Origin: Hygrophila difformis
Taxonomy: Eukaryota > Streptophyta > Magnoliopsida > Lamiales > Acanthaceae
Assembly (NCBI GenBank): GCA_030278955.1
Contig: JAOANR010000003.1
Coordinates: 29,589,227 to 29,653,226 of the forward strand
Direction: 5' to 3'
Length of the DNA stretch: 64,000 nt
This document shows positions 1 to 64,000 of the stretch, in pieces. Each line of letters opens with the position of its first letter. Position 1 is the first letter of the stretch. The translations under genes were made by a program, and so were the position numbers. Below the pieces are notes generated by a model. The model did not search any database. It worked only from the letters and a program-made list of their open reading frames with translations, and was not told where the DNA came from.

Positions 1-83
1 TTTTTTTTTGCTTAACAACCTATACAGGCTAGGAAAAGCTAGATTGAGGGTTATCCTTCTTCAAGAGGACACCTAAAAGAGAG

Positions 84-2387
84 ATGTCGTCGGAGGGAGT
101 GGCGTGGGAGGGTGTGGCGGAAGGGTCATCGGCAAGGCAGTGTTAGACTTTGCAGGGCAAGAGTGGGGAGAGCCAAGGAGGTTCCGGAACGTCTAGGGAA
201 AGGGCGGAGGAGGTGACAGAGCTCAGGAGAGAGGTCGCAGGAGGGGAAAAACCAGTAAGGGGTAGTTTCAAACCCCGGAAAGAGCTTGTGGGAGTGTATG
301 TAGGAAATATTCCCGCCGGAGCAGACTGTAGGGTTATCCTCTCCGAAATAAACCGTGTGGCAAAAGTACAAGACTGGTTCTTCCCTCCTAGGAAGTGGCC
401 GGAGAATGGTGTCAAGTTTGGATTTTTCAGGTTTAACAAGAGGGTGGAGGCAGATGAAGTGATCAAAAAGCTGCAAGGGTGGAAGTTAAGTGGAACAACT
501 TTGAGAGTGAATTGGGCATCTCCTAGAGGTTCGAGAGTAGGGCGGACTAATGTGGGAAATACTTTTCTGGGGAAACCTAGGTTTCCAGTTAGGGTTGAGA
601 AATGGATACCCAAACAGACTGTAAGGAAGACGGCCTGGAGAGACGACCGTTCATTCGCGGACGTCATCAAAGGGATACCGAGTCGGAATAAGGAAAACTT
701 GAATGGGGCTATTGAGCTAACGGAGGCAGAGGAGAATCTGGCAAGGCTCGAACGGGCGTCCATCGTTGAAATGGGAAATATTGAGAAACTTGTTGATTTT
801 AAGCTGTGGTTAAGCAATGAATACCAGGAGTACGAGGAAGTGGTCTATGGTGGGGGGCAAATGGTGGTAGTGGTGTTCAATAATAAGAAGGTAAGGGATG
901 AGTTCCTGTTGGATGGTAGAGACCATGGGTTTATCTCATGGAAAAGGAAGTGGGATAGAGACGTGAGATACAGAAAGCATTTCGTTTGGGTTTACCTTTT
1001 TGGGGTTCCGGTTACAGCATGGAGTGTGGAGAACTTTCAGAAGTTGGTCAGGGGATGGGGCACTATCGTGAGTATTGGCGGGGAGACGAGGAGTAAGAGT
1101 AGATTCGATCGAGTCAAGGTGCTTGTGTCGCTGCATGAAGGGGCATTCATTCCAGCAATTCTGAAAATCAAGCTTGGGAATCAGATGTCAAAGGTTCGGG
1201 TGGCTTCATGTTTTTGTGAAGCAGTCGTGGTGGAGGACGAAGCATGGGAGGGGGGGTGTTCCGGCCGGACTGATAGGCGGCGCAGAGGCGGAGGAGGTGA
1301 GGAGGCATCGGTGGTGGAAAAAGAAAATAGGTCCCGGAGCCCAGAAAGTGGGGAAGTGCAAAGGGTGCATGGGATACAGTGTGGTAGCATGAGCAGATTA
1401 ACCTCGGGGGTGGCAATCAATAATGACTCACTAGAGGGAGGTATAAGGCAATCCCAAGAGAATGGGAGGCGTTCTGTTGGGGTGTTCAAAAAGGTGGTGG
1501 ACGAAAGTAATTCAAAGGGTGGTGGGCCAAGTAATCATGGGCCGGAGAGAGTTGGGCTGCTAGAGGATCGACCTCATAGCAATGGTGCACGGGCTTGGGA
1601 GGGTGAGATGGGTCGGGGGGTGTCAGATATTGAACATATGGAAGAATTAAATAATCGGCCCAAAGAAAATGATGGGAAAGAGGTGGCAGAATTAAATAGT
1701 CGGCCCAAAGAAAACGATGGGAAAGAGGCGGCCAATTGTGATCACAGATTCATCGATTCAATTGGGGCTATAGGAGAGGGCTGGGCTAAAGAAGGAAATG
1801 CGGGAAGTGGGAGCAGTACGGGAGGCGAGGTGTCATCTAGGGAGGGGGGTATGCTAGAGGAGCTTCCAAACTTCCTTACATCCCTGATAGATGTTCAGGG
1901 CTCAGTCCAGAATGAAAAGGAAATTAGAGGTAAGGTGATAGATGAGGTTGAGAGTGAGAGGGGTCAGGGGAGAGTGCCGAGTCTCACTTTGGCAGAGGGC
2001 GAGGGATTCGAGGGGGTTGAAGGTGGGGATCTTCAAATCGGCTCGGAAATTAGTATGGCAGTGGATTCCAGGATAAGGGCGGTAGAAGATGCTTTATCTC
2101 TAGTCATTCGGGGCAGAAGCGGAAACAAGCGAAGGGGAAGGAGCAGAGGTAAGAAATTGAGGGGTAATCGTCAATTGGAGCATGGTATTGGTAAATCGGA
2201 ACAAGGTCAAGGGTCCAGGGTGTTCGCTAAACTTCAATTTTCAACCATTCGCACGGATGAAGGAGTAAAGCTGGTGGATCTCGAAGAGGTAGAAGCAATT
2301 CTTGAGCTTGCCAGGTCTATGGGATTGGAGTGCATGGTATCAAAAGAGCAGGCCATTGCTCGGGTATTGAAGGAGGTAGGGAGATAG
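84..2387 (+). pseudogene. LINE ORF1 protein with RRM (one early stop)
   Basis: RNA-binding ORF1 protein of a BNR-type LINE, expected to package element RNA. The reading frame opens at ATG 84, meets an in-frame TAG at 144-146, then stays open for 745 codons to 2387. Residues of about 45-125 after the stop form an RRM: an RNP2-like VYVGNI and an RNP1-like KFGFFRF are visible. The middle and C-terminal parts are acidic and glycine-rich with a short direct repeat (around 1640-1730, NNRPKEND / NSRPKENDGK). A basic patch (KRRGRSRGKK) lies near residue 660. The early stop removes only the first 20 residues, so re-initiation could still yield most of the protein. It ends 42 bases before the ORF2 ATG. 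Confidence 0.8.
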
Positions 2388-2429
2388 GAAAGGGGCGATT
2401 CGTTGGGGATTGTGGAGCAATATTTATCA

Positions 2430-5400
2430 ATGCGAGTGATAACATGTAATCTTAGGGGTCTAAATAGTGGGGTGAGGAGAAGGGCTGTGATAAGGTTGTG
2501 CAAGAAGGAGAAGCCTACAATTTTCTGTGCTCAGGAAACAAAGATGAGTGATATTCAAAAGAGATTAGTGCATAGACTATGGGGATCGTCAGGGTGCGAA
2601 TATTGCGTGCAACCGGCAGCCGGGAACGCGGGGGGAATGTTGGTGGTTTGGGATGACAGCATGTCCTCCTTTAGTGTTAAAGAGATACGCTTCAACTTCA
2701 TTTGGATCACAGGAAGAGTTAATGGAATTGAAGGGATGGTAAATGTTGTGGCTGTTCATGCACCAAATAGCAGGAGTGGAAGGTCAGAGCTGTGGGAGAC
2801 TCTTGCGCTAAATTGCGATACGTCTAATGGTGAACTCTGGTGTTTTACGGGCGATTTTAACGCGGTGGTGTCGGAAAGTGAGAGACTAGGGGAGAGTTCG
2901 GATCCTGGCTCGTCTAGGGACTTCAGGAATTTTATTGAGAGGTTATGCTTGGTAGATTTGCCAATGGAAAATGGCCAGTACACATGGATTGGGAGGGGAG
3001 GGAAAGCACGGAGTAGGCTGGACAGATTTCTTATTTCGCCGGGTTGGTTGTGTATCAATGGTGGAGTGACCCAACGCAGAGCGGAGTCGGTCCTTTCGGA
3101 CCATTATCCAGTGTGCCTGGAAACCGGGGAGAGGTCATGGGGTCCTAAACCGTTTCGATTCTACACTTACTGGATGGAAGAAAGGGGCTTTTTGGAGTTG
3201 CTAAAGGAGGTATGGGGGAGTGGACCTGGTAGTTCAGGGCATGATAGGGGAGAGGCTTTGTTTGATAAGCTTAGGGCATTAAAGAGGAAAATACGGGCTT
3301 GGGATAAATACGGGGCAGGAGATCTGGAAAACAGGATACTAAAGTTGTCAGCTGAGATCGAGGAACTAGAAGCAACTAATCATCTAAATGGAGTGGAATC
3401 TAGCGCTGGGGTGTCTTGGAGAGCCAAGAGAGGCGAATTGAAGCAACTACATTTAGCCGAGGAAAGAAGATGGCACCAAAAGTCGAGAGTGAGGTGGATT
3501 AAGGAAGGAGACCTAAATACACGTTACTTTCACGCGGTAACAGCGCTACACAAACGTAGAGGGTACATAGGGGCTATCAAGAGGGGTGGGCAGCTTATTG
3601 AGGATCCGAGAGAAGTGAAGGAGGCGGCTTATGGTCATTTCAAGGAGTTGTTTACTAAGAAGGAGGAGGAGATATTCGATCTGGAAAACATTGGGCTCCC
3701 AAGAGTAGGGGAAGCAGACCGTCTGTGGCTTGAAAGGGATTTCTCAGAGGAAGAGGTTAAAGAGGCAATTTGGAGCTGTGATGGTAATAGGGCCCCAGGT
3801 CCGGATGGGTTTAATCTCGGCTTCTTCAAAAGGAACTGGGATGTTCTTAAAGCTGATGTGATGAAGATATTTTGTAAGTTACAGGAAGAGGGTCATCTAC
3901 CTAGGGAAATTGGAGGATCCTTTATCTCATTAATACCTAAGGTTGAGAGCCCATTGGAGTTCAATGATTTTAGACCTATCTCTCTCGTTGGGAGCGTGTA
4001 TAAGATTGTTACAAAAGTTTTGGCAAAGAGGTTACAGGAGGTTATGGGGGGTCTTGTCGGAGAAGCTCAAATGGCATTCGTACGAGGGAGGCAAATATTG
4101 GATAGGGTTCTTATAGCAGCGGAAACAGTTCAGGCAACCAGTTCGATGAGGCGGAGTGGCTTAGTAATCAAGTTAGACTTTGCTAAGGCGTACGATAATG
4201 TGTCATAGGAAGCGCTAGTCCGAGTTCTTGAGAGCATGGGTTTTGGTCGCAAATGGATAAAGTGGATCAAGTCGTGCGTGGTTACGGCCTCGGCTGCGGT
4301 ATTAATTAATGGGTCCCCGACGGATTTCTTTAAGATGCAAAAAGGGTTGAGACAAGGCGATCCACTTTCGCCGTATTTGTTCATCCTAGTTGCGGAAGTC
4401 TTCAATCTACTGATGTGCAAAGCGGTGGCAATGGGACAGGTTAAGGGCCTGGAAGCAGGGAGGAAAGGGAAAATCATCTCACATCTCCAATACGCCGATG
4501 ACACCATTATTTTTTGCGAAGGGCAGATCCAACAAGTAGTAATGATAAAGCGCCTGCTTACCTGCTTGACCCTTGCTACAGGATTACGGATTAACTTTCA
4601 GAAGAGTAGTGTTTTTAGCATTAACGTTCCACAGACTGAGGTAATGGAAGCGGCTTCAATTCTTGGGTGCGGGGTAGGGAGCTGGCCGATAAAGTATCTT
4701 GGAATCCCGATTGGTGGCAGAGTGAACGGAATCTCTTTATGGCAGCCAGTGTTGGAAAGAGTTGAAAAAAGGCTCGCCGGATGGAAAGGAAGACTATTGT
4801 CAAAGCGGGGAGGGCTTGTTTGATTCGTTCAATCCTCAACAGCCTGCCCATTTATTATTTATCAATTTTTAGGATTCCTAGGGGTGTGGCGGCAAAGTTA
4901 GAGAAAATCAAGAGGAGATTTTTTTGGAATGAGGTTGAAGGGCACAGAAAGTTACATACCTTGAGTTGGGATAAAATCTGCAGGCACAAAGATGTAGGAG
5001 GGCTGGGCATTTGGGATATTCAAAGACTGAACGATACATTATTACTCAAGTGGCGGTGGAGGTTTGGAAGGGAAGAAACATTATGGAAACAAGTTATTGA
5101 CAATAAGTACTATGGGGGTAATACTCCTTTGGTGCCGGGTGTTAGAAGAAGTAGATCTCTATGGGGCAATATTTGTAAAGCATGGGAAAGTCCAGGTCTG
5201 CCATTTGGTGGGGGTGGCTTTGTTATATGTGTAGGTAACGGACTATCCACTCGATTTTGGTATGACATTTGGGTGGAGGATGGAAGACCGCTGCGGGAAA
5301 GCTTTCCAAGATTATTCACTCTTGCCGTGAAGAAGGAAGGGGTGGTGGCTGGGAATGGAAGCTGGACAGGGGTACAGTGGAATTGGAACATCCTTTTAAG

Positions 5401-6583
5401 GAGGGCGATCTTCGACTGGGAAATCGGAGTATGGAATGAATTCCTAAGGGTGATTGGTAGGGTGAAGTTGTGCAGATTTATAGAGGATAGAGTTGTGTGG
5501 GGGCTAGAGGGGAGTGGAAAATATTCTCCCTCATCTTGTAGGATCGTGGAGACAGGTGGGGTACAAGACGAAATGCAAGGGATGTGGAGACTATTTTGGA
5601 AGATTAAAGTACCCATGAAGGCGAAAATATTGGCTTGGAAGGTTATTAATCAGGGAGTCCCGGTAAAAGAGGAGCTATTAAGACGAGGATGCTTGCAATC
5701 GCCTGGTACTCTATGCGGCTGCTGTGGGAGTGAGGTGGAATCAATAAATCACTTATTTTGCAAATGCGAGTTGGCTAAGGCATTGTGGTACAAAGGAGTC
5801 AACTGGTTCGGGATGGAATGGGCATGTCCGGGGGAGATTCATTATTTATTATTGTGGTGGATTTGCGGGACTAAAATGGGAGGGAGAAAGGAAGTATGGT
5901 TGATAACGGGGTTGGCGATCGTGTGGACGGTATGGAAGCATCGTAATGCTTCAGTTTTCAAGGGGAAACGAGTGGTGATAAAAGAGGTAGAGGAGGAGCT
6001 AAAGTGGAGGATAAAGTACTGGTGGGAGACTATTTCTAATGACACTCGAATTTATTCGTTTGGAATAGGGGGACGTTTTCTAGACTGCTTCCCTTATAAG
6101 CGGCTGGATAGGGGCAAATCAGTTCGAAAGGGCCTCACTTGGGTTCGACCAACTAATGGGTGGTGGAAGATTAATACGGACGGGTCCTCGTTTGGAAACC
6201 CGGGGCCGGCAGGCATAGGAGGAGTCATTAGGGATGAAAAGGGTGAGGTAGTGTTTGTAATGTCTGACTACATTGGCATCTCGGACTCATTAGGGGCGGA
6301 AATTAGTGCAATAAGTCGAGTTTGTCAAGCTATTATCCGGGACCAAGGTTTTCCTCTTCCAAAGTTAGTCTTTGAATGTGATTCGATTGTCATTGTGAGA
6401 TGGCTGGAAGATCCAGGAAGTGTGCCTTGGAGATTTAGGAATCTGGTGGCTCCAATTATTTCAGTCCTTAGGTGCGCCGGAGAGGTCAGATATCAACACA
6501 TCCTCAGGGAGCGCAATGAGTTAGCCGATTTCTGGGCTAAGCAAGGTGCATCCGGAGGGGGGAAAATGGAGGAGTGGTATTGA
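2430..6583 (+). pseudogene. LINE ORF2: endonuclease-reverse transcriptase-RNase H, broken by one stop and one frameshift
   Basis: Target-primed reverse transcription enzyme. Start chosen at ATG 2430 because the apurinic endonuclease fold begins right there (ITCNLRGLN, ETKMSD, GDFNAV, SDHYP). Reverse transcriptase follows from about 3750: APGPDGFN, FRPISLVG, LDFAKAYDNV and the catalytic YADDT around 4492. A zinc-binding motif (CGCCG...H..C.C) lies near 5715-5770, and RNase H (INTDGSSFGNPGPAGIGG, then AEISAI) from about 6170. Two lesions are seen: TAG at 4206-4208 where relatives usually have Trp in the RT core, and loss of one base near 4821 that shifts frame 0 to frame 2. No other damage was found, so the copy is recent. 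Confidence 0.88.
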
Positions 6584-8591
6584 GGATCCGAGCCAAGAAT
6601 TTGGTGGTTTCCATTTCAAAATAAGGCTGTTGAAGGAGGTAGAGGCAGGGGTAGTGGTTGAAGATGTTGATGCAACATCTGTTGCAGGAAGAGTTTAGTG
6701 GAGATGGTATAGATGTGATTGTGCCTGGGGCGCGACAGAGTGCCATTTTACTGCTGACAATGTTTTTCTTGTGTGCTTTTTTTTTATTGTTGCAGGTGTA
6801 GCTGGTGATGTATTGATTGCAGTGTAGCCCTTGAGGTACTAAAGAAGCGCATGTAGAAACATATAATCATCAAGTGGATAGTGTGTATTATGGAGGCTGA
6901 TACGTACTGCCCTAGATGACGTTCAAAGCTCTTTACCTCCCATAGGATGCTGTTAGCGAATGTTTAGGCTGTCACTGCTACTGAGGTTATTAAGAGAATC
7001 CAGGAGGCTTTGTCTGCAGTAGGCATTGGGAGATATTAATACTACAAATGTGATTGGTATACCAAAGAGCATGGAAAGTGCAAAAGGGATTGGGTTGGAA
7101 GCTTATGTGCGGGTGGAGGATCCCTTGCAAGGTGACAAAGCCATATTGGAATTGGAAAGAGCGCTGGAAAGTGAGATCATTTACCAAGTTGCTGCAGCAA
7201 ACTGGGGACTTGTCAGTAAATGAAACCGAAAGTCTTAAGGCGCTAAAGTTGATGATATGGTGCCGTTGCTGTGTCGTCGGGAAGATTATTAGCGAAACTG
7301 ACGATGATTCGCTGATAAAGAAGTCCCATTGGTGGCTGCTACAGATTGGCTATGGGATATTTATGCAAAAGAATCAAGATGTCAAATGCAAGCTTACTTG
7401 GATGCGCATAAAGGTAAAGCTCAAAACTGTCTCTCTTAAATTTGTTGCCACATGCATGTTGAGCCTGCTATGTTCTTGATGGTGCGTCGAATATGATAAG
7501 GGTGGTTGGTCATTCCCCGCCTCTTGCTTTTGCTTTTGCCCTCCTTGCTTTACCTCCTATTTCTGAGTCACCTGTTTTTAGCCAATCAAATATCTTAGCG
7601 ATCTGAGTCTTTTTTGGTCCCTCTGCTTCATGAAGTTTCTGATGGCATGGTCACAGTAGATTCACCAAAATCTCTCTTCCAATGAATCAACTTTTTAGAT
7701 TCATAAAGCCTTGGGAGAGATAGGTCCTATCAATGCATTGCTGCTAAAGCCGTGTGTGGTGTGTAGGAGGAGTATATATTAACTTTTGAGAGTGGGGGCT
7801 CACACTGTCGAGATAAATAGTTTGATGAGTACTTTTGTGTCTCGAATCTCGGTTGTTGGAAAACTTGAAAAAAAAAAAAGGAAAAAAGAAAAAAAAAGAA
7901 AAAAAAAGAAAAAAAAAAGCAGCAGAAAAAAAAAACCAAAAACAAAAAACAGAAAAATATATCCTTCCATTTGAGAAAGTAGGACACGAAGATATTGAGA
8001 GATGAAATCAAAAGAGAACCGGAGCTGTTCCGGGATGGGGTACATTTTAGGGGTTATCCCAATGCAACATATGGATGATTAATTGGGCTGGAAGATTAGG
8101 GGGAGTGATTCGCATGTTGAATCAAATGAAGACTGTTATGGATATATTTAGTAGTGGGAAAACAACTACATCAAGAACTGGTTTCTTTGTGGCATTGCAT
8201 AGATGGTCCTTATCTTCTCACCACCTAGATGTCTCTTACCTCTATCCTGCCTGCATTGTGTAGCCATTAACTCTTTCCACCAATTGTTGTCTGCAAAGAT
8301 GGTTTTTCTCCTCTCATTTGTTGCCTTAACCTTATCCGGTCTGTTTTTGCTCAATGTCGAGCCCTTTGATTCGTCGCACATGTTCTCGATTCATCTTGCA
8401 CGGGAAATATGTTGTCACAACAAATTTAAGAGTGCCTTTTTTGTCTTTATCCAGATGTTATTTGTCTGCTAAACGTGTTTATTGTGGCTTTGGTTACGTG
8501 GTAGTTTTGGTTTGTTTTGGGGTTGTAACTTTGTAAAGCACATTTAACCTTGTTGGGAATAAAATGCTATTGCCCTCAAAAAAAAAAAAAA
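6584..8591 (+). other. LINE 3' untranslated region and poly(A) tail
   Basis: About 2 kb without a convincing gene between the ORF2 stop and a 14-A tail at 8578-8591. The last 80 bases (TTTGTAA..., AATAAAATG at about 8561) look like a LINE 3' end with a polyadenylation signal. The length is large for a plant L1 3' UTR, so an older insertion or a transduced flank may be hidden here. Short open frames at 7026-7479 overlap each other and match nothing I recognise. Confidence 0.6.
7868..7966 (+). repeat. A-rich homopurine tract
   Basis: About 100 bases of almost pure A with scattered G, lying inside the LINE 3' region. It could be the poly(A) of an older LINE end fossilised within the 3' UTR, or a simple repeat. 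It produces a spurious lysine-rich frame on the plus strand and a phenylalanine-rich frame on the minus strand. Confidence 0.7.
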
Positions 8592-9109
8592 TTGAATATG
8601 GAAATCTCAATTTCCAAGTTTTAGAAGATATGAAATTTTCAATTTATGTAAAATTCCACCAATTTTCAATTTTTAAAAGATTTGAACTTTGAAATTTTGT
8701 ATTTTTGTATGTATTTATTTTAAATTTTTGTATTTTTTATTTATTTATTTTATCTTTTTTTGTATTTTTTATTCCAACAATTTTCATCAACCCAGTCAAA
8801 TTAAATTTAGTGCGATGTCTTCATTTCAAATTTCCAATTTTCTTAAATTTTTTATTTTTTAAAATTTTAATTCGGATATAGAAAATATATTAATCCATAT
8901 ATGGATACGGAAATATCACTTTTAAGTTTTAAAAGATATGAAATTTTCAATTTATGTGGAATTCCTACTATTTTCAGTTTTTAGAAGATTTAAAATTTGA
9001 AAAGTTGTATTTTTGTATTTATTTATTTTAATTTTTTGTATTTTTATTTATTTAATTTAATTTTTTTTTCAATTTTTTTATTCAAACGATTTTCATCAAC
9101 CCAGTCAAC

Positions 9110-10084
9110 TTTTTTTTTTTTTGGTAAACAGGGACGCAATGAGCGTCAGCAAAGAGAAAAACTAAAAACTCTACAGCAAGGGGGGGAAGGAAAGAAAAAA
9201 CACTCAAAATCTAGGAAAACAAATGCCGGCCAAATCCGCTACAACAACTTCACACGAACCATCTGGGAGATACGCCCAAGAGGTAAAAAACTCCTCGGCA
9301 TTAGCCCCTCGCTTAGCGAGAGAGTCCGCAACCGCATTCCCCTCTCGCAGAATATGAAACCACTTGACCCTAGGGAGCTGAGCACTCCTATAATAGTTGG
9401 AGACCCATGTTCTACAGAAAGAGACGGGCATTTTTGGTTGAGCTAATGCATAGTTACAGAGCTCGAGCAAAGCTAGAGGGTTAAGGGGCCCAGGAAGCGA
9501 AGGGCAATTGATCACACATCAATATTGTGTTGAACCAAAGGAAATAACCAATGATCCTGACGTACACCTTGCCGCACGAGCGAAAGGGCCGCAGATGAGT
9601 CCGTAAAACAAGTAGCCTCGGAAATTCCCAAAGATCTCAAACGAAGCAAGCCATTCCAAATGCCATGTAATTCAGCAACCAGGTTAGAATTTATCCCAAT
9701 GTAGCCGGAGAAACCCTCAATCCAGCCCCCATTATCTTCTCGAATGACACCACCAAATCCTGCCCGGCCTGGGTTACCAAACGAGCTCCCGTCTACATGC
9801 AAAATAGGGCCAGTTGCACCTCTAGGATTCCAGGAGATCATCCGCGGTGAAACAACTTTGATGGGTTTGGAGTAAACTCTATTGGAGCAACCTCCAAGAT
9901 GAAAACTCTCCTTCACAGCTGTGGCAATACTAACTTGAGCACCTCGCATAGACACAGCATTCCTCCCTTTCCATATGCTCCAGACCGCCGCCCAATGGAA
10001 CCCGGACCACGATCAGCACAACCTAAACAAGGACATGGCAATATCCTCGTCATTAATCAATCAGTCCGCCACCCTGCATCCCAA
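9110..10084 (-). mobile_element. 5'-truncated LINE, 3' end only, with 8-bp target duplication
   Basis: Minus-strand LINE 3' end. Its poly(A) is the T run at 9110-9122, and the 5' truncation point is at about 10084. Flanking copies of CAGTCAAC at 9102-9109 and 10085-10092 form the target duplication. The neighbouring array unit (8800-8820) has the uninterrupted sequence, which confirms the boundaries. It holds the RNase H end of ORF2 and a short 3' UTR. Confidence 0.88.
9204..10065 (-). pseudogene. LINE ORF2 C-terminal fragment (RNase H)
   Basis: The reading frame enters from the truncation point with a typical LINE segment (WSIWKGRN), then plant RNase H from about 9795 down (LHVDGSSFGNPGRAGFGG, AELHGIWNG, TDSSAAL). 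Around 9512-9520 the frame changes and the end of the domain (WFHILREGNAVADSLAKRG) continues in another frame to 9204. It is related to, but clearly diverged from, the RNase H of the large LINE at 1-8591. Non-functional remnant. Confidence 0.85.
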
Positions 10085-10528
10085 CAGTCAACATTTAATG
10101 TGGTGTGTCCATTTCAAAATTTCAATTTTCTTAGATTTTTCAAGTCTTTTTAATTTTTTATTTGGATATGGAAATATATATTCATCCATATATTAATTTG
10201 GATATGGAATCTCTATTTCCAAGTTTTAAAAGATAATGAAATTTTCGATTTATATGAAATTCCTACAATTTTCAGTTTTTAAAAGTTTGAAATTGAAAAT
10301 TTAGATTTTTGTATTTATTTATTTTAAATTTTGTATTTTTTATTTATTTATTTTAATTTTTTTTCATTTTTTTATTCCAACAATTTTCACTTCTACACAA
10401 TTTTCATTTTTTAAAAGATATGGACTTTTTGATTTGTATAGAATTTCTACAATTTTCAGTTTTAAAAAGATTTGAAATTTTATATTTTATATTTTTTTAT
10501 TGTTTTACATTTTTTAATTATTTATTTA

Positions 10529-10785
10529 CTTCCTCCGTATTCGAATGTTTTCGACGGAGCCACATATCATGCAGTTCAATGTACATTTTAAATCATTAAT
10601 AACTCAAACTCGGTACAAGTAAATATTTTAAAAGTTCGATATTTAAAAACTACATGACAAGACGAATCCAACAAGATCTTACTTTGCTATATTTTACCTT
10701 ATATGACTATGATAAAACTTTAAGTAAAAATGTGTATATGAATAGTAGCATATTATCAAACGTCAAATATATTATGATACAGAGG
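10529..10785 (+). mobile_element. Stowaway-like MITE (257 bp)
   Basis: Begins CTTCCTCCGTATTCGAAT and ends in the approximate reverse complement (ATGATACAGAGG), flanked on both sides by TA (10527-10528 and 10786-10787). This is the pattern of Tc1/mariner-type Stowaway MITEs. A diverged reverse copy occurs near 55598-55880, sharing the central ATCCAACAAGATCT block. Confidence 0.65.
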
Positions 10786-11459
10786 TAATATTATTTTAGT
10801 GTCTTGCATTTTCATATACCCACAATTTTAAGTTTTTATTTATTTATTTTAAATTTTTATATTCTTAATACATCTATTAGAATATGCATCATTTCTTTGT
10901 AGTGAGTTTGGGTCTCAAATTTAATATTTTAATTTTTTATTTTAAAGAGGTAATAAATAAAATAGGCCACCAGAAGGAGTCATTTCCACTTTTGGGCCAC
11001 CATATTTTGATTTAGTGAAAGAGGCCATTAGAAGGATTTGGGGCCTGAATTTAGGCCATTGGGCTGGAATTCGGGCCACGATGACCTAAAAATGAAAATG
11101 ACTCCTTCTGGTGGCCTATTTTAGTTTTTTTGAATTATTTTTTATTTTATGTAATTAAAATAAATAATACACATTCCGTGACATTATTTATGTCCTACTT
11201 TCTTTTTTCTTGTTCCAATATTTTTTTTATTTCATTTCCATTTTAAAAATAATTAAATATTAATTGACAAACATACCCATGCCCGAAAAATTCCTTACAT
11301 TTAATACTAATTATTCCTACATAAAATACCATGTCTGAAAATTTTGGGATACTTATAATAAAATCTGTTTATTTTTACTTTCTAATTTATTTGAATATGT
11401 ATTTGTTTTACTTATTTTATAATATATTTGAATTAATATTCATTTTATTTCTTATATTA

Positions 11460-11530
11460 CTCCCTCCGTCCTATTAATAGTGTTAAATAAAGGTACCTTA
11501 AAAATTTATATAATGTGATTGTAATGAGCT
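11460..11530 (+). mobile_element. Stowaway-like terminus (fragment)
   Basis: CTCCCTCCGTCC preceded by TA at 11458-11460 is the classic Stowaway terminal sequence. No matching right terminus was found before 11816, so this is a one-ended fragment inside the Mutator-type MITE. Confidence 0.4.
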
Positions 11531-11540
11531 ACAATTTTAA

Positions 11541-11696
11541 ATTTTTTTTTGAGGAGCCATTGAAGGCCTGGAACGGGTGGTGGGAACCCAAGCCACACAA
11601 TTACAAAGGGGAGGGATAGGGGACCAGGTGGGGATTCGAACCCCCAACCTATAGGTTGGAGTTGGGGGCTTACCACTGGAGTAAGTGCTCAACCCC
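11541..11696 (-). mobile_element. tRNA-derived SINE (156 bp) with 10-bp target duplication
   Basis: Read on the minus strand, the element starts near 11696 with a tRNA-like head: an A-box-like CTCCAGTGGTAAG and a perfect B box GGTTCGAATCC (complement of 11632-11642). These are the internal promoter elements for RNA polymerase III. It ends in an A tail (T run at 11542-11550). The direct repeat ACAATTTTAA lies at 11531-11540 and 11697-11706. Inserted inside the Mutator-type MITE. Confidence 0.85.
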
Positions 11697-12345
11697 ACAA
11701 TTTTAATTTATTTATTTATTTGTGATTACTGATATGTGGTTATAGGGTGGACTGAAATTATTAATGGTAGTAGATAATTGGAAAGTTTAATATATTTATT
11801 TATTAATGTGAGGTGATGGGTAAGTTTGACGATTAATATTTAATTTTTTTTAAAATGAAAATGAAATAAAAATATTGGAACAAGGAAAAAAAGAAAGTAT
11901 GACATAAATAATGACACAGAATGAATATTATTTATTTTAATTATATAAAATAAAAAAATAATTGAAAAAAACTAAAATAAGCCACCAGAAGTAGTCATTT
12001 CCACTTTTAGGCCATCTCGGCCCGAATTCCAGCCCAATGGCCTAAATTCAGGCCCGAAATCTTTCTAGTGGCCTATTTTCCTAAATCAAAATATCGTGGC
12101 CCAAAAGTGGAAATGACTCCTTCTAGTGGCCTATTTTAGTTATTACCTCTATTTTAAATATTGAATTAGATTTTTGTATGATTATTTATTTATTTCTTCA
12201 TGTTAAAAGGTATAAATAATGGGTATATAGAAGTCCCAATTTTCATTTTTATAAGATATAGAATTGTAATTTATAAGGAATTCCTATACTTCTCAGTTTT
12301 TCAAAGATTTGTAATTTCAAATTTTTATGGAATTCCCAATTTTCC

Positions 12346-12797
12346 AGTTATATAATAATATTATATATATATCATTTATTAAGTTAAAAAAAAGATATAT
12401 AGAAAGATGTATAAAGCCTATATATAATTAATGTAAAAATTATGTTTTAAAATGTTTAATATAATATATAATGACATAAACGATCTACAACGTCACATTC
12501 AATAAATCATAGGTATGTATTTGTATCCATTCTAATTGTATATAAATGTATAATCAGGAATATAAATATTCTTTATGTTTTATTATATTAAAAATTATAT
12601 AATACAATTACGATTATTAAGAGAATGGTGAAAGTTTATATTCTATGGATAATGGTTTACAATAAATTAATTATTTTCGTAAAAAATACTATAAATAAAA
12701 TAATTGAGTGTATAAATAGTTATTATTGGGGGTGTGAATAGATCCATTATTAAATAAAATATTAAAATCAAATTAATTTTATCTATTTTTCAGAAAT
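12346..12797. other. AT-rich spacer, no gene seen
   Basis: Very AT-rich sequence between the tandem array and the chromovirus LTR, with no open frame or repeat I can support. It probably belongs to the same old layer as the helicase remnant at 48284, since the chromovirus target duplication GAAAT (12793-12797 and 48256-48260) joins the two. Confidence 0.5.
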
Positions 12798-13386
12798 TGT
12801 AACGCCCCAAAAATTTTAAACCAAATTTTTGCGACATTACTGCCGTGTTACCTCTCTTAAACTGTTGGCCAATCAATTTAAGATTAATAACACGAAGCCT
12901 GGTAAACAGATATACTAATAAATCATAACATCAGAGTAAGTCCAACAAGAGGAAATCCCACATCATAATAGATATCCGACTTACAAGCCACAACAGTACG
13001 ACATCAAAGTCTCACCACAACCTGTCAACGATACCAAGTAAATAACAGTAATACAGAACATGGTTCACAGACCAATGCCAATAACATAAATAAGAAAACA
13101 GATAGTTCATGCTACAGAGAGCATAGATTCCAGACAAGCATATACGTCTATAACATGAATGATGCATCTCTAGGTAGATCACTCATCCCCAAACCCGATA
13201 TCATGCTCAAGCTCTGCGTCCTCCCCGGGAGTATCTATAAGAAAAACAAAACGCAAGGTGTCAGTACATAAGTACTGAGCAAGAGTAGGAACAGCTGGCA
13301 AACGGGGAACGAGATTAGTACAGTTAAATAACAGTTTATATAATTGTATAATTGAATACATAAATAAAGCATCACACTGTCCCATA
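12798..13386 (-). repeat. Chromovirus 3' LTR, part 1 (before the nested insertion)
   Basis: Matches 45695-46283 of the intact LTR almost base for base. It contains the CTCAGTACTTATGTACTGAC-type inverted motif (minus strand, near 13264-13283) shared with the solo LTR at 49327. It breaks off at CCATA (13382-13386), the left copy of the target duplication made by the Athila-like element. Confidence 0.9.
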
Positions 13387-16300
13387 TGACGACAGTCTTT
13401 TATGACTGTCATTTGCGTCCAATTTAGTGTCTTAATGATGATCTTTTGTTCTTAATTCCATTAGTTTTTAATGAATAATCATGGAAGATTAGAAAAAGAT
13501 GGAAGAAGAACTAAGATTGTGAAGAAGTTGGAATTACACTGAAAATGGCTTGAAATTCTAAGTTTTCATTGCAAGTCTCGCACGCTATGTTTTTATTTGA
13601 ACTTATTCACGCTTTGTCATTCAGCAGGAAGTTAAGCTGGAAAGCAGCGGGAAATGGAAAAAGACATAGCAAGGAAAGAGAAGGAATGGTGCGAGGACTT
13701 ACATTCGAAATCAGGAGAAGATCTAAAGAAAATGTTCAGACGCTGAAGTCCACGCGATGATTGTTTGACATCGCGAGGAAAGAAAGTCTGTGCAAGACAG
13801 AAAGCTTTAGATATTATGGCGAGAAGCTAACTCTTTGGAGAAACTGTGAGACCTCGCCTTGTCAAGAAAGATGATTACATTTCTGACTCTCGCTTTGAAG
13901 GAACTGGACAAAGCGAGAGGAGAGCTATTCTGATGCGAGCGGTTATCATCCAAGGCTGAAGCAGTTACAACGCCCATCTATAAATAGGACCCTTGGGGGA
14001 TCAGCTCAGCAGGCGGGAGATTGAAGAGAATAGCTCAATTTTACTCTCCAGTCCATTTTTTTTAGAATTCAGTAGGTAGGTTAGCTAGGGTTTAATTTTC
14101 ACTGCAATTTACTTTCAGTTCTTCAGATTCGTAATTCAATTTCGCAGTAGATTTTCCTCAAGATAGTTTTCAGTAGATTAGTTTGAGGATATCCTAGAAG
14201 AAGAGTTGCTTTTGGAATGCTTGTTCATCCATTACGACGATCATCATCTAAACTTCCGACTTCTTCGTTCACCTTTGCATTATTCTGACTGCAATCAGAC
14301 TTCCAGGTGTATTCATTTTTTAATTCTTTGTTATTCAAGATACATGAAGAATGATCGGTTATCAAATCGTGCATTTCTTATTTTTCTGATTTCAATTCTC
14401 ATTTCTCAATTCTGTTTCAGAGAAATATAAACATCAATTACAATATTCATTTTTGGAATCTCCATTACATCGATAATTTGATTCTCGAAGATTACAATAC
14501 CTCCATATCTTAAACTCGTAATATGTTCGTTCTAGTTACACAAGAAGTTTGAATATTGTAACCGAGTTAGGTATGAACTGGCAGAATTGTGAATTCGTTC
14601 GATTTTCTGTTGATATTATATCTTGATCTCAAATTTGGAAGAAATCACAGAGATTAATGTTTAGAACTTCAAAAGGTTCCTAGAGACTCTTGCAGTGTTA
14701 ATCATCGCATGATAATCTTTAAGAATTAATAACTCTAAGTTCATGAATTTGGAGGTGAAAGGTTCTGTATTCATTACTTTCTGAACAGAAATCACAGAAG
14801 GTAGTTATGACAGTTATAAAACCTGATCATTTACTTCACATAAGGATAAAGCCAAGCTTCATCTTAAAAGATGATGCGAGGATATATCCAGAGACCTTTG
14901 TTTAAAGAAAGGCTATTCAATACTCTCGCGATGTCACTCTGACAAAGCGAGAAAACCAATCTAAGATAGCAACAGAATTGATACCCATCTTTTTGGGCAT
15001 CAAATACTTACTTTTACTTTTTATACATATATAACCCCTATCTTATAAGTAGGAATTGGATACCTCGCCGCATTCTTACAGAAATTATTGCGAGGCATTT
15101 AGTTCTTTGTATAAATAAAATCTGATGAACATTCTTTGAATATTAACTCCCTCCATGCTGTACAGACATAGCGTGCGGAAAATTTGAATGTTCATAGTTT
15201 GAAACCCAAAGTAGTTACTGCGAGCTATTTTGGACATTTATTTTGCAGAATTATCTCTCAAATTTTTTTCATAGGAAAGTTATTTCCTAATTCTGTCTAG
15301 TTTCCAGCGTATATTTTGGAAACACTCTAGCATTTTGATTAAGAGGACTCAGAACCCTCATCGTTTCTTTATACATATAATACTACCTATACATATAATA
15401 TTTTGGGATATTTCCCAGTCTATGATGAGTAATCTTACTTCATAATTACATACTCATAATTCACATCTGTAATTCATATTACTATTTTCAATAGTACAAT
15501 GAGAAAGATGATGATATAAGTTTTCTCAATCATTATTTACTCAGGTTAATGGAGAACAAACTTGTTCTTTAGTTGGACATTTAGTACCTGTCGTTTAAAA
15601 TATGTTATGGGTAGGAGATTAAAATATTCTTCCTACAATCTACTGATCCTGAGTTAAATCATGGGTATTTGGAATTGTTTACAGAGATTTCTCAAGCTAG
15701 AGCATCTATATGAATCTGGGTGGTCCGGATAAGTCAAGGATTTTGAATAGCAATTTCAGCTTGATATACTTACAGGACTATTACTTCTTACAAATACTTG
15801 AAGGAATTACTCTGAGGATACAAGTCTTATGAAAACATTGGATGATAGATTTAAATACTTGCTTTCTCATTTCTTGTAGAGGACATCCAACATAGGATCA
15901 TAAGACCAATTTGCTTCAGAGTAATAAAAAAACAACTTCAAGTTCAGATAAATATAAGATGGTTTAGAAGTGACCTCGAGTTTTCAAAGGCTTAATCTGA
16001 AGTCCGAAAGAAATAGATTAAGTGACAATTCTAACAGCTTTTGTCACAGAATGAGTCTGACCGATCATCCTGTGATGATAGTATCCTACGATTTCAGTGC
16101 TTAGAATGTCATGACACTGAATCACAAGTACCTGTCTTGGGAAGTGATTTAAGACATGAAGATTTGATTAAGTTGTATAGAGGATTTGTCTATCTCAATG
16201 AACTCTAATTCTGCTTAACCGTAGAAGTATGATATTCTCATCATATTCTAATTTCATTTGATTTGGTCCGTGTTATCTTAAACTCATGAACATAATCACA

Positions 16301-16620
16301 ACATTCAACATTATTTCAATTGTTTTCTTTACTATTGTTTACAGCTTTGTGCATTTACATTTCAGCATTAAGTTTTTAGTAATCATCATTACACCATCCT
16401 TAAACCAAGGGCATAAACAGATTCTAGAACTAATAATCCTATTAAATCACTTCTATCGTGTAACTCTCTAATGAACGATCCCGACAATAAAAATAAATAT
16501 TGCAGCTTGATACCGTGCGCTTTCGGTAGGAAAAATTAGGCAAGCTTTTTAACAGCCCTACAGGATTATAGTGTAAAGGCTGTCGGGGGGCATTGCAGCG
16601 GGTTTTACCTCAAAGCTTCA
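13387..16620 (+). repeat. Athila-like 5' LTR (3234 bp)
   Basis: Near-identical to 35413-38741. It begins with an inverted repeat (GACAGTC...GACTGTC), has a TATA box at 13979-13986, and ends with CCGTGCGCTTTCGG (16513-16526) and AAAGCTTCA. About 97 bases present in the 3' LTR (roughly 37625-37721) are absent here near 15603. The LTR carries the AAAGCGAGA motif in both orientations (13607-13617, 13887-13897, 13909-13919, 14942-14952). Short open frames inside it are shared by both LTRs only because the LTRs are identical; I do not regard them as genes. Confidence 0.9.
13979..13986 (+). promoter_or_regulatory. TATA box of the Athila-like 5' LTR
   Basis: TATAAATA, preceded by a C and followed by GG, is conserved in the 3' LTR at 36005-36012. 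Transcription of the genomic RNA is expected to start about 30 bases downstream (inference). The flanking 100 bases carry the AAAGCGAGA inverted repeat. Confidence 0.65.
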
Positions 16621-16637
16621 TGGCGCCGTTGCCGGGG
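16621..16637 (+). other. Primer binding site, tRNA-Asp type
   Basis: TGGCGCCGTTGCCGGGG begins immediately after the LTR end. This is the sequence known from Athila elements as complementary to the 3' end of tRNA-Asp, where minus-strand cDNA synthesis is primed. It supports both the LTR boundary and the lineage. Confidence 0.88.
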
Positions 16638-16760
16638 AGGGTGTAGCATTATGAATTTTAGAACTGTAGATACTCTTTGGTTTAATTGTAATTATTTACT
16701 TTACACCATAACAAATTCATTAATTCTTTCATTTTGTTCACAGAGAAGTCTCAACAGTTT

Positions 16761-18548
16761 ATGAGCGAAAGAATAACTCGATCTTCAAGGCCACCTTTAC
16801 TTCCTTTTAATTGTGAACTTGAGAGAACAGCAAGGCTGATCAGAGCAAGTGCAAGAAGGAGACAGAGAGATCTTGTAGAAGGGAATCTTTCAACAATAAC
16901 TAGGATGGCTAACAATGGACAAAATGACGGACCTGGAAACTTACCAAATGGACAACCAGACAATCAGCAAAATGTACCACTTCGAGGACATTTTCAAGCA
17001 CCACAGAGAGCTGCTGCACCACAATTCATTCATCAACACTATTTTCCACCAAATTTTGCTAATCCTGCTCCGAATCCTCAAGAAGAACAATATCAACCAT
17101 GGCAACCCAATGTTGATCAGTATTTGGCTGGAACAGATGAAGAGGTTGATATACCACCTGGTATATTAAACTTAGCTTCTTCCAGAGCTTTTTATGGGTT
17201 GAGTGCTGAAGATCCACACTTGCATCTCAAAAAGTTTGTTGAACTGAGTAAGACAGTGAAGAAAGGAAGAGCCTCAAGGGAAACCATTCAACTGGCAATG
17301 TTCCCATTCTCTCCGGATGGTTCTGCAAAAGAATGGTATGATTCATTGAATGCTCAACAGAAGGCTACTTGGCCAGAACTAGTTAGAAATTTATTGCTCA
17401 AGTATTTTCCAGAAAGCAAAGTAGATGAATGGGTAGATAAGATTTCTAGCTTCAAGATGAGAAAAGGAGAATCTCTGAAGGATGCTCGAGACAGATTCTT
17501 TGATATGCTTAAGAGATGTCCGCAACATGGTATCACAGAAAGAAGACTTTTAAAGATCTTTTTCACTGGACTCACTCACACTTGGCAGATGATGATTAAT
17601 GCCACCGGAGGGGAACAATTACTTCAGATGCCACTTGATAGAGCGTGGTCAACAATAGACACCATGACGGCTAGTAGAGCAGTCCTCCAAGACGATGACC
17701 CACCATCTCCTACAAGAAAGAGTCTTGTCATCCATACAGACAAAAATGAAGAGAAATTTGCAGCACTCACTAAACAAATTGCTGAGCTACAGGTAGCTCA
17801 GCAAACAAATCAACAAGCTCAACATCAACAACAACAGCAACCAGTGATGATCCTTCAACCTGCTCCAATGGAACCAGTGTATCAGTGCGGAATTTGCTCA
17901 GGGCCACATCACAATGATCAGTGCCCACAAATCCAGGAAGCACCAAAGCAAGATGAGAGCTGCAACTACACTGGATTCCGGAACAAACACCCGAATCTGA
18001 GCTATGGTAATACTCAGAACGCACAAAATGCACATCTTCTGAACCCACAACAACAAAATCAGCAGCAATTTCGTCCTCCACAACCATTTTATCCACAGCA
18101 ACAAATGTACCCTCAGAGACCTCCTCAACAGATGAACCAACAGAATAGGCCATATGGACAGTTTGCACCAGTCCCTGCAAATTTTCCACTGCAATCTTAT
18201 CCTGTTGTTCAAGACAATTCTTATTCTTTGAAGGTGGAGAATGCTCTGAAGGAGTTTATTGTTAAGCAGACAGAGACGAATAACCAACTGCAGGCTTCAA
18301 TCAAGAATGTTGAAAATTCAGTAACAGAGATGGCCAAATTACTACAGCATAGAGAAAAAGGAAAATTACCAGGTTCTTCTGAAACAAATCCACAATGTAA
18401 GGCAGTTACATTGAGGGGAGGAAAAGAGGTTGTTGATCCTGAATTTGAAAAGAAACGAGAGAGGTTGCTGCAGCAGAAAAAGTTCAAGGATGTTCAGACA
18501 ATGGAAGAAGATGATCAGCTTGAACAAAGACAGATACAAATAGGATAA
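16761..18548 (+). CDS. gag: Gag polyprotein of the Athila-like element
   Basis: Capsid and nucleocapsid precursor. Start set at ATG 16761 ([12 protein letters not shown]); the open frame extends 27 bases further upstream without an ATG. The retrotransposon gag domain is visible at about residues 180-285 ([35 protein letters not shown]). A glutamine-rich stretch follows near residues 345-365, then one CCHC-like knuckle ([13 protein letters not shown]). The tail is Q/P-rich. It ends at TAA 18546-18548, and pol opens at once in the +1 frame without an ATG. Athila gag-pol is usually one frame, so either a frameshift has separated them or pol is made by recoding. Confidence 0.88.
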
Positions 18549-18552
18549 GGGT

Positions 18553-21500
18553 TTGGAAAAGAATGTCTCAGGATACTCTTTTCCAAAGGAAAAAGAGGGA
18601 GGTAATGATAATCCTAACTCTACAGGTAATAAAAAGGATTCATTGGATGAACACATGCCCAGGATATCATATCCTGGGAGACTCAAAAATGATCTTCAAG
18701 AAATTAAATTTAAGAAATTTCTTGAAAAGATTAAGGCCATTGAAATATCAATCCCTTTGGTTGAATTAATTGCTGAAATGCCCACTTACGCTAAGTTTCT
18801 GAAAGAATTGATTTCAGGGAAACGAAGTGCAGGAGAGCAGCAAATGGTGGTCTTAAATCAGAATTGTAGCCTGGTTCTTCAACAAAGGATTCCTCCAAAG
18901 CTTGAAGATCCAGGGAGTTTTACTTTACCTCTGATTATCAACTGTAAAGAAGCTGGGCGAGGGCTCTGTGACTTAGGAAGCAGCATCAATGTAATGCCAC
19001 TTGCTATGGCGAGACGTTTGGACTTGGGAAAGATGAGGCCAGTTAATATGACTCTCTTCTTTGCTGACCAATCGAGCACCAGACCAGAACGGATCATTGA
19101 AGATGTTTTAGTAAAGACAGGAGGCCTTTGTTTTCCAGCTGACTTTGTCATTCTTGATATCGATGAAAATGTCAGGATTCCTATTATACTAGGAAGGCCT
19201 TTCCTGGTGACTGCAGGAGCTATGATTGATGCAAAGAATGGCATAGTAAAACTTCATGTTGATGACCAGGAAGTTACTTTCGACATGATGAAGATGTCAA
19301 CATATCCTTTCAATGCTTTTGAAACCAATGTAGCGGGAAAGGAACTAGATTCTAGCACTATGGAGGGGGGAAATCTTTTTGATTACTATAATCTCTTTAC
19401 CACTGATGTAATTGAGAACAATCTCACCCCACTCACAAATGCTGAAGATGCTACTTTTGCTTACTTGTGTGCTGTCAGATTCGCTGATCCTGAGACTGGT
19501 GAAATCAAGGATGGATCAGAAAGTGAGGATATGTCATCTTCAGAACAATCTGAGGATGACATTGATAAAACAGATCTTTCTAAAGAAGGATCTGATTTAA
19601 AGATGGAAGTGCAAACTCGAAGCAAATTAATTCCATCAATAGAAAACCCACCTGAGCTTGAACTTAAAGTATTACCAGAACATCTTAAGTATGCCTTTCT
19701 GGCAGACAAAAAGAAGCTTCTGGTAATAATTTCATCCAAATTAAGTGAAGAACAAGAACAAGCTCTAGTAGGTACTCTTAAAAATCATATTCAAGCAATT
19801 GCCTGGACTATAGCAGATATCAAAGGCATCAGTCCACACATTTGTATGCATAGGATTCTGATGGAGGATGAATACAAACCATCCAGACAACCACAAAGGA
19901 GGCTAAATCCACCAATGCAGGAAGTTGTCAAGAAGGAGGTAATCAAGGTACTGGATGCAGGTATAATCTATCCTATCTCTAATAGTAAATGGGTAAGTCC
20001 AACACAAGTTGTACCCAAAAAGGGTGGGATTTGCATTGTTACTAATGAACATGGTGATGAAGTAGCAACAAGACCAGTAACTGGTTGGAGAGTTTGCATT
20101 GATTATAGAAAATTAAACACTGCCACAAGAAAAGATCATTTTCCTTTACCTTTCATTGATCAAATGTTAGAAAGACTGTCAGGTAAACCATATTGCAGCT
20201 TCTTGGATGGTTATTCTGGTTATTATCAAATAGTTATTGCTAGTGAAGATCATGAGAAAACAACTTTTACTTGCCCATATGGAACATTTGCTTATAGAAG
20301 AATGCCTTTTGGAATATGTAATGCTCCTGCTACTTTTCAAAGATGCATGATGAGTATTTTCTCTGATTTTATTGAAAAATGCATTGAGGTGTTTATGGAT
20401 GATTTTACTGTTCATGGAACTGACTTTGAAGATTCTTTAAAAAATTTGTCAAAAATTTTGCAGAGATGTGAGGACACTAACCTAGTTCTTAACTGGGAAA
20501 AGTGTCATTTCATGGTTCAGGAAGGAATTGTCCTAGGACACAAAGTATCTAGAGCAGGAATAGAAGTAGATAAGGCTAAGGTTTCTGTGATAGCAAATCT
20601 ACCGCCACCCAAAACAATTAAGGCAGTAAGGAGTTTTCTTGGTCATGCTGGTTTTTATAGAAGGTTTATTAAGGACTTTTCTAAAATAGCAAGACCTTTA
20701 TGTAATCTTCTTCATAAGGATGTGACATTTAGCTTTGATGAAGATTGCTTGACTGCTTTTAAGACCTTGAAGGAGAAACTAATTACTGCACCTATAGTTC
20801 AGTCTCCTGATTGGAGTTTACCTTTTGAACTTATGTGTGATGGAAGTGAGAATACAGTAGGAGCAGTTTTGGGGCAACATAAAGAAGGCAAACATCATGT
20901 TATCTATTATGCTATCCATACTCTTAATGATACTCAGATAAACTACACTACTACAGAGAAGGAAATGTATGCTGTAGTTTTTGCTTTTGACAAGTTCAGA
21001 CAGTATCTTATTGGAGCTCAAACAATAGTTTACACAGATCACACTGCATTAAGATATCTCTTCTCAAAGCAAGAAGCCAAACCGAGGCTGATAAGATGGG
21101 TTTTACTGTTACAAGAGTTTGACATTATTATCAAAGATAGAAAAGGAAAAGATAATGGAGTAGCAGATCATCTTTCTAGATTGGAGGAGAAAACAGAGAA
21201 AGATGAAGTTGTAAATGATAAATTTCCAGATGAACAATTGTATGCATTGCAGTTGCATCAATTTGATTGTCCTTGGTTTTCAGATTTTGCTAATTATCTA
21301 GCTTGTAAGATTGTCCCAAAGTTTAAAGACTCTCATCAGAAGTCAAGATTTTTCAGAGAAATCCAGAAATACTATTGGGATGATCCCTTTTTATTCAAAT
21401 TTTGTTCTGATCAGGTTATTAGGCGTTGTGTTCATGAAAAGGAAGGTTTTCAAATTGTTAGGAAGTGTCATGAGAATCCTCTAGGAGGCCATCATGGTCC

Positions 21501-22548
21501 TGCTAGAACTGCTAGAAAAGTTCTAGACTGTGGCTTTTACTGGCCGACTATCTTTTTGGATTCCCAGAAACTTATAAAAATGTGTGACAGATGCCAAAGA
21601 TTGGGAAACATTTCAATGAGAGAAGAAATGCCTCAAAAAGGAATTTTAGAAGTAGAGATATTTGATGTGTGGGGAATTGATTTTATGGGACCTTTTCCCC
21701 CATCATTTGGTAATCATTACATTCTAGTAGCTGTTGATTATGTTTCAAAATGGGTAGAAGCAGTAGCCTTACCCAATAATGAAGCTAAACAAATTACTAA
21801 ATTTCTGCAAAAGAATATTTTTACCAGATTTGGAGCCCCTCGTGCCATTATTTCTGATGGAGGATCTCACTTTGTAAATAAACTCTTTGAGAAGTTACTG
21901 AAACAGTATGGTGTTCATCATAAAGTTGGATCACCATATCATCCTCAGACAAGTGGACAGGTGGAGGTATCTAATAAGGAAATCAAGCATATTTTACAAG
22001 CTTCTGTGAATATTACAAGAAAAGACTGGTCAAAGAAGCTGGATGATGCTTTATGGGCTTACAGAACTGCTTTTAAGACTCCCATAGGAATGTCTCCCTA
22101 CAGATTAGTTTTTGGAAAAGCATGCCACCTTCCAGTTGAGCTAGAACATAGAGCATACTGGGCCATTAAAATGCTCAACATGGATTTCCAGTCAGGACAA
22201 GACAAGAGGAAGTTTGATCTGTCTAAGTTGGAAGAGATGAGACTGGAAGCATATGAAAGCAACAAAATTTATAAAGATCGAACCAAGAAAATTCGTGATT
22301 CAAAAATTAAACATAAGGAATTTTCTGTTGGTCAATTGGTTTTGCTTTATAATTCTCGTTTGAAACTATTTCCAGGTAAGCTCAGATCAAGGTGGACAGG
22401 ACCATTCCCCATTGTAGCTGTTCATGACAATGGAGCAGTCACAATTATGCTCAGTGAAGGAGAAAAGACTGTAAATGGACACAGACTAAAGGAGTATATT
22501 GGTCAACAAGATTTAAATATCCAAACTGAATATTTGGATAACCCCTAG
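18553..22548 (+). CDS. pol: Pol polyprotein of the Athila-like element (protease, RT, RNase H, integrase)
   Basis: 1331 codons without interruption. The aspartic protease has [12 protein letters not shown] (about residue 142) and ends near ILGRPFL. Reverse transcriptase shows [35 protein letters not shown] and the catalytic VFMDDF. RNase H shows [13 protein letters not shown] and DHTALRYL. Integrase has an HHCC zinc site ([10 protein letters not shown]...CDRCQRLG) and a DDE core ([31 protein letters not shown]). There is no chromodomain. The frame has no ATG at its start (first codon after the gag stop is TTG), so it depends on gag translation or a shifted frame. All catalytic residues I could check are present. 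Confidence 0.92.
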
Positions 22549-22564
22549 TATTTCTTCTTTTTTC

Positions 22565-22616
22565 AAAAAAAAGGGGGGGGGGGGGGTGGATACTACCCAG
22601 GTTAACTGGGTAGTAT
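22565..22616 (+). promoter_or_regulatory. A8G14 polypurine run followed by a perfect hairpin after pol
   Basis: Seventeen bases after the pol stop there is a run of eight A and fourteen G (22565-22586), then TGG and a perfect inverted repeat: ATACTACCCAG (22590-22600), loop GTTAA, CTGGGTAGTAT (22606-22616). A purine tract followed by TG is what a plus-strand primer site next to an LTR looks like, so this may mark an ancestral 3' end of the coding region; the hairpin may act on RNA. Both roles are inference. Confidence 0.55.
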
Positions 22617-23281
22617 TTCCCTTTTTCTTTTGATATATTTTCCTTCTCTAATTCTTTTATTCTTTATTTTCAGGAATTCGAGAAATTAAGCTGTGATGGA
22701 ATGAAGAAGGATGAGATACGGATCTTCAACCAGGTTTTTGAGTATTAAGTGTTTGGAAATAAAGTATGAATAGATTCTGAGGCCACGCTCTTGTTAACTT
22801 TGACAAAGTGTGATTTTAGAAGAACTATATTCACTCACGCTTTGTAAAAGTTATAAAGCGAGGTGATCAGTTCAAATTCTCATTTTATGAAATCTGATAA
22901 GTTGTTAAATAATAAGAGTTCTATGTCTACGGTTTGTCGAAATACAAAGCGTGACCATGTTCTCTGAAAACTGTACAAGGATCTTTCATTGCTTTGTAGT
23001 TTACAAAGCGAGAGACGGTTGTTATAACCACGCGATGACAATTGACAAAGCGAGAGCCTGGGAATACTGAACGGATATATTTTCAAACTTCTCAAAGACC
23101 AGAATACCTTCTTAGACTCTTCTTCTTCTCTTACACCAACCATCACACGTCGTTTCAACCGCTTGTAATTATGACAGAATTTAGTTTTTCTGCTATAAAA
23201 TCTAGTCGAATCCTTCTCTCCTTTCATCTCAAACATTTCCACATTAGAACAATCATCCTGCAACTTTTATCAGAAATCAGA
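22617..23281 (+). promoter_or_regulatory. Spacer between pol and the F-box cassette, rich in AAAGCGAGA motifs; promoter-like end
   Basis: No gene seen. The motif ACAAAGCGAGA or its complement occurs repeatedly (22835-22845, 22853-22862, 22944-22954, 23003-23013, 23045-23055), the same motif as in the LTRs. A TATAAAA at 23194-23200 lies 82 bases before the ATG of the first F-box gene and could be its promoter. An open frame continues upstream of that ATG to 23042 but shows no protein-like features. Confidence 0.5.
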
Positions 23282-24022
23282 ATGGCCGCAGCAGCTCCCA
23301 ATGCTAGAACCTCCATTCTAGACATTCCTGACGAAATTTTAGGAGACATTCTTTCAAGGTTGGGAAAAGAAGAGATGAAGGATGTAGCCAGAGCAGCCCC
23401 AACTTGCAAGAAGTTCGCTAGAGCAAGTAAGGCGCCTGTAGTATGGAGGAGGGCTAATGTAGAGAGGCGAATGACTGCGGAGAGGACGCTTGATGCTCAT
23501 TACGTTCGAGTACTGCAAAGATGCAGAGGGGCAGGGAACTTCATGCTCAAACTTAAACCTGCACTCTCGGTCTTCTGCAACACAGGGCTCAAGGAAGCTG
23601 CGTTTGAAATCCTCAAGCCTGGAATTGAAGACAATCATCACCCTTCAATCTTCATCAAGGCCTTCATTCTTCTAAGCTTAGAGAGCCTTAGAGAGATTGA
23701 TTAAGGATTGTATCTTCTTGGATCAATCCTTAAAGAGGAAGAACACATTCACAAGATCAAGGAGAAGATCAGCAAGTTGTTTATTGAAAGTGAAGAAGAG
23801 CCTAATCCCTTTCGGGGACAAGGGCATCGCTATTACTGTGATTACATAGCGCCACACAGTAGGGACTTAGTTAGGGAACCCCCACACTATAATTATGGTG
23901 CCACAAACATTGATTGTTTGTGTTGTGAGCTTACTAGTTTGATTAGAAGATTAAGAGAAGATTTCAATGAATATGTAATTGAATCTGAGTCAGAATTAGA
24001 AACTGATTCAGATTCAAATTAA
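23282..24022 (+). pseudogene. F-box gene 1, intronless, one in-frame stop
   Basis: Starts MAAAAPNART, aligning with the spliced start of F-box gene 2 (MAENNP + NARN), so it lacks precisely the intron that genes 2 and 3 keep. The F-box (ILDIPDEILGDILSRLG, residues about 11-50) is followed by a helical region (AGNFMLKLKPAL, AFEILKPGIED) and a C-terminal cysteine/histidine motif (NPFRGQ, then YYCDY, then CLCC). The N-terminal F-box would bind SKP1 in an SCF ubiquitin ligase; the rest would choose the target (family knowledge; it resembles plant At2g35280-like F-box proteins). TAA at 23702-23704 cuts the frame, which continues afterwards in register to 24022. The tail is acidic. Confidence 0.72.
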
Positions 24023-24422
24023 ATGATTATGTATTCTCTTAATTTTTGTTTAATTTTGAGCCCTCTGATGACGATATGTACTTCTCGCTTTATTCTTGTG
24101 AAAAGAAAATGACTTGATTTTATCTTTACATTAGATTTTTATCTGAGTCATTTTAAATGAATTTGTTTTTCAAATAGGCTTATTTTAGGCTTAATCATTA
24201 CTCTCTGCAGAAACAAGATTTAGTATCTTGACCCCTGCAGTCCTTAGATAAAAATAGGGCGGCTATATCCTTGCAGTCATTCCTCTCAGTTGTCATTTCA
24301 AAACTCTTTCATCAGATTTTCTTTCCTTTCTCTCTTCCGAGAAGAAATCGTCACACACCATTTCTATCATTCTCAATCAGTCTCGTAAGTAAGTTCGTTC
24401 AGAAACCCAATCGACGAAGAAA

Positions 24423-25541
24423 ATGGCTGAGAACAATCCGTAAGCAATTTAGTTCATCCCATCTTTCATATTTCTCTGTTCTATTCTGCAATGTTTGTCT
24501 TCGATTACGCTTCTAGACCTAGGGTTCATGATTTTGAATTTTCGATAAGTTCATTTTGGCTTTAGAAATCGGAAAGACTAAACATTGAAGATTTCTTATA
24601 ACTGAAAGTCGTTTCTTTAAACTCATTTAAACAATAATTAATCTGGAGATTTTCTTCTGAAATCTTTAGTTTGTAACCGACGCATTGTCTATATGAGACT
24701 TTTGGAGCTTCGCAATAGAAATGAAACCCCATTTTCATACTGTTAGTTCCATCATTTTAGATAAAAGTTCTCTTTTTTATTCCTTATTGTATCATTTTCT
24801 GGAAACAGAAATGCTAGGAATCCACATCTCGTTGGAACTCAGATATCTAATTTACCCACTGAGTTGCTTGGAGATATTTTGTCAAGACTTGGAAAAGACA
24901 ATGTAAGGGAACTTTTTAGGGTAGCAGAAGTCTCTCCACTATTCTATCAAGCGAGCAAAACTCATCTTGTGTTCAAGAGAGCAGACCTGGAATCATGCAT
25001 GAGATGGAGGGAAGACGTTTATCCTGATAATCAGAAAAGGTTCGTTCAGGAATGCCAAAATGCAGGGAATTTTATGTTCAACATTGAACCTGCATTGATA
25101 GCATTTGTTAATGAACGAGATGAGAAGAAGGCCTTTGAACTCCTTAAGCCAGGACTAGACGATGAGCATCAACCTACCATTCTGCTCAGAACAATGCTCC
25201 TCTTAACAAAACAAGATGACAAGCTAAATGAAGCAGGTTTAGAGTTGATCAAAACAGTAGCTTCAAATGTCTTAGAAGTTGTCTTTATTAAACTCTACCT
25301 CTTTCATTGGTTGATTCATATTCCAATAATCCCAAACCCTTTTCAAGGCCAACAAGAGAGGAGTTATTGCAAGACTCATACATTGCAGGAACGAGCCTTA
25401 TTACCACCCCATATTAGGATGGACTGCATTCCTTGTCAATTCTTTGACATGGTAAGGCAATTCAGATTGTATTGTGGCGAGGTGTTCCCTGATGAATTTA
25501 TGTGGACTGATTCTGATGATGAGGAAATTGTTAATCCTTGA
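24423..25541 (+). CDS. F-box gene 2, intron-containing and intact
   Basis: Two exons: 24423-24439 (ATG, five full codons plus two bases) and 24809-25541. The 369-bp intron has GTAAGC at its start and AACAG at its end; joining gives MAENNP continuing into NARNPH and the F-box ISNLPTELLGDILSRLG without a break. Then follow AGNFMFNIEPALIAFV, FELLKPGLDDEHQPT and the C-terminal motif NPFQGQQERSYCKTH...CIPC. The product is about 250 residues. The upstream region has a TATA-like GGCTATATCC near 24259-24268. Predicted SCF adaptor. It lies in the sense direction inside the retroelement and is the best preserved of the cassette together with gene 3. Closest relative in the window is gene 4. Confidence 0.78.
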
Positions 25542-25711
25542 GTAGTTCGGTGCTTTCTAGAGTAAGGAAATGCTATGGTTATAATTTTTGTATTAATCTT
25601 GGGATGTAATCTGGAACCGCCTATTAATATGTTTTTGTTAAACTGGTTACTTTGCAATTCTTGTATTTCCTATCCTTTATGCTCAGTTTCTTAATTCAAT
25701 CCAATCATTAA

Positions 25712-25882
25712 CTAGTGATGAAACTGGAAGCTCCTCATTAAACTAAAAATGTTATCAAAGGAGTCTGGATCAGGGGAAACTCATATCACAGCACTTCACT
25801 ATGAGATTCTTGAGAAAACCCCTTAAGATTGGTGTTTGATCATCAATTGCAAAATGTTAAATGAGGTTTCTAAAACATTTTT
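25712..25882 (+). pseudogene. F-box relic similar to F-box gene 5
   Basis: Matches the first part of gene 5 (28490-28660) at DNA level: GAAACTGGAAGCTC, TCTGGATCAGGGGAAACTCA, ATGAGATTCTTG and AATTGCAAAATGTTAAA have counterparts there in the same order. Several stops and indels destroy the frame and no further homology is seen. It sits about 170 bases after the gene 2 stop, just as gene 5 sits about 160 bases after gene 4, which points to duplication of a two-gene block. Confidence 0.6.
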
Positions 25883-26407
25883 TTTAGGCTGAAAGAGGAG
25901 TATATTCAGGGAATAAAAGGAAAGGATTTGTAACCTTAAAATAAAGCGAGAGTAGATTCTGATGAGCATTAAGATGAATTGGACTTAGAGTCTGATTTAA
26001 AATCTAACCAGACTTAATCCATAATTTAGTAACCTTAATCCTTTTCAAATTTTTACCCTTCGCTCTATCTTTCAATAATCTATTTCTAACCAAGCTTTGC
26101 TTGTATGGGTTTATTAACTAAAATTTAATTTTAATAATCAAACCCACTGATGTGGCGGGCCTAGACCTAATGAGTACAATCTGAGAGAGGAAAAATGTTT
26201 GAGTATCCTACTCTGCAACTTGTAAACTAGGCCAGCCCACTTCTTTTTATACCCTATAACCCCCATATCTTTTCAAATCATTTTCATATCTATCCATATT
26301 TTCTCTCGAAGGAAAAACCGCTATTATCAATCACCATCCTTTTCCATTTTGCGAAACTCTCATCCAGAACTGTTCGAAAACACCATTAACTCCAGGAACA
26401 TTCTCAA
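25883..26407 (+). promoter_or_regulatory. Spacer and promoter-like region of F-box gene 3
   Basis: No gene seen. Another AAAGCGAGA motif lies at about 25943-25951. TTTTTATACCCTATAACC around 26245-26262 is TATA-like and lies about 150 bases before the gene 3 ATG. The layout resembles an ordinary plant 5' region, which suggests that at least genes 2 and 3 were acquired with promoter sequence. Confidence 0.4.
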
Positions 26408-27375
26408 ATGGCAGGCAACAATCCGTAAGATTTCCATTCATAATTCATTTCATTCTTCCTGGTTTTTCAATTTTTAGATTCTCCTTCTACATTTTGCATC
26501 TTAGTGCTTGACTAGTATGCTAGGGTTTAAGTTTTGCATTTCGCATGATTTCTCTTCATTCATTCTCATTCTTACTTAAAATTGTAGAAATTTTGGAGTA
26601 TAACTTCATTAATACAAACAGCTGATTTTCCTTGTTTAAAACTCGCTCAAACAGCAGTGAGGAGCAGGCTTCTGAGTTCTCTGCTTTACACTTGACTGAT
26701 CTTCCACTGGACGTCATTGGGGAGATTTTGTCACGAGTAGGGCAGAGCAGCTTCGAAGATTTGCTCCATTGCAAACGAACTTGTTCAACATTCAAAATGG
26801 TTTCAAACTACCCTACTGTTTTCTGGAGATTTAATGTAGAGGATCCGACCTTTAAAAGAATCTCTAATGAATCTTCTGGTAAAGCCAATTTTCTACACGC
26901 CTGCAGAAGGGCTAAAAATCACATACTAAACCTACATAAGGCTATGGAATTGTTCACACAGGGTAAAGAATACAAGGCATTTCAAATCCTGGAAGAAGGA
27001 ATAAAAGATAATTCTAAGTTTTCTCAATATTTTAAAGCCTTATGCTGTTTAAGTCGAGTTTCTAGAACAGAAATAGATGCAGGGCTTCATTTAATGAGTC
27101 CTATTTTAAATGATAGACTAAACAGCTATGAGTTCAGATATAATCTTCTCACTCTACTCTCAGAATGGGAATATGTTCCGAATCCATTCTTAGGCCAGAA
27201 AAAGAGGGAATTATGTATTATTGATGATCATTACCAGAAAAGCTTTCATAGGCCATTATACTTTACTCATACAGCAGATCAGATCAATTATCTTTGCTGT
27301 GATACGAGTAGAGCAGTAGCTAATTTCAGGATGGCAGCAAGGGAGAATTATGACAACTATAGCATTAATGAATAA
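26408..27375 (+). CDS. F-box gene 3, intron-containing, divergent
   Basis: Exon 1 is 26408-26424 (MAGNNP, same length and phase as in gene 2); the intron is 26425-26654 with GTAAGA donor; exon 2 runs to TAA at 27375. The acceptor is CAGCAG, a tandem NAGNAG site, so products with or without one serine are possible. The F-box (LHLTDLPLDVIGEILSRVG) is followed by CRRAKNHILNLHKAMELF, FQILEEGIKD and the C-terminal NPFLGQKKRELC...LCC motif. About 245 residues. It is the most divergent copy and has no disabling lesion that I can see. Expected SCF adaptor of unknown target. Confidence 0.72.
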
Positions 27376-27574
27376 TCCTTAGATGAAGGAGGAGGAGATT
27401 GATGCGTGTGACAAGTCTTCTAATTTTAGATATTGAAACTGTCACTAGATCAAGTCTTTTGTATCATGTAATGCAGCCTGGTTTTGGTTAATAAAATCTA
27501 ATCTCATTTCTTAATTACTGCATAAATGTTGAGTTTTACTCTTAATTCTGTGTTTTTCCTCCTTCTCTTTTCAG

Positions 27575-28328
27575 AAATGTCGAAATCCCTCAACTCTTGG
27601 AAACTCAAATACTTGATTTACCAACTGAGTTACTGGGAGACATTCTGTCAAGATTAGGAATGGAGAGCATAAAGGCACTTTTTAGAGCATCTGAAACATC
27701 TAAGCGATTCTTCTCAGCAAGCAGATCATCATTAGCCCTAAAGAGAGCTAATTTAGAGACCTGTGCTAATTGGAGAGGAGATGTTTACCCAAGTAATCAG
27801 GTCAAATTCATTAAAGAATGTTAGGATGCAGGCAATTATATGTTTAATATTGAGTCTGCACTGATAGCTTTTGTGGATGATAAAAATGAAGAAAAAGCTT
27901 ATGAAATCTTAAAGCCCGGATTAGATGATAAACACAAACCCACTGTTTTCATAAGATCTCTTCTATTGCTTTCCAAACAAGACCCACAACTGGATGAGGA
28001 AGGAATTCAATTGATTAAATCTGTAACCCAGGATCCTTTCGATCTACTCTTTCTAAAAATGAGTGTTCTGCACTGGCTTCTTTATGGTGATAAGTTCCCA
28101 AATCCATTCCTTGATCAAGAGGAAAGGAATTTTTGTAAGAATCACTCCCTTCAAGAGCGACAGCAACTACCCTTCAATGAAAGGATGGAGTGTGTTCCAT
28201 GTGAACTGTTTGACTATGTCAAGCAATACAGAAGAGCAAGTGGAGAACTGGGCATTTTATTTGAATGGGAGCAATGGAACAATGGAGAAGAAGAGCAGAA
28301 TGAAGAAGAATTGCTAGAATTAGACTAG
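27575..28328 (+). pseudogene. F-box gene 4, lacking exon 1, one in-frame stop
   Basis: Begins at an acceptor TTTTCAG followed by AAATGTCG, the same context and phase as exon 2 of gene 2 (CAG then AAATGCTAGG). No ATG-bearing first exon of the MA.NNP type is found between gene 3 and here. The F-box ILDLPTELLGDILSRLG and the rest align closely with gene 2 (MFNIESALIAFV, ILKPGLDDKHKPT, NPFLDQEERNFCKNH...CVPC). TAG at 27822-27824 replaces the Gln codon seen in gene 2. Either a decayed duplicate, or an exon reached by splicing from an upstream first exon. The tail is strongly acidic. Confidence 0.72.
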
Positions 28329-28489
28329 TGTAGAAATCAAGCAGTTCATAATCTCCTTTGCTTGTAATCTTTTGTGCTTTTTGTTTTGGGCAAAGAATTC
28401 TCTGGATGACCTAAACTGTACATTCCTTTTGCATTAATGAATTTCATTCTCTAGTTTTTAATCCTTCCATTGTTTTTAATCCTACTCAG

Positions 28490-29161
28490 CTGTGAAATTG
28501 GAAGCTCATCAAAGCAACCAAGGACTTCAATAAAGAAATCTGGATCGGGGGAAACTCAGATCACAGATCTTCCTTATGAGATTCTTGGAAATATATTATC
28601 GAGATTGGCATTTGACCACCTTGAGACTGTCTTTAACTGTAAATTAGTCTGCAAAGAGCTGGAAAAGGCTACTCATCATCCTTTAGTCTTGAAAATAGCT
28701 TCTCTTGAAGATTTTTCTGCATGGGGATGGGGGACCTTTGAAGAAACACAAAGTGTTTTCCTTGAAAGCTGTAAAAATGCAGGAAATTGGATGTGCCAGT
28801 TACAAGAGGCACTACGTTTGTTCGTAAAAGATAAGAATGAACAAGCAGCATTTAAGCTCTTAAAACCTGCAATTACTGATAATCACCCCCATCCATTTAT
28901 GTAAAAGCTCTTATGCTTTTAAGTAAGGATGAAGTTGAAGAACAAGAGAAGGGAATTTGGCTCTTTGCTACTCTGTGTAAGAATAGACGAAGGCTCAAGG
29001 ATCTTCGGCTTCAAGTCAGAGGGTGGCTATCAAGTTATGAGGAATTTATCTCACCTTTTCAAGGACAACCTAAGAAGAGACTTTGCAATCTTAGGAGCTA
29101 TTATGATAACAATCACGGCCTTCAAGGAACACTTATGGAGTCACCTCAATTTACTGTATGA
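28490..29161 (+). pseudogene. F-box gene 5, lacking exon 1, one frameshift
   Basis: Starts after a pyrimidine-rich acceptor ending CTCAG at 28489, again in phase 2. F-box ITDLPYEILGNILSRLA, then CKLVCKELEKATHHP, AGNWMCQLQEALRLFV and FKLLKPAITDN. Near 28900 one base is missing, shifting frame 0 to frame 2; the second part (VKALMLLSKDE, then SPFQGQPKKRLCNL) continues to 29161. The C-terminal cysteine motif appears curtailed. No own first exon was found. It is the parent type of the relic at 25712. Confidence 0.68.
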
Positions 29162-29390
29162 GGTGCTTAGTCTCTGAGCATTGTAATTTGTTCCTCAGAT
29201 TTGGAATTGAGGCAAAGACACCTCCTCATTTGTAATTGATAGGTTGAATGTCATAAGAAACATCATGCTTTGTAGTTCCATATTTTAGCAAGGATCTGAT
29301 GAATTTTATATTTTGTTTTTGATTGATGATGTTTTGATTGTAAGTTCTCTGTTATTTTCTGCAATAAAGTAGATTTAGTCAGCATTGAAA

Positions 29391-29535
29391 TCTTCACATT
29401 TAGAGCAAATCTCTAAATGTGAGTATGGTGATATCATGAAAAGAATGATGAATATAAAAGGAAAATCTGGTATTATGTTTCCTTTTATCATCTGCACATT
29501 TAGAGTCAAGCTCTAAATGTGAGTATGGTGACACT
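29391..29535 (+). repeat. Twin hairpins, exactly 100 bp apart, ending in a polypurine-tract-like sequence
   Basis: Two copies of CACATTTAGAG, 5-nt loop, CTCTAAATGTG occur at 29395-29421 and 29495-29521. Each is followed by AGTATGGTGA. The same string, TCTAAATGTGAGGATGGTGA, forms the junction with the 3' LTR at about 35395-35414. So the sequence next to the real 3' LTR occurs twice more inside the element, at the boundary between the F-box cassette and the env-position ORF. This suggests that modules were joined at such sites; see findings. Confidence 0.75.
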
Positions 29536-29578
29536 GATTAACCAGTTTGTTCTTATTGCTTTCTTAAGGATTCATAAG

Positions 29579-32500
29579 ATGACCTATGAAGAACTTCAAG
29601 CTCGAGGCATAGAATCGGATAAGAAAGAGAAATCATTCTTGACGAAGATAAAAACAACAAAAATGGTGGAAACTATTCGGAAAAGTGGTGGATGGACAGG
29701 AATGCAAATTTCACCTCCAGACTTTTATATCAATCCATTCATGATCCAACATATACCAGACAAGGAAAAGGAATCATTGATGATTGATTTAGAAGCAGCA
29801 TTCTGGGATAAGAATAAATTTTGGGATGACCAAATGATACTTCTCATCAATGACAGGCATTTGCCTAATGAAATCAGACTCAAAAGACTTTTGGAAAGGG
29901 AAAGGAAGTGCATGGCTGAGTGGAATCAGGAATGCTACAGAATTATCAATCCAAAAGATCAAATAGGGCTGGAGTTGGATTACTTTGATCCTCAACCACT
30001 ACCTAAATATGTGAAACGACTCACCAAACATTGCTGCAAGCTTCATGAAATCCGGAATGCTAGAGTCTATGATGCTCAGCAGGCACTCCCTGCATACATG
30101 CCTCCAACATTTTTGAACAAGAAGGGACCCGTTGAACAGAATTTCTTGACAAATTTGGCCCTGGATAGGATTATTGATGCTCGGATCAACTTGAGACATG
30201 ACCTCGAGCCTCATTTCAAGAAAGCTAAACAAGGCAAGATGGTATGGAAAGATGTCCTTAGAACCATTCAGGAAGCTAGGAATAGCTGGATCAGGCATAT
30301 GAATGAGTGGTCTAAGGGGCTAAATCTAAGGAGAAGGATTCTTAAACCAGGGTTGACAAGGAAACCTGATGAGGAATTTCCTCTAGAGGAATTTGCTGAT
30401 TTGATACCAGAACAGCAAGCACGGGTTAAGGATGCAGAGGAGAGAGAAGCTGAGAGATCAGGGAAGAACAGGAAACAGAGATCAGATGCAAAACAGACAC
30501 CACAAAATATAGTAAGGAACATTTTCAGAGAATCTGTTGTTAATGAAGGACTGGAACCGATAGCGAATTTCAAAAAAAGTTTCAGCCCCATCAATAACAC
30601 AAGCAGATGCAGATCTTCTCATTACAGACAGACCCAACAAGATCATGAAGAGATTACCTCCAACTCTCCAACAGGAAGTTCATGGATATGTTCAGGAGAG
30701 GAAGAAAGAAATTCATTGAAAAGTATGTCAAATATGATGCTATGTGCAGAGAAAATGCATACAAGGAGCATAGACCTTATACTGATCAAACACAAGGAAG
30801 AATTCAGCAGGTAATTATTGATGATTGGGATGCATGGAATGAGAAATATCTGAACAGAAAGGGAATGAATGTCATGCTGAAAGGATTGGGCAAAAATTTT
30901 TATGTTAAGAAGCATGATTCAGATGAAGACAGCACAGATGATGAGCAAAGAATTGAGAAAATGAGAGTAGTAGATGAAGTCACAACTATTGTAGGAGAAA
31001 GGAATGAAGAAAATGATGAACTCCATCCGATTCTGCAAGAAAGTATGGATTATTATTATGCAAACAAACAAAAGGCAGACCGTGAATGGGAGGAATTCAT
31101 GAAAACCCAAGATAAGAAAGGTAAAAAGAAAGTATCCACCAGAAAGAGAAAGTCACACAATCTCAGTTCAAGCACTTCAGAGGAAGTACCAACAGCTAAG
31201 AAAAGGACTGGGAGAAAGGTGGAGACAACCAGGTCTGAGAAAACTAGCCGAATTCCAAAGAAGAGGAAGAATGAAGATGAGCTAGCAACCAAAGAAATTC
31301 TGGATTTGACAAAGGATTTAATGGATGAAGATGTTGAGATTCTACAATCAGCTCAAGAAAAGAAAGAAGTCGTTACCTACAAAAGAAGAGGGAAGCTACC
31401 TTCTGACCAGAAGGAGACTAACCCTGAAGAACTTAAGCAGCAAGGGTCTTCTCTTGAGAATGTAGAACAATTGGAAATCACTCCTGAGAAAGAAAAGCAA
31501 CAAGAAAAAGAACCTGAAAAACCTGTTAAGAAGTTCAGAATAAAAATGAAGGCCAGGAAGCCTAAGTATGTGGTACATGATACCAGCTCTGAGGAAGAAA
31601 AAGTCAAACCAACTTTAGGGATAGTTCCCTATACAGAAAGGTTGGAACTCACTACTTGTAGTAATTTGGAAGTGGGAGATATAGATCCGGAAGACTGGAG
31701 AGCATGTATCGATGAACATCAACCTGATGAACAAGGGTCAACTAAACCGATCACTGATCTTCAACAGGCTCAGATTGTTGAAAGAGATAATATAGAAGAA
31801 CAGAATGAAGGTCAGCAAGCTCAGGTTAACGAAGATCTTATTCAGTCAGATTGATATACAAAGATTTTCAGAAAAAGAAACTAAGCAAGATTCACCACCA
31901 GAACAAGCTGCAGATGAGCAAGAATTTCTAGAACAAGTGGAGAAATCAGTGGTGGACATATTTCAAGATCAGTCACTTGAAGATTTACAAACTTTTGAAG
32001 ATATGAACTTGCATGGAACTACAGTAGGAAACATGACTTATTCTTTGGAAGGACTGATCAAAAAGTTCAGAAAATTGGCCAGAGAAGGAGGGAATGCACA
32101 CACTTCAGTAGAACAAGCAAGTGAATATGCAGCTAAACTTGAGTCAGAATTGGAGAAAGTTCAACAACAAATAAATTCTGACCAAATAGTGGAACCATCT
32201 CCATTAGCTATCCAAGCTTATGAAGAAGAAGTGCAGAGAAATGAAATTCAAGAAGACCAACAGAGAAAGTATTTTGTGGAAGACACTGTTAGTCAATATC
32301 TTGGAACAAAGACAAATGCTGAAAAACAAATGAATCAATGGCTTCTGCCATCTCAAGTCAGGGATGAAGTAACTCAGAGAGCGATTGCAAGGATGAATGA
32401 TCCTGAATGGATTGCAGAACAGAAGAAGAAAGCAGAAGAATATTTTGGAACCAAAGGATTTGAAGATTCAGAACCTACTGCTATCCCTCTTCTACTAAAC

Positions 32501-34362
32501 GAACCTGTACAGGAAGATCCCACAGAGATCTTAAATCAGCATAGCTTGGAAGTTACTGAGAAGGTAGACACCAGCACATCATTGATACATGATTCATGCA
32601 TAGGCAATCCACAACATGATGACACTGATAGAGATCAAGAAGAAAATCCAGAGCCTGACCATGAACAAAACCCAGAACAAGTTCAGGAAGAAAATGTAGA
32701 ACCTGTTCAAGAAGGAGGCCAAACAGAAGAAGAAGGAAATGAGAATGCTGGGAATGAGCAGGAAGAAGCACAAGAGTCCGAGGGAAATGAATCAGATACA
32801 TCTGAAGGATCTTCCCCAGGAAAAGAAATTCCAGAATTGTTACCTTTGAGTTATTGGGGGAAGAATAGTCCGAAGGTGAGGTTATCAATCCCTGATAGCA
32901 TTGAAAAAAGAACTGAATTCACAGAAGAGGAAATCAAGGTTAAGTTTAATGGAAGAAAGGAGACATTGGAGAACTACCTGGGAATGTCCAAAATGATTGT
33001 TCCGGACAAAGGATTTCATCCCAAGTGGCTGGATCACAAATGTATCAGCTACTGGAGGAGAATCAATGAATGGGACGTTTTCACGAGACATAACAACAAA
33101 TGTGGTTATGTGGAGTTGATAGAGAGTTCTATGCTAACTTTGATGTTGAGGCAGAAACAACATGGATTAGAGGAAAAACAGTGCAAGTCACTGTGGAAAC
33201 TCTAAATGATTTGATACAGGCACCTTTGTTAGAACAGCCAGAAGTTAAGTCTGAGGTCCTCTTGAGGAAGAAAACTCAAGGAAATAAGCTCACCAATGCT
33301 AGAAAAATGGCATTAGGATTCTGTTCAACACATAGAAGAACTGAGCAGAATAAGATTCCATTAAAGAATTTGAAGCCTGAGTATCTGCCAACACTTGATT
33401 TCTATTATTCAAAGCTCAGACCCACCACAAATTTTCAAGGACCTTCAGCTGGAACTTTTGAGGGATTTGCATTGTTATGGTCAGGAAGGAAGTGCAGTGC
33501 TGCACACCATGTTCTCAATGTCATTAAGTCAAGAGTTGGAGAAGACGCAGCATTAGCCTATCCAAATTTAATTAGAAGACTATGTGAGAAACAAGGAGTG
33601 TCATTCACACCATTCTTACCAGAAATCATAAAGATAGACCCTCCTATTCCATTACCAGTAGACACTTTGAGGGGAGAATTGGTTTACCAAATGCCAGATT
33701 TAGAGGAACAAACTTCCAAGGGATCAGGATCAAAGGTGCCATCTCCTAAGACAAAAAGGGTCAAGTTCCCTTCAAAATCAAGATCATCTCAGTCAAGAGC
33801 CACAGTGAAAAGGACAAAGACTGCAACAACATCTCCTGCATTGAATCCCATTCCAGAAGATGAGGAGTTTGAGAACACTTCTACACCATCTCATCCTTTG
33901 AGACAACCAATGAGGAACACAGTGTCTGTGGATGAATCTAAGAATATGAGTACCTCAATTCAAAGTTTTGCACAGTCCATGGAGATGTTAGTGAAAACCA
34001 TGTCAGAAGACAAGCACGTTCAAAGAGAAATGGAGCAAAAGAGGATCGAACTTGAGCATGTCAGGATTCAAACTGAAGAAAAACTCAGGAAAGAGGAGAT
34101 GGAGAGGCAAGAAAAGATAAGGAAGGAAGAATGGGATAGACAGGAGAGAATGAGAAGAGAAGAAATGGAAAGATTTGAAAGGCTAAGAAAAGAAGAGCTT
34201 GAAGAGAGAAGACAGGAACGAGAAAGGGATATGGAGCTGAGGAGACAGGAGCAGCAAAATAGTACGAGATTGGTGAACATCCTTGCCAACCTAGTCTCGG
34301 ATCTAAAGAAGTCTCCATCCATGCCACCCAAAGACCCAGACAATGATGCAGGACCATCCTGA
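29579..34362 (+). pseudogene. Long env-position ORF of the Athila-like element, broken by about four frameshifts
   Basis: Starts MTYEELQARG at 29579 and keeps protein-like character to TGA at 34362, but frame changes are needed near 30572 (A run), near 30705 (AGGAAGAAAG), near 31840 and near 33121, where one base is lost. The first 350 residues match nothing I recognise. The middle is rich in Lys, Glu and Ser with nuclear-localisation-like clusters (KKVSTRKRK). Around 32840-33720 lies a segment ending in REFYANFDVE, WIRGKTVQVTVETLNDL, which resembles the domain called putative plant transposon protein that is common in Athila-related ORFs. The C-terminus (34000-34270) is a heptad-like coiled coil of Glu, Arg and Met. 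I see no signal peptide or transmembrane segment, so an envelope role is not supported. Confidence 0.6.
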
Positions 34363-35392
34363 GATCACAGGGGAGTTTTCTGTAACCTTCTTTTTCTTTT
34401 AATTGCAGTCTCTTTTTCTTTATTTCTTTTCTGTTTCCTTTTATCCTAATTTTTGAACATAATTTAGGATAGAGTTAATATAAAGTTGTATCATCGGATT
34501 GTATTTCAAGCTAAAAAAAAAAAACAACACAAAAACTCAAGAGGCTAATAAACTGATGAATGAATAGAAGATGAGTCTAAAGTGGTTGTTGTGGAGACAT
34601 CTACTTTATAGATTTTCACTGCAAGCATGAGCCGCTTTTGAAAACTGTTTTCAGCTGTAAACTCTGAGATTGGTTGATGTCATTACTAGATGAATAGTTT
34701 GAAGGTTTTATGATTATATTAACTCTAGTGATTTGTATACCTTAAACAACAATTGCACAAGGTTAGAAGGATTGATCTAATCTAGTCTCTCTTGGAAGAT
34801 GAGTGTGCATATTGAGTAAAAAAAAGAGAGAGCAAGGGAAATCAGAAACAGACGTGGTAAAATAATGTGGATATAAGTAGCTGGCACAGCTGCCCCTCTG
34901 ATTCATAAGTTGAAGAACTTTAAAAGAGCATAATCAAGGGCAGGGGAGTTGAAGTTTCATCTGCAATGTCAGGCCATGCGACTCCTCCTAATAATGTGAA
35001 ACCGAGCTATTGAAAGCCACGGAAGGCCACCCCTTGAAAAAAAAAAGAAAGAAAAGAGTGTATTTTAGTTTCTTTTTAAGTAAGGATTCAAAAGCACGAG
35101 ATATGCACATAAGTTGGACAGGATTGAGCGTGAGAAGAGAAATTTGACTAGCTAAGAAGCAGAACAATAATTCATATAAATGCAAATCACTTTCGTTAAT
35201 GTTTTCATGAAATCTGGTGAACTTAAAAGTCAGGTATGAAGCATCAATCAGTTGAAAGAGTTGAGTTTGAGATAGTTGGAAAAGAGAAGGTAGTGATCCA
35301 GGAGAATCTTACATAAACACCTAAATCCCGGAAGCCACTAATTGGACTTATTCTTTGAAACTTTATAAGTTTCTTACCACTTGAGGACAAGT
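34363..35392 (+). other. Noncoding 3' region of the Athila-like element
   Basis: About 1 kb without a supported gene. It contains an A-rich run near 34513-34524 and, just before the LTR, a small palindrome CACTTGAGGACAAGTG (about 35380-35395). That ACTTGAGGACAAGT-type sequence is familiar upstream of the 3' LTR in Athila/Tat-like elements. Confidence 0.55.
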
Positions 35393-35412
35393 GTTTCTAA
35401 ATGTGAGGATGG
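35393..35412 (+). other. Polypurine tract region before the 3' LTR
   Basis: TCTAAATGTGAGGATGG immediately precedes the LTR start TGATGACAG. Purine-rich GTGAGGATGG is the likely plus-strand primer. It is weakly purine-rich compared with the A8G14 run after pol. Confidence 0.5.
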
Positions 35413-38400
35413 TGATGACAGTCTTTTATGACTGTCATTTGCGTCCAATTTAGTGTCTTAATGATGATCTTTTGTTCTTAATTCCATTAGTTTTTAATGA
35501 ATAATCATGGAAGATTAGAAAAAGTTGGAAGAAGAACTAAGATTGTGAAGAAGTTGGAATTACACTGAAAATGGCTTGAAATTCTAAGTTTTCATTGCAA
35601 GTCTCGCACGCTATGTTTTTATTTGAACTGATTCACGCTTTGTCATTCAGCAGGAAGTTAAGCTGGAAAGCAGCGGGAAATGGAAAAAGACATATCGAGG
35701 AAAGAGAAGGAATGGTGCGAGGACTTACATTCGAAATCAGGAGAAGATCTAAAGAAAATGTTCAGACGCTGAAGTCCACGCGATGATTGTTTGACATCGC
35801 GAGGAAAGAAAGTCTGTGCAAGACAGAAAGCTTTAGATATTATGGCGAGAAGCAAACTCTTTGGAGAAACTGTAAGACCTCGCCTTGTCAAGAAAGATGA
35901 TTACATTTCTGACTCTCGCTTTGAAGGAACTGGACAAAGCGAGAGGAGAGCTATTCTGATGCGAGCGGTTATCATCCAAGGCTGAAGCAGTTACAACGCC
36001 CATCTATAAATAGGACCCTTGGGGGATCAGCTCAGCAGGCGGGAGATTGAAGAGAATAGCTCAATTTTACTCTCCAGTCCATTTTTTTTAGAATTCAGTA
36101 GGTAGGTTAGCTAGGGTTTAATTTTCACTGCAATTTACTTTCAGTTCTTCAGATTCGTAATTCAATTTCGCAGTAGATTTTCCTCAAGATAGTTTTCAGT
36201 AGATTAGTTTGAGGATACCCTGGAAGAAGAGTTGCTTTTGGAATGCTTGTTCATCCATTACGACGATCATCATCTAAACTTTCGACTTCTTCGTTCACCT
36301 TTGCATTATTCTGACTGCAATCAGACTTCCAGGTGTATTCGTTTTTAATTCTTTGTTATTCAAGATACATGAAGAATGATCGGTTATCAAATCGTGCATT
36401 TCTTATTTTTCTGATTTCAATTCTCATTTCTCAATTCTGTTTCAGAGAAATATAAACCTCAATTACAATGTTCATTTTTGGAATCTCCATCACATCGATA
36501 ATTTGATTCTCGAAGATTACAATACCTCCATATCTTAAACTCGTAATATGTTCGTTCTAGTTACACAAGAAGTTTGAATATTGTAACCGAGTTAGGTATG
36601 AACTGGCAGAATTGTGAATTCGTTCGATTTTCTGTTGATATTATATCTTGATCTCGAATTTGGAAGAAATCACAGAGATTAATGTTAGAACTTCAAAAGG
36701 TTCCTAGAGACTCTTGCAGTGTTAATCATCGCATGATAATCTTTAAGAATTAATAACTCTAAGTTCATGAATTTGGAGGTGAAAGGTTCTGTATTCATTA
36801 CTTTCTGAACAGAAATCACAGAAGGTAGTTATGACAGTTATAAAACCTGATCATTTACTTCACATAAGGATAAAGCCAAGCTTCATCTTAAAAGATGATG
36901 CGATGATATATCCAGAGACCTTTGTTTAAAGAAAGGCTATTTAATACTCTCGCGATGTCATTCTGACAAAGCGAGAAAACCAATCTAAGATAGCAACAGA
37001 ATTGACACCCATCTTTTAGGGCATCAAATACTTACTTTTACTTTTTATACATATATAACCGCTATCTTATAAGTAGGAATTGGATACCTCGCCGCATTCT
37101 TACAGAAATTATTGCGAGGCATTTAGTTCTTTGTATAAATAAAATCTGAGGAACATTCTTTGAATATTAACTCCCTCCACGCTGTACAGACATAGCGTGC
37201 GGAAAATTTGAATGTTCATAGTTTGAAACCCAAAGTAGTTACTGCGAGCTATTTTGGACATTTATTTTGCAGAATTATCTCTCAAATCTTTTTCATAGGA
37301 AAGTTATTTCCTAATTCTGTCTAGTTTCCAGCGTATATTTTGGAAACACCCTAGCATTTTGATTAAGAGGACTCAGAACCCTCATCGTTTCTTTATACAT
37401 ATAATACTACCTATACATATAATATTTTGGGATATTTCCCAGTCTATGATGAGTAATCTTACTTCATAATTACATACTCATAATTCACATCTGTAATTCA
37501 TATTACTATTTTCAATAGTACAATGAGAAAGATGATGATATAAGTTTTCTCAATCATTATTTACTCAGGTTAATGGAGAACAAACTTGTTCTTTAGTTGG
37601 ACATTTAGTACCTGTCGTTTAAAAGGGAAAGATGTTTCAAAAATCATCTTTTGTTTTAATAATTAGTAGGGTTTTAGGAAGATTAATTTCCAGGGTTCAT
37701 AACTTTATAGTTTCTACTATATGCTATGGGTAGGAGATTAAAATATTCTTCCTACAATCTATTGATCCTGAGTTAAATCATGGGTATTTGGAATTGTTTA
37801 CAGAGATTTCTCAAGCTAGAGCATCTATATGAATCTGGGTGGTCCGGATAAGTCAAGGATTTTGAATAGCAATTTCATCTTGATGTACTTACAGGACTAT
37901 TACTTCTTACAAATACTTGAAGGAATTACTCTGAGGATACAAGTCTTATGAAAACATTGGATGATAGATTTAAATACTTGCTTTCTCATTTCTTGTAGAG
38001 GACATCCAACATAGGATCATAAGACCAATTTGATTCAGAGTAATAAAAAAAAACAACTTCAAGTTCAGATAAATATAAGATGGTTTAGAAGTGACCTCGA
38101 GTTTTCAAAGGCTTAATCTGAAGTCCGAAAGAAATAGATTAAGTGACAATTCTAAAAGCTTTTGTCACAGAATGAGTCTGACCGATCATCCTGTGATGAT
38201 AGTATCCTACGATTTTAGTGCTTAGAATGTCATGACACTGAATCACATGTACCTGTCTTGGGAAGTGATTTAAGACATGAAGATTTGATTAAGTTGTATA
38301 GAGGATTTGTCTATCTCAATGAACTCTAATTCTGCTTAACCGTAGAAGTATGATATTCTCATCATATTCTAATTTCATTTGATTTGGTCCGTGTTATCTT

Positions 38401-38741
38401 AAACTCATGAACATAATCACAACATTCAACATTATTTCAATTGTTTTCTTTACTATTGTTTACAGCTTTGTGCATTTACATTTCAGCATTAAGTTTTTAG
38501 TAATCATCATTACACCATCCTTAAACCAAGGGCATAAACAGATTCTAGAACTAATAATCCTATTAAATCACTTCTATCGTGTAATTCTCTAATGAACGAT
38601 CCCGACAATAAAAATAAATATTGCAGCTTGATACCGTGTGCTTTCGGTAGGAAAAATTAGGCAAGCTTTTTAACAGCCCTATAGGATTATAGTGTAAAGG
38701 CTGTCGGGGGGCATTGCAGCTGGTTTTACCTCAAAGCTTCA
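35413..38741 (+). repeat. Athila-like 3' LTR (3329 bp)
   Basis: Same ends and content as the 5' LTR, including the TATA box at 36005-36012 and the AAAGCGAGA inverted repeat near 35913-35945. It keeps about 97 bases (around 37625-37721) that the 5' LTR has lost. One change in the U5 motif is seen (CCGTGTGCTTTCGG here, CCGTGCGCTTTCGG in the 5' LTR), consistent with methylated-CpG decay. Confidence 0.9.
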
Positions 38742-38746
38742 CCATA

Positions 38747-40719
38747 TCGGTGCTTCAACCACATCATACACTGCAAAACAGATAATAATATGAATGATGA
38801 ATGAAATGCAATGACCTAAGTGCCTATCTACCCTAAATGCAGCACAGAAGATGTCTAGCGCGCATCCTAATACCATGGCCGTCATTCTTTCCCATTAAGG
38901 ATCCACCTCTCCTTAATGGTCGAAAGAGATGCCTACAGTGCCCCCGCCGCGGACACTACATGCATAAAGGGGTAAGTGGACTTACGGAGTGGCATCCCCA
39001 AGGATCGAACCACAGACAGCGGGTAGAGCCCAGAGCATCTCGCTCTCGAAAGCTTACATGCCCAGAACTAAGTTCTCGAAAGCATAAACACATAATCATC
39101 ATAATAATATGCCCAAGATAATCAAATAATCAAGCTTGCCCAGTTAACACTCGAAAGCATATACATGATATTTGTATCCTCGAAAGCATAAGTCAAACAA
39201 TTCGCACAACCATAATTCACATGCCCAATCTCAAGATTCGGAAGCATAATAAGATAATTTCCAAGTCCCATGTCTAAGATTTAGATTCCGGGTTAGCCAA
39301 CCCCACATATCGGCTCGCAACTCTGTTACAAGAGTTAAGTTCTAGCTCATTCACGTCTCCCTAGTTTCTACGGTATGGTAGATTTTCAAAGTCAATAACA
39401 ATTGTCATAACTCTAATACCAACAAGGCTTAGAAAATTTAGAACAGTTTTCGTAGCCTAGAAACGAGTGTGAAATGATAAAATACGAAAGGAAACGAAAA
39501 ATGGAAGAAACAATGAATCAACACGCAAGGGACACCCCGAGGTTATAAACTCCTATAATTAAATTTTTGAAGGAGTCATTATCTCTTAATTCAAATTGCA
39601 TATTTGAAATCCTTGTTCCGAGTAGGGTCAGATTCATATATGGTTTGCGAAAATCAGATTAGAAACGAGTAAGTTAGAGCCGATTCAAGTTTGTGGGTTT
39701 TTGGGGTGCACAGGAGGCGCCAGGGTGGCGCCTCAGACCACATTTAGGCGCCACCCAGGCATGGTGGCGCCGAGGTCTGAATCCCAGTGAACAGGGGCGC
39801 CGAATTGGCGCCCCGGACCCTTTTTGGGCGCCACCAAGGCTTGGTGGCGCCCCGTCTGGGCGCAAACAGAACAGCAAACGCTGTTCTACGTTCCCCTTCG
39901 ATTTTTCTCCCATTTTTCCCCCACTTTGAGCTAAATCCTACTCTTGCCTTGGATTTTTGGTGTCCCAATACTTCAATTAACAGCTCCCCAAGCTTCCAAG
40001 CACCAAGAATGAGATGCATTACAAGAATCAACCCCAAATCCATCAACAATCCCAACTAAAGCTCAAAACATGACATGCAAGAGATTAGACTTGAATTTTC
40101 CAAAAATATTTAATCACCACAGCAACAATCCCTTACCTTAACTTCCCAAAACGTTTCTAAGCTCCCATGGTGAAGATTCAAGCCACCAATCAACCCACAA
40201 CTACAAAAATCCAACCCAAAAGCACCAATTTTGTCACCCTTAAAACAGCCACCAAAACTTACTTCAAAAACTATGGAAATGTGCAATTAATCAAGAAACA
40301 AGCTTACCTTAAGTTGTATGATAGGTTACCCACTTGATTTGAGCAAGAAAGCGCAATTTCTCCTCCAATTTGAAGAACCCTAGTTCCTCCTAGAGAGGGT
40401 GACGGGATTTGGGGGTGTGAAGGGTGGAAATGAATTTTCCCAAGTCCAAAATCTGATATGTAGCACTCAAGTGGACCCGGGTCGGGTCATAATGTTCGGG
40501 TCGGGTTCGGAAATGGGTTGGTCCACTAGTCTTCAGCCATATACACTATAATGCACTCACTTGAACACTTGAGCTCTTATTAACTTGTGGGTTTGAACCC
40601 ACTTATTCTTCCACTTCATTCAAAATCATACCTACAAAAATAATCCATACCAAATTATCTTACTCAATCAACCATAATTAATTAAATTAATTATACGTTA
40701 ATTAAATGGGGATGTTACA
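38747..40719 (-). repeat. Chromovirus 3' LTR, part 2 (after the nested insertion), with GGCGCC inverted repeats
   Basis: Continues the LTR interrupted at 13386 and matches 46284-48255. At about 39713-39862 it carries a cluster of GGCGCC palindromes arranged in inverted pairs; one pair has 12-bp arms (GGCGCCACCAAG and its complement) with one base between. It ends GATGTTACA at 40719. Confidence 0.9.
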
Positions 40720-40731
40720 ATCCCTCCCCCT
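40720..40731 (-). other. Polypurine tract of the chromovirus
   Basis: On the minus strand AAGGGGGAGGGAT directly precedes the LTR start TGTAACATCCCC. It is the expected plus-strand primer and fixes the minus orientation. Confidence 0.85.
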
Positions 40732-40780
40732 TAGGATCATTCGTCCTTGAATGAAAGAGTATGGATTTAAGCAAGTTACC

Positions 40781-43700
40781 TCATTGAATTGGAGGTCGGT
40801 CCAATTCTGGATAATGCTCCATCATGCTATCTTTGGTTTCCCAAGTGGCATCTTCAACTCCGTGTCTAGACTAAAGTACTTTCACCATCTTGATCACCTT
40901 GCTGCGAAGTACTTTATCTTTGGTATCCAGAATTGCCACGGGATACTCCTCATATTCCAAGCTCTCATCCAACTCCACTTCATCTGGTTGGATAATTTTA
41001 TCGGGATCGGAAATGTACTTCCTTAATTGTGACACATGAAAGACGTTGTGTACGTTCCCCACCTCAGCTGGTAAATCCAACCGATAAGCCACCTTCCCAA
41101 TCTTTTTGATAATCTCGTAGGGACCTATAAACCGGGGACTCAACTTTCCTTTCTTCCCGAATCGCCTCACACCTCTCATCGGCGAGCTCTCAGAAGTACC
41201 CAATCGCCCACGGTAAACTCAATGTCCCTCCTCGATAAGTCTGCATAGCTCTTCTGGCGATCCTGAGCTTCCTTCATTCTGTCTCTGATCACTCACACAA
41301 TTTTAGTGGTTTGCTCAATGATATCGGGGCCCATAATTGCTCGTTCTGATGGATCATTCCAACACAAAGGTGTCCTACACCTCCTTCCATACAAGGCTTC
41401 AAATGGAGCCATTCGAATGCTCGCGTGATAACTGTTGTTGTAGGAGAACTCCACCAAAGGTAGGTGTTCCTCCCACGTTCCCTGGAAATCCATCACACAA
41501 GCCCTCAACATGTCTTCCAAAGTTCGGATGGTTCTTTCGGTCTGCCCATCAGTCTGAGGGTGCCACGCCGTGCTCATGCTGATCTGGGTACCAAAAGATG
41601 CTTGTAATTCTCTCCAGAACCTCGACAAGAACCTCGAATCCCTATCTGAAATGATCTCCTTCGGCACTCCAAACCGTGTAACCACGTGCTGAATATAAGC
41701 ACCAGTCAATTGTTGCATACTCCAGTTCAATCTTATCGGTATGAACACAGCACTCTTGGTTAATCGGTCCACAACTACCCAAATGGTATCCAACCTGTTT
41801 CTTGTTTTAGGCAATCCAATGACAAAGTCCATAGCAATAGACTCCCACTTCCACATGGGAACCTCCAAAGGTTGCAATAACCCCGAAAGTCTCATGTGAT
41901 CTGCCTTAACTTTCTGACAAGTAGGACACTTAGACACAAACTCGGCCACCTCCTTCTTCATGCCCTTCCACCAGTAACCGTGTCTTAAGTCCTTGTACAT
42001 CTTCACTGCTCCAGGATGTACAGAGTAAGGCGTGCAATGTGCTTCCCCCAAGATCTTTTTCTTCAATACTTGATCTTCTGAAGGTACACACAAACGGTCC
42101 CCAAGTCGGATCACACCTCTGATATCAATCGTGAATCCGTCTGCCTTGCCTTGTCGAATCCTAGCTCTCAAGTGCATCATCTCTTTACTCACAGCTTGGC
42201 TCAATCTGAGCTCCTCGAGTATTGAAGGCGTCGCTGTCATAGCATTTAATCTCGTCTTCATACCATAAGGGATTGCCACAATTTCCTCCTTTTCCAATTT
42301 TTGCCTCAATTGCCATGGGAGGGTAATAGTGTTCAGCGTATGTCCCTTCCTGCTAAGTGCGTCAGCCACTCGATTCGCCCTTCCTTCAATGTACTGAATG
42401 CTAGTGTCGTAGTCTTGCAAGAACTCCAACCACCTTCGCTGTCTCCCACTCATCTTATCTGTAGTGTAGAGACACTTAAGATTCTTGTGGTCCAAATAGA
42501 TTTGACACTTAGCACCATAGAGATAATGTCTCCAAATCTTCAATACATGCACGACCGCTGCCATCTCCAAGTCATGAGTCGGGTAATTTAGCTCATGAGG
42601 CTTCAATTGCCTAGATGGATATGCAATCACCCTGCCGTTCTGCATAAGTACACATCCAAGCCCGCGGTGAGATGCATCAGTGTACACCTCATACTCACCC
42701 GATTCATCAGGCAACACCAGAACTGGGGCTTCCGTCACCTTCTCTTTCAACAATTCAAACGCCCCCTGGCAATCCTCACTCCACTGAAAAGGCACATCCT
42801 TCCTTAACAACTGAGTTAGGGGTCGAGCAATGCTTGCAAACCCCTCAATGAATCTCCGGTAGTATCCCACTAATCCAAGGAAACTACGCACCTCACTGAC
42901 ATTACTAGGTGGATTCCACTCCAAAACGGCTTCCACCTTCGCGGGGTCCACAACAATTCCTTCTCCCAATATGATATGTCCCAGAAAAGCCACCTGATCA
43001 AGCCAGAATTCACATTTCGAAAGTTTGGTGTACAACTTATGCTCTCTGAGCACCTGCAAAACTGTTCTGAGATGCTCCTTATGTGTCTTTAGATCAGGGG
43101 AGTAAACCAAGATGTCGTCAATGAAAATGACCACACAGACATCTAACCAAGGCCGGAAAACGTGATGCATTAAATCCACAAAGACTGCTGGCGCGTTACT
43201 CAGCCCAAACGGCATCACCGTGAACTCAAAGTGGTCATATCGTGTCCGGAAGGCAGTCTTCTCACGATCTCTTTCCGCCACTCTAATCTGATGATACCCT
43301 GACCTCAAGTCAATCTTAGAGAATGTAGAAGCACCCTTCAGCTGATCGAATAGGTCATCGATCCTAGGTAACGGGTAACGGTTCTTGACTGTGACCTGAT
43401 TAAGCCCCCGATAATTAATACACATCCGTAAACTCCCGTCCTTCTTTTTGACAAATATTACCGGCGCACCCCAAGGCGAGCTGCTAGGCTGAATATATCC
43501 CTTATCAAGTAGATCCTTGAGTTGTTCTTTCAACTCTCTCAATTCTGCAGGAGCCATCCGGTAAGGGGCCTTGGCAATTGGTGCTGCCCCTGGCACCAAA
43601 TCAATGGCAAAGTCTATCTCCCGGGCAGGCGGAAAGCCGGGTATCTCGTCAGGAAATACATCGGGAAATTCAGAGACGATAGGAATCTGTGCTAACGTCG

Positions 43701-44159
43701 AACTCGGGGCAGGTGGTGTAATCTCATGCACGAAACAAAGATACACCGGATACCCCTTTCTAATTAAAGCAGAAAAAGACACAGGAGGTACTACTCGGAT
43801 GTTAGGAGGATAATAACTCACTTGCTCACCCTCTTCATCGGTGAAAGAAATCCTCAGTACTCCGCAGTCCAATCTTGCTCGGTACTTTGACAGCCAGTCC
43901 ATACCCAAAATCACGTCGAAATCAGCCAAGTCTAGTACCGCGAGATCTGCGCTGAACTCCCGATCCTTAATGACTATTTGTGCACCGGACCTAATCCAAT
44001 TGCTCCACATAAAATCTCCGGATGGTAGCGACACGTGAAGGTGATAGGCCTCCAACGGTCCCATGGCATGCTTGGACACAAGCTCCGAAGATGTGAATGA
44101 GCATGATGCACCGGAGTCAAACAAAACATAAGCGGAAACATTGTCAACTATTATAGTAC
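40781..44159 (-). pseudogene. pol: Chromovirus pol (protease, RT, RNase H, integrase, chromodomain), lightly damaged
   Basis: Second exon of a gag-pol frame. Protease [12 protein letters not shown] follows the intron at once. RT shows [36 protein letters not shown] and FIDDILVYS; RNase H shows [13 protein letters not shown]; integrase has [17 protein letters not shown]...CPTCQKVK and the DDE core ([21 protein letters not shown]). A chromodomain with VEDATWE near 40820 ends the protein. Lesions: TGA at 41293-41295 (CGA is usual), a one-base loss near 41190, and TAG at 40871-40873 inside the chromodomain where Trp is usual. The chromodomain in related elements binds modified histone H3 and guides integration. 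Confidence 0.88.
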
Positions 44160-44248
44160 CTACACATTCAACAATATAAGGCACTACCTTAGCAATATGT
44201 TACAGATGGTTAGATCAGTCATAATTGAAATTGAACAGCTTAACTTAC
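44160..44248 (-). other. Probable spliceosomal intron between gag and protease
   Basis: Minus-strand sequence with donor G|GTAAGT (44248-44243), CTGATCTAAC as a branch-point candidate, and acceptor TGTGTAG|G at 44160. It is 89 bp, not a multiple of three. Removing it joins the gag frame (…DDVMT) to the protease frame (GTIIVDN) exactly where related elements read continuously from gag linker to GT.xV...LFDSGA; without removal the frames are incompatible. A gag-protease intron is known from Ogre elements; I am not aware of it as a general feature of Tekay-type chromoviruses. Confidence 0.6.
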
Positions 44249-45392
44249 CAGTCATGACATCATCTCGCCTGTCAAGCTCAGCCCGCTCCATAACATTGAG
44301 GCGGCCTCCTCGGCTCCTCTGTGGTCCACGTCCCCTGTCTGTACCTCGGACACGCGCTGCCCCTGCTCCGCGAGCTGCAGAAGAAGAACCACTGGCCTGC
44401 CCCGTCAGCTGAGGGCACTGATATCTCAAATGTCCCTCCTGCTGGCAATGCTAACAGTAAAGACCCGGCCTGGTATGAGGCTGAGCATGAGTCTGTGCTC
44501 TGGAGGTCTCACCGCCTCCCATTGACTGCCTTCGTTGAGGTCCACTCGTCCTCGCCGCATCTCTGCGCCTGCCAGCCCAATTGCGCTGAGCATCTGCCCT
44601 GGCCCGTTCAATAAATAGTGCCTGATCATAAGCAGTGGATAAGGATGCATGCTGAGCACTGAATCCGGTCCGTATCTCTGCCTTCAGGCCATCCACAAAT
44701 CTGGACACCCTGTCTTCCTCATCGGGGACCAATCCCGGCACATAACCCATCAACTCCACGAACCTCTGATAGTACTCTGAAACTGTCATGTTCCCCACTT
44801 GTTCCAAAGTGAGGAACTCTCTCTTTTTAGCATTCAACATCTGTGGGGTATAGAAATGAGCTCGAAGGGCACTGCAGAAAACTCCCCAGGTGAAATCGGT
44901 CCTCGCCATGAGCTCATTCCTGCGAGCTCTCCACCAATGCAACGCTGGCCCCCTTAGGTATTGACTCCCCACTCTCACCTTCCGGTCCTCGGGGCAATCA
45001 ATGTTCTCGAAAATGATGTCCATCTGAAAGATCCAGTCATCTAGAGTCACTGGGTCTCACCCTCCACTGAAGACTGGAGGTTGATGATGTCGTGCCAAAT
45101 GAACATAGTCCACTGATCGGGGCGGTGGGTTAGCATACTGGTTTCCTAGTCCCTGGTACATCCCTTGCATGGTCTGCATGAACTGCATGAATTGATTCTG
45201 ATCAAATGGCATAGGCCCTGGTGGAGGTGGTGGCATTGGTTCCTCCTCATAGCCCTCCTCCACATCCATGGGCTCCTCGAAGGGAACATACTCCTCCTCA
45301 TCATTGTCCTGTCCCCGGCCTCCAATAACAGGCCCCCGATTTCTGCGAGGTCGTCCCCTCCGTCGGGGTTCTCCATCTCTGCGCGGCGGCAT
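44249..45392 (-). pseudogene. gag: Chromovirus gag with two in-frame stops
   Basis: Starts MPPRRDGEPRRRGRPRRN at 45392 (the frame is open further upstream but this is the natural start). Proline-rich segment, then the capsid domain (DWIFQMDIIFENIDCPED, ALHWWRARRNEL, FLTLEQVGNMTVSEYYQRF). Near the end a CCHC knuckle (C..C QQEGHLRYQC) is interrupted by TAG at 44451-44453 between its first two cysteines. TGA at 45057-45059 lies before the capsid domain. An arginine/glycine-rich tail follows and ends at the intron donor. Confidence 0.82.
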
Positions 45393-45679
45393 CCTGTACT
45401 CAAAACACACAACAATATACATTAATATTCGGTAACCAAGAATAAAGTAATATCGAATAATAATGAGCAAGTATAGATCTCCCGGGATATCCCTATGAGT
45501 TGATCGTGGTTTGACACAAATCACAACTCAAGCTCATAAGGTACGCAGTCATCCCAAAAACATAAAGCGAAACAACAGGAATATAAGCATAATCAATGCA
45601 GATCCTACACTATATGCATTCCCCCACACACCTCACAACATGCTTGTGTCAAAATTCTAAGCACATAAGAGCATACATG

Positions 45680-45691
45680 GCTCTGATACCA
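45680..45691 (-). other. Primer binding site, initiator tRNA-Met type
   Basis: TGGTATCAGAGC on the minus strand, three bases inside the 5' LTR boundary. This is the standard primer site of plant chromoviruses. Confidence 0.88.
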
Positions 45692-45694
45692 ACA

Positions 45695-48255
45695 TGTAAC
45701 GCCCCAAAAATTTTAAACCAAATTTTTGCGACATTACTGCCGTGTTACCTCTCTTAAACTGTTGGCCAATCAATTTAAGATTAATAACACGAAGCCTGGT
45801 AAACAGATACACTAATAAATCATAACATCAGAGTAAGTCCAACAAGAGGAAATCCCACATCATAACATATATCCGACTTACAAGCCACAACAATACGACA
45901 TCAAAGTCTCACCACAACCTGTCAACGATACCAAGTACATAATAGTAATATAGAACATGGTTAACAGACCAATGCCAATAACAGAAATAAGAAAACAGAT
46001 AGTTCATGCTACAGAGAGCATAGATTCCAGACAAGCATATAAGTCTATAACATGAATGATGCATCTCTAGGTAGATCACTCATCCCCAAACCCGATATCA
46101 TGCTCAGGCTCTGCGTCCTCCCCGGGAGTATCTATAAGAAAAACAAAACGCAAGGTGTCAGTACATAAGTACTGAGCAAGAGTAGGAACAGCTGGCAAAC
46201 GGGGAACGAGATTAGTACAGTTAAATAACAGTTTATATAATTGTATAATTGAATACATAAATAAAGCATCACATCGTCCCATATCGGTGCTTCAATCACA
46301 TCATACACTGCAAAACAGAAAATAATATGAATGATAAATGAAATGCAATGACCTAAGTGCCTATCTACCCTAAATGCAGCACAGAAGATGTCTAGCGCGC
46401 ATCCTAATACCATGGCCGACATTCTTTCCCATTAAGGATCCACCTCTCCTTAATGGTCGAAAGAGATGCCTACAGTGCCCCCGCCGCGGACACTACATGC
46501 ATAAAGGGGTAAGTGGACTTACGGAGTGACATCCCCAAGGATCGAACCACAGACAGCGGGTAGAGCCCAGAGCATCTCGCTCTTGAAAGCTTACATGCCC
46601 AGAACTAAGTTCTCAAAAGCATAAACACATAATCATCATAATAATATGCCCAAGATAATCAAATAATCAAGCTTGCCCAGTTAACACTCGAAAGCATATA
46701 CATGATATTTGTATCCTCGAAAGCATAAGTCAAACAATTCGCACAACCATAATTCACATGCCCAATCTCAAGATTCGGAAGCATAATAAGATAATTTCCA
46801 AGTCCCATGACTAAGATTTAGATTCCGGGTTAGCCAACCCCACATATCGGCTCGCAACTCTGTCACAAGAGTTAAGTTCTAGCTCATTCACGTCTCCCTA
46901 GTTTCTACGGTATGGTAGATTCTCAAAGTCAATACCAATTGTCATAACTCTAATACCAACAAGGCTTAGACCATTTAGAACAGTTTTCGTAGCCTAGAAA
47001 CGAGTGTGAAATGATAAAATACGAAAGGAAACGAAAAATGGAAGAAACAACGAATCGGCACGCAAGGGACACCCCGAGGTTATAAACTCCTATAATTAAA
47101 TTTTTAAAGGAGTCATTATCACTTAATTCCAATTGCATATTTGAAATCCTTGTTGCGAGTAGGGTCAGATTCATATATGGTTTGCGAAAATCGGATTAGA
47201 AACGAGTAAGTTAGAGCCGATTAAAGTTTGTGGGTTTTTGGGGTGCACAGGAGGCGCCAGGGTGGCGCCTCAGACCACATTTAGGCGCCACCCAGGCATG
47301 GTGGCGTCGGGGTCTGAATCCCAGTGAATAGGGGCGCCGAATTGGCGCCTCGGACCCTTTTTGGGCGCCGCCAAAGCTTGGTGGCGCCCCGTCTGGGCGC
47401 AAACAGAACAGCAAACGCTGTTCTGCGTTCCCCTTCGATTTTTCTCCTATTTTCCCCCACTTTGAGCTAAATCCTACTCTTGCCTTGGATTTTTGGTGTC
47501 CCAATACTTCAATTAACAGCTCCCCAAGCTTCCAAACACCAAGAATGAGCTGCATTACAAGAATCAACCCCAAATCCATCAACAATCCCAACTAAAGCTC
47601 AAAACATGACATGCAAGAGATTAGACTTGAATTTCCCAAAAATATTTAATCACCACAGCAACAATCCCTTACCTCAACTTCCCAAAACGTTTCTAAGCTC
47701 CCATGGTGAAGATTCAAGCCACCAATCTACCCACAACTACAAAAATCCAACCCAGAAGCACCAATTTCGTCACCCTTAAAACAGCCCCCAAAACTTACTT
47801 CAAAAACCATGGAAATGTGCAATTAATCAAGAAACAAGCTTACCTTAAGTTGAATGATAGGTTACCCACTTGATTTGAGAAAGAAAGCACAATTTCTCCT
47901 CCAATTTGAAGAACCCTAGTTCCTCCTAGAGAGGGTGACGGGATTTGGGGGTGTGAAGGGTGGAAATGAATTTCCCCAAGTCCAAAATCTGATATGTAGC
48001 ACTCAAGTGGACCCGGGTCGGGTCATAATGTTCGAGTCGGGTCCGGAAATGGGTTGGTCCTCTAGTCTTGAGCCATATACACTATAATGCACTCACTTGA
48101 ACACTTGAGCTCTTATTAACTTGCGGGTTTGAACCCACTTATTCTTCCACTTTATTGAAAATCATACCTATAAAAATAATCCATACCAAATTATCTTACT
48201 CAATCAACCATAATTAATTAAATTAATTATACGTTAATTAAATGGGGATGTTACA
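45695..48255 (-). repeat. Chromovirus 5' LTR, intact (2561 bp)
   Basis: TGTAACGCCCC to GATGTTACA, flanked outside by GAAAT at 48256-48260. It is nearly identical to the split 3' LTR with scattered C-to-T and G-to-A differences. The GGCGCC cluster recurs at about 47253-47400. It gives the uninterrupted sequence (CGTCCCATATCGGTGC, around 46274-46289) of the Athila insertion site. Confidence 0.9.
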
Positions 48256-48283
48256 GAAATAAATCATTAATCTATGTTTTAAT

Positions 48284-49136
48284 AGATTTGCAATTGACTG
48301 AACAAATAAAAATATATAGTTTTCTTGGAAATTGAGAAGCAAATTGCTGCAAATTATATAACTTTGAAAATTTTATCTGGAGTGATGGTACTAGATGAAG
48401 TTTTGACGCCGGAAATAGAGAATCTACTGATACTAGATGAGACACTATAATAATAAGAAATGAAATAAAACATGATATCTTATTATATTTGTTGTCTGGT
48501 GAGCAACATAATGTTTATAATATGATAATGTATGCAGTTGATAGTGGAATGGTGGATTCTTTTTCTTTACATGGTTGGAATATCAGACATTTATCATTTA
48601 TTTAGAAAACATTATGTTAAGCCCTTCGTGGGAGAGGTAATATTGTGTTGCATGTAGCATCCAGTTTAATAACATCCATACTCATTCCAATATGCAAGAC
48701 TGCACATTTTAGATTTGGCATTCCACTAGATTGTGATGAAGACTCTACATGAAAAAAATTACTTCATAAAATTATTTAACATCTCTTCACATTAAAACAA
48801 AGCTCACTTTTTGGAATAAAAATTCTTGATTGATATAATGATTATGAGCCCGCCTGATTTAACCAAATTATTCATTCGATTTTAAATGAGAAAATTCTAA
48901 CTCGCAGTTTATTTTGCTATCACTATAAATAAAAGTTAATGTCAATCATTGAAGAAGAGACTCTGTATTCCAAAACCAGTTTTCGCATGAACAGTTATAT
49001 GTTGCAATATCTCGTGTCATTAGCAAGAGAGGACTCTAATTATTAATATAATTTAATATGGATTAACTCAATATACAAAAAAGAAATATTGTTTACAATG
49101 AAATATATATATATATATATATATATATATGACAGA
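48284..49136 (+). pseudogene. Helitron-type (PIF1-like) helicase remnant, unit I
   Basis: Translated in shifting frames this reads LTEQIKIYSFLEIEKQ, MYAVDSG, then GNIVLHVASS (around the ATPase core), KTAHFRFGIPLDC, and after an internal deletion near 48745 the C-terminal block SPPDLTKLFIRF and ISRVISK up to about 49040. These are the conserved segments of the PIF1-like helicase at the end of Helitron proteins. Many stops and indels; long dead. The C-terminal block is repeated in units II and III. Confidence 0.68.
49103..49130. repeat. (AT)n microsatellite
   Basis: Fourteen AT repeats within the degenerate helicase, in the tail region of unit I. Confidence 0.9.
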
Positions 49137-50136
49137 AATTGCAAAATGGATACTTCATGTAGTGATGGTAATTGGTAAAACTAATATTGATCTTGGAGAT
49201 GTAAAATTTGATGTGACATTTTATAAACTCTACGGGTGATTTTATAGCAGCAATTCTTGAGAGTACGTATACAAATATAATTTGCACCACTTCAAATCCA
49301 TACATTTTTAATGATATTGATATATTTGTAATAACCCAAAGAATTATAGGTCCAATGCCTAATAAACACTAATGGAGGCCCACGCACTTCTAATTTCCCT
49401 TTTTTCTTGTTGGTGTCGGGAGTTTTGGGGGAGATGGGAATGCAGATTAGGGTTGTGGGGAACACAGCTTGTACAAGAGAGGAAGAAGGCGACCATTGTT
49501 GGAGCTTCAAGAGAATCGGACACCAAATTCAGGCAAGGGATTTTATGTGTATTTTGTTGTGTAGTGTTTCTTTCCTCTTCCCCCATTCTCTCTCCCCTTC
49601 TTCTTCTTTGTTGAAATCGATGGTTGTGGTGGTGGCGACACTTACACGTCGGCATCTGGTGGCAAAACGCGGGCCTGGCCAGGGTAGGGGGCTGGAGACG
49701 CTGTCTCCAATTGGTGGAGCTCATCACAGCGCGCGCGGTGGCGGCTGTGGAGCTGTGCGACGCACAGTTGTGCATCGGGTAGTGGTGGAGGCAGTGGTTG
49801 CGCCACCTAGCAACGGCGACGGCCGGGTGGTGTTAGGGCTGTGGTGGTGGTGACTGCCGATGATGATGATTTTGGCTTGTTCTTTCCTTTCCTTGTCTAT
49901 TGCTCTTTTTTCTTCTTGTGTGAAAAATGTTGTTGTGATTTGAGTTAATTTGGTGCTTGAACATTTAAATTAGAATGAGTAATTGCTAAAGATTGAGTAT
50001 TAGGGATTATATGTTTGAGTTATTGATTTTGGTTGTTCATGGTATTCTTGAAATATCAAGATGGTGATTTTGGTATATTAAACTGGTAGTGTAGGAATTG
50101 GTACTTGTTGAATGTTCCATTCATTGGAGATAATTG

Positions 50137-50168
<32 letters not shown>
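50137..50168. repeat. (TA)n(CA)n microsatellite in the solo LTR
   Basis: About eleven TA units followed by about six CA units. Confidence 0.85.
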
Positions 50169-51954
50169 GCCGTCGCTGCTCTCGGGAAAATTGCACAGTT
50201 TTCTTGTTCAGACTTGTATTATTAAAAAAAGCAGAGATGTATATGAGTGGACCTACGTATGTACTGATGCACATCTATGGGTATGTAGATGATTTGAGTA
50301 AAGTATGAAGATGAGCAGGCGAAGGAATTGTCACTACCTTGTCTTGTCCGTAGTGCTTGAATTTATTAAAATTGAAACATGGATTTAAATTAGTGCTTGA
50401 TTATAGATAAGCTAATGAGCATGGTTTTTTTTAATTAAAAGTTTAATCCCTAATTTTCCTGGTAGAGATAACGTAGACCTCCTATCCTTATGGATTCGAA
50501 AATCACTCTTGAATGACAAATTGTGGGAATGAAATTTGAGTCATTTGGTTTAAGTAGTTGGAATAAGGATTTTCTTTTAGCAGATGAATGATGTGAGGGG
50601 ATGATGAAAATGAGAAATTGTTCGGATAGTTGCTTGTAATTGATAAATTGGTGGATACTTGAGGATGGAGAAGCTATGGGACTAATTGGATAAATATCCT
50701 TATAATTTGAGTAATATGGGATTGTTAGTTTATATATATTGGGAAGTTGTTTGGAGATTTATGTGTACATGGGTAATTGTGGCTTTACTTGATGATTTTA
50801 ATTGGAACTTGGAAGGGTTAATTTGCACAAATATAGTGATCATTAACGTTATGTAAATATGCTGGGATGCAAAGCCTAATTTCATATGCTTGGGTGGAGT
50901 TTGAATCGTCATATTATAAGTTTCTTCCAACTATCAAAATTGTAATAAGTGTGTATGTATGTCTGCGAAATGCTACTGTGGTTGATGAATAGTTTTCATC
51001 TTTTCCTAGATTAATTATTAGGTCTAGAAGCGTCCTTCTCTGGAAGAAGCATTTGGATCTGCAATTTACTTGACTTGATGAAGAGCTTAGTCTTGATTAT
51101 TAGATTATTAGTGTTAGTATTATATTTAACATGTAATGGCAAATTTGTTTAACCCATGCCCTTAGTGCACGTTTTTAATAAAATAGATTTTTAAAGTGGC
51201 GCCAAGTCTGTGCTATATCAGTCTGCAGGGGTTTTTCATTTCTTTATTAAATGAATTTTCAACTGAGACTTGTAAAGGAATAAATGGGAATTGAGATGAA
51301 TTTATATGCATAGTTTGGCATTTTTCCTACATTAATATTAAGTTAATTTAATTAACTAATGAGGTGATCATATTTGACATTTGGTAAGGGCGAGTAACAC
51401 TCATTTGACTATAAACGAACTATATTGAATATCATTGCTGTTTGAGCATGATATGCATTAATGTTGCCTGGAATCAGTGTTTCTCCGAGGTTTGATAAAT
51501 GATTTGGTAATCCTATGGGGAGTAAGTGATTGCTATATTTCTTGTGTCAAGTGATTTATACTTCTAATGTTGGACTCTCTGTATCGATGGCATAGCCCTT
51601 TGGGGTGAGATTATGATGTTTATGATTGATCGGGCAGTTTTCACAGGTGTTGTTGAGTCCCGTTGGCCCTACGGGGTGGATCATTGGCTGTTATGCCTGT
51701 TGGCCCTGCGGGGTGGATTATTAGCTGTTATGCCTGTTTGCCCGATGTGGCGAGATATGATATTCAGCTACGGCTGGTGCGATTGCGGATCCCTACGGGG
51801 ATGGTGTATGTTACCCTGTAACGGGTTGGAGTTGAAGATATCCTCACCCGTGGGTTCATACAGCCCGGCTTTTTAGGTTGTCGGCTAGGCATATTCCTTG
51901 CATATGCATATAGGGTAGATTGGTGTATGTTAGGCCATGCATCACTTGCATAAA

Positions 51955-52062
51955 TTGTATGTTTGTGGTTGAAGCACCGGTATGGTACGGTGTGATGTTT
52001 TATTTATGTCATTTGTATGTTTGTGGTTGAAGCACCGGTATGGGACGGTGTGATGTTTCATC
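51955..52062 (+). repeat. 58-bp tandem duplication in the solo LTR
   Basis: TTGTATGTTTGTGGTTGAAG with the following GCACCGGTATGG.ACGGTGTGATG occurs twice with a 58-base offset (51955 and 52013). The same block is single in the chromovirus LTRs, where it is the target of the Athila insertion. Confidence 0.8.
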
Positions 52063-53337
52063 TGCTTTATTTCTATCCTTTTTATTTATATTCTGCTTTA
52101 GTTATATTCTATTTTATTTATGTTCTGCTTATTCTTAATTGTTCCCCCTTAATTCCCCTGCACATATCTCCCTTGCTCAGTACGTTGTACTGACTCCCTT
52201 TGCTTTATCTGTTTTATAGATTCCCTGGAGACGCTGGAGCATGATTGGGATGTTGGGTTTTGAGAGATCACCTAGATAGGACTATCTGTTGCATTTGTTT
52301 ACCCCTATGTGATACTTTGATTATGATACTTGATCGTTATTCATTTATTTGTTTAATTTCTAGTTGAAGCCGATGAGCATCTGATTTATATTTTGTCAGC
52401 CTCCATATTTGTTATTGCTTTGGGCTAGTAGTCTGTATTTGGAGTATTTGGGCGTGTTGCCAGGTGTTGAATAATGTGGAGCCTTCTGTTAGACGTTCTA
52501 TCTTGTTGAAGGACTAGTTGATGCTCACTACTTGGCTATGTGTTGTTTTTATTTCTAGTTTCCACTCATAATTGGTTATCGCAGATAATCACTGTAGGTT
52601 TTGCACTCAGCCTTGTACTAGCAACCCTAAGTTAGCTTGCCACTAGTTTAGGGTAGTTAGTACGACGGTAATGCTTGCGAAAATTAGGTTTGAATTTTCG
52701 GGCCGTTACAATATTAGCCCCAATCAATGAGATGATTGATATGATCAATTATAAATCAACATATGTCTGCAAATAAAAATGTATATCTCAGTTGTAACAA
52801 TAGTGTCAAAAGGGTGAAGCATAGATATTGACGATGAAATATCTTCACCGGAATATCTAAGCACGATCGAGTATTCTGGATTACCAAATTAGGAAATAAA
52901 GTTGAATGAGGGCTGCATAGTCATGCTTTTTAAGAGTATTGATCATTCAAATGATCATGCAATGGAAGAATGTTGATAGTAACCAAGATGTGGAACCATA
53001 CAATTGAGGCTAAACTAATTTCAAAGTACCATGAAAGTAGAAAATTCTTTATTGGTAAAATAATTATGAGCCCGTCTGATTTAACCAAATTCTCGATTAT
53101 ATTTCAAATGAGAAAAATCTCACTCGAAGTTTGTTTTGCTATGATTATAAATAAAAGTCAATGTCAATCTTTAAATAAGGTTGGACTCTATTTTCCAAAA
53201 CCATTTTGTAGCCATGAACAATTAAATGTAATATCTCGCGTAACTATGAAATCAAAGTATTAATATATAATTAAAATGGATTAACTCAATATATCATAAT
53301 AAATTTTGTTTACAATGAAATTTATATGTGTAGAAAA

Positions 53338-54150
53338 TTGGCAAAATGAATATTTGGTGATGGTAAAGTTATTGATCTTGGAGATGTGTAATCATATATG
53401 AGATTTCCAGATAATATTCTTACAAACTCGATCGGTGATCCTATAACATTTTTTGAGAGTACATATACAAATGTAAACTGCACCACTTCAAATCCAAATA
53501 TTTTTAAAGATAGTGCTACACCAGCCCTATCAATTAGATGATTGATACGATGAATGATTACATCATGAAATGTATGTCTGCAAATGTAGATGTATATCTC
53601 AGTTCTAACAATATTTGTCAAGAGAATAAAAACATAGATAATGACGATGAAATATTTTCATCGGAATATCTAAACACGATCAAGTGTTATGGATTACCGA
53701 ATCATGAAATAAAGTTAAATGGGGCCTGCATAGTCATGATTCTCATGAATATAGACCCATCAAATAAATTATGCAATAGAAGTAGGTTGATACTAATCGA
53801 TATGCGGAACCATATAGTTGAATATAAACTAAGTTTGGAAAACCTTGAAAGTAGAACATTCATGATTGGTATAATAATTATAAGCCCGTCTGATTTAACT
53901 AAATTCTTCATTCGGTTTCAAAGGATAAAGTTTCCAGTCGCAATTTGTTTTGCTATAATTATAAACAAAAAGTCATTGTCAATATTTAAAATGGTTGAAA
54001 TCTATATTCTAAAACCAGTTTTTAGAACAGTTACATGTTGAAATATCTCGTGTCATTAGCAAGAAGGGACTCAAAGTAATAATATGTAATTAAGATAAAT
54101 TAACTCAAGATACAACAAAAATTGTTGTTTATAATGAAATTTTCAGCAAA
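53338..54150 (+). pseudogene. Helicase remnant, unit III
   Basis: Third head-to-tail copy. It reads GDGKVIDLGDV, then YLSSNNICQENKN, FSSEYLNTIKCYGLPNHEIKLN, MNIDPSNKLCNRSRLI, and the C-terminal SPSDLTKFFIRFQ, CFAIIINK, KPVF. It is the longest open copy (53538-54041) and shows the typical PIF1/Helitron helicase order. The offset from unit II is 816 bp between equivalent SPSDLTKF blocks. Confidence 0.7.
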
Positions 54151-55597
54151 TTGTGAAGGAAAATTTCATATTATACTTAATACTTATATTTAAATGTTAT
54201 TTATTTTAAATGAAATTTCAAATTAAATAAAAACATTATTTTCAATATTTATTTTTATTGATCTGTTATGTTTGTACCGGAGAAGCCACAAAAGCTAAAG
54301 AATGTAATATAATATGATTTTTCTATTAGCTCTAAAAATAATTTAATTATATTATCATATACTCTTACTTTCGAATATATAAAGTTATTACACATTTTTC
54401 TATTACTCAAAATATTTATTATTACTATATAATGATATATATTATATATAAATATATAATTACGCCAGTCGAGTCTCGACGGGTTATTTGTTAGTTTTAT
54501 TAATTGTGCTAATTTATGGAATTATGGTAGATTGGAATCAATTTGGCAAAAATTAATAAACTAGATGATCAAATGGAGTAAAATAAAAGTTAATGATGAA
54601 ATTGAAAAATAATTTAAAAAATAAAAAACAAATGAATTATATTTTCTATATTTCTTTTAAACAATCCAAGCCGCCCAGCCGGCTTACGCGTAATTGTTTT
54701 AATACGTACTTATAGTAATAAATAAATTGAATGTACTTGTTAGCCCAACAAACAAAAAATATAAAGCTCATTACATTCCGGCCCAATAACCAAGTAGCCG
54801 GCCCAGTCCATAGATGTATTCCGAGAATGATGACCGCGAGTTAAAGAAATGAGCGTCATCAGAGGGAGAAGATCGTGGTAACATGGAAAGGCTGTAGAAT
54901 CCTTATAAATACTGGAGGCTGCATCCAAGGAGGGAACCTCAACTTCTCCAAAGAGAGCCGCACTTTATATTATTTTTCGTTTCTGCTGTAATTTTTTTTC
55001 GTTTGTTCTTCCATTCCGTAATTTCTCTTTGTTTACAAGCTTTGTTTACGTTCATGTAATTTCCTTATGCAAATCTTTCTTCCATTCCATGCGATCAAAT
55101 CTTTCTGTAATTTTACTTGCTATTATTAGTGCTTTAATTAAATTTACTACTTCGTACTACACTTGTGTTTCTCATGTATTATTACCACAAGACCATTTGC
55201 ATGACTATTTGTCTTTGCGTCCCTTTCTCACTTAACATTTTCACATAAGCCCCACCAATGTTCCGTCGTCCTCACTTTTTACCCCTTACTTTACACTGCC
55301 AACCTTTCCACACACCCCTTTCCCCACTTTTCTTAACAGGGGGCTTTCCCCGAAAAATTGAAAAAGCTACAGTGACATCAATGAAAGCCGTCAGACATAG
55401 AGGGGTCACTGGTCAGTCATGTCCCGCAGTCACAATATTAACCGTCACCGACTGTGAGATTAAAAGTTACATATCCTTCTGAGTCCACACCTGGCAAAGG
55501 GCCTAAAAAGGAAGTAATTAAAATTATTTTACCGTTTCTCTCTACATTATTTTACAATTAAATTTATAATTTTATTATTTTGTAATTTTCATCGCAA
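54151..55597. other. Intergenic region, AT-rich, with one promoter-like site
   Basis: No gene supported. TATAAATA at about 54905-54912 is followed by a pyrimidine-rich leader (54960-55050), which looks like the U3/R part of an unidentified LTR or a plant promoter, but I could not find matching ends, a target duplication or a protein. The short frames at 55029-55482 lack any recognisable feature. Confidence 0.35.
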
Positions 55598-55880
55598 ATA
55601 CTCCAACGTTTTTTAATAAAGTTTACATTAACATAGTAATTATTATTCATTTGAGTAGATTTAATTCAATATTTTAAACGCAATTATATAAGATAAAATA
55701 TAGTCAAATGAGATCTTGTTGGATTCGTTTAATCACATAGATTTTAGAATATTAAATTTTTATAATTTTTACTTTTTATACAATTTAAGATATTAAGCAT
55801 TAAAAATGTATATTGGATTGCGTGGAAAGATGAAGGGCAAACTTTTAAAAAACATTGTATTATATTAAAATAATTAATTT
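55598..55880 (-). mobile_element. Diverged reverse copy of the Stowaway-like MITE at 10529
   Basis: The block AGATCTTGTTGGATTCGTTTAA is the reverse complement of sequence in the 10529 element, and further matches extend on both sides in order (TAAAATATAG, CCAATATACATTTTTAATG). The ends are too worn to define exactly. Confidence 0.5.
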
Positions 55881-56011
55881 TAAATTTCTGATGACGGGAA
55901 TAGCTTCCAATTACAAATTAACCCTTAATATCACATCAATGCAAACAACACATGCTGGCTGAGAAAGGCGAGCATAAAAACCCCCAAATAATTTTTCCAT
56001 AATCATACTTA

Positions 56012-56040
56012 ACTACTCCCCCCGTCCTGGTAATACCGTC
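56012..56040 (+). mobile_element. Stowaway-like terminus (fragment)
   Basis: ACTCCCCCCGTCCTGGTAAT resembles a Stowaway terminal repeat. No partner end was found nearby. Confidence 0.35.
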
Positions 56041-56144
56041 TCAAAACATATGGCACAATATTTTAGATATATGGGTTATTGTGTCAAAATAGAGTAATTA
56101 GTTGATATAATGTTTATTTGAATTGAGAAAAAGTGAAATAATTA

Positions 56145-56345
56145 GGGGGTTTTTATTAAAAAAGGCCAGCAGCTCAAAATACTTCAAATACAAGACCAGC
56201 ATACCTAATATATTACGTATTAATACCAATATACGGAATACATACCAAATCAGAACCTGGCCATTATTTTTAAATGAATAATGAAATTAAGTTGTGAATA
56301 GACAAAACTACCCTTGCTTTTTGGACTTTTCTGCATAAATGATGT
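56145..56345 (+). other. Possible left terminal region of the MuDR-type element
   Basis: GGGGGTTTTTATTAAAAAAGG at about 56145 has the look of a Mutator-like element end and lies 670 bases before the first transposase exon. The other end is outside the window, so neither the inverted repeat nor a target duplication can be tested. Nothing coding is seen up to 56815. Confidence 0.3.
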
Positions 56346-57333
56346 GAAATGTGGAGTGGAGAGAGAGTGAGACAAAAAGAATTTTTGTTTGGGGATTCAA
56401 AGCATTTGGCTCATTTCTTCTTCCTCGGACCCGTCGAAGAAGCCATTAATGAGGTGAGAAGCTCCAAAACTTGGGGCATCCGGAAGCAAGAACGGGCGGA
56501 AGGGTGGGGACGGCGGCGGCGACCTGACGTCGTCGTTCTCTGGCGGAAGAGCGCAGCAAGCGGGTCGGCTTCGATTTTCCAGGCGCACAGGGTGGGAAGC
56601 TTGTTGAAGAAGCCTTTTTTAGGAGGCCGAAAGCGGGCACAGTGGGGGTCAAGCAGCGGGGGAGTACATTAGTGTTTGGTGGGTGGAAGGAGAAGGCTTT
56701 AAGAGGGTTTAGGGCTGTTATTTAGGGTTTGGTGGCTGGAAGAAGGTTAGGGTTTGGGGAGGCTGTTATTTAGGGTTTTCTACAGGGTTTTTGGAAGTGG
56801 GTAGGGGTGAGTAAGATGGCAACGAGGGAGCAAGGTGGTGGGCGAGATGTCATGTTATTTTGCCATTACAACGGCCAAACCCATCTCGTGCGGATAAGGG
56901 ATGACGATGCTCTCGCGGATGTGTACGGAAAGGTGACGGAGAAGTGGGCTAATGTATGTGCAACAACACACACGCTCCACTATGATGAACCCGACGGTTG
57001 ATAATGGCCAAAATTGTCCATTATTTCCAATCCATTTCCGTGTCTGAGACGGACATTTTGATCGTGATTCCATCTTATTTCAATAAGAAAGCAGTTGAAT
57101 TTGACAGATTAATGCGAGTTTGTAAAAACATTGAGCCGGTAATAAAAAGACAAAAATATGCAATTTTTAATTGTATTTGTGTTAGAAAAATCCAAAAACA
57201 TGAAAAAAGGAAAAAGAAAAGAAAAAGGAATGAAAAGATGGGCAAAAGAATAAAAGAGCCCACAAAAATCCAAAAAGATGGGAAAAAGATTGAAAATCCC
57301 ACAACTGAAAATTTGGTTAAGTGATTGAAGCAC

Positions 57334-57733
57334 AATTCGAATTGTGAGCAATTCGAATTAATTCGAATTGCACAACAATTCGAATTGCTAAAGAGAGCAA
57401 GAAATGGTTAAGTGTTGGAAGGGATGCAGAAGGCTAGTTCGAATTATTCAAGTTCGAATTAATTCGAATTAGGGAATGAAGAGAGAAGAAACCCAAAGGC
57501 AAGAAGAAGATGCAATTCGAATTGTCCAAGTTCGAATTAATTCGAATTGGCACAAACAATTCGAATTGCCAACAAAGTGCAATGAGCCAAGCAGAAACCC
57601 TCATCCAATTCGAGAAAAGATCAATTCGAATTATTCACAACAATTCGAATTGACTACTGAAGGCCAAAATCCCAGCTCAAGGAAGAGATCTCACGATTCG
57701 AATTAATTCGAATTGGTTGAGATAATTCGAACT
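57334..57733. repeat. AATTCGAATT palindrome array, upstream block (five clusters)
   Basis: Boxes start at 57334, 57350, 57360, 57377; 57436, 57451, 57461; 57514, 57529, 57539, 57558; 57623, 57642 (plus a worn one at 57607); 57695, 57705, 57724. A full cluster is box, 4-6 bases, two boxes abutting as AATTCGAATTAATTCGAATT, 7-9 bases, box. The block ends 76 bases before the TATA box, the position of an LTR enhancer. Confidence 0.88.
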
Positions 57734-57809
57734 TCACTCAACAATTCATTCAAATGAAGCTGTGGAGCATGGACACAACACTGGTGGGCCTAGGGTTTTG
57801 AAGATTGTC

Positions 57810-57817
57810 TATAAAAG
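57810..57817 (+). promoter_or_regulatory. TATA box of the solo LTR
   Basis: TATAAAAG, 76 bases downstream of the last upstream AATTCGAATT box, followed by an A-rich leader. Likely U3/R promoter of the LTR. Confidence 0.6.
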
Positions 57818-58679
57818 CAGACCTTCCACAACAGAATCAAAAGATCAAGAATTTTAACCAAAAGGCAGCTTGGGACAAAAAGAACAACAGGAGGTTCCAC
57901 ACCCCTTAAGGGTTAGGTAGGTAGTTTAGATTAGTTTAGTTTATTTTTCTTGCAAGTATTTTAATCTTTACATGCTGTAATCTTAGTTTAGTATAGAAGC
58001 AGTTTGTGTAACCCTTAGAGTAGCCATTTTCCATATGTTTACATGCTTTCTATTTAGAATAAACCCTACCTTCAAGCTAATGATGGTGTTGGGTTCTTAT
58101 TTTGCTTTCAAGTGTCAATACAAGGAAAATTTCCAGAAATGGTTTTATCCATTTGTTTTGGCACTCTTTAATGCTTTCCCTAGAAATTAATGCTTAGTGT
58201 GTCTGTTTGTTTCAACTAGGTTGCATTTATTATGTCCTAGTTGACATTCAAAGTTAATAAATGCATGCTTGTTGGGTTTTTGGCTTGATTTAGTGCCTTA
58301 GAGCTTCAAATAAGTGTTCTTAGGTTTTAGATGTTTTTAATGTCTGTGTTAATTTGTGTTTTAATTGTATTTTTTCCTGCCTTAATCTCATTTCGTGCTT
58401 TCTTAGATAACTTGTGTGTTCTTAGTTTACTCATGTAGTTCTTAGATAACTAGATGTTTTAGGCTCTCTGATCTCTGATTTCTTGTTTGAAGAAATAGGG
58501 TTGAATCTGGCCAATACCCACTAGACATGCAGTTGTTTATTTCTTGAAAATCTCACTAGGGTGGCTGTGAAATGACACTGATGTGAGATGAGGGATTTAG
58601 TAAATCTAAACCCATCATTACAGTACAGTGTTCACCTAACCCATACTTGTGAGAACAAAAATTGTGTTTGAAAATATGT

Positions 58680-59139
58680 GATTCGAATTGAGGCAATTCG
58701 AATTAATTCGAATTGCTAAGGGAAATTCGAATTGCATATCCAAACTATTCTCTTCATGTGGTTCTCAGCCAATTCGAATTATGTCATTCGAGTTAATTCG
58801 AACTGCTACAATTCGAATTGGGTTAAAAACCACATTGTATCCATTGCCACCCATTCATGCCTTAGTTTATTTTCCATCCTCTACCAATTCGAATTGTTGC
58901 AATTCGAATTAATTCGAATTGCTGTATAATTCGAACTCACCCTCCCTTTGAGGTAAATACCTTAGTCAATTTGAGCAAAGAAAGGAACTTCGCCAATTCG
59001 AATTGTCCAATTCGAATTAATTCGAATTGGTCAATAATTCGAATTGGGTGATGCTCCAATTTCTAGCAATGATCAATTGAGTAAGTAATATTTCATCCTT
59101 CATGCATTTTCAATTCGAATTACCCCAATAATTCGAATT
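58680..59139. repeat. AATTCGAATT palindrome array, downstream block (five clusters)
   Basis: Boxes start at 58680, 58695, 58705, 58724; 58771, 58785, 58795, 58810; 58886, 58901, 58911, 58928; 58995, 59009, 59019, 59036; 59112, 59130. The same four-box grammar as in the upstream block: a 14-15 base step, a 10-base step, then a 15-19 base step. Clusters repeat every 90-117 bases while the sequence between them differs, so the grammar is conserved without plain tandem duplication of the whole unit. Confidence 0.88.
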
Positions 59140-61386
59140 GAACCATCCCTTCTATTTTGGAAACTCCAAAAATATTTTCTTTCATGAGTTGTGTAAGTTG
59201 CATAGGTGTATTGGGCCTAGGCCCAATTCATCTGAATTCTATCCATTACACATCTCAACCCATTAGTGTCCAATTATTGTGTGTTTAACACCCACACAAT
59301 ACCAAAAATATTTTCTTACTTTCTTGTTTTCTCTTTCATTGTGTGTATGAACGGATAATGAGAAACACCACAGATTAATGTTGGTGAAAGGTCCCTTCAC
59401 AGGGATATCGACTAACCCGTCTTCTGTGTGTCAATCATTATCTGTTATTTTGCATGATCTGGTTAGTGGTTGGTGGAAGCTTCGGCGAGCGTTCTCTTCA
59501 CTAAGAGTTTCGATTAGTCACTCAGCCAACTCCTAATCAGATACAGTTTTAATTTTCCTTATCTTAATTTCTCCACCTGAATTCAAGTTGCAATAGTATC
59601 AACTGATGTCGACCAACATCAGTTGAGAAATATTACAGCAAGAAATATGTAGGTTTTTCTTCCCTTCACAGACAAAAGAAAACTAAATGACGGCGGTCAC
59701 CGTTGTTTGGAATTCTTTTTGTCTAAAACCAATCATCTGGGAAAATTGGGGACCGGACAGCAGATGTTTGCAGTCCGGAAAACCTCAATTATCTCTGGCA
59801 TTATTTTTAGCCGATTTCTTCTCATCTCAGGCTAATCCACCTTTGTGTATCGCATTCTGTCTAACCCCACCATATATTTTGGGGTATTGTATTTTCTTTT
59901 TCATATACTTGTATGCATGATATTATTATGTAGTTGTTCTGGTCTTATTGCTATTTTGGGGATCCTTCCCCTTGGACATAGAAGCCTTGATATAAATCTG
60001 ATGTTGCATAATAAATTTCCAACAAAAATTCCTTTATAAAATTCGGATCTGAGTAAGGGATAAATTTGACAGTTATGACTAATTCATATTCCACTGGGGG
60101 TTGATTTTGAGAGCTTAGAAGCAGAGTCAGCGATTAGGTCTCGTCTAGACTGAAAGGATCTGTGTTTTAATTGAGAGTCTAGTACCAGTCTAGGGAATGA
60201 TTTTCAAATATCAATTTGCTTCTCAAAATTGCTGTGTGTTGGAAATCTAATATTAGATATCGCATTAAGTCAATATCCACTTGGGTGTAGATGAGATGTG
60301 ATAAATAATACTAGAGGAACAACATATAGGCCTTGGTGAATTTCTAAGGTAAGGTCGAGTATTCCTTCGACTACTACCTTCTTCTGCCAAAGTCTAGAAT
60401 TGAGTCTTGAGTGAGTACATCCGGAATAGGTTCATTTATGGATCTGTTTCATTTAGTTTGTATCTCATAACTCCCTAGATGTTGTAAGCCCCGTGGCTTA
60501 TTGATAACTCGGGGGTTCTTGATCTGCATCTGGTCACCAAGACCAGGGGCTCTTTTATACTAACGGAAAGAGACGTTTTTAACAATTCCGAGTGATAGAT
60601 TTAAATGCTTTCTTTACAGCTTTCCTTACTGCTTTCCTTTAATTGCTTTCGTAGAGGTCACTCGGAAGAATTAGGGGCTGTCCATCTGTTAAAAGGTTTG
60701 AGAGTTATGGAATGGTTTGGGGCTTGATTTGAAACTTTGGGTGTGACATGGGGGAATGATAGGAGTACTTGGCATGTCAACTAATGATGTGTTAGGTGTT
60801 GCTTATCCACCACAGATATGTAATGTAACTTCACAAGGCCTGTGGAGGGAGTTATAAGTCTGTGGTATCTTAGAAATTGTTGTCTTAAGAGCATGTAAAT
60901 TCTCACCATAAGTACCTGTCTGTTAAAGGGAACATGGTGTAGAAAGCATGAGAGTTAGCTAACTAGAGGATTATCCCAAGCTAAGATCTGTGTATTAAAA
61001 ATGGAAGTTTAATTGTGTTTCATCTGAATCTTGTCCAATCTTTATTATTTCCTCCCTGTCCCTTCTGTCATATTTAACCTGCTTTCTAGATAGTGTAGCA
61101 TAAGTTTAAATTGCTTTCGTAGTATAGATTTAATTGCTTTCCTCGATCTAGTTTACCATGCTTTGTGGAATAATTTTTACTGCTTTATTGATCTGATTTA
61201 AATTATGTTGAGTAGTTGTTAGAAACCCTTGCAAAACTTGAAACGAGTAACCGAATGGAAAATCTTAGTAAACGACGTGGGTCCTGCTTCCATCGCACAT
61301 CCTCCAGTGAACGATCCGGTACTTACTATAAATTACTGCAATTTTTGACCCGTGCGCTTTCGGGAGCACAGTTTCGTGACACGAGT

Positions 61387-61877
61387 AAATAAAAATAACA
61401 TTTTTGGAAAATACTCATACAGTGGGAAGATGTTCAAGAATTTCATGGCAGGTATCTTCTTGACATGAAATTAAGAGAAGCATCATGGTGCAGATACTTA
61501 GAACTTTCAGGGTGACAGACTGAAGGTCCATCCCGGTTGCACTGTGATACTTGTCAAAAGTTTCATGGCTGGAAGAACCACAGCGCCGTTTGAACCCCAC
61601 AGGAGTAATAAAAAAGGAAATCTTAATATATCCTTAAACCCATTCCATAAATCATAACTCTTTTCATTTAATAAATCCGAACTTGGAAATTGCATTTAGA
61701 CGGTTCTTCACCCCCCAGCAGCAAAATGAAACTTGGCTTGAGTGCAAAAGTTTCATGGCCGTTACCGGGGACTCTTGAGGCACCATTTGAAATCACAGTT
61801 TCCTCCTTAAGCAATAAACCAGTAAAAGGAATTTTCAGAAAATTACTCGTGTCGGCGAAGCTCGTCAAAAGTTTCAG
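61387..61877 (+). other. Right part of transposase intron 1, with PBS-like strings
   Basis: Noncoding between the solo LTR and exon 2. The string TTTCATGG recurs (about 61440, 61561, 61751), and at 61751-61769 it reads TTTCATGGCCGTTACCGGG, reminiscent of an Athila LTR end plus primer site (CTTCATGGCGCCGTTGCCGG). It ends at the exon 2 acceptor TTTCAG. Confidence 0.35.
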
Positions 61878-64000
61878 GGGGCTACACAATGGAGATAATG
61901 AATGATGACGATGTGAGACGGATGTCGAACTTGAATCGAGCAAAGGGAGTGGCATTTGGGAAGATGACAGTGATGGACCGGGAAGCAAGAAACACGATCG
62001 TGTAAGTCTTTTAGGAAATTGCATTGAGTTCCTTACCGTTTAATATTTGGTTGTATGCGAGCGCATGAATGATATAATTTTCGTTAATGATTCCTAGTTG
62101 CGATCATAGCTATATCTTTTAATAGTATCTGGCAATCTGCGAAATAGGACCATGATTGTTGAAACAGGGAAGTGGTTAACAACATCGGTGTTTTCTGTAC
62201 ACAACACTAGTATAGTTTGCGCATAAGACTTATGTTATACTTTCACGTCACTGGCACGGCTACTGAATGTAACTAGTTTTTACGTTGGAAGTAACTTGTA
62301 CTTCAGGGAACACACTTTAGCACAGGATGACATGGACGACGAAGATACCGAGGACGAGGAGGATCAGAGGGTTTTTTGGGCCAATGCAATAAAGGGAGTA
62401 GGACAAAGGTTTAGGAATCAGGATCATTTCCGGAAGGTGGTGGCAAATCATTGTATTTCTCTTCGGCGTGGATATGAATTCGTTTACAACAACAAAAGCA
62501 GAATATACGTAAAATGCACGACGGAAGGTTGCGGTTGGCGCATATATGCATCATTACACAAGTCTGACAACTCATTTGCGATCCGCACATGCACGCTGAC
62601 TCACCGTTGCGGCGTTAATAATCTGCAATCGAGGACTCACCCAAATGCGAATGCGACATGGGTAGCGGCTTTCATAAAAGATAAAGTGCGGCGGAACCCG
62701 AATTACAATGCGAACATGGCTATCGCGGACATTCACGCCGCATTCAAAGTGGACATTAGCTATCGCACAGCGTGGAACGCACGTGAGATTGCGATTAAGG
62801 AGTTACATGGAGACGATAAAGATTCCTTTGACAAGCTCCGGCTATTTTGCAGCCGCTTGACAACATCGAACCCCGGGAGCGTGGCTGACTTGGAGGTGTT
62901 TCCTGAATCCGGAAAGTTCCGAAGGGTTTTCATTTCAATAGCAGGTTGCATTGAAGGGTTCAAGAGAGGCTGTCGTACGCTTATGAGCTCGACGGGACCC
63001 ATATAAAAAATAAGTGGAAAGGCGCAATACTTGCCGCTATTGGTAAGGATGCAAATGCTGGGTTCATAACGCTGGCATTCGCAGGTACGTAAATTTCATG
63101 ATATTGGAGTTTTTGAAGAGAAGGGATGTCATTTGGGATTTGTGCTCTCCTCACCGTGGTTTTTTTTTTTTTTTATACAGTTGTTGACGGAGAGACGGAT
63201 GAGAACTGGGAGTGGTTTTGTCTCCGACTGAGGTCTATACTAGATGGTGATACAGAAGAGAACTGGTCCAAATACACTTTTTACACTGACCGGCACTCGG
63301 GTCTCATGAAAGCTATCCCAACCATTTTTAATGGGAGTCACCATGGCGTATGCCTACGACACCTCGTTGATAACTTTAAAAAGGATGTGAGTTTTACTAG
63401 TACTATATCATATAACTATAATCTAGAATGATACATGGTTTTATATAAAATTGGTACTATCCTTTTCAGTGACTGGTATATATGAACTACGATTACAGGT
63501 GCTTCGTAAGTACCCATACAAGAATAAGGATCACTGGACATGGGTGCTGAAGGCTGCTGCGTACGCTCCGACATATGACGAAATATTCAAGCATCTCAAT
63601 ACCATCCTTGAAGCAATGCCCTCAGCTGGTACGTTCCTTGAAAATTCAGAACCCGAAAATTGGGCGAATGCGCTGTTCACGGGCAAGAAATGGGGTGTCA
63701 TGAACACAAACCTCATCGAGAGTTGGAATAGTTGGATTGTGAAAGCAAGGGGCTACGGTCCGTATGCAATGCTCGATGAAATTTGAAGACAGGTTATGAA
63801 GATGATGAACGATAAAAGAGAGGAAGGTGCTAGAATGGAAGGAAGATTGGCTACGGTGCCGGAGAAGATATTGAACGGTAATTACCTGGCATCCGGCGAA
63901 CTTGAGCTGCAGCGCGCAACGGGCTCCTTGTTTGAAGTCCGGGAGAGGGCCACCCTACACGCCGTTGATGTGGAAAAGTGGACATGCACGTGTGGCTACT

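What the first reader, a model, noticed from the sequence alone, without database searches (positions are those of the whole stretch)
13387..38741. A young 25-kb Athila-like retrotransposon carries a cassette of F-box genes between pol and the env-position ORF
Seen: matching LTRs, TSD CCATA, Athila-type PBS, open gag and pol, then five F-box genes plus a relic (23282-29161), all in sense, then a long ORF. The F-box proteins share a C-terminal NPF.GQ ... C ... CxxC signature. Known: Athila elements often have an extra ORF after pol, but I know of no described lineage carrying a family of SCF F-box adaptors. Inference: the element captured a host F-box locus; an F-box protein could redirect host ubiquitination against silencing factors, as some plant viruses do. 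That would be an accessory-gene system in a plant retroelement.
Basis: partly seen in the sequence, partly recalled or inferred. Interest (0 to 1): 0.87.

Follow-up and report, generated by a model that had tools for sequence, protein, structure and literature searches.

The report
Jumping gene carrying five F-box genes
A family of plant jumping genes carries, in copy after copy, the same five genes related to the host's own protein-disposal adaptors, and these genes bear the mark of natural selection, likely because they turn the host's disposal machinery to the jumping gene's advantage.

Summary
The window holds an Athila-like LTR element (13387-38741; LTRs differ at 37 of 3,237 aligned columns; TSD CCATA) with five F-box genes between pol and the 3' ORF. 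Of 11 LTR-probed copies in the same genome (window included) whose post-pol region I read, 10 carry the cassette at the same place; the 40 best DNA matches all span the pol/cassette junction. Of six siblings whose ends I read, four have perfect, different TSDs. Changes shared between copies show purifying selection in all five genes, with no shared stop. A second subfamily (84-87% alike) keeps the five genes in order. The proteins are F-box plus a plant TPR-like domain (PF23310), as in a host gene, with an NPF-GQ-Cys tail that this host gene lacks. Genes 2 and 3 have a 17-nt leader exon; genes 4 and 5 have conserved acceptors in the same phase and no start codon ahead of the F-box, so a shared leader is predicted. 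I take them for standing accessory genes, predicted SCF adaptors; targets are untested. In this copy only genes 2 and 3 are intact. Ten open-licence searches showed no such lineage in print.

The parts
13382..13386 (.). target site duplication CCATA, left
13387..16620 (+). 5' LTR
   Evidence: two aligned blocks, 98.8 and 98.6% to the 3' LTR; 37 mismatches in 3,237 columns
16621..16637 (+). primer binding site TGGCGCCGTTGCCGGGG (tRNA-Asp type, recalled)
   Evidence: sequence read
16692..18548 (+). gag open frame (stop to stop)
   Evidence: PF03732 1.7e-14
18544..22548 (+). pol open frame: RT, RNase H, integrase
22565..22617 (+). left edge of cassette: A/G-run followed by a palindrome (imperfect in siblings); the G-run and TGGATACTACCC follow pol in the six siblings shown
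   Evidence: junction spanned by the 40 scored DNA matches, window included
23282..24022 (+). F-box gene 1, no intron; in-frame stop at 23702-23704 in this copy (no in-frame stop counted in 7 siblings)
24423..24439 (+). leader exon of F-box gene 2 (17 nt, donor GTAAG)
   Evidence: splicing predicted
24809..25541 (+). F-box gene 2, main exon, uninterrupted; F-box plus TPR_27 (PF23310)
25719..25817 (+). relic of a gene-5-like exon start
   Evidence: 77% to 28493-28591
26408..26424 (+). leader exon of F-box gene 3 (17 nt, donor GTAAG), predicted to be shared with genes 4 and 5
   Evidence: splicing predicted
26655..27375 (+). F-box gene 3, main exon, uninterrupted
27575..28328 (+). F-box gene 4, acceptor but no in-frame start codon ahead of the F-box; in-frame stop at 27822-27824 in this copy
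28490..29235 (+). F-box gene 5, acceptor but no in-frame start codon ahead of the F-box; frame broken in this copy
   Evidence: far end set by comparison
29395..29532 (+). right edge of cassette: two hairpin-forming repeats, each running into a copy (1 and 2 mismatches) of the 20-nt motif that spans the PPT/3' LTR border
   Evidence: 3 matches, 0.01 expected; first hairpin, z -3.75
29504..34362 (+). env-position reading frames, four overlapping pieces; weak Transposase_32 match in the last
35397..35416 (+). polypurine/LTR border motif CTAAATGTGAGGATGG|TGAT
35413..38741 (+). 3' LTR
38742..38746 (.). target site duplication CCATA, right

Best explanation
This is a multi-copy Athila-like LTR retrotransposon family that carries a five-gene F-box cassette between pol and the 3' ORF under purifying selection, and its proteins are predicted to work as SCF ubiquitin-ligase adaptors that likely redirect host protein degradation in the element's favour. 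Shown by sequence: the cassette travels with the element, keeps its order in two subfamilies, and its reading frames are kept by selection on the replicating lineage. Inferred: the genes descend from a host F-box/TPR_27 gene; the F-box end would bind SKP1 and the TPR-like plus Cys tail would pick targets, five paralogues meaning several targets or a target that keeps changing. Most likely targets, by analogy only, are silencing proteins. Predicted expression: genes 2 and 3 each splice a 17-nt leader exon to their main exon, and genes 4 and 5, which lack a start codon ahead of the F-box, would use the leader of gene 3 as alternative last exons; the genomic RNA must then largely stay unspliced, because the introns survive in all copies that cover them.
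For: Same place and order in siblings: 10 of 11 LTR-probed copies with the post-pol region in hand, window included; two more in a second subfamily 84-87% alike; the 40 scored DNA matches of the junction probe all span it. Independent insertions: TSDs CCATA, GATAC, TACGC, GAAAT, GATAG, plus one 4-of-5 pair. Selection: pN/pS 0.29, 0.12, 0.27, 0.18, 0.15 for genes 1-5 (gene 5: first part) against 0.11 for the end of pol; changes shared by two or more copies, relocated at random with the mutation spectrum kept, have too many synonymous ones in every gene (4, 0, 0, 0, 0 of 2,000 shuffles reach the observed value) and no stop against 7.7 expected over the five genes. Gene 2 in 28 copies: 113 synonymous against 50.3 expected; F-box, TPR and tail all constrained. 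Splice sites: leader donors in every copy that covers them, acceptors with one loss, also in the second subfamily. Domains: PF12937/PF00646 and PF23310. Abundance: gene 2 has 150 scored matches of 86-100%, 126 without a stop by my count, from 6,142 first-look candidates.
Against: No transcript, protein or binding data. Solved-structure search gave nothing and the model is poor (pLDDT 57.8; no Foldseek match at E<=0.001). Gene 2's F-box score is just under Pfam's cut-offs (23.8 against 24.3; 19.8 against 20.5); the F-box half of gene 4 was not scanned. In this copy three of five genes are broken. Single-copy changes in gene 3 look neutral (ratio 0.98), as decay after insertion would, but it means protection is not seen at single loci. 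The gene-2 set was mostly chosen by protein similarity (21 of 28), and the 40 scored matches are the highest-scoring ones of 1,079 candidates, so copies without the cassette could lie below them. One LTR-probed copy (L011) lacks the cassette, though it is a chimera.
Confidence: 0.6

Rival explanations
1. The cassette is selected, but not as SCF adaptors for host targets: the proteins would act inside the element's own cycle (for example turning over gag or pol, or controlling RNA export), with the F-box binding SKP1 for another purpose or not at all.
For: Selection about as strong as on pol in gene 2 fits any needed function; for a polerovirus, SKP1 binding by an F-box-like suppressor is reported to stabilise the viral protein (PMC6593998, title and abstract start seen).
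Against: Five diverged paralogues (23-51% identity) with a constrained F-box and tail are more like a target-recruiting set than one structural part.
Confidence: 0.22
2. Passenger DNA: a host F-box locus was caught and is carried along without use, looking intact because the element is young.
For: Captured gene pieces are known in plant LTR elements (PMC7264820, passages seen); in this copy three of the five genes are broken.
Against: Shared changes show purifying selection with no stops in all five genes; the cassette persists in two subfamilies 13-16% apart.
Confidence: 0.04
3. The cassette entered an Athila ancestor once as another transposon's load (Helitron or Pack-MULE) or by template switching at polypurine tracts, and only later became useful. 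This is a rival about origin, not about present function.
For: Right edge holds two near copies of the element's own PPT/LTR-border motif; left edge has a purine run plus palindrome; main exons lack the introns that appear to split the F-box region in the one host gene read, and gene 1 has no intron.
Against: I did not search the edges systematically for another transposon's ends, and saw none; no empty relative was found to define the exact insertion (the 40 scored matches are all filled).
Confidence: 0.12
4. Assembly artefact or local gene cluster mistaken for element content.
For: None.
Against: Same order on many contigs with different flanks and TSDs.
Confidence: 0.01

Closest known systems
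Athila/Calypso lineage of plant Ty3/gypsy elements with a 3' additional ORF
   Same: Gene order, long LTRs, PBS type (recalled), ORF after pol; a sunflower Athila 3' ORF has partial Transposase_32 similarity (PMC11728184, passages)
   Different: None of the passages seen names an F-box; here five F-box genes sit before the 3' ORF
Phalaenopsis 25-kb Gypsy elements with an AlkB-like m6A demethylase ORF (PMC9289625; section 12 and passages seen)
   Same: Giant plant Gypsy element with a host-like gene kept through several subfamilies; in-vitro activity shown there
   Different: One domain against five paralogous adaptors; their screen of 121 angiosperm genomes reports 15 extra domains, and the word F-box does not occur in the main text held; supplement not seen
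LTR-associated F-box retrogene of Thlaspi arvense (PMC8764390, passages)
   Same: An F-box family gene classed as an 'LTR-gene'
   Different: One gene named, tandemly duplicated in the host; no statement in the passages of a conserved place in a retroelement family
Viral F-box proteins: polerovirus P0 and crinivirus p22 (PMC6593998, PMC6784205; abstract starts)
   Same: Parasite-encoded F-box-like protein that interacts with host SKP1 and suppresses silencing
   Different: F-box-like motifs; here full F-box plus TPR_27 proteins, five per element; no function tested
Plant F-box/TPR_27 (PF23310) host genes; host F-box protein FBW2 regulates AGO1 (PMC2914764, abstract start)
   Same: F-box followed by the same TPR-like domain (host gene L049)
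   Different: L049 reads as multi-exon and lacks the NPF-GQ-C tail; FBW2's domain class was not compared
Nematode F-box genes that captured a Tc1/Mariner domain (PMC12062965, passages)
   Same: F-box genes and mobile elements meet
   Different: Reverse direction: host genes took a transposon domain

Membership tests
Ty3/gypsy LTR retrotransposon | gag then RT-RNase H-integrase order, LTRs with TG...CA, 5-bp TSD, PBS and PPT | tested here: met
   no protease family was listed
Athila lineage | PBS complementary to tRNA-Asp directly after the 5' LTR | tested here: inconclusive
   PBS at 16621; tRNA identity recalled, no tRNA in the window
Athila lineage | 3' ORF with ATHILA/Transposase_32 domain | tested here: inconclusive
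   PF20167 42.2 bits, cut-off 45
Athila lineage | RT places with Athila in a tree | not tested
   no reference RT sequences fetched
F-box protein family | F-box domain over Pfam's cut-off | tested here: met
   PF12937: gene 1 34.6, gene 3 27.8, gene 5 24.6 against 24.3; gene 2 23.8, just under; PF00646 over its cut-off in genes 1, 3 and 5; F-box half of gene 4 not scanned, seen in alignment only
F-box protein family | binds SKP1 in an SCF complex | not testable with these tools
   needs binding assay
Plant F-box/TPR_27 class | PF23310 domain after the F-box | tested here: met
   gene 2 28.5 against 27; gene 5 26.2 and others lower; the 150 scored genome matches are over the cut-off, those checked being gene 5
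LTR element with a conserved additional ORF | ORF present at the same place in most copies | tested here: met
   10 of 11 LTR-probed copies; 40 of 40 scored junction matches
Occasional transduced host gene | captured gene confined to one or a few copies | tested here: not met
Viral F-box silencing suppressor | suppresses RNA silencing | not testable with these tools
   needs assay

The most novel reading that the evidence does not exclude
A plant retroelement lineage owns a standing arsenal of five SCF adaptors, expressed in part from one leader exon spliced to alternative adaptor exons, and uses them to destroy host restriction or silencing factors: the retroelement counterpart of viral accessory proteins that hijack ubiquitin ligases. 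With well over a hundred largely open copies of gene 2 alone, it would be one of the largest F-box gene sets in its host.
Probability: 0.35. Interest if true: 0.92.

Novelty: new variant of a known kind. Interest (0 to 1): 0.82.

Why it matters
Plant LTR elements often have extra ORFs of unknown use. Here the extra genes have a recognisable biochemical class (SCF adaptors), come as a family of five, and carry clear signs of selection, so the old question of what accessory genes do for a plant retroelement becomes directly testable by finding their SKP1 partner and targets. It would also warn that a large share of 'F-box genes' in such genomes may be element genes.

Tried and rejected
Passenger DNA: rejected by the shared-change test. 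Assembly artefact: rejected by many flanks and TSDs. 'L011 shows a second natural 3' module with an antisense F-box': first taken seriously, then rejected, because its junctions are confined to one region: 39 of 40 scored hits of L011:3200-4200 start at base 375, and 38 of 40 scored hits of L011:1200-1900 start at base 263-271; the two full ones lie on contig C11, 21 kb apart. Protein database searches found no relatives (none of 99 and 5,236 candidates scored; I suspect few plants are held). PDB by sequence: none. Structure model too poor to use. A tree of 11 F-box proteins is too shallow to root the capture. The codon table for pol was in the wrong frame and is replaced. The leader-exon pattern was one base too long and found none; one search is the right one. 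Loci L015, L027, L029 and L032 held gag/pol pieces without the post-pol region of this family, and twelve further flank stretches gave no match; they are not in the 11.
Full report
What is there. The window holds a complete LTR element at 13387-38741 with TSD CCATA on both sides. The two LTRs differ at 37 of 3,237 aligned columns (1.1%) plus one ~95-bp indel; at a recalled plant rate of 1.3e-8 per site per year that is roughly 0.4 million years. It lies inside a presumed LTR of another young element (12798-13387 plus 38742-40719 against 45695-48255, 97-98%). gag and pol are open. Between pol and the 3' reading frames lie five F-box genes and one relic, all in sense.

Anatomy of the cassette. 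Gene 1 (23282-24022) has no intron. Genes 2 and 3 each start with a 17-nt exon (24423-24439, 26408-26424) followed by GTAAG and an intron, then a long exon with the F-box and a TPR-like domain. Genes 4 and 5 begin with a splice acceptor in the same phase; their frames have no start codon ahead of the F-box, the ATGs upstream are in other frames or soon stopped, and only two leaders of this pattern exist per copy (other forms of leader are not excluded). Leaders and donors are present in every copy that covers them (window and up to nine siblings; one search adds L047 and L048), acceptors likewise except one lost in gene 4 of L014. I predict that the gene-3 leader serves genes 3, 4 and 5 as alternative last exons; this is untested. 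In this copy genes 1 and 4 hold an in-frame stop and gene 5 is frame-broken. Siblings without these interruptions exist, and among the fetched copies there is at least one with all five frames open.

Siblings. An LTR probe gave 40 scored places from 1,301 first-look candidates. Besides the window I read 16 neighbourhoods: six presumed LTR pairs (12 of the 40 places) and ten singles on both sides. Twelve of the twenty single-side stretches gave no match and four held only gag/pol pieces. Eleven copies, window included, had the post-pol region in hand: window, L009, L010, L011, L012, L013, L014, L019, L024, L026, L033. Ten carry the cassette. The window, L009, L010, L012, L014 and L033 show all five genes in order (gene 5 cut by the edge in L009); L013, L019 and L026 are cut by the edge of the stretch; L024 lacks most of gene 2. 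L011 has the same pol but other DNA after it, and proved to be a local chimera. Both element ends were sought for six siblings: L010 GATAC, L012 TACGC, L013 GAAAT, L014 GATAG are perfect and different; L009 matches at 4 of 5; for L011 the presumed 3' LTR is followed by a PBS and so is not its own. A junction probe gave 40 scored matches, window included, all across pol and cassette, from 1,079 candidates; these are the best-scoring ones, so the list favours filled copies. A domain search led to a second subfamily, L047 and L048, 84-87% alike in aligned DNA, with the same five genes in the same order. Gene 2 has 150 scored matches of 86-100% identity from 6,142 candidates, 126 without a stop by my count; of the first 82 PF23310 places, 23 have a listed gene-2 match 3.3-3.9 kb upstream on the same strand (both lists are truncated).

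Selection. Pairwise pN/pS over the siblings is 0.29, 0.12, 0.27, 0.18 and 0.15 for genes 1 to 5 (8, 7, 9, 9, 9 copies; gene 5: first part), 0.11 for the end of pol (4 copies, L011 among them) and 0.27 for the first 3' frame (5 copies). Pairs are not independent, so I also counted each change once and relocated changes at random while keeping the mutation spectrum. For changes shared by two or more copies, synonymous observed against expected is 19/11.6, 24/9.5, 28/15.8, 23/11.0 and 12/4.0; 4, 0, 0, 0 and 0 of 2,000 shuffles reach this (pol end 10/3.3, 0 of 2,000; first 3' frame 18/11.1, 22 of 2,000). No shared stop was seen in the five genes against 7.7 expected in sum. Changes found in one copy only are less constrained for genes 2 to 5, and neutral for gene 3 (ratio 0.98, 1,089 of 2,000), as expected if selection acts on the replicating lineage and decay follows insertion; gene 1 is alike in both classes (0.48 and 0.44). 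With 28 copies of gene 2 (21 found through protein or domain searches, so not an unbiased set) shared changes are 113 synonymous against 50.3, and 0 stops against 7.7. F-box, TPR and tail regions are all constrained, ratios 0.26, 0.18 and 0.27, 27 copies.

What the proteins are. Pfam gives F-box-like/F-box and TPR_27, gene 2's F-box falling just under the cut-offs. The five element proteins are 23-51% identical to one another, so they parted long before the present copies. They share NPF-GQ or a close variant, then Cys, then a CxxC-like tail. A host gene of the same domain class, L049, appears to have its F-box region split by introns (my reading of its frames) and another tail, and is 16-23% identical. 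Its last exon finds nothing else above 35% in the genome (75 matches of 150 scored, 256 candidates), while the element genes have thousands of first-look candidates. So the class is a host class and the element clade is old; capture from the host is inferred.

Edges. The left edge is a run of A and G followed by TGGATACTACCCAGGTTAACTG, kept in the six siblings shown. The right edge has two hairpin-forming repeats (the first folds with an 11-bp stem, z -3.75); each runs into a near copy of the 20-nt motif that spans the PPT/3' LTR border (3 matches in the window, 0.01 expected), and both were found in the eight other copies that cover the stretch. This may mark how modules were joined, or serve as internal priming sites; neither is tested.

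How it likely works. F-box proteins are known as substrate adaptors of SCF ligases (established knowledge). The element's F-box is constrained together with its TPR and tail, so the simplest reading is adaptor function with five target specificities. Precedent: crinivirus p22 and polerovirus P0 interact with SKP1 and suppress silencing (PMC6784205, PMC6593998), host FBW2 controls AGO1 (PMC2914764); for these three I saw only the search listing with abstract starts. The target here is a guess. Introns kept in sense in the copies read would require that genomic RNA is packed largely unspliced.

Literature. Ten searches of the open-licence library listed no paper whose title or abstract start describes a plant retroelement lineage with F-box genes; most listed papers were not opened, and subscription papers, preprints and supplements were not seen. 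Passages read: PMC7264820, PMC9289625 (also section 12), PMC11963269, PMC11728184, PMC3852528, PMC13317346, PMC12062965, PMC8764390, PMC13359793, PMC12888819. Nearest print: one F-box 'LTR-gene' in Thlaspi arvense. A sunflower repeat library lists 10 F-box sequences among repeats, a possible earlier sighting that was read there as a domain effect.

Verdict. The finding stands and is strengthened: a multi-copy, selected, five-gene F-box cassette in an Athila-like lineage. New variant of a known kind (plant LTR elements with additional ORFs).

Noticed in passing
L011:2856-3599 (-) and genome-wide: A second, distinct F-box/TPR_27 repeat family (34% identical to gene 2, sharing F-GQEER-YC): 151 matches, 150 candidates scored of 5,961, mostly 67-100% identical, most with one TAG inside; it repeats together with its 1.4-kb flank. 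Its carrier was not identified.
   Followed up: partly
L011 (C11:12418000-12427999) and C11:12440583-12442936: A chimera: cassette-family pol, then a reversed piece of the second F-box family, then the Transposase_32 ORF of another family with many open copies; junctions found only in this region.
   Followed up: yes
29413-29432, 29513-29532, 35397-35416: Two internal near copies of the PPT/3' LTR border motif, each after a hairpin-forming repeat, just before the 3' ORF; also in the eight other copies that cover this stretch, second subfamily included.
   Followed up: partly
G000, PF23310 hits: Dozens of matches share the same score (50.8 bits), most with an open frame of about 260 aa (gene 5 where checked), suggesting a very recent burst of one subfamily.
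   Followed up: no
12798-13387, 38742-48255: The element interrupts a presumed LTR of another young LTR element (repeat identity 97-98%).
   Followed up: no
10946-11148 / 11948-12150: Inverted repeat, 203-nt arms, 91% complementary, 799 nt apart.
   Followed up: no
57333-59046: Cluster of TTCGAATT-rich short repeats in both orientations.
   Followed up: no
G000 contigs C1-C15: The 14 contigs among C1-C15 whose length was printed (not C7) are 46-84 Mb and hold most of the 915-Mb assembly, which would suit n = 15; the species was not identified.
   Followed up: no
G000:C10:48300233-48449735: Five nearly equal weak matches (25-26%) to the host F-box/TPR_27 exon in 150 kb, perhaps a host tandem array.
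   Followed up: no
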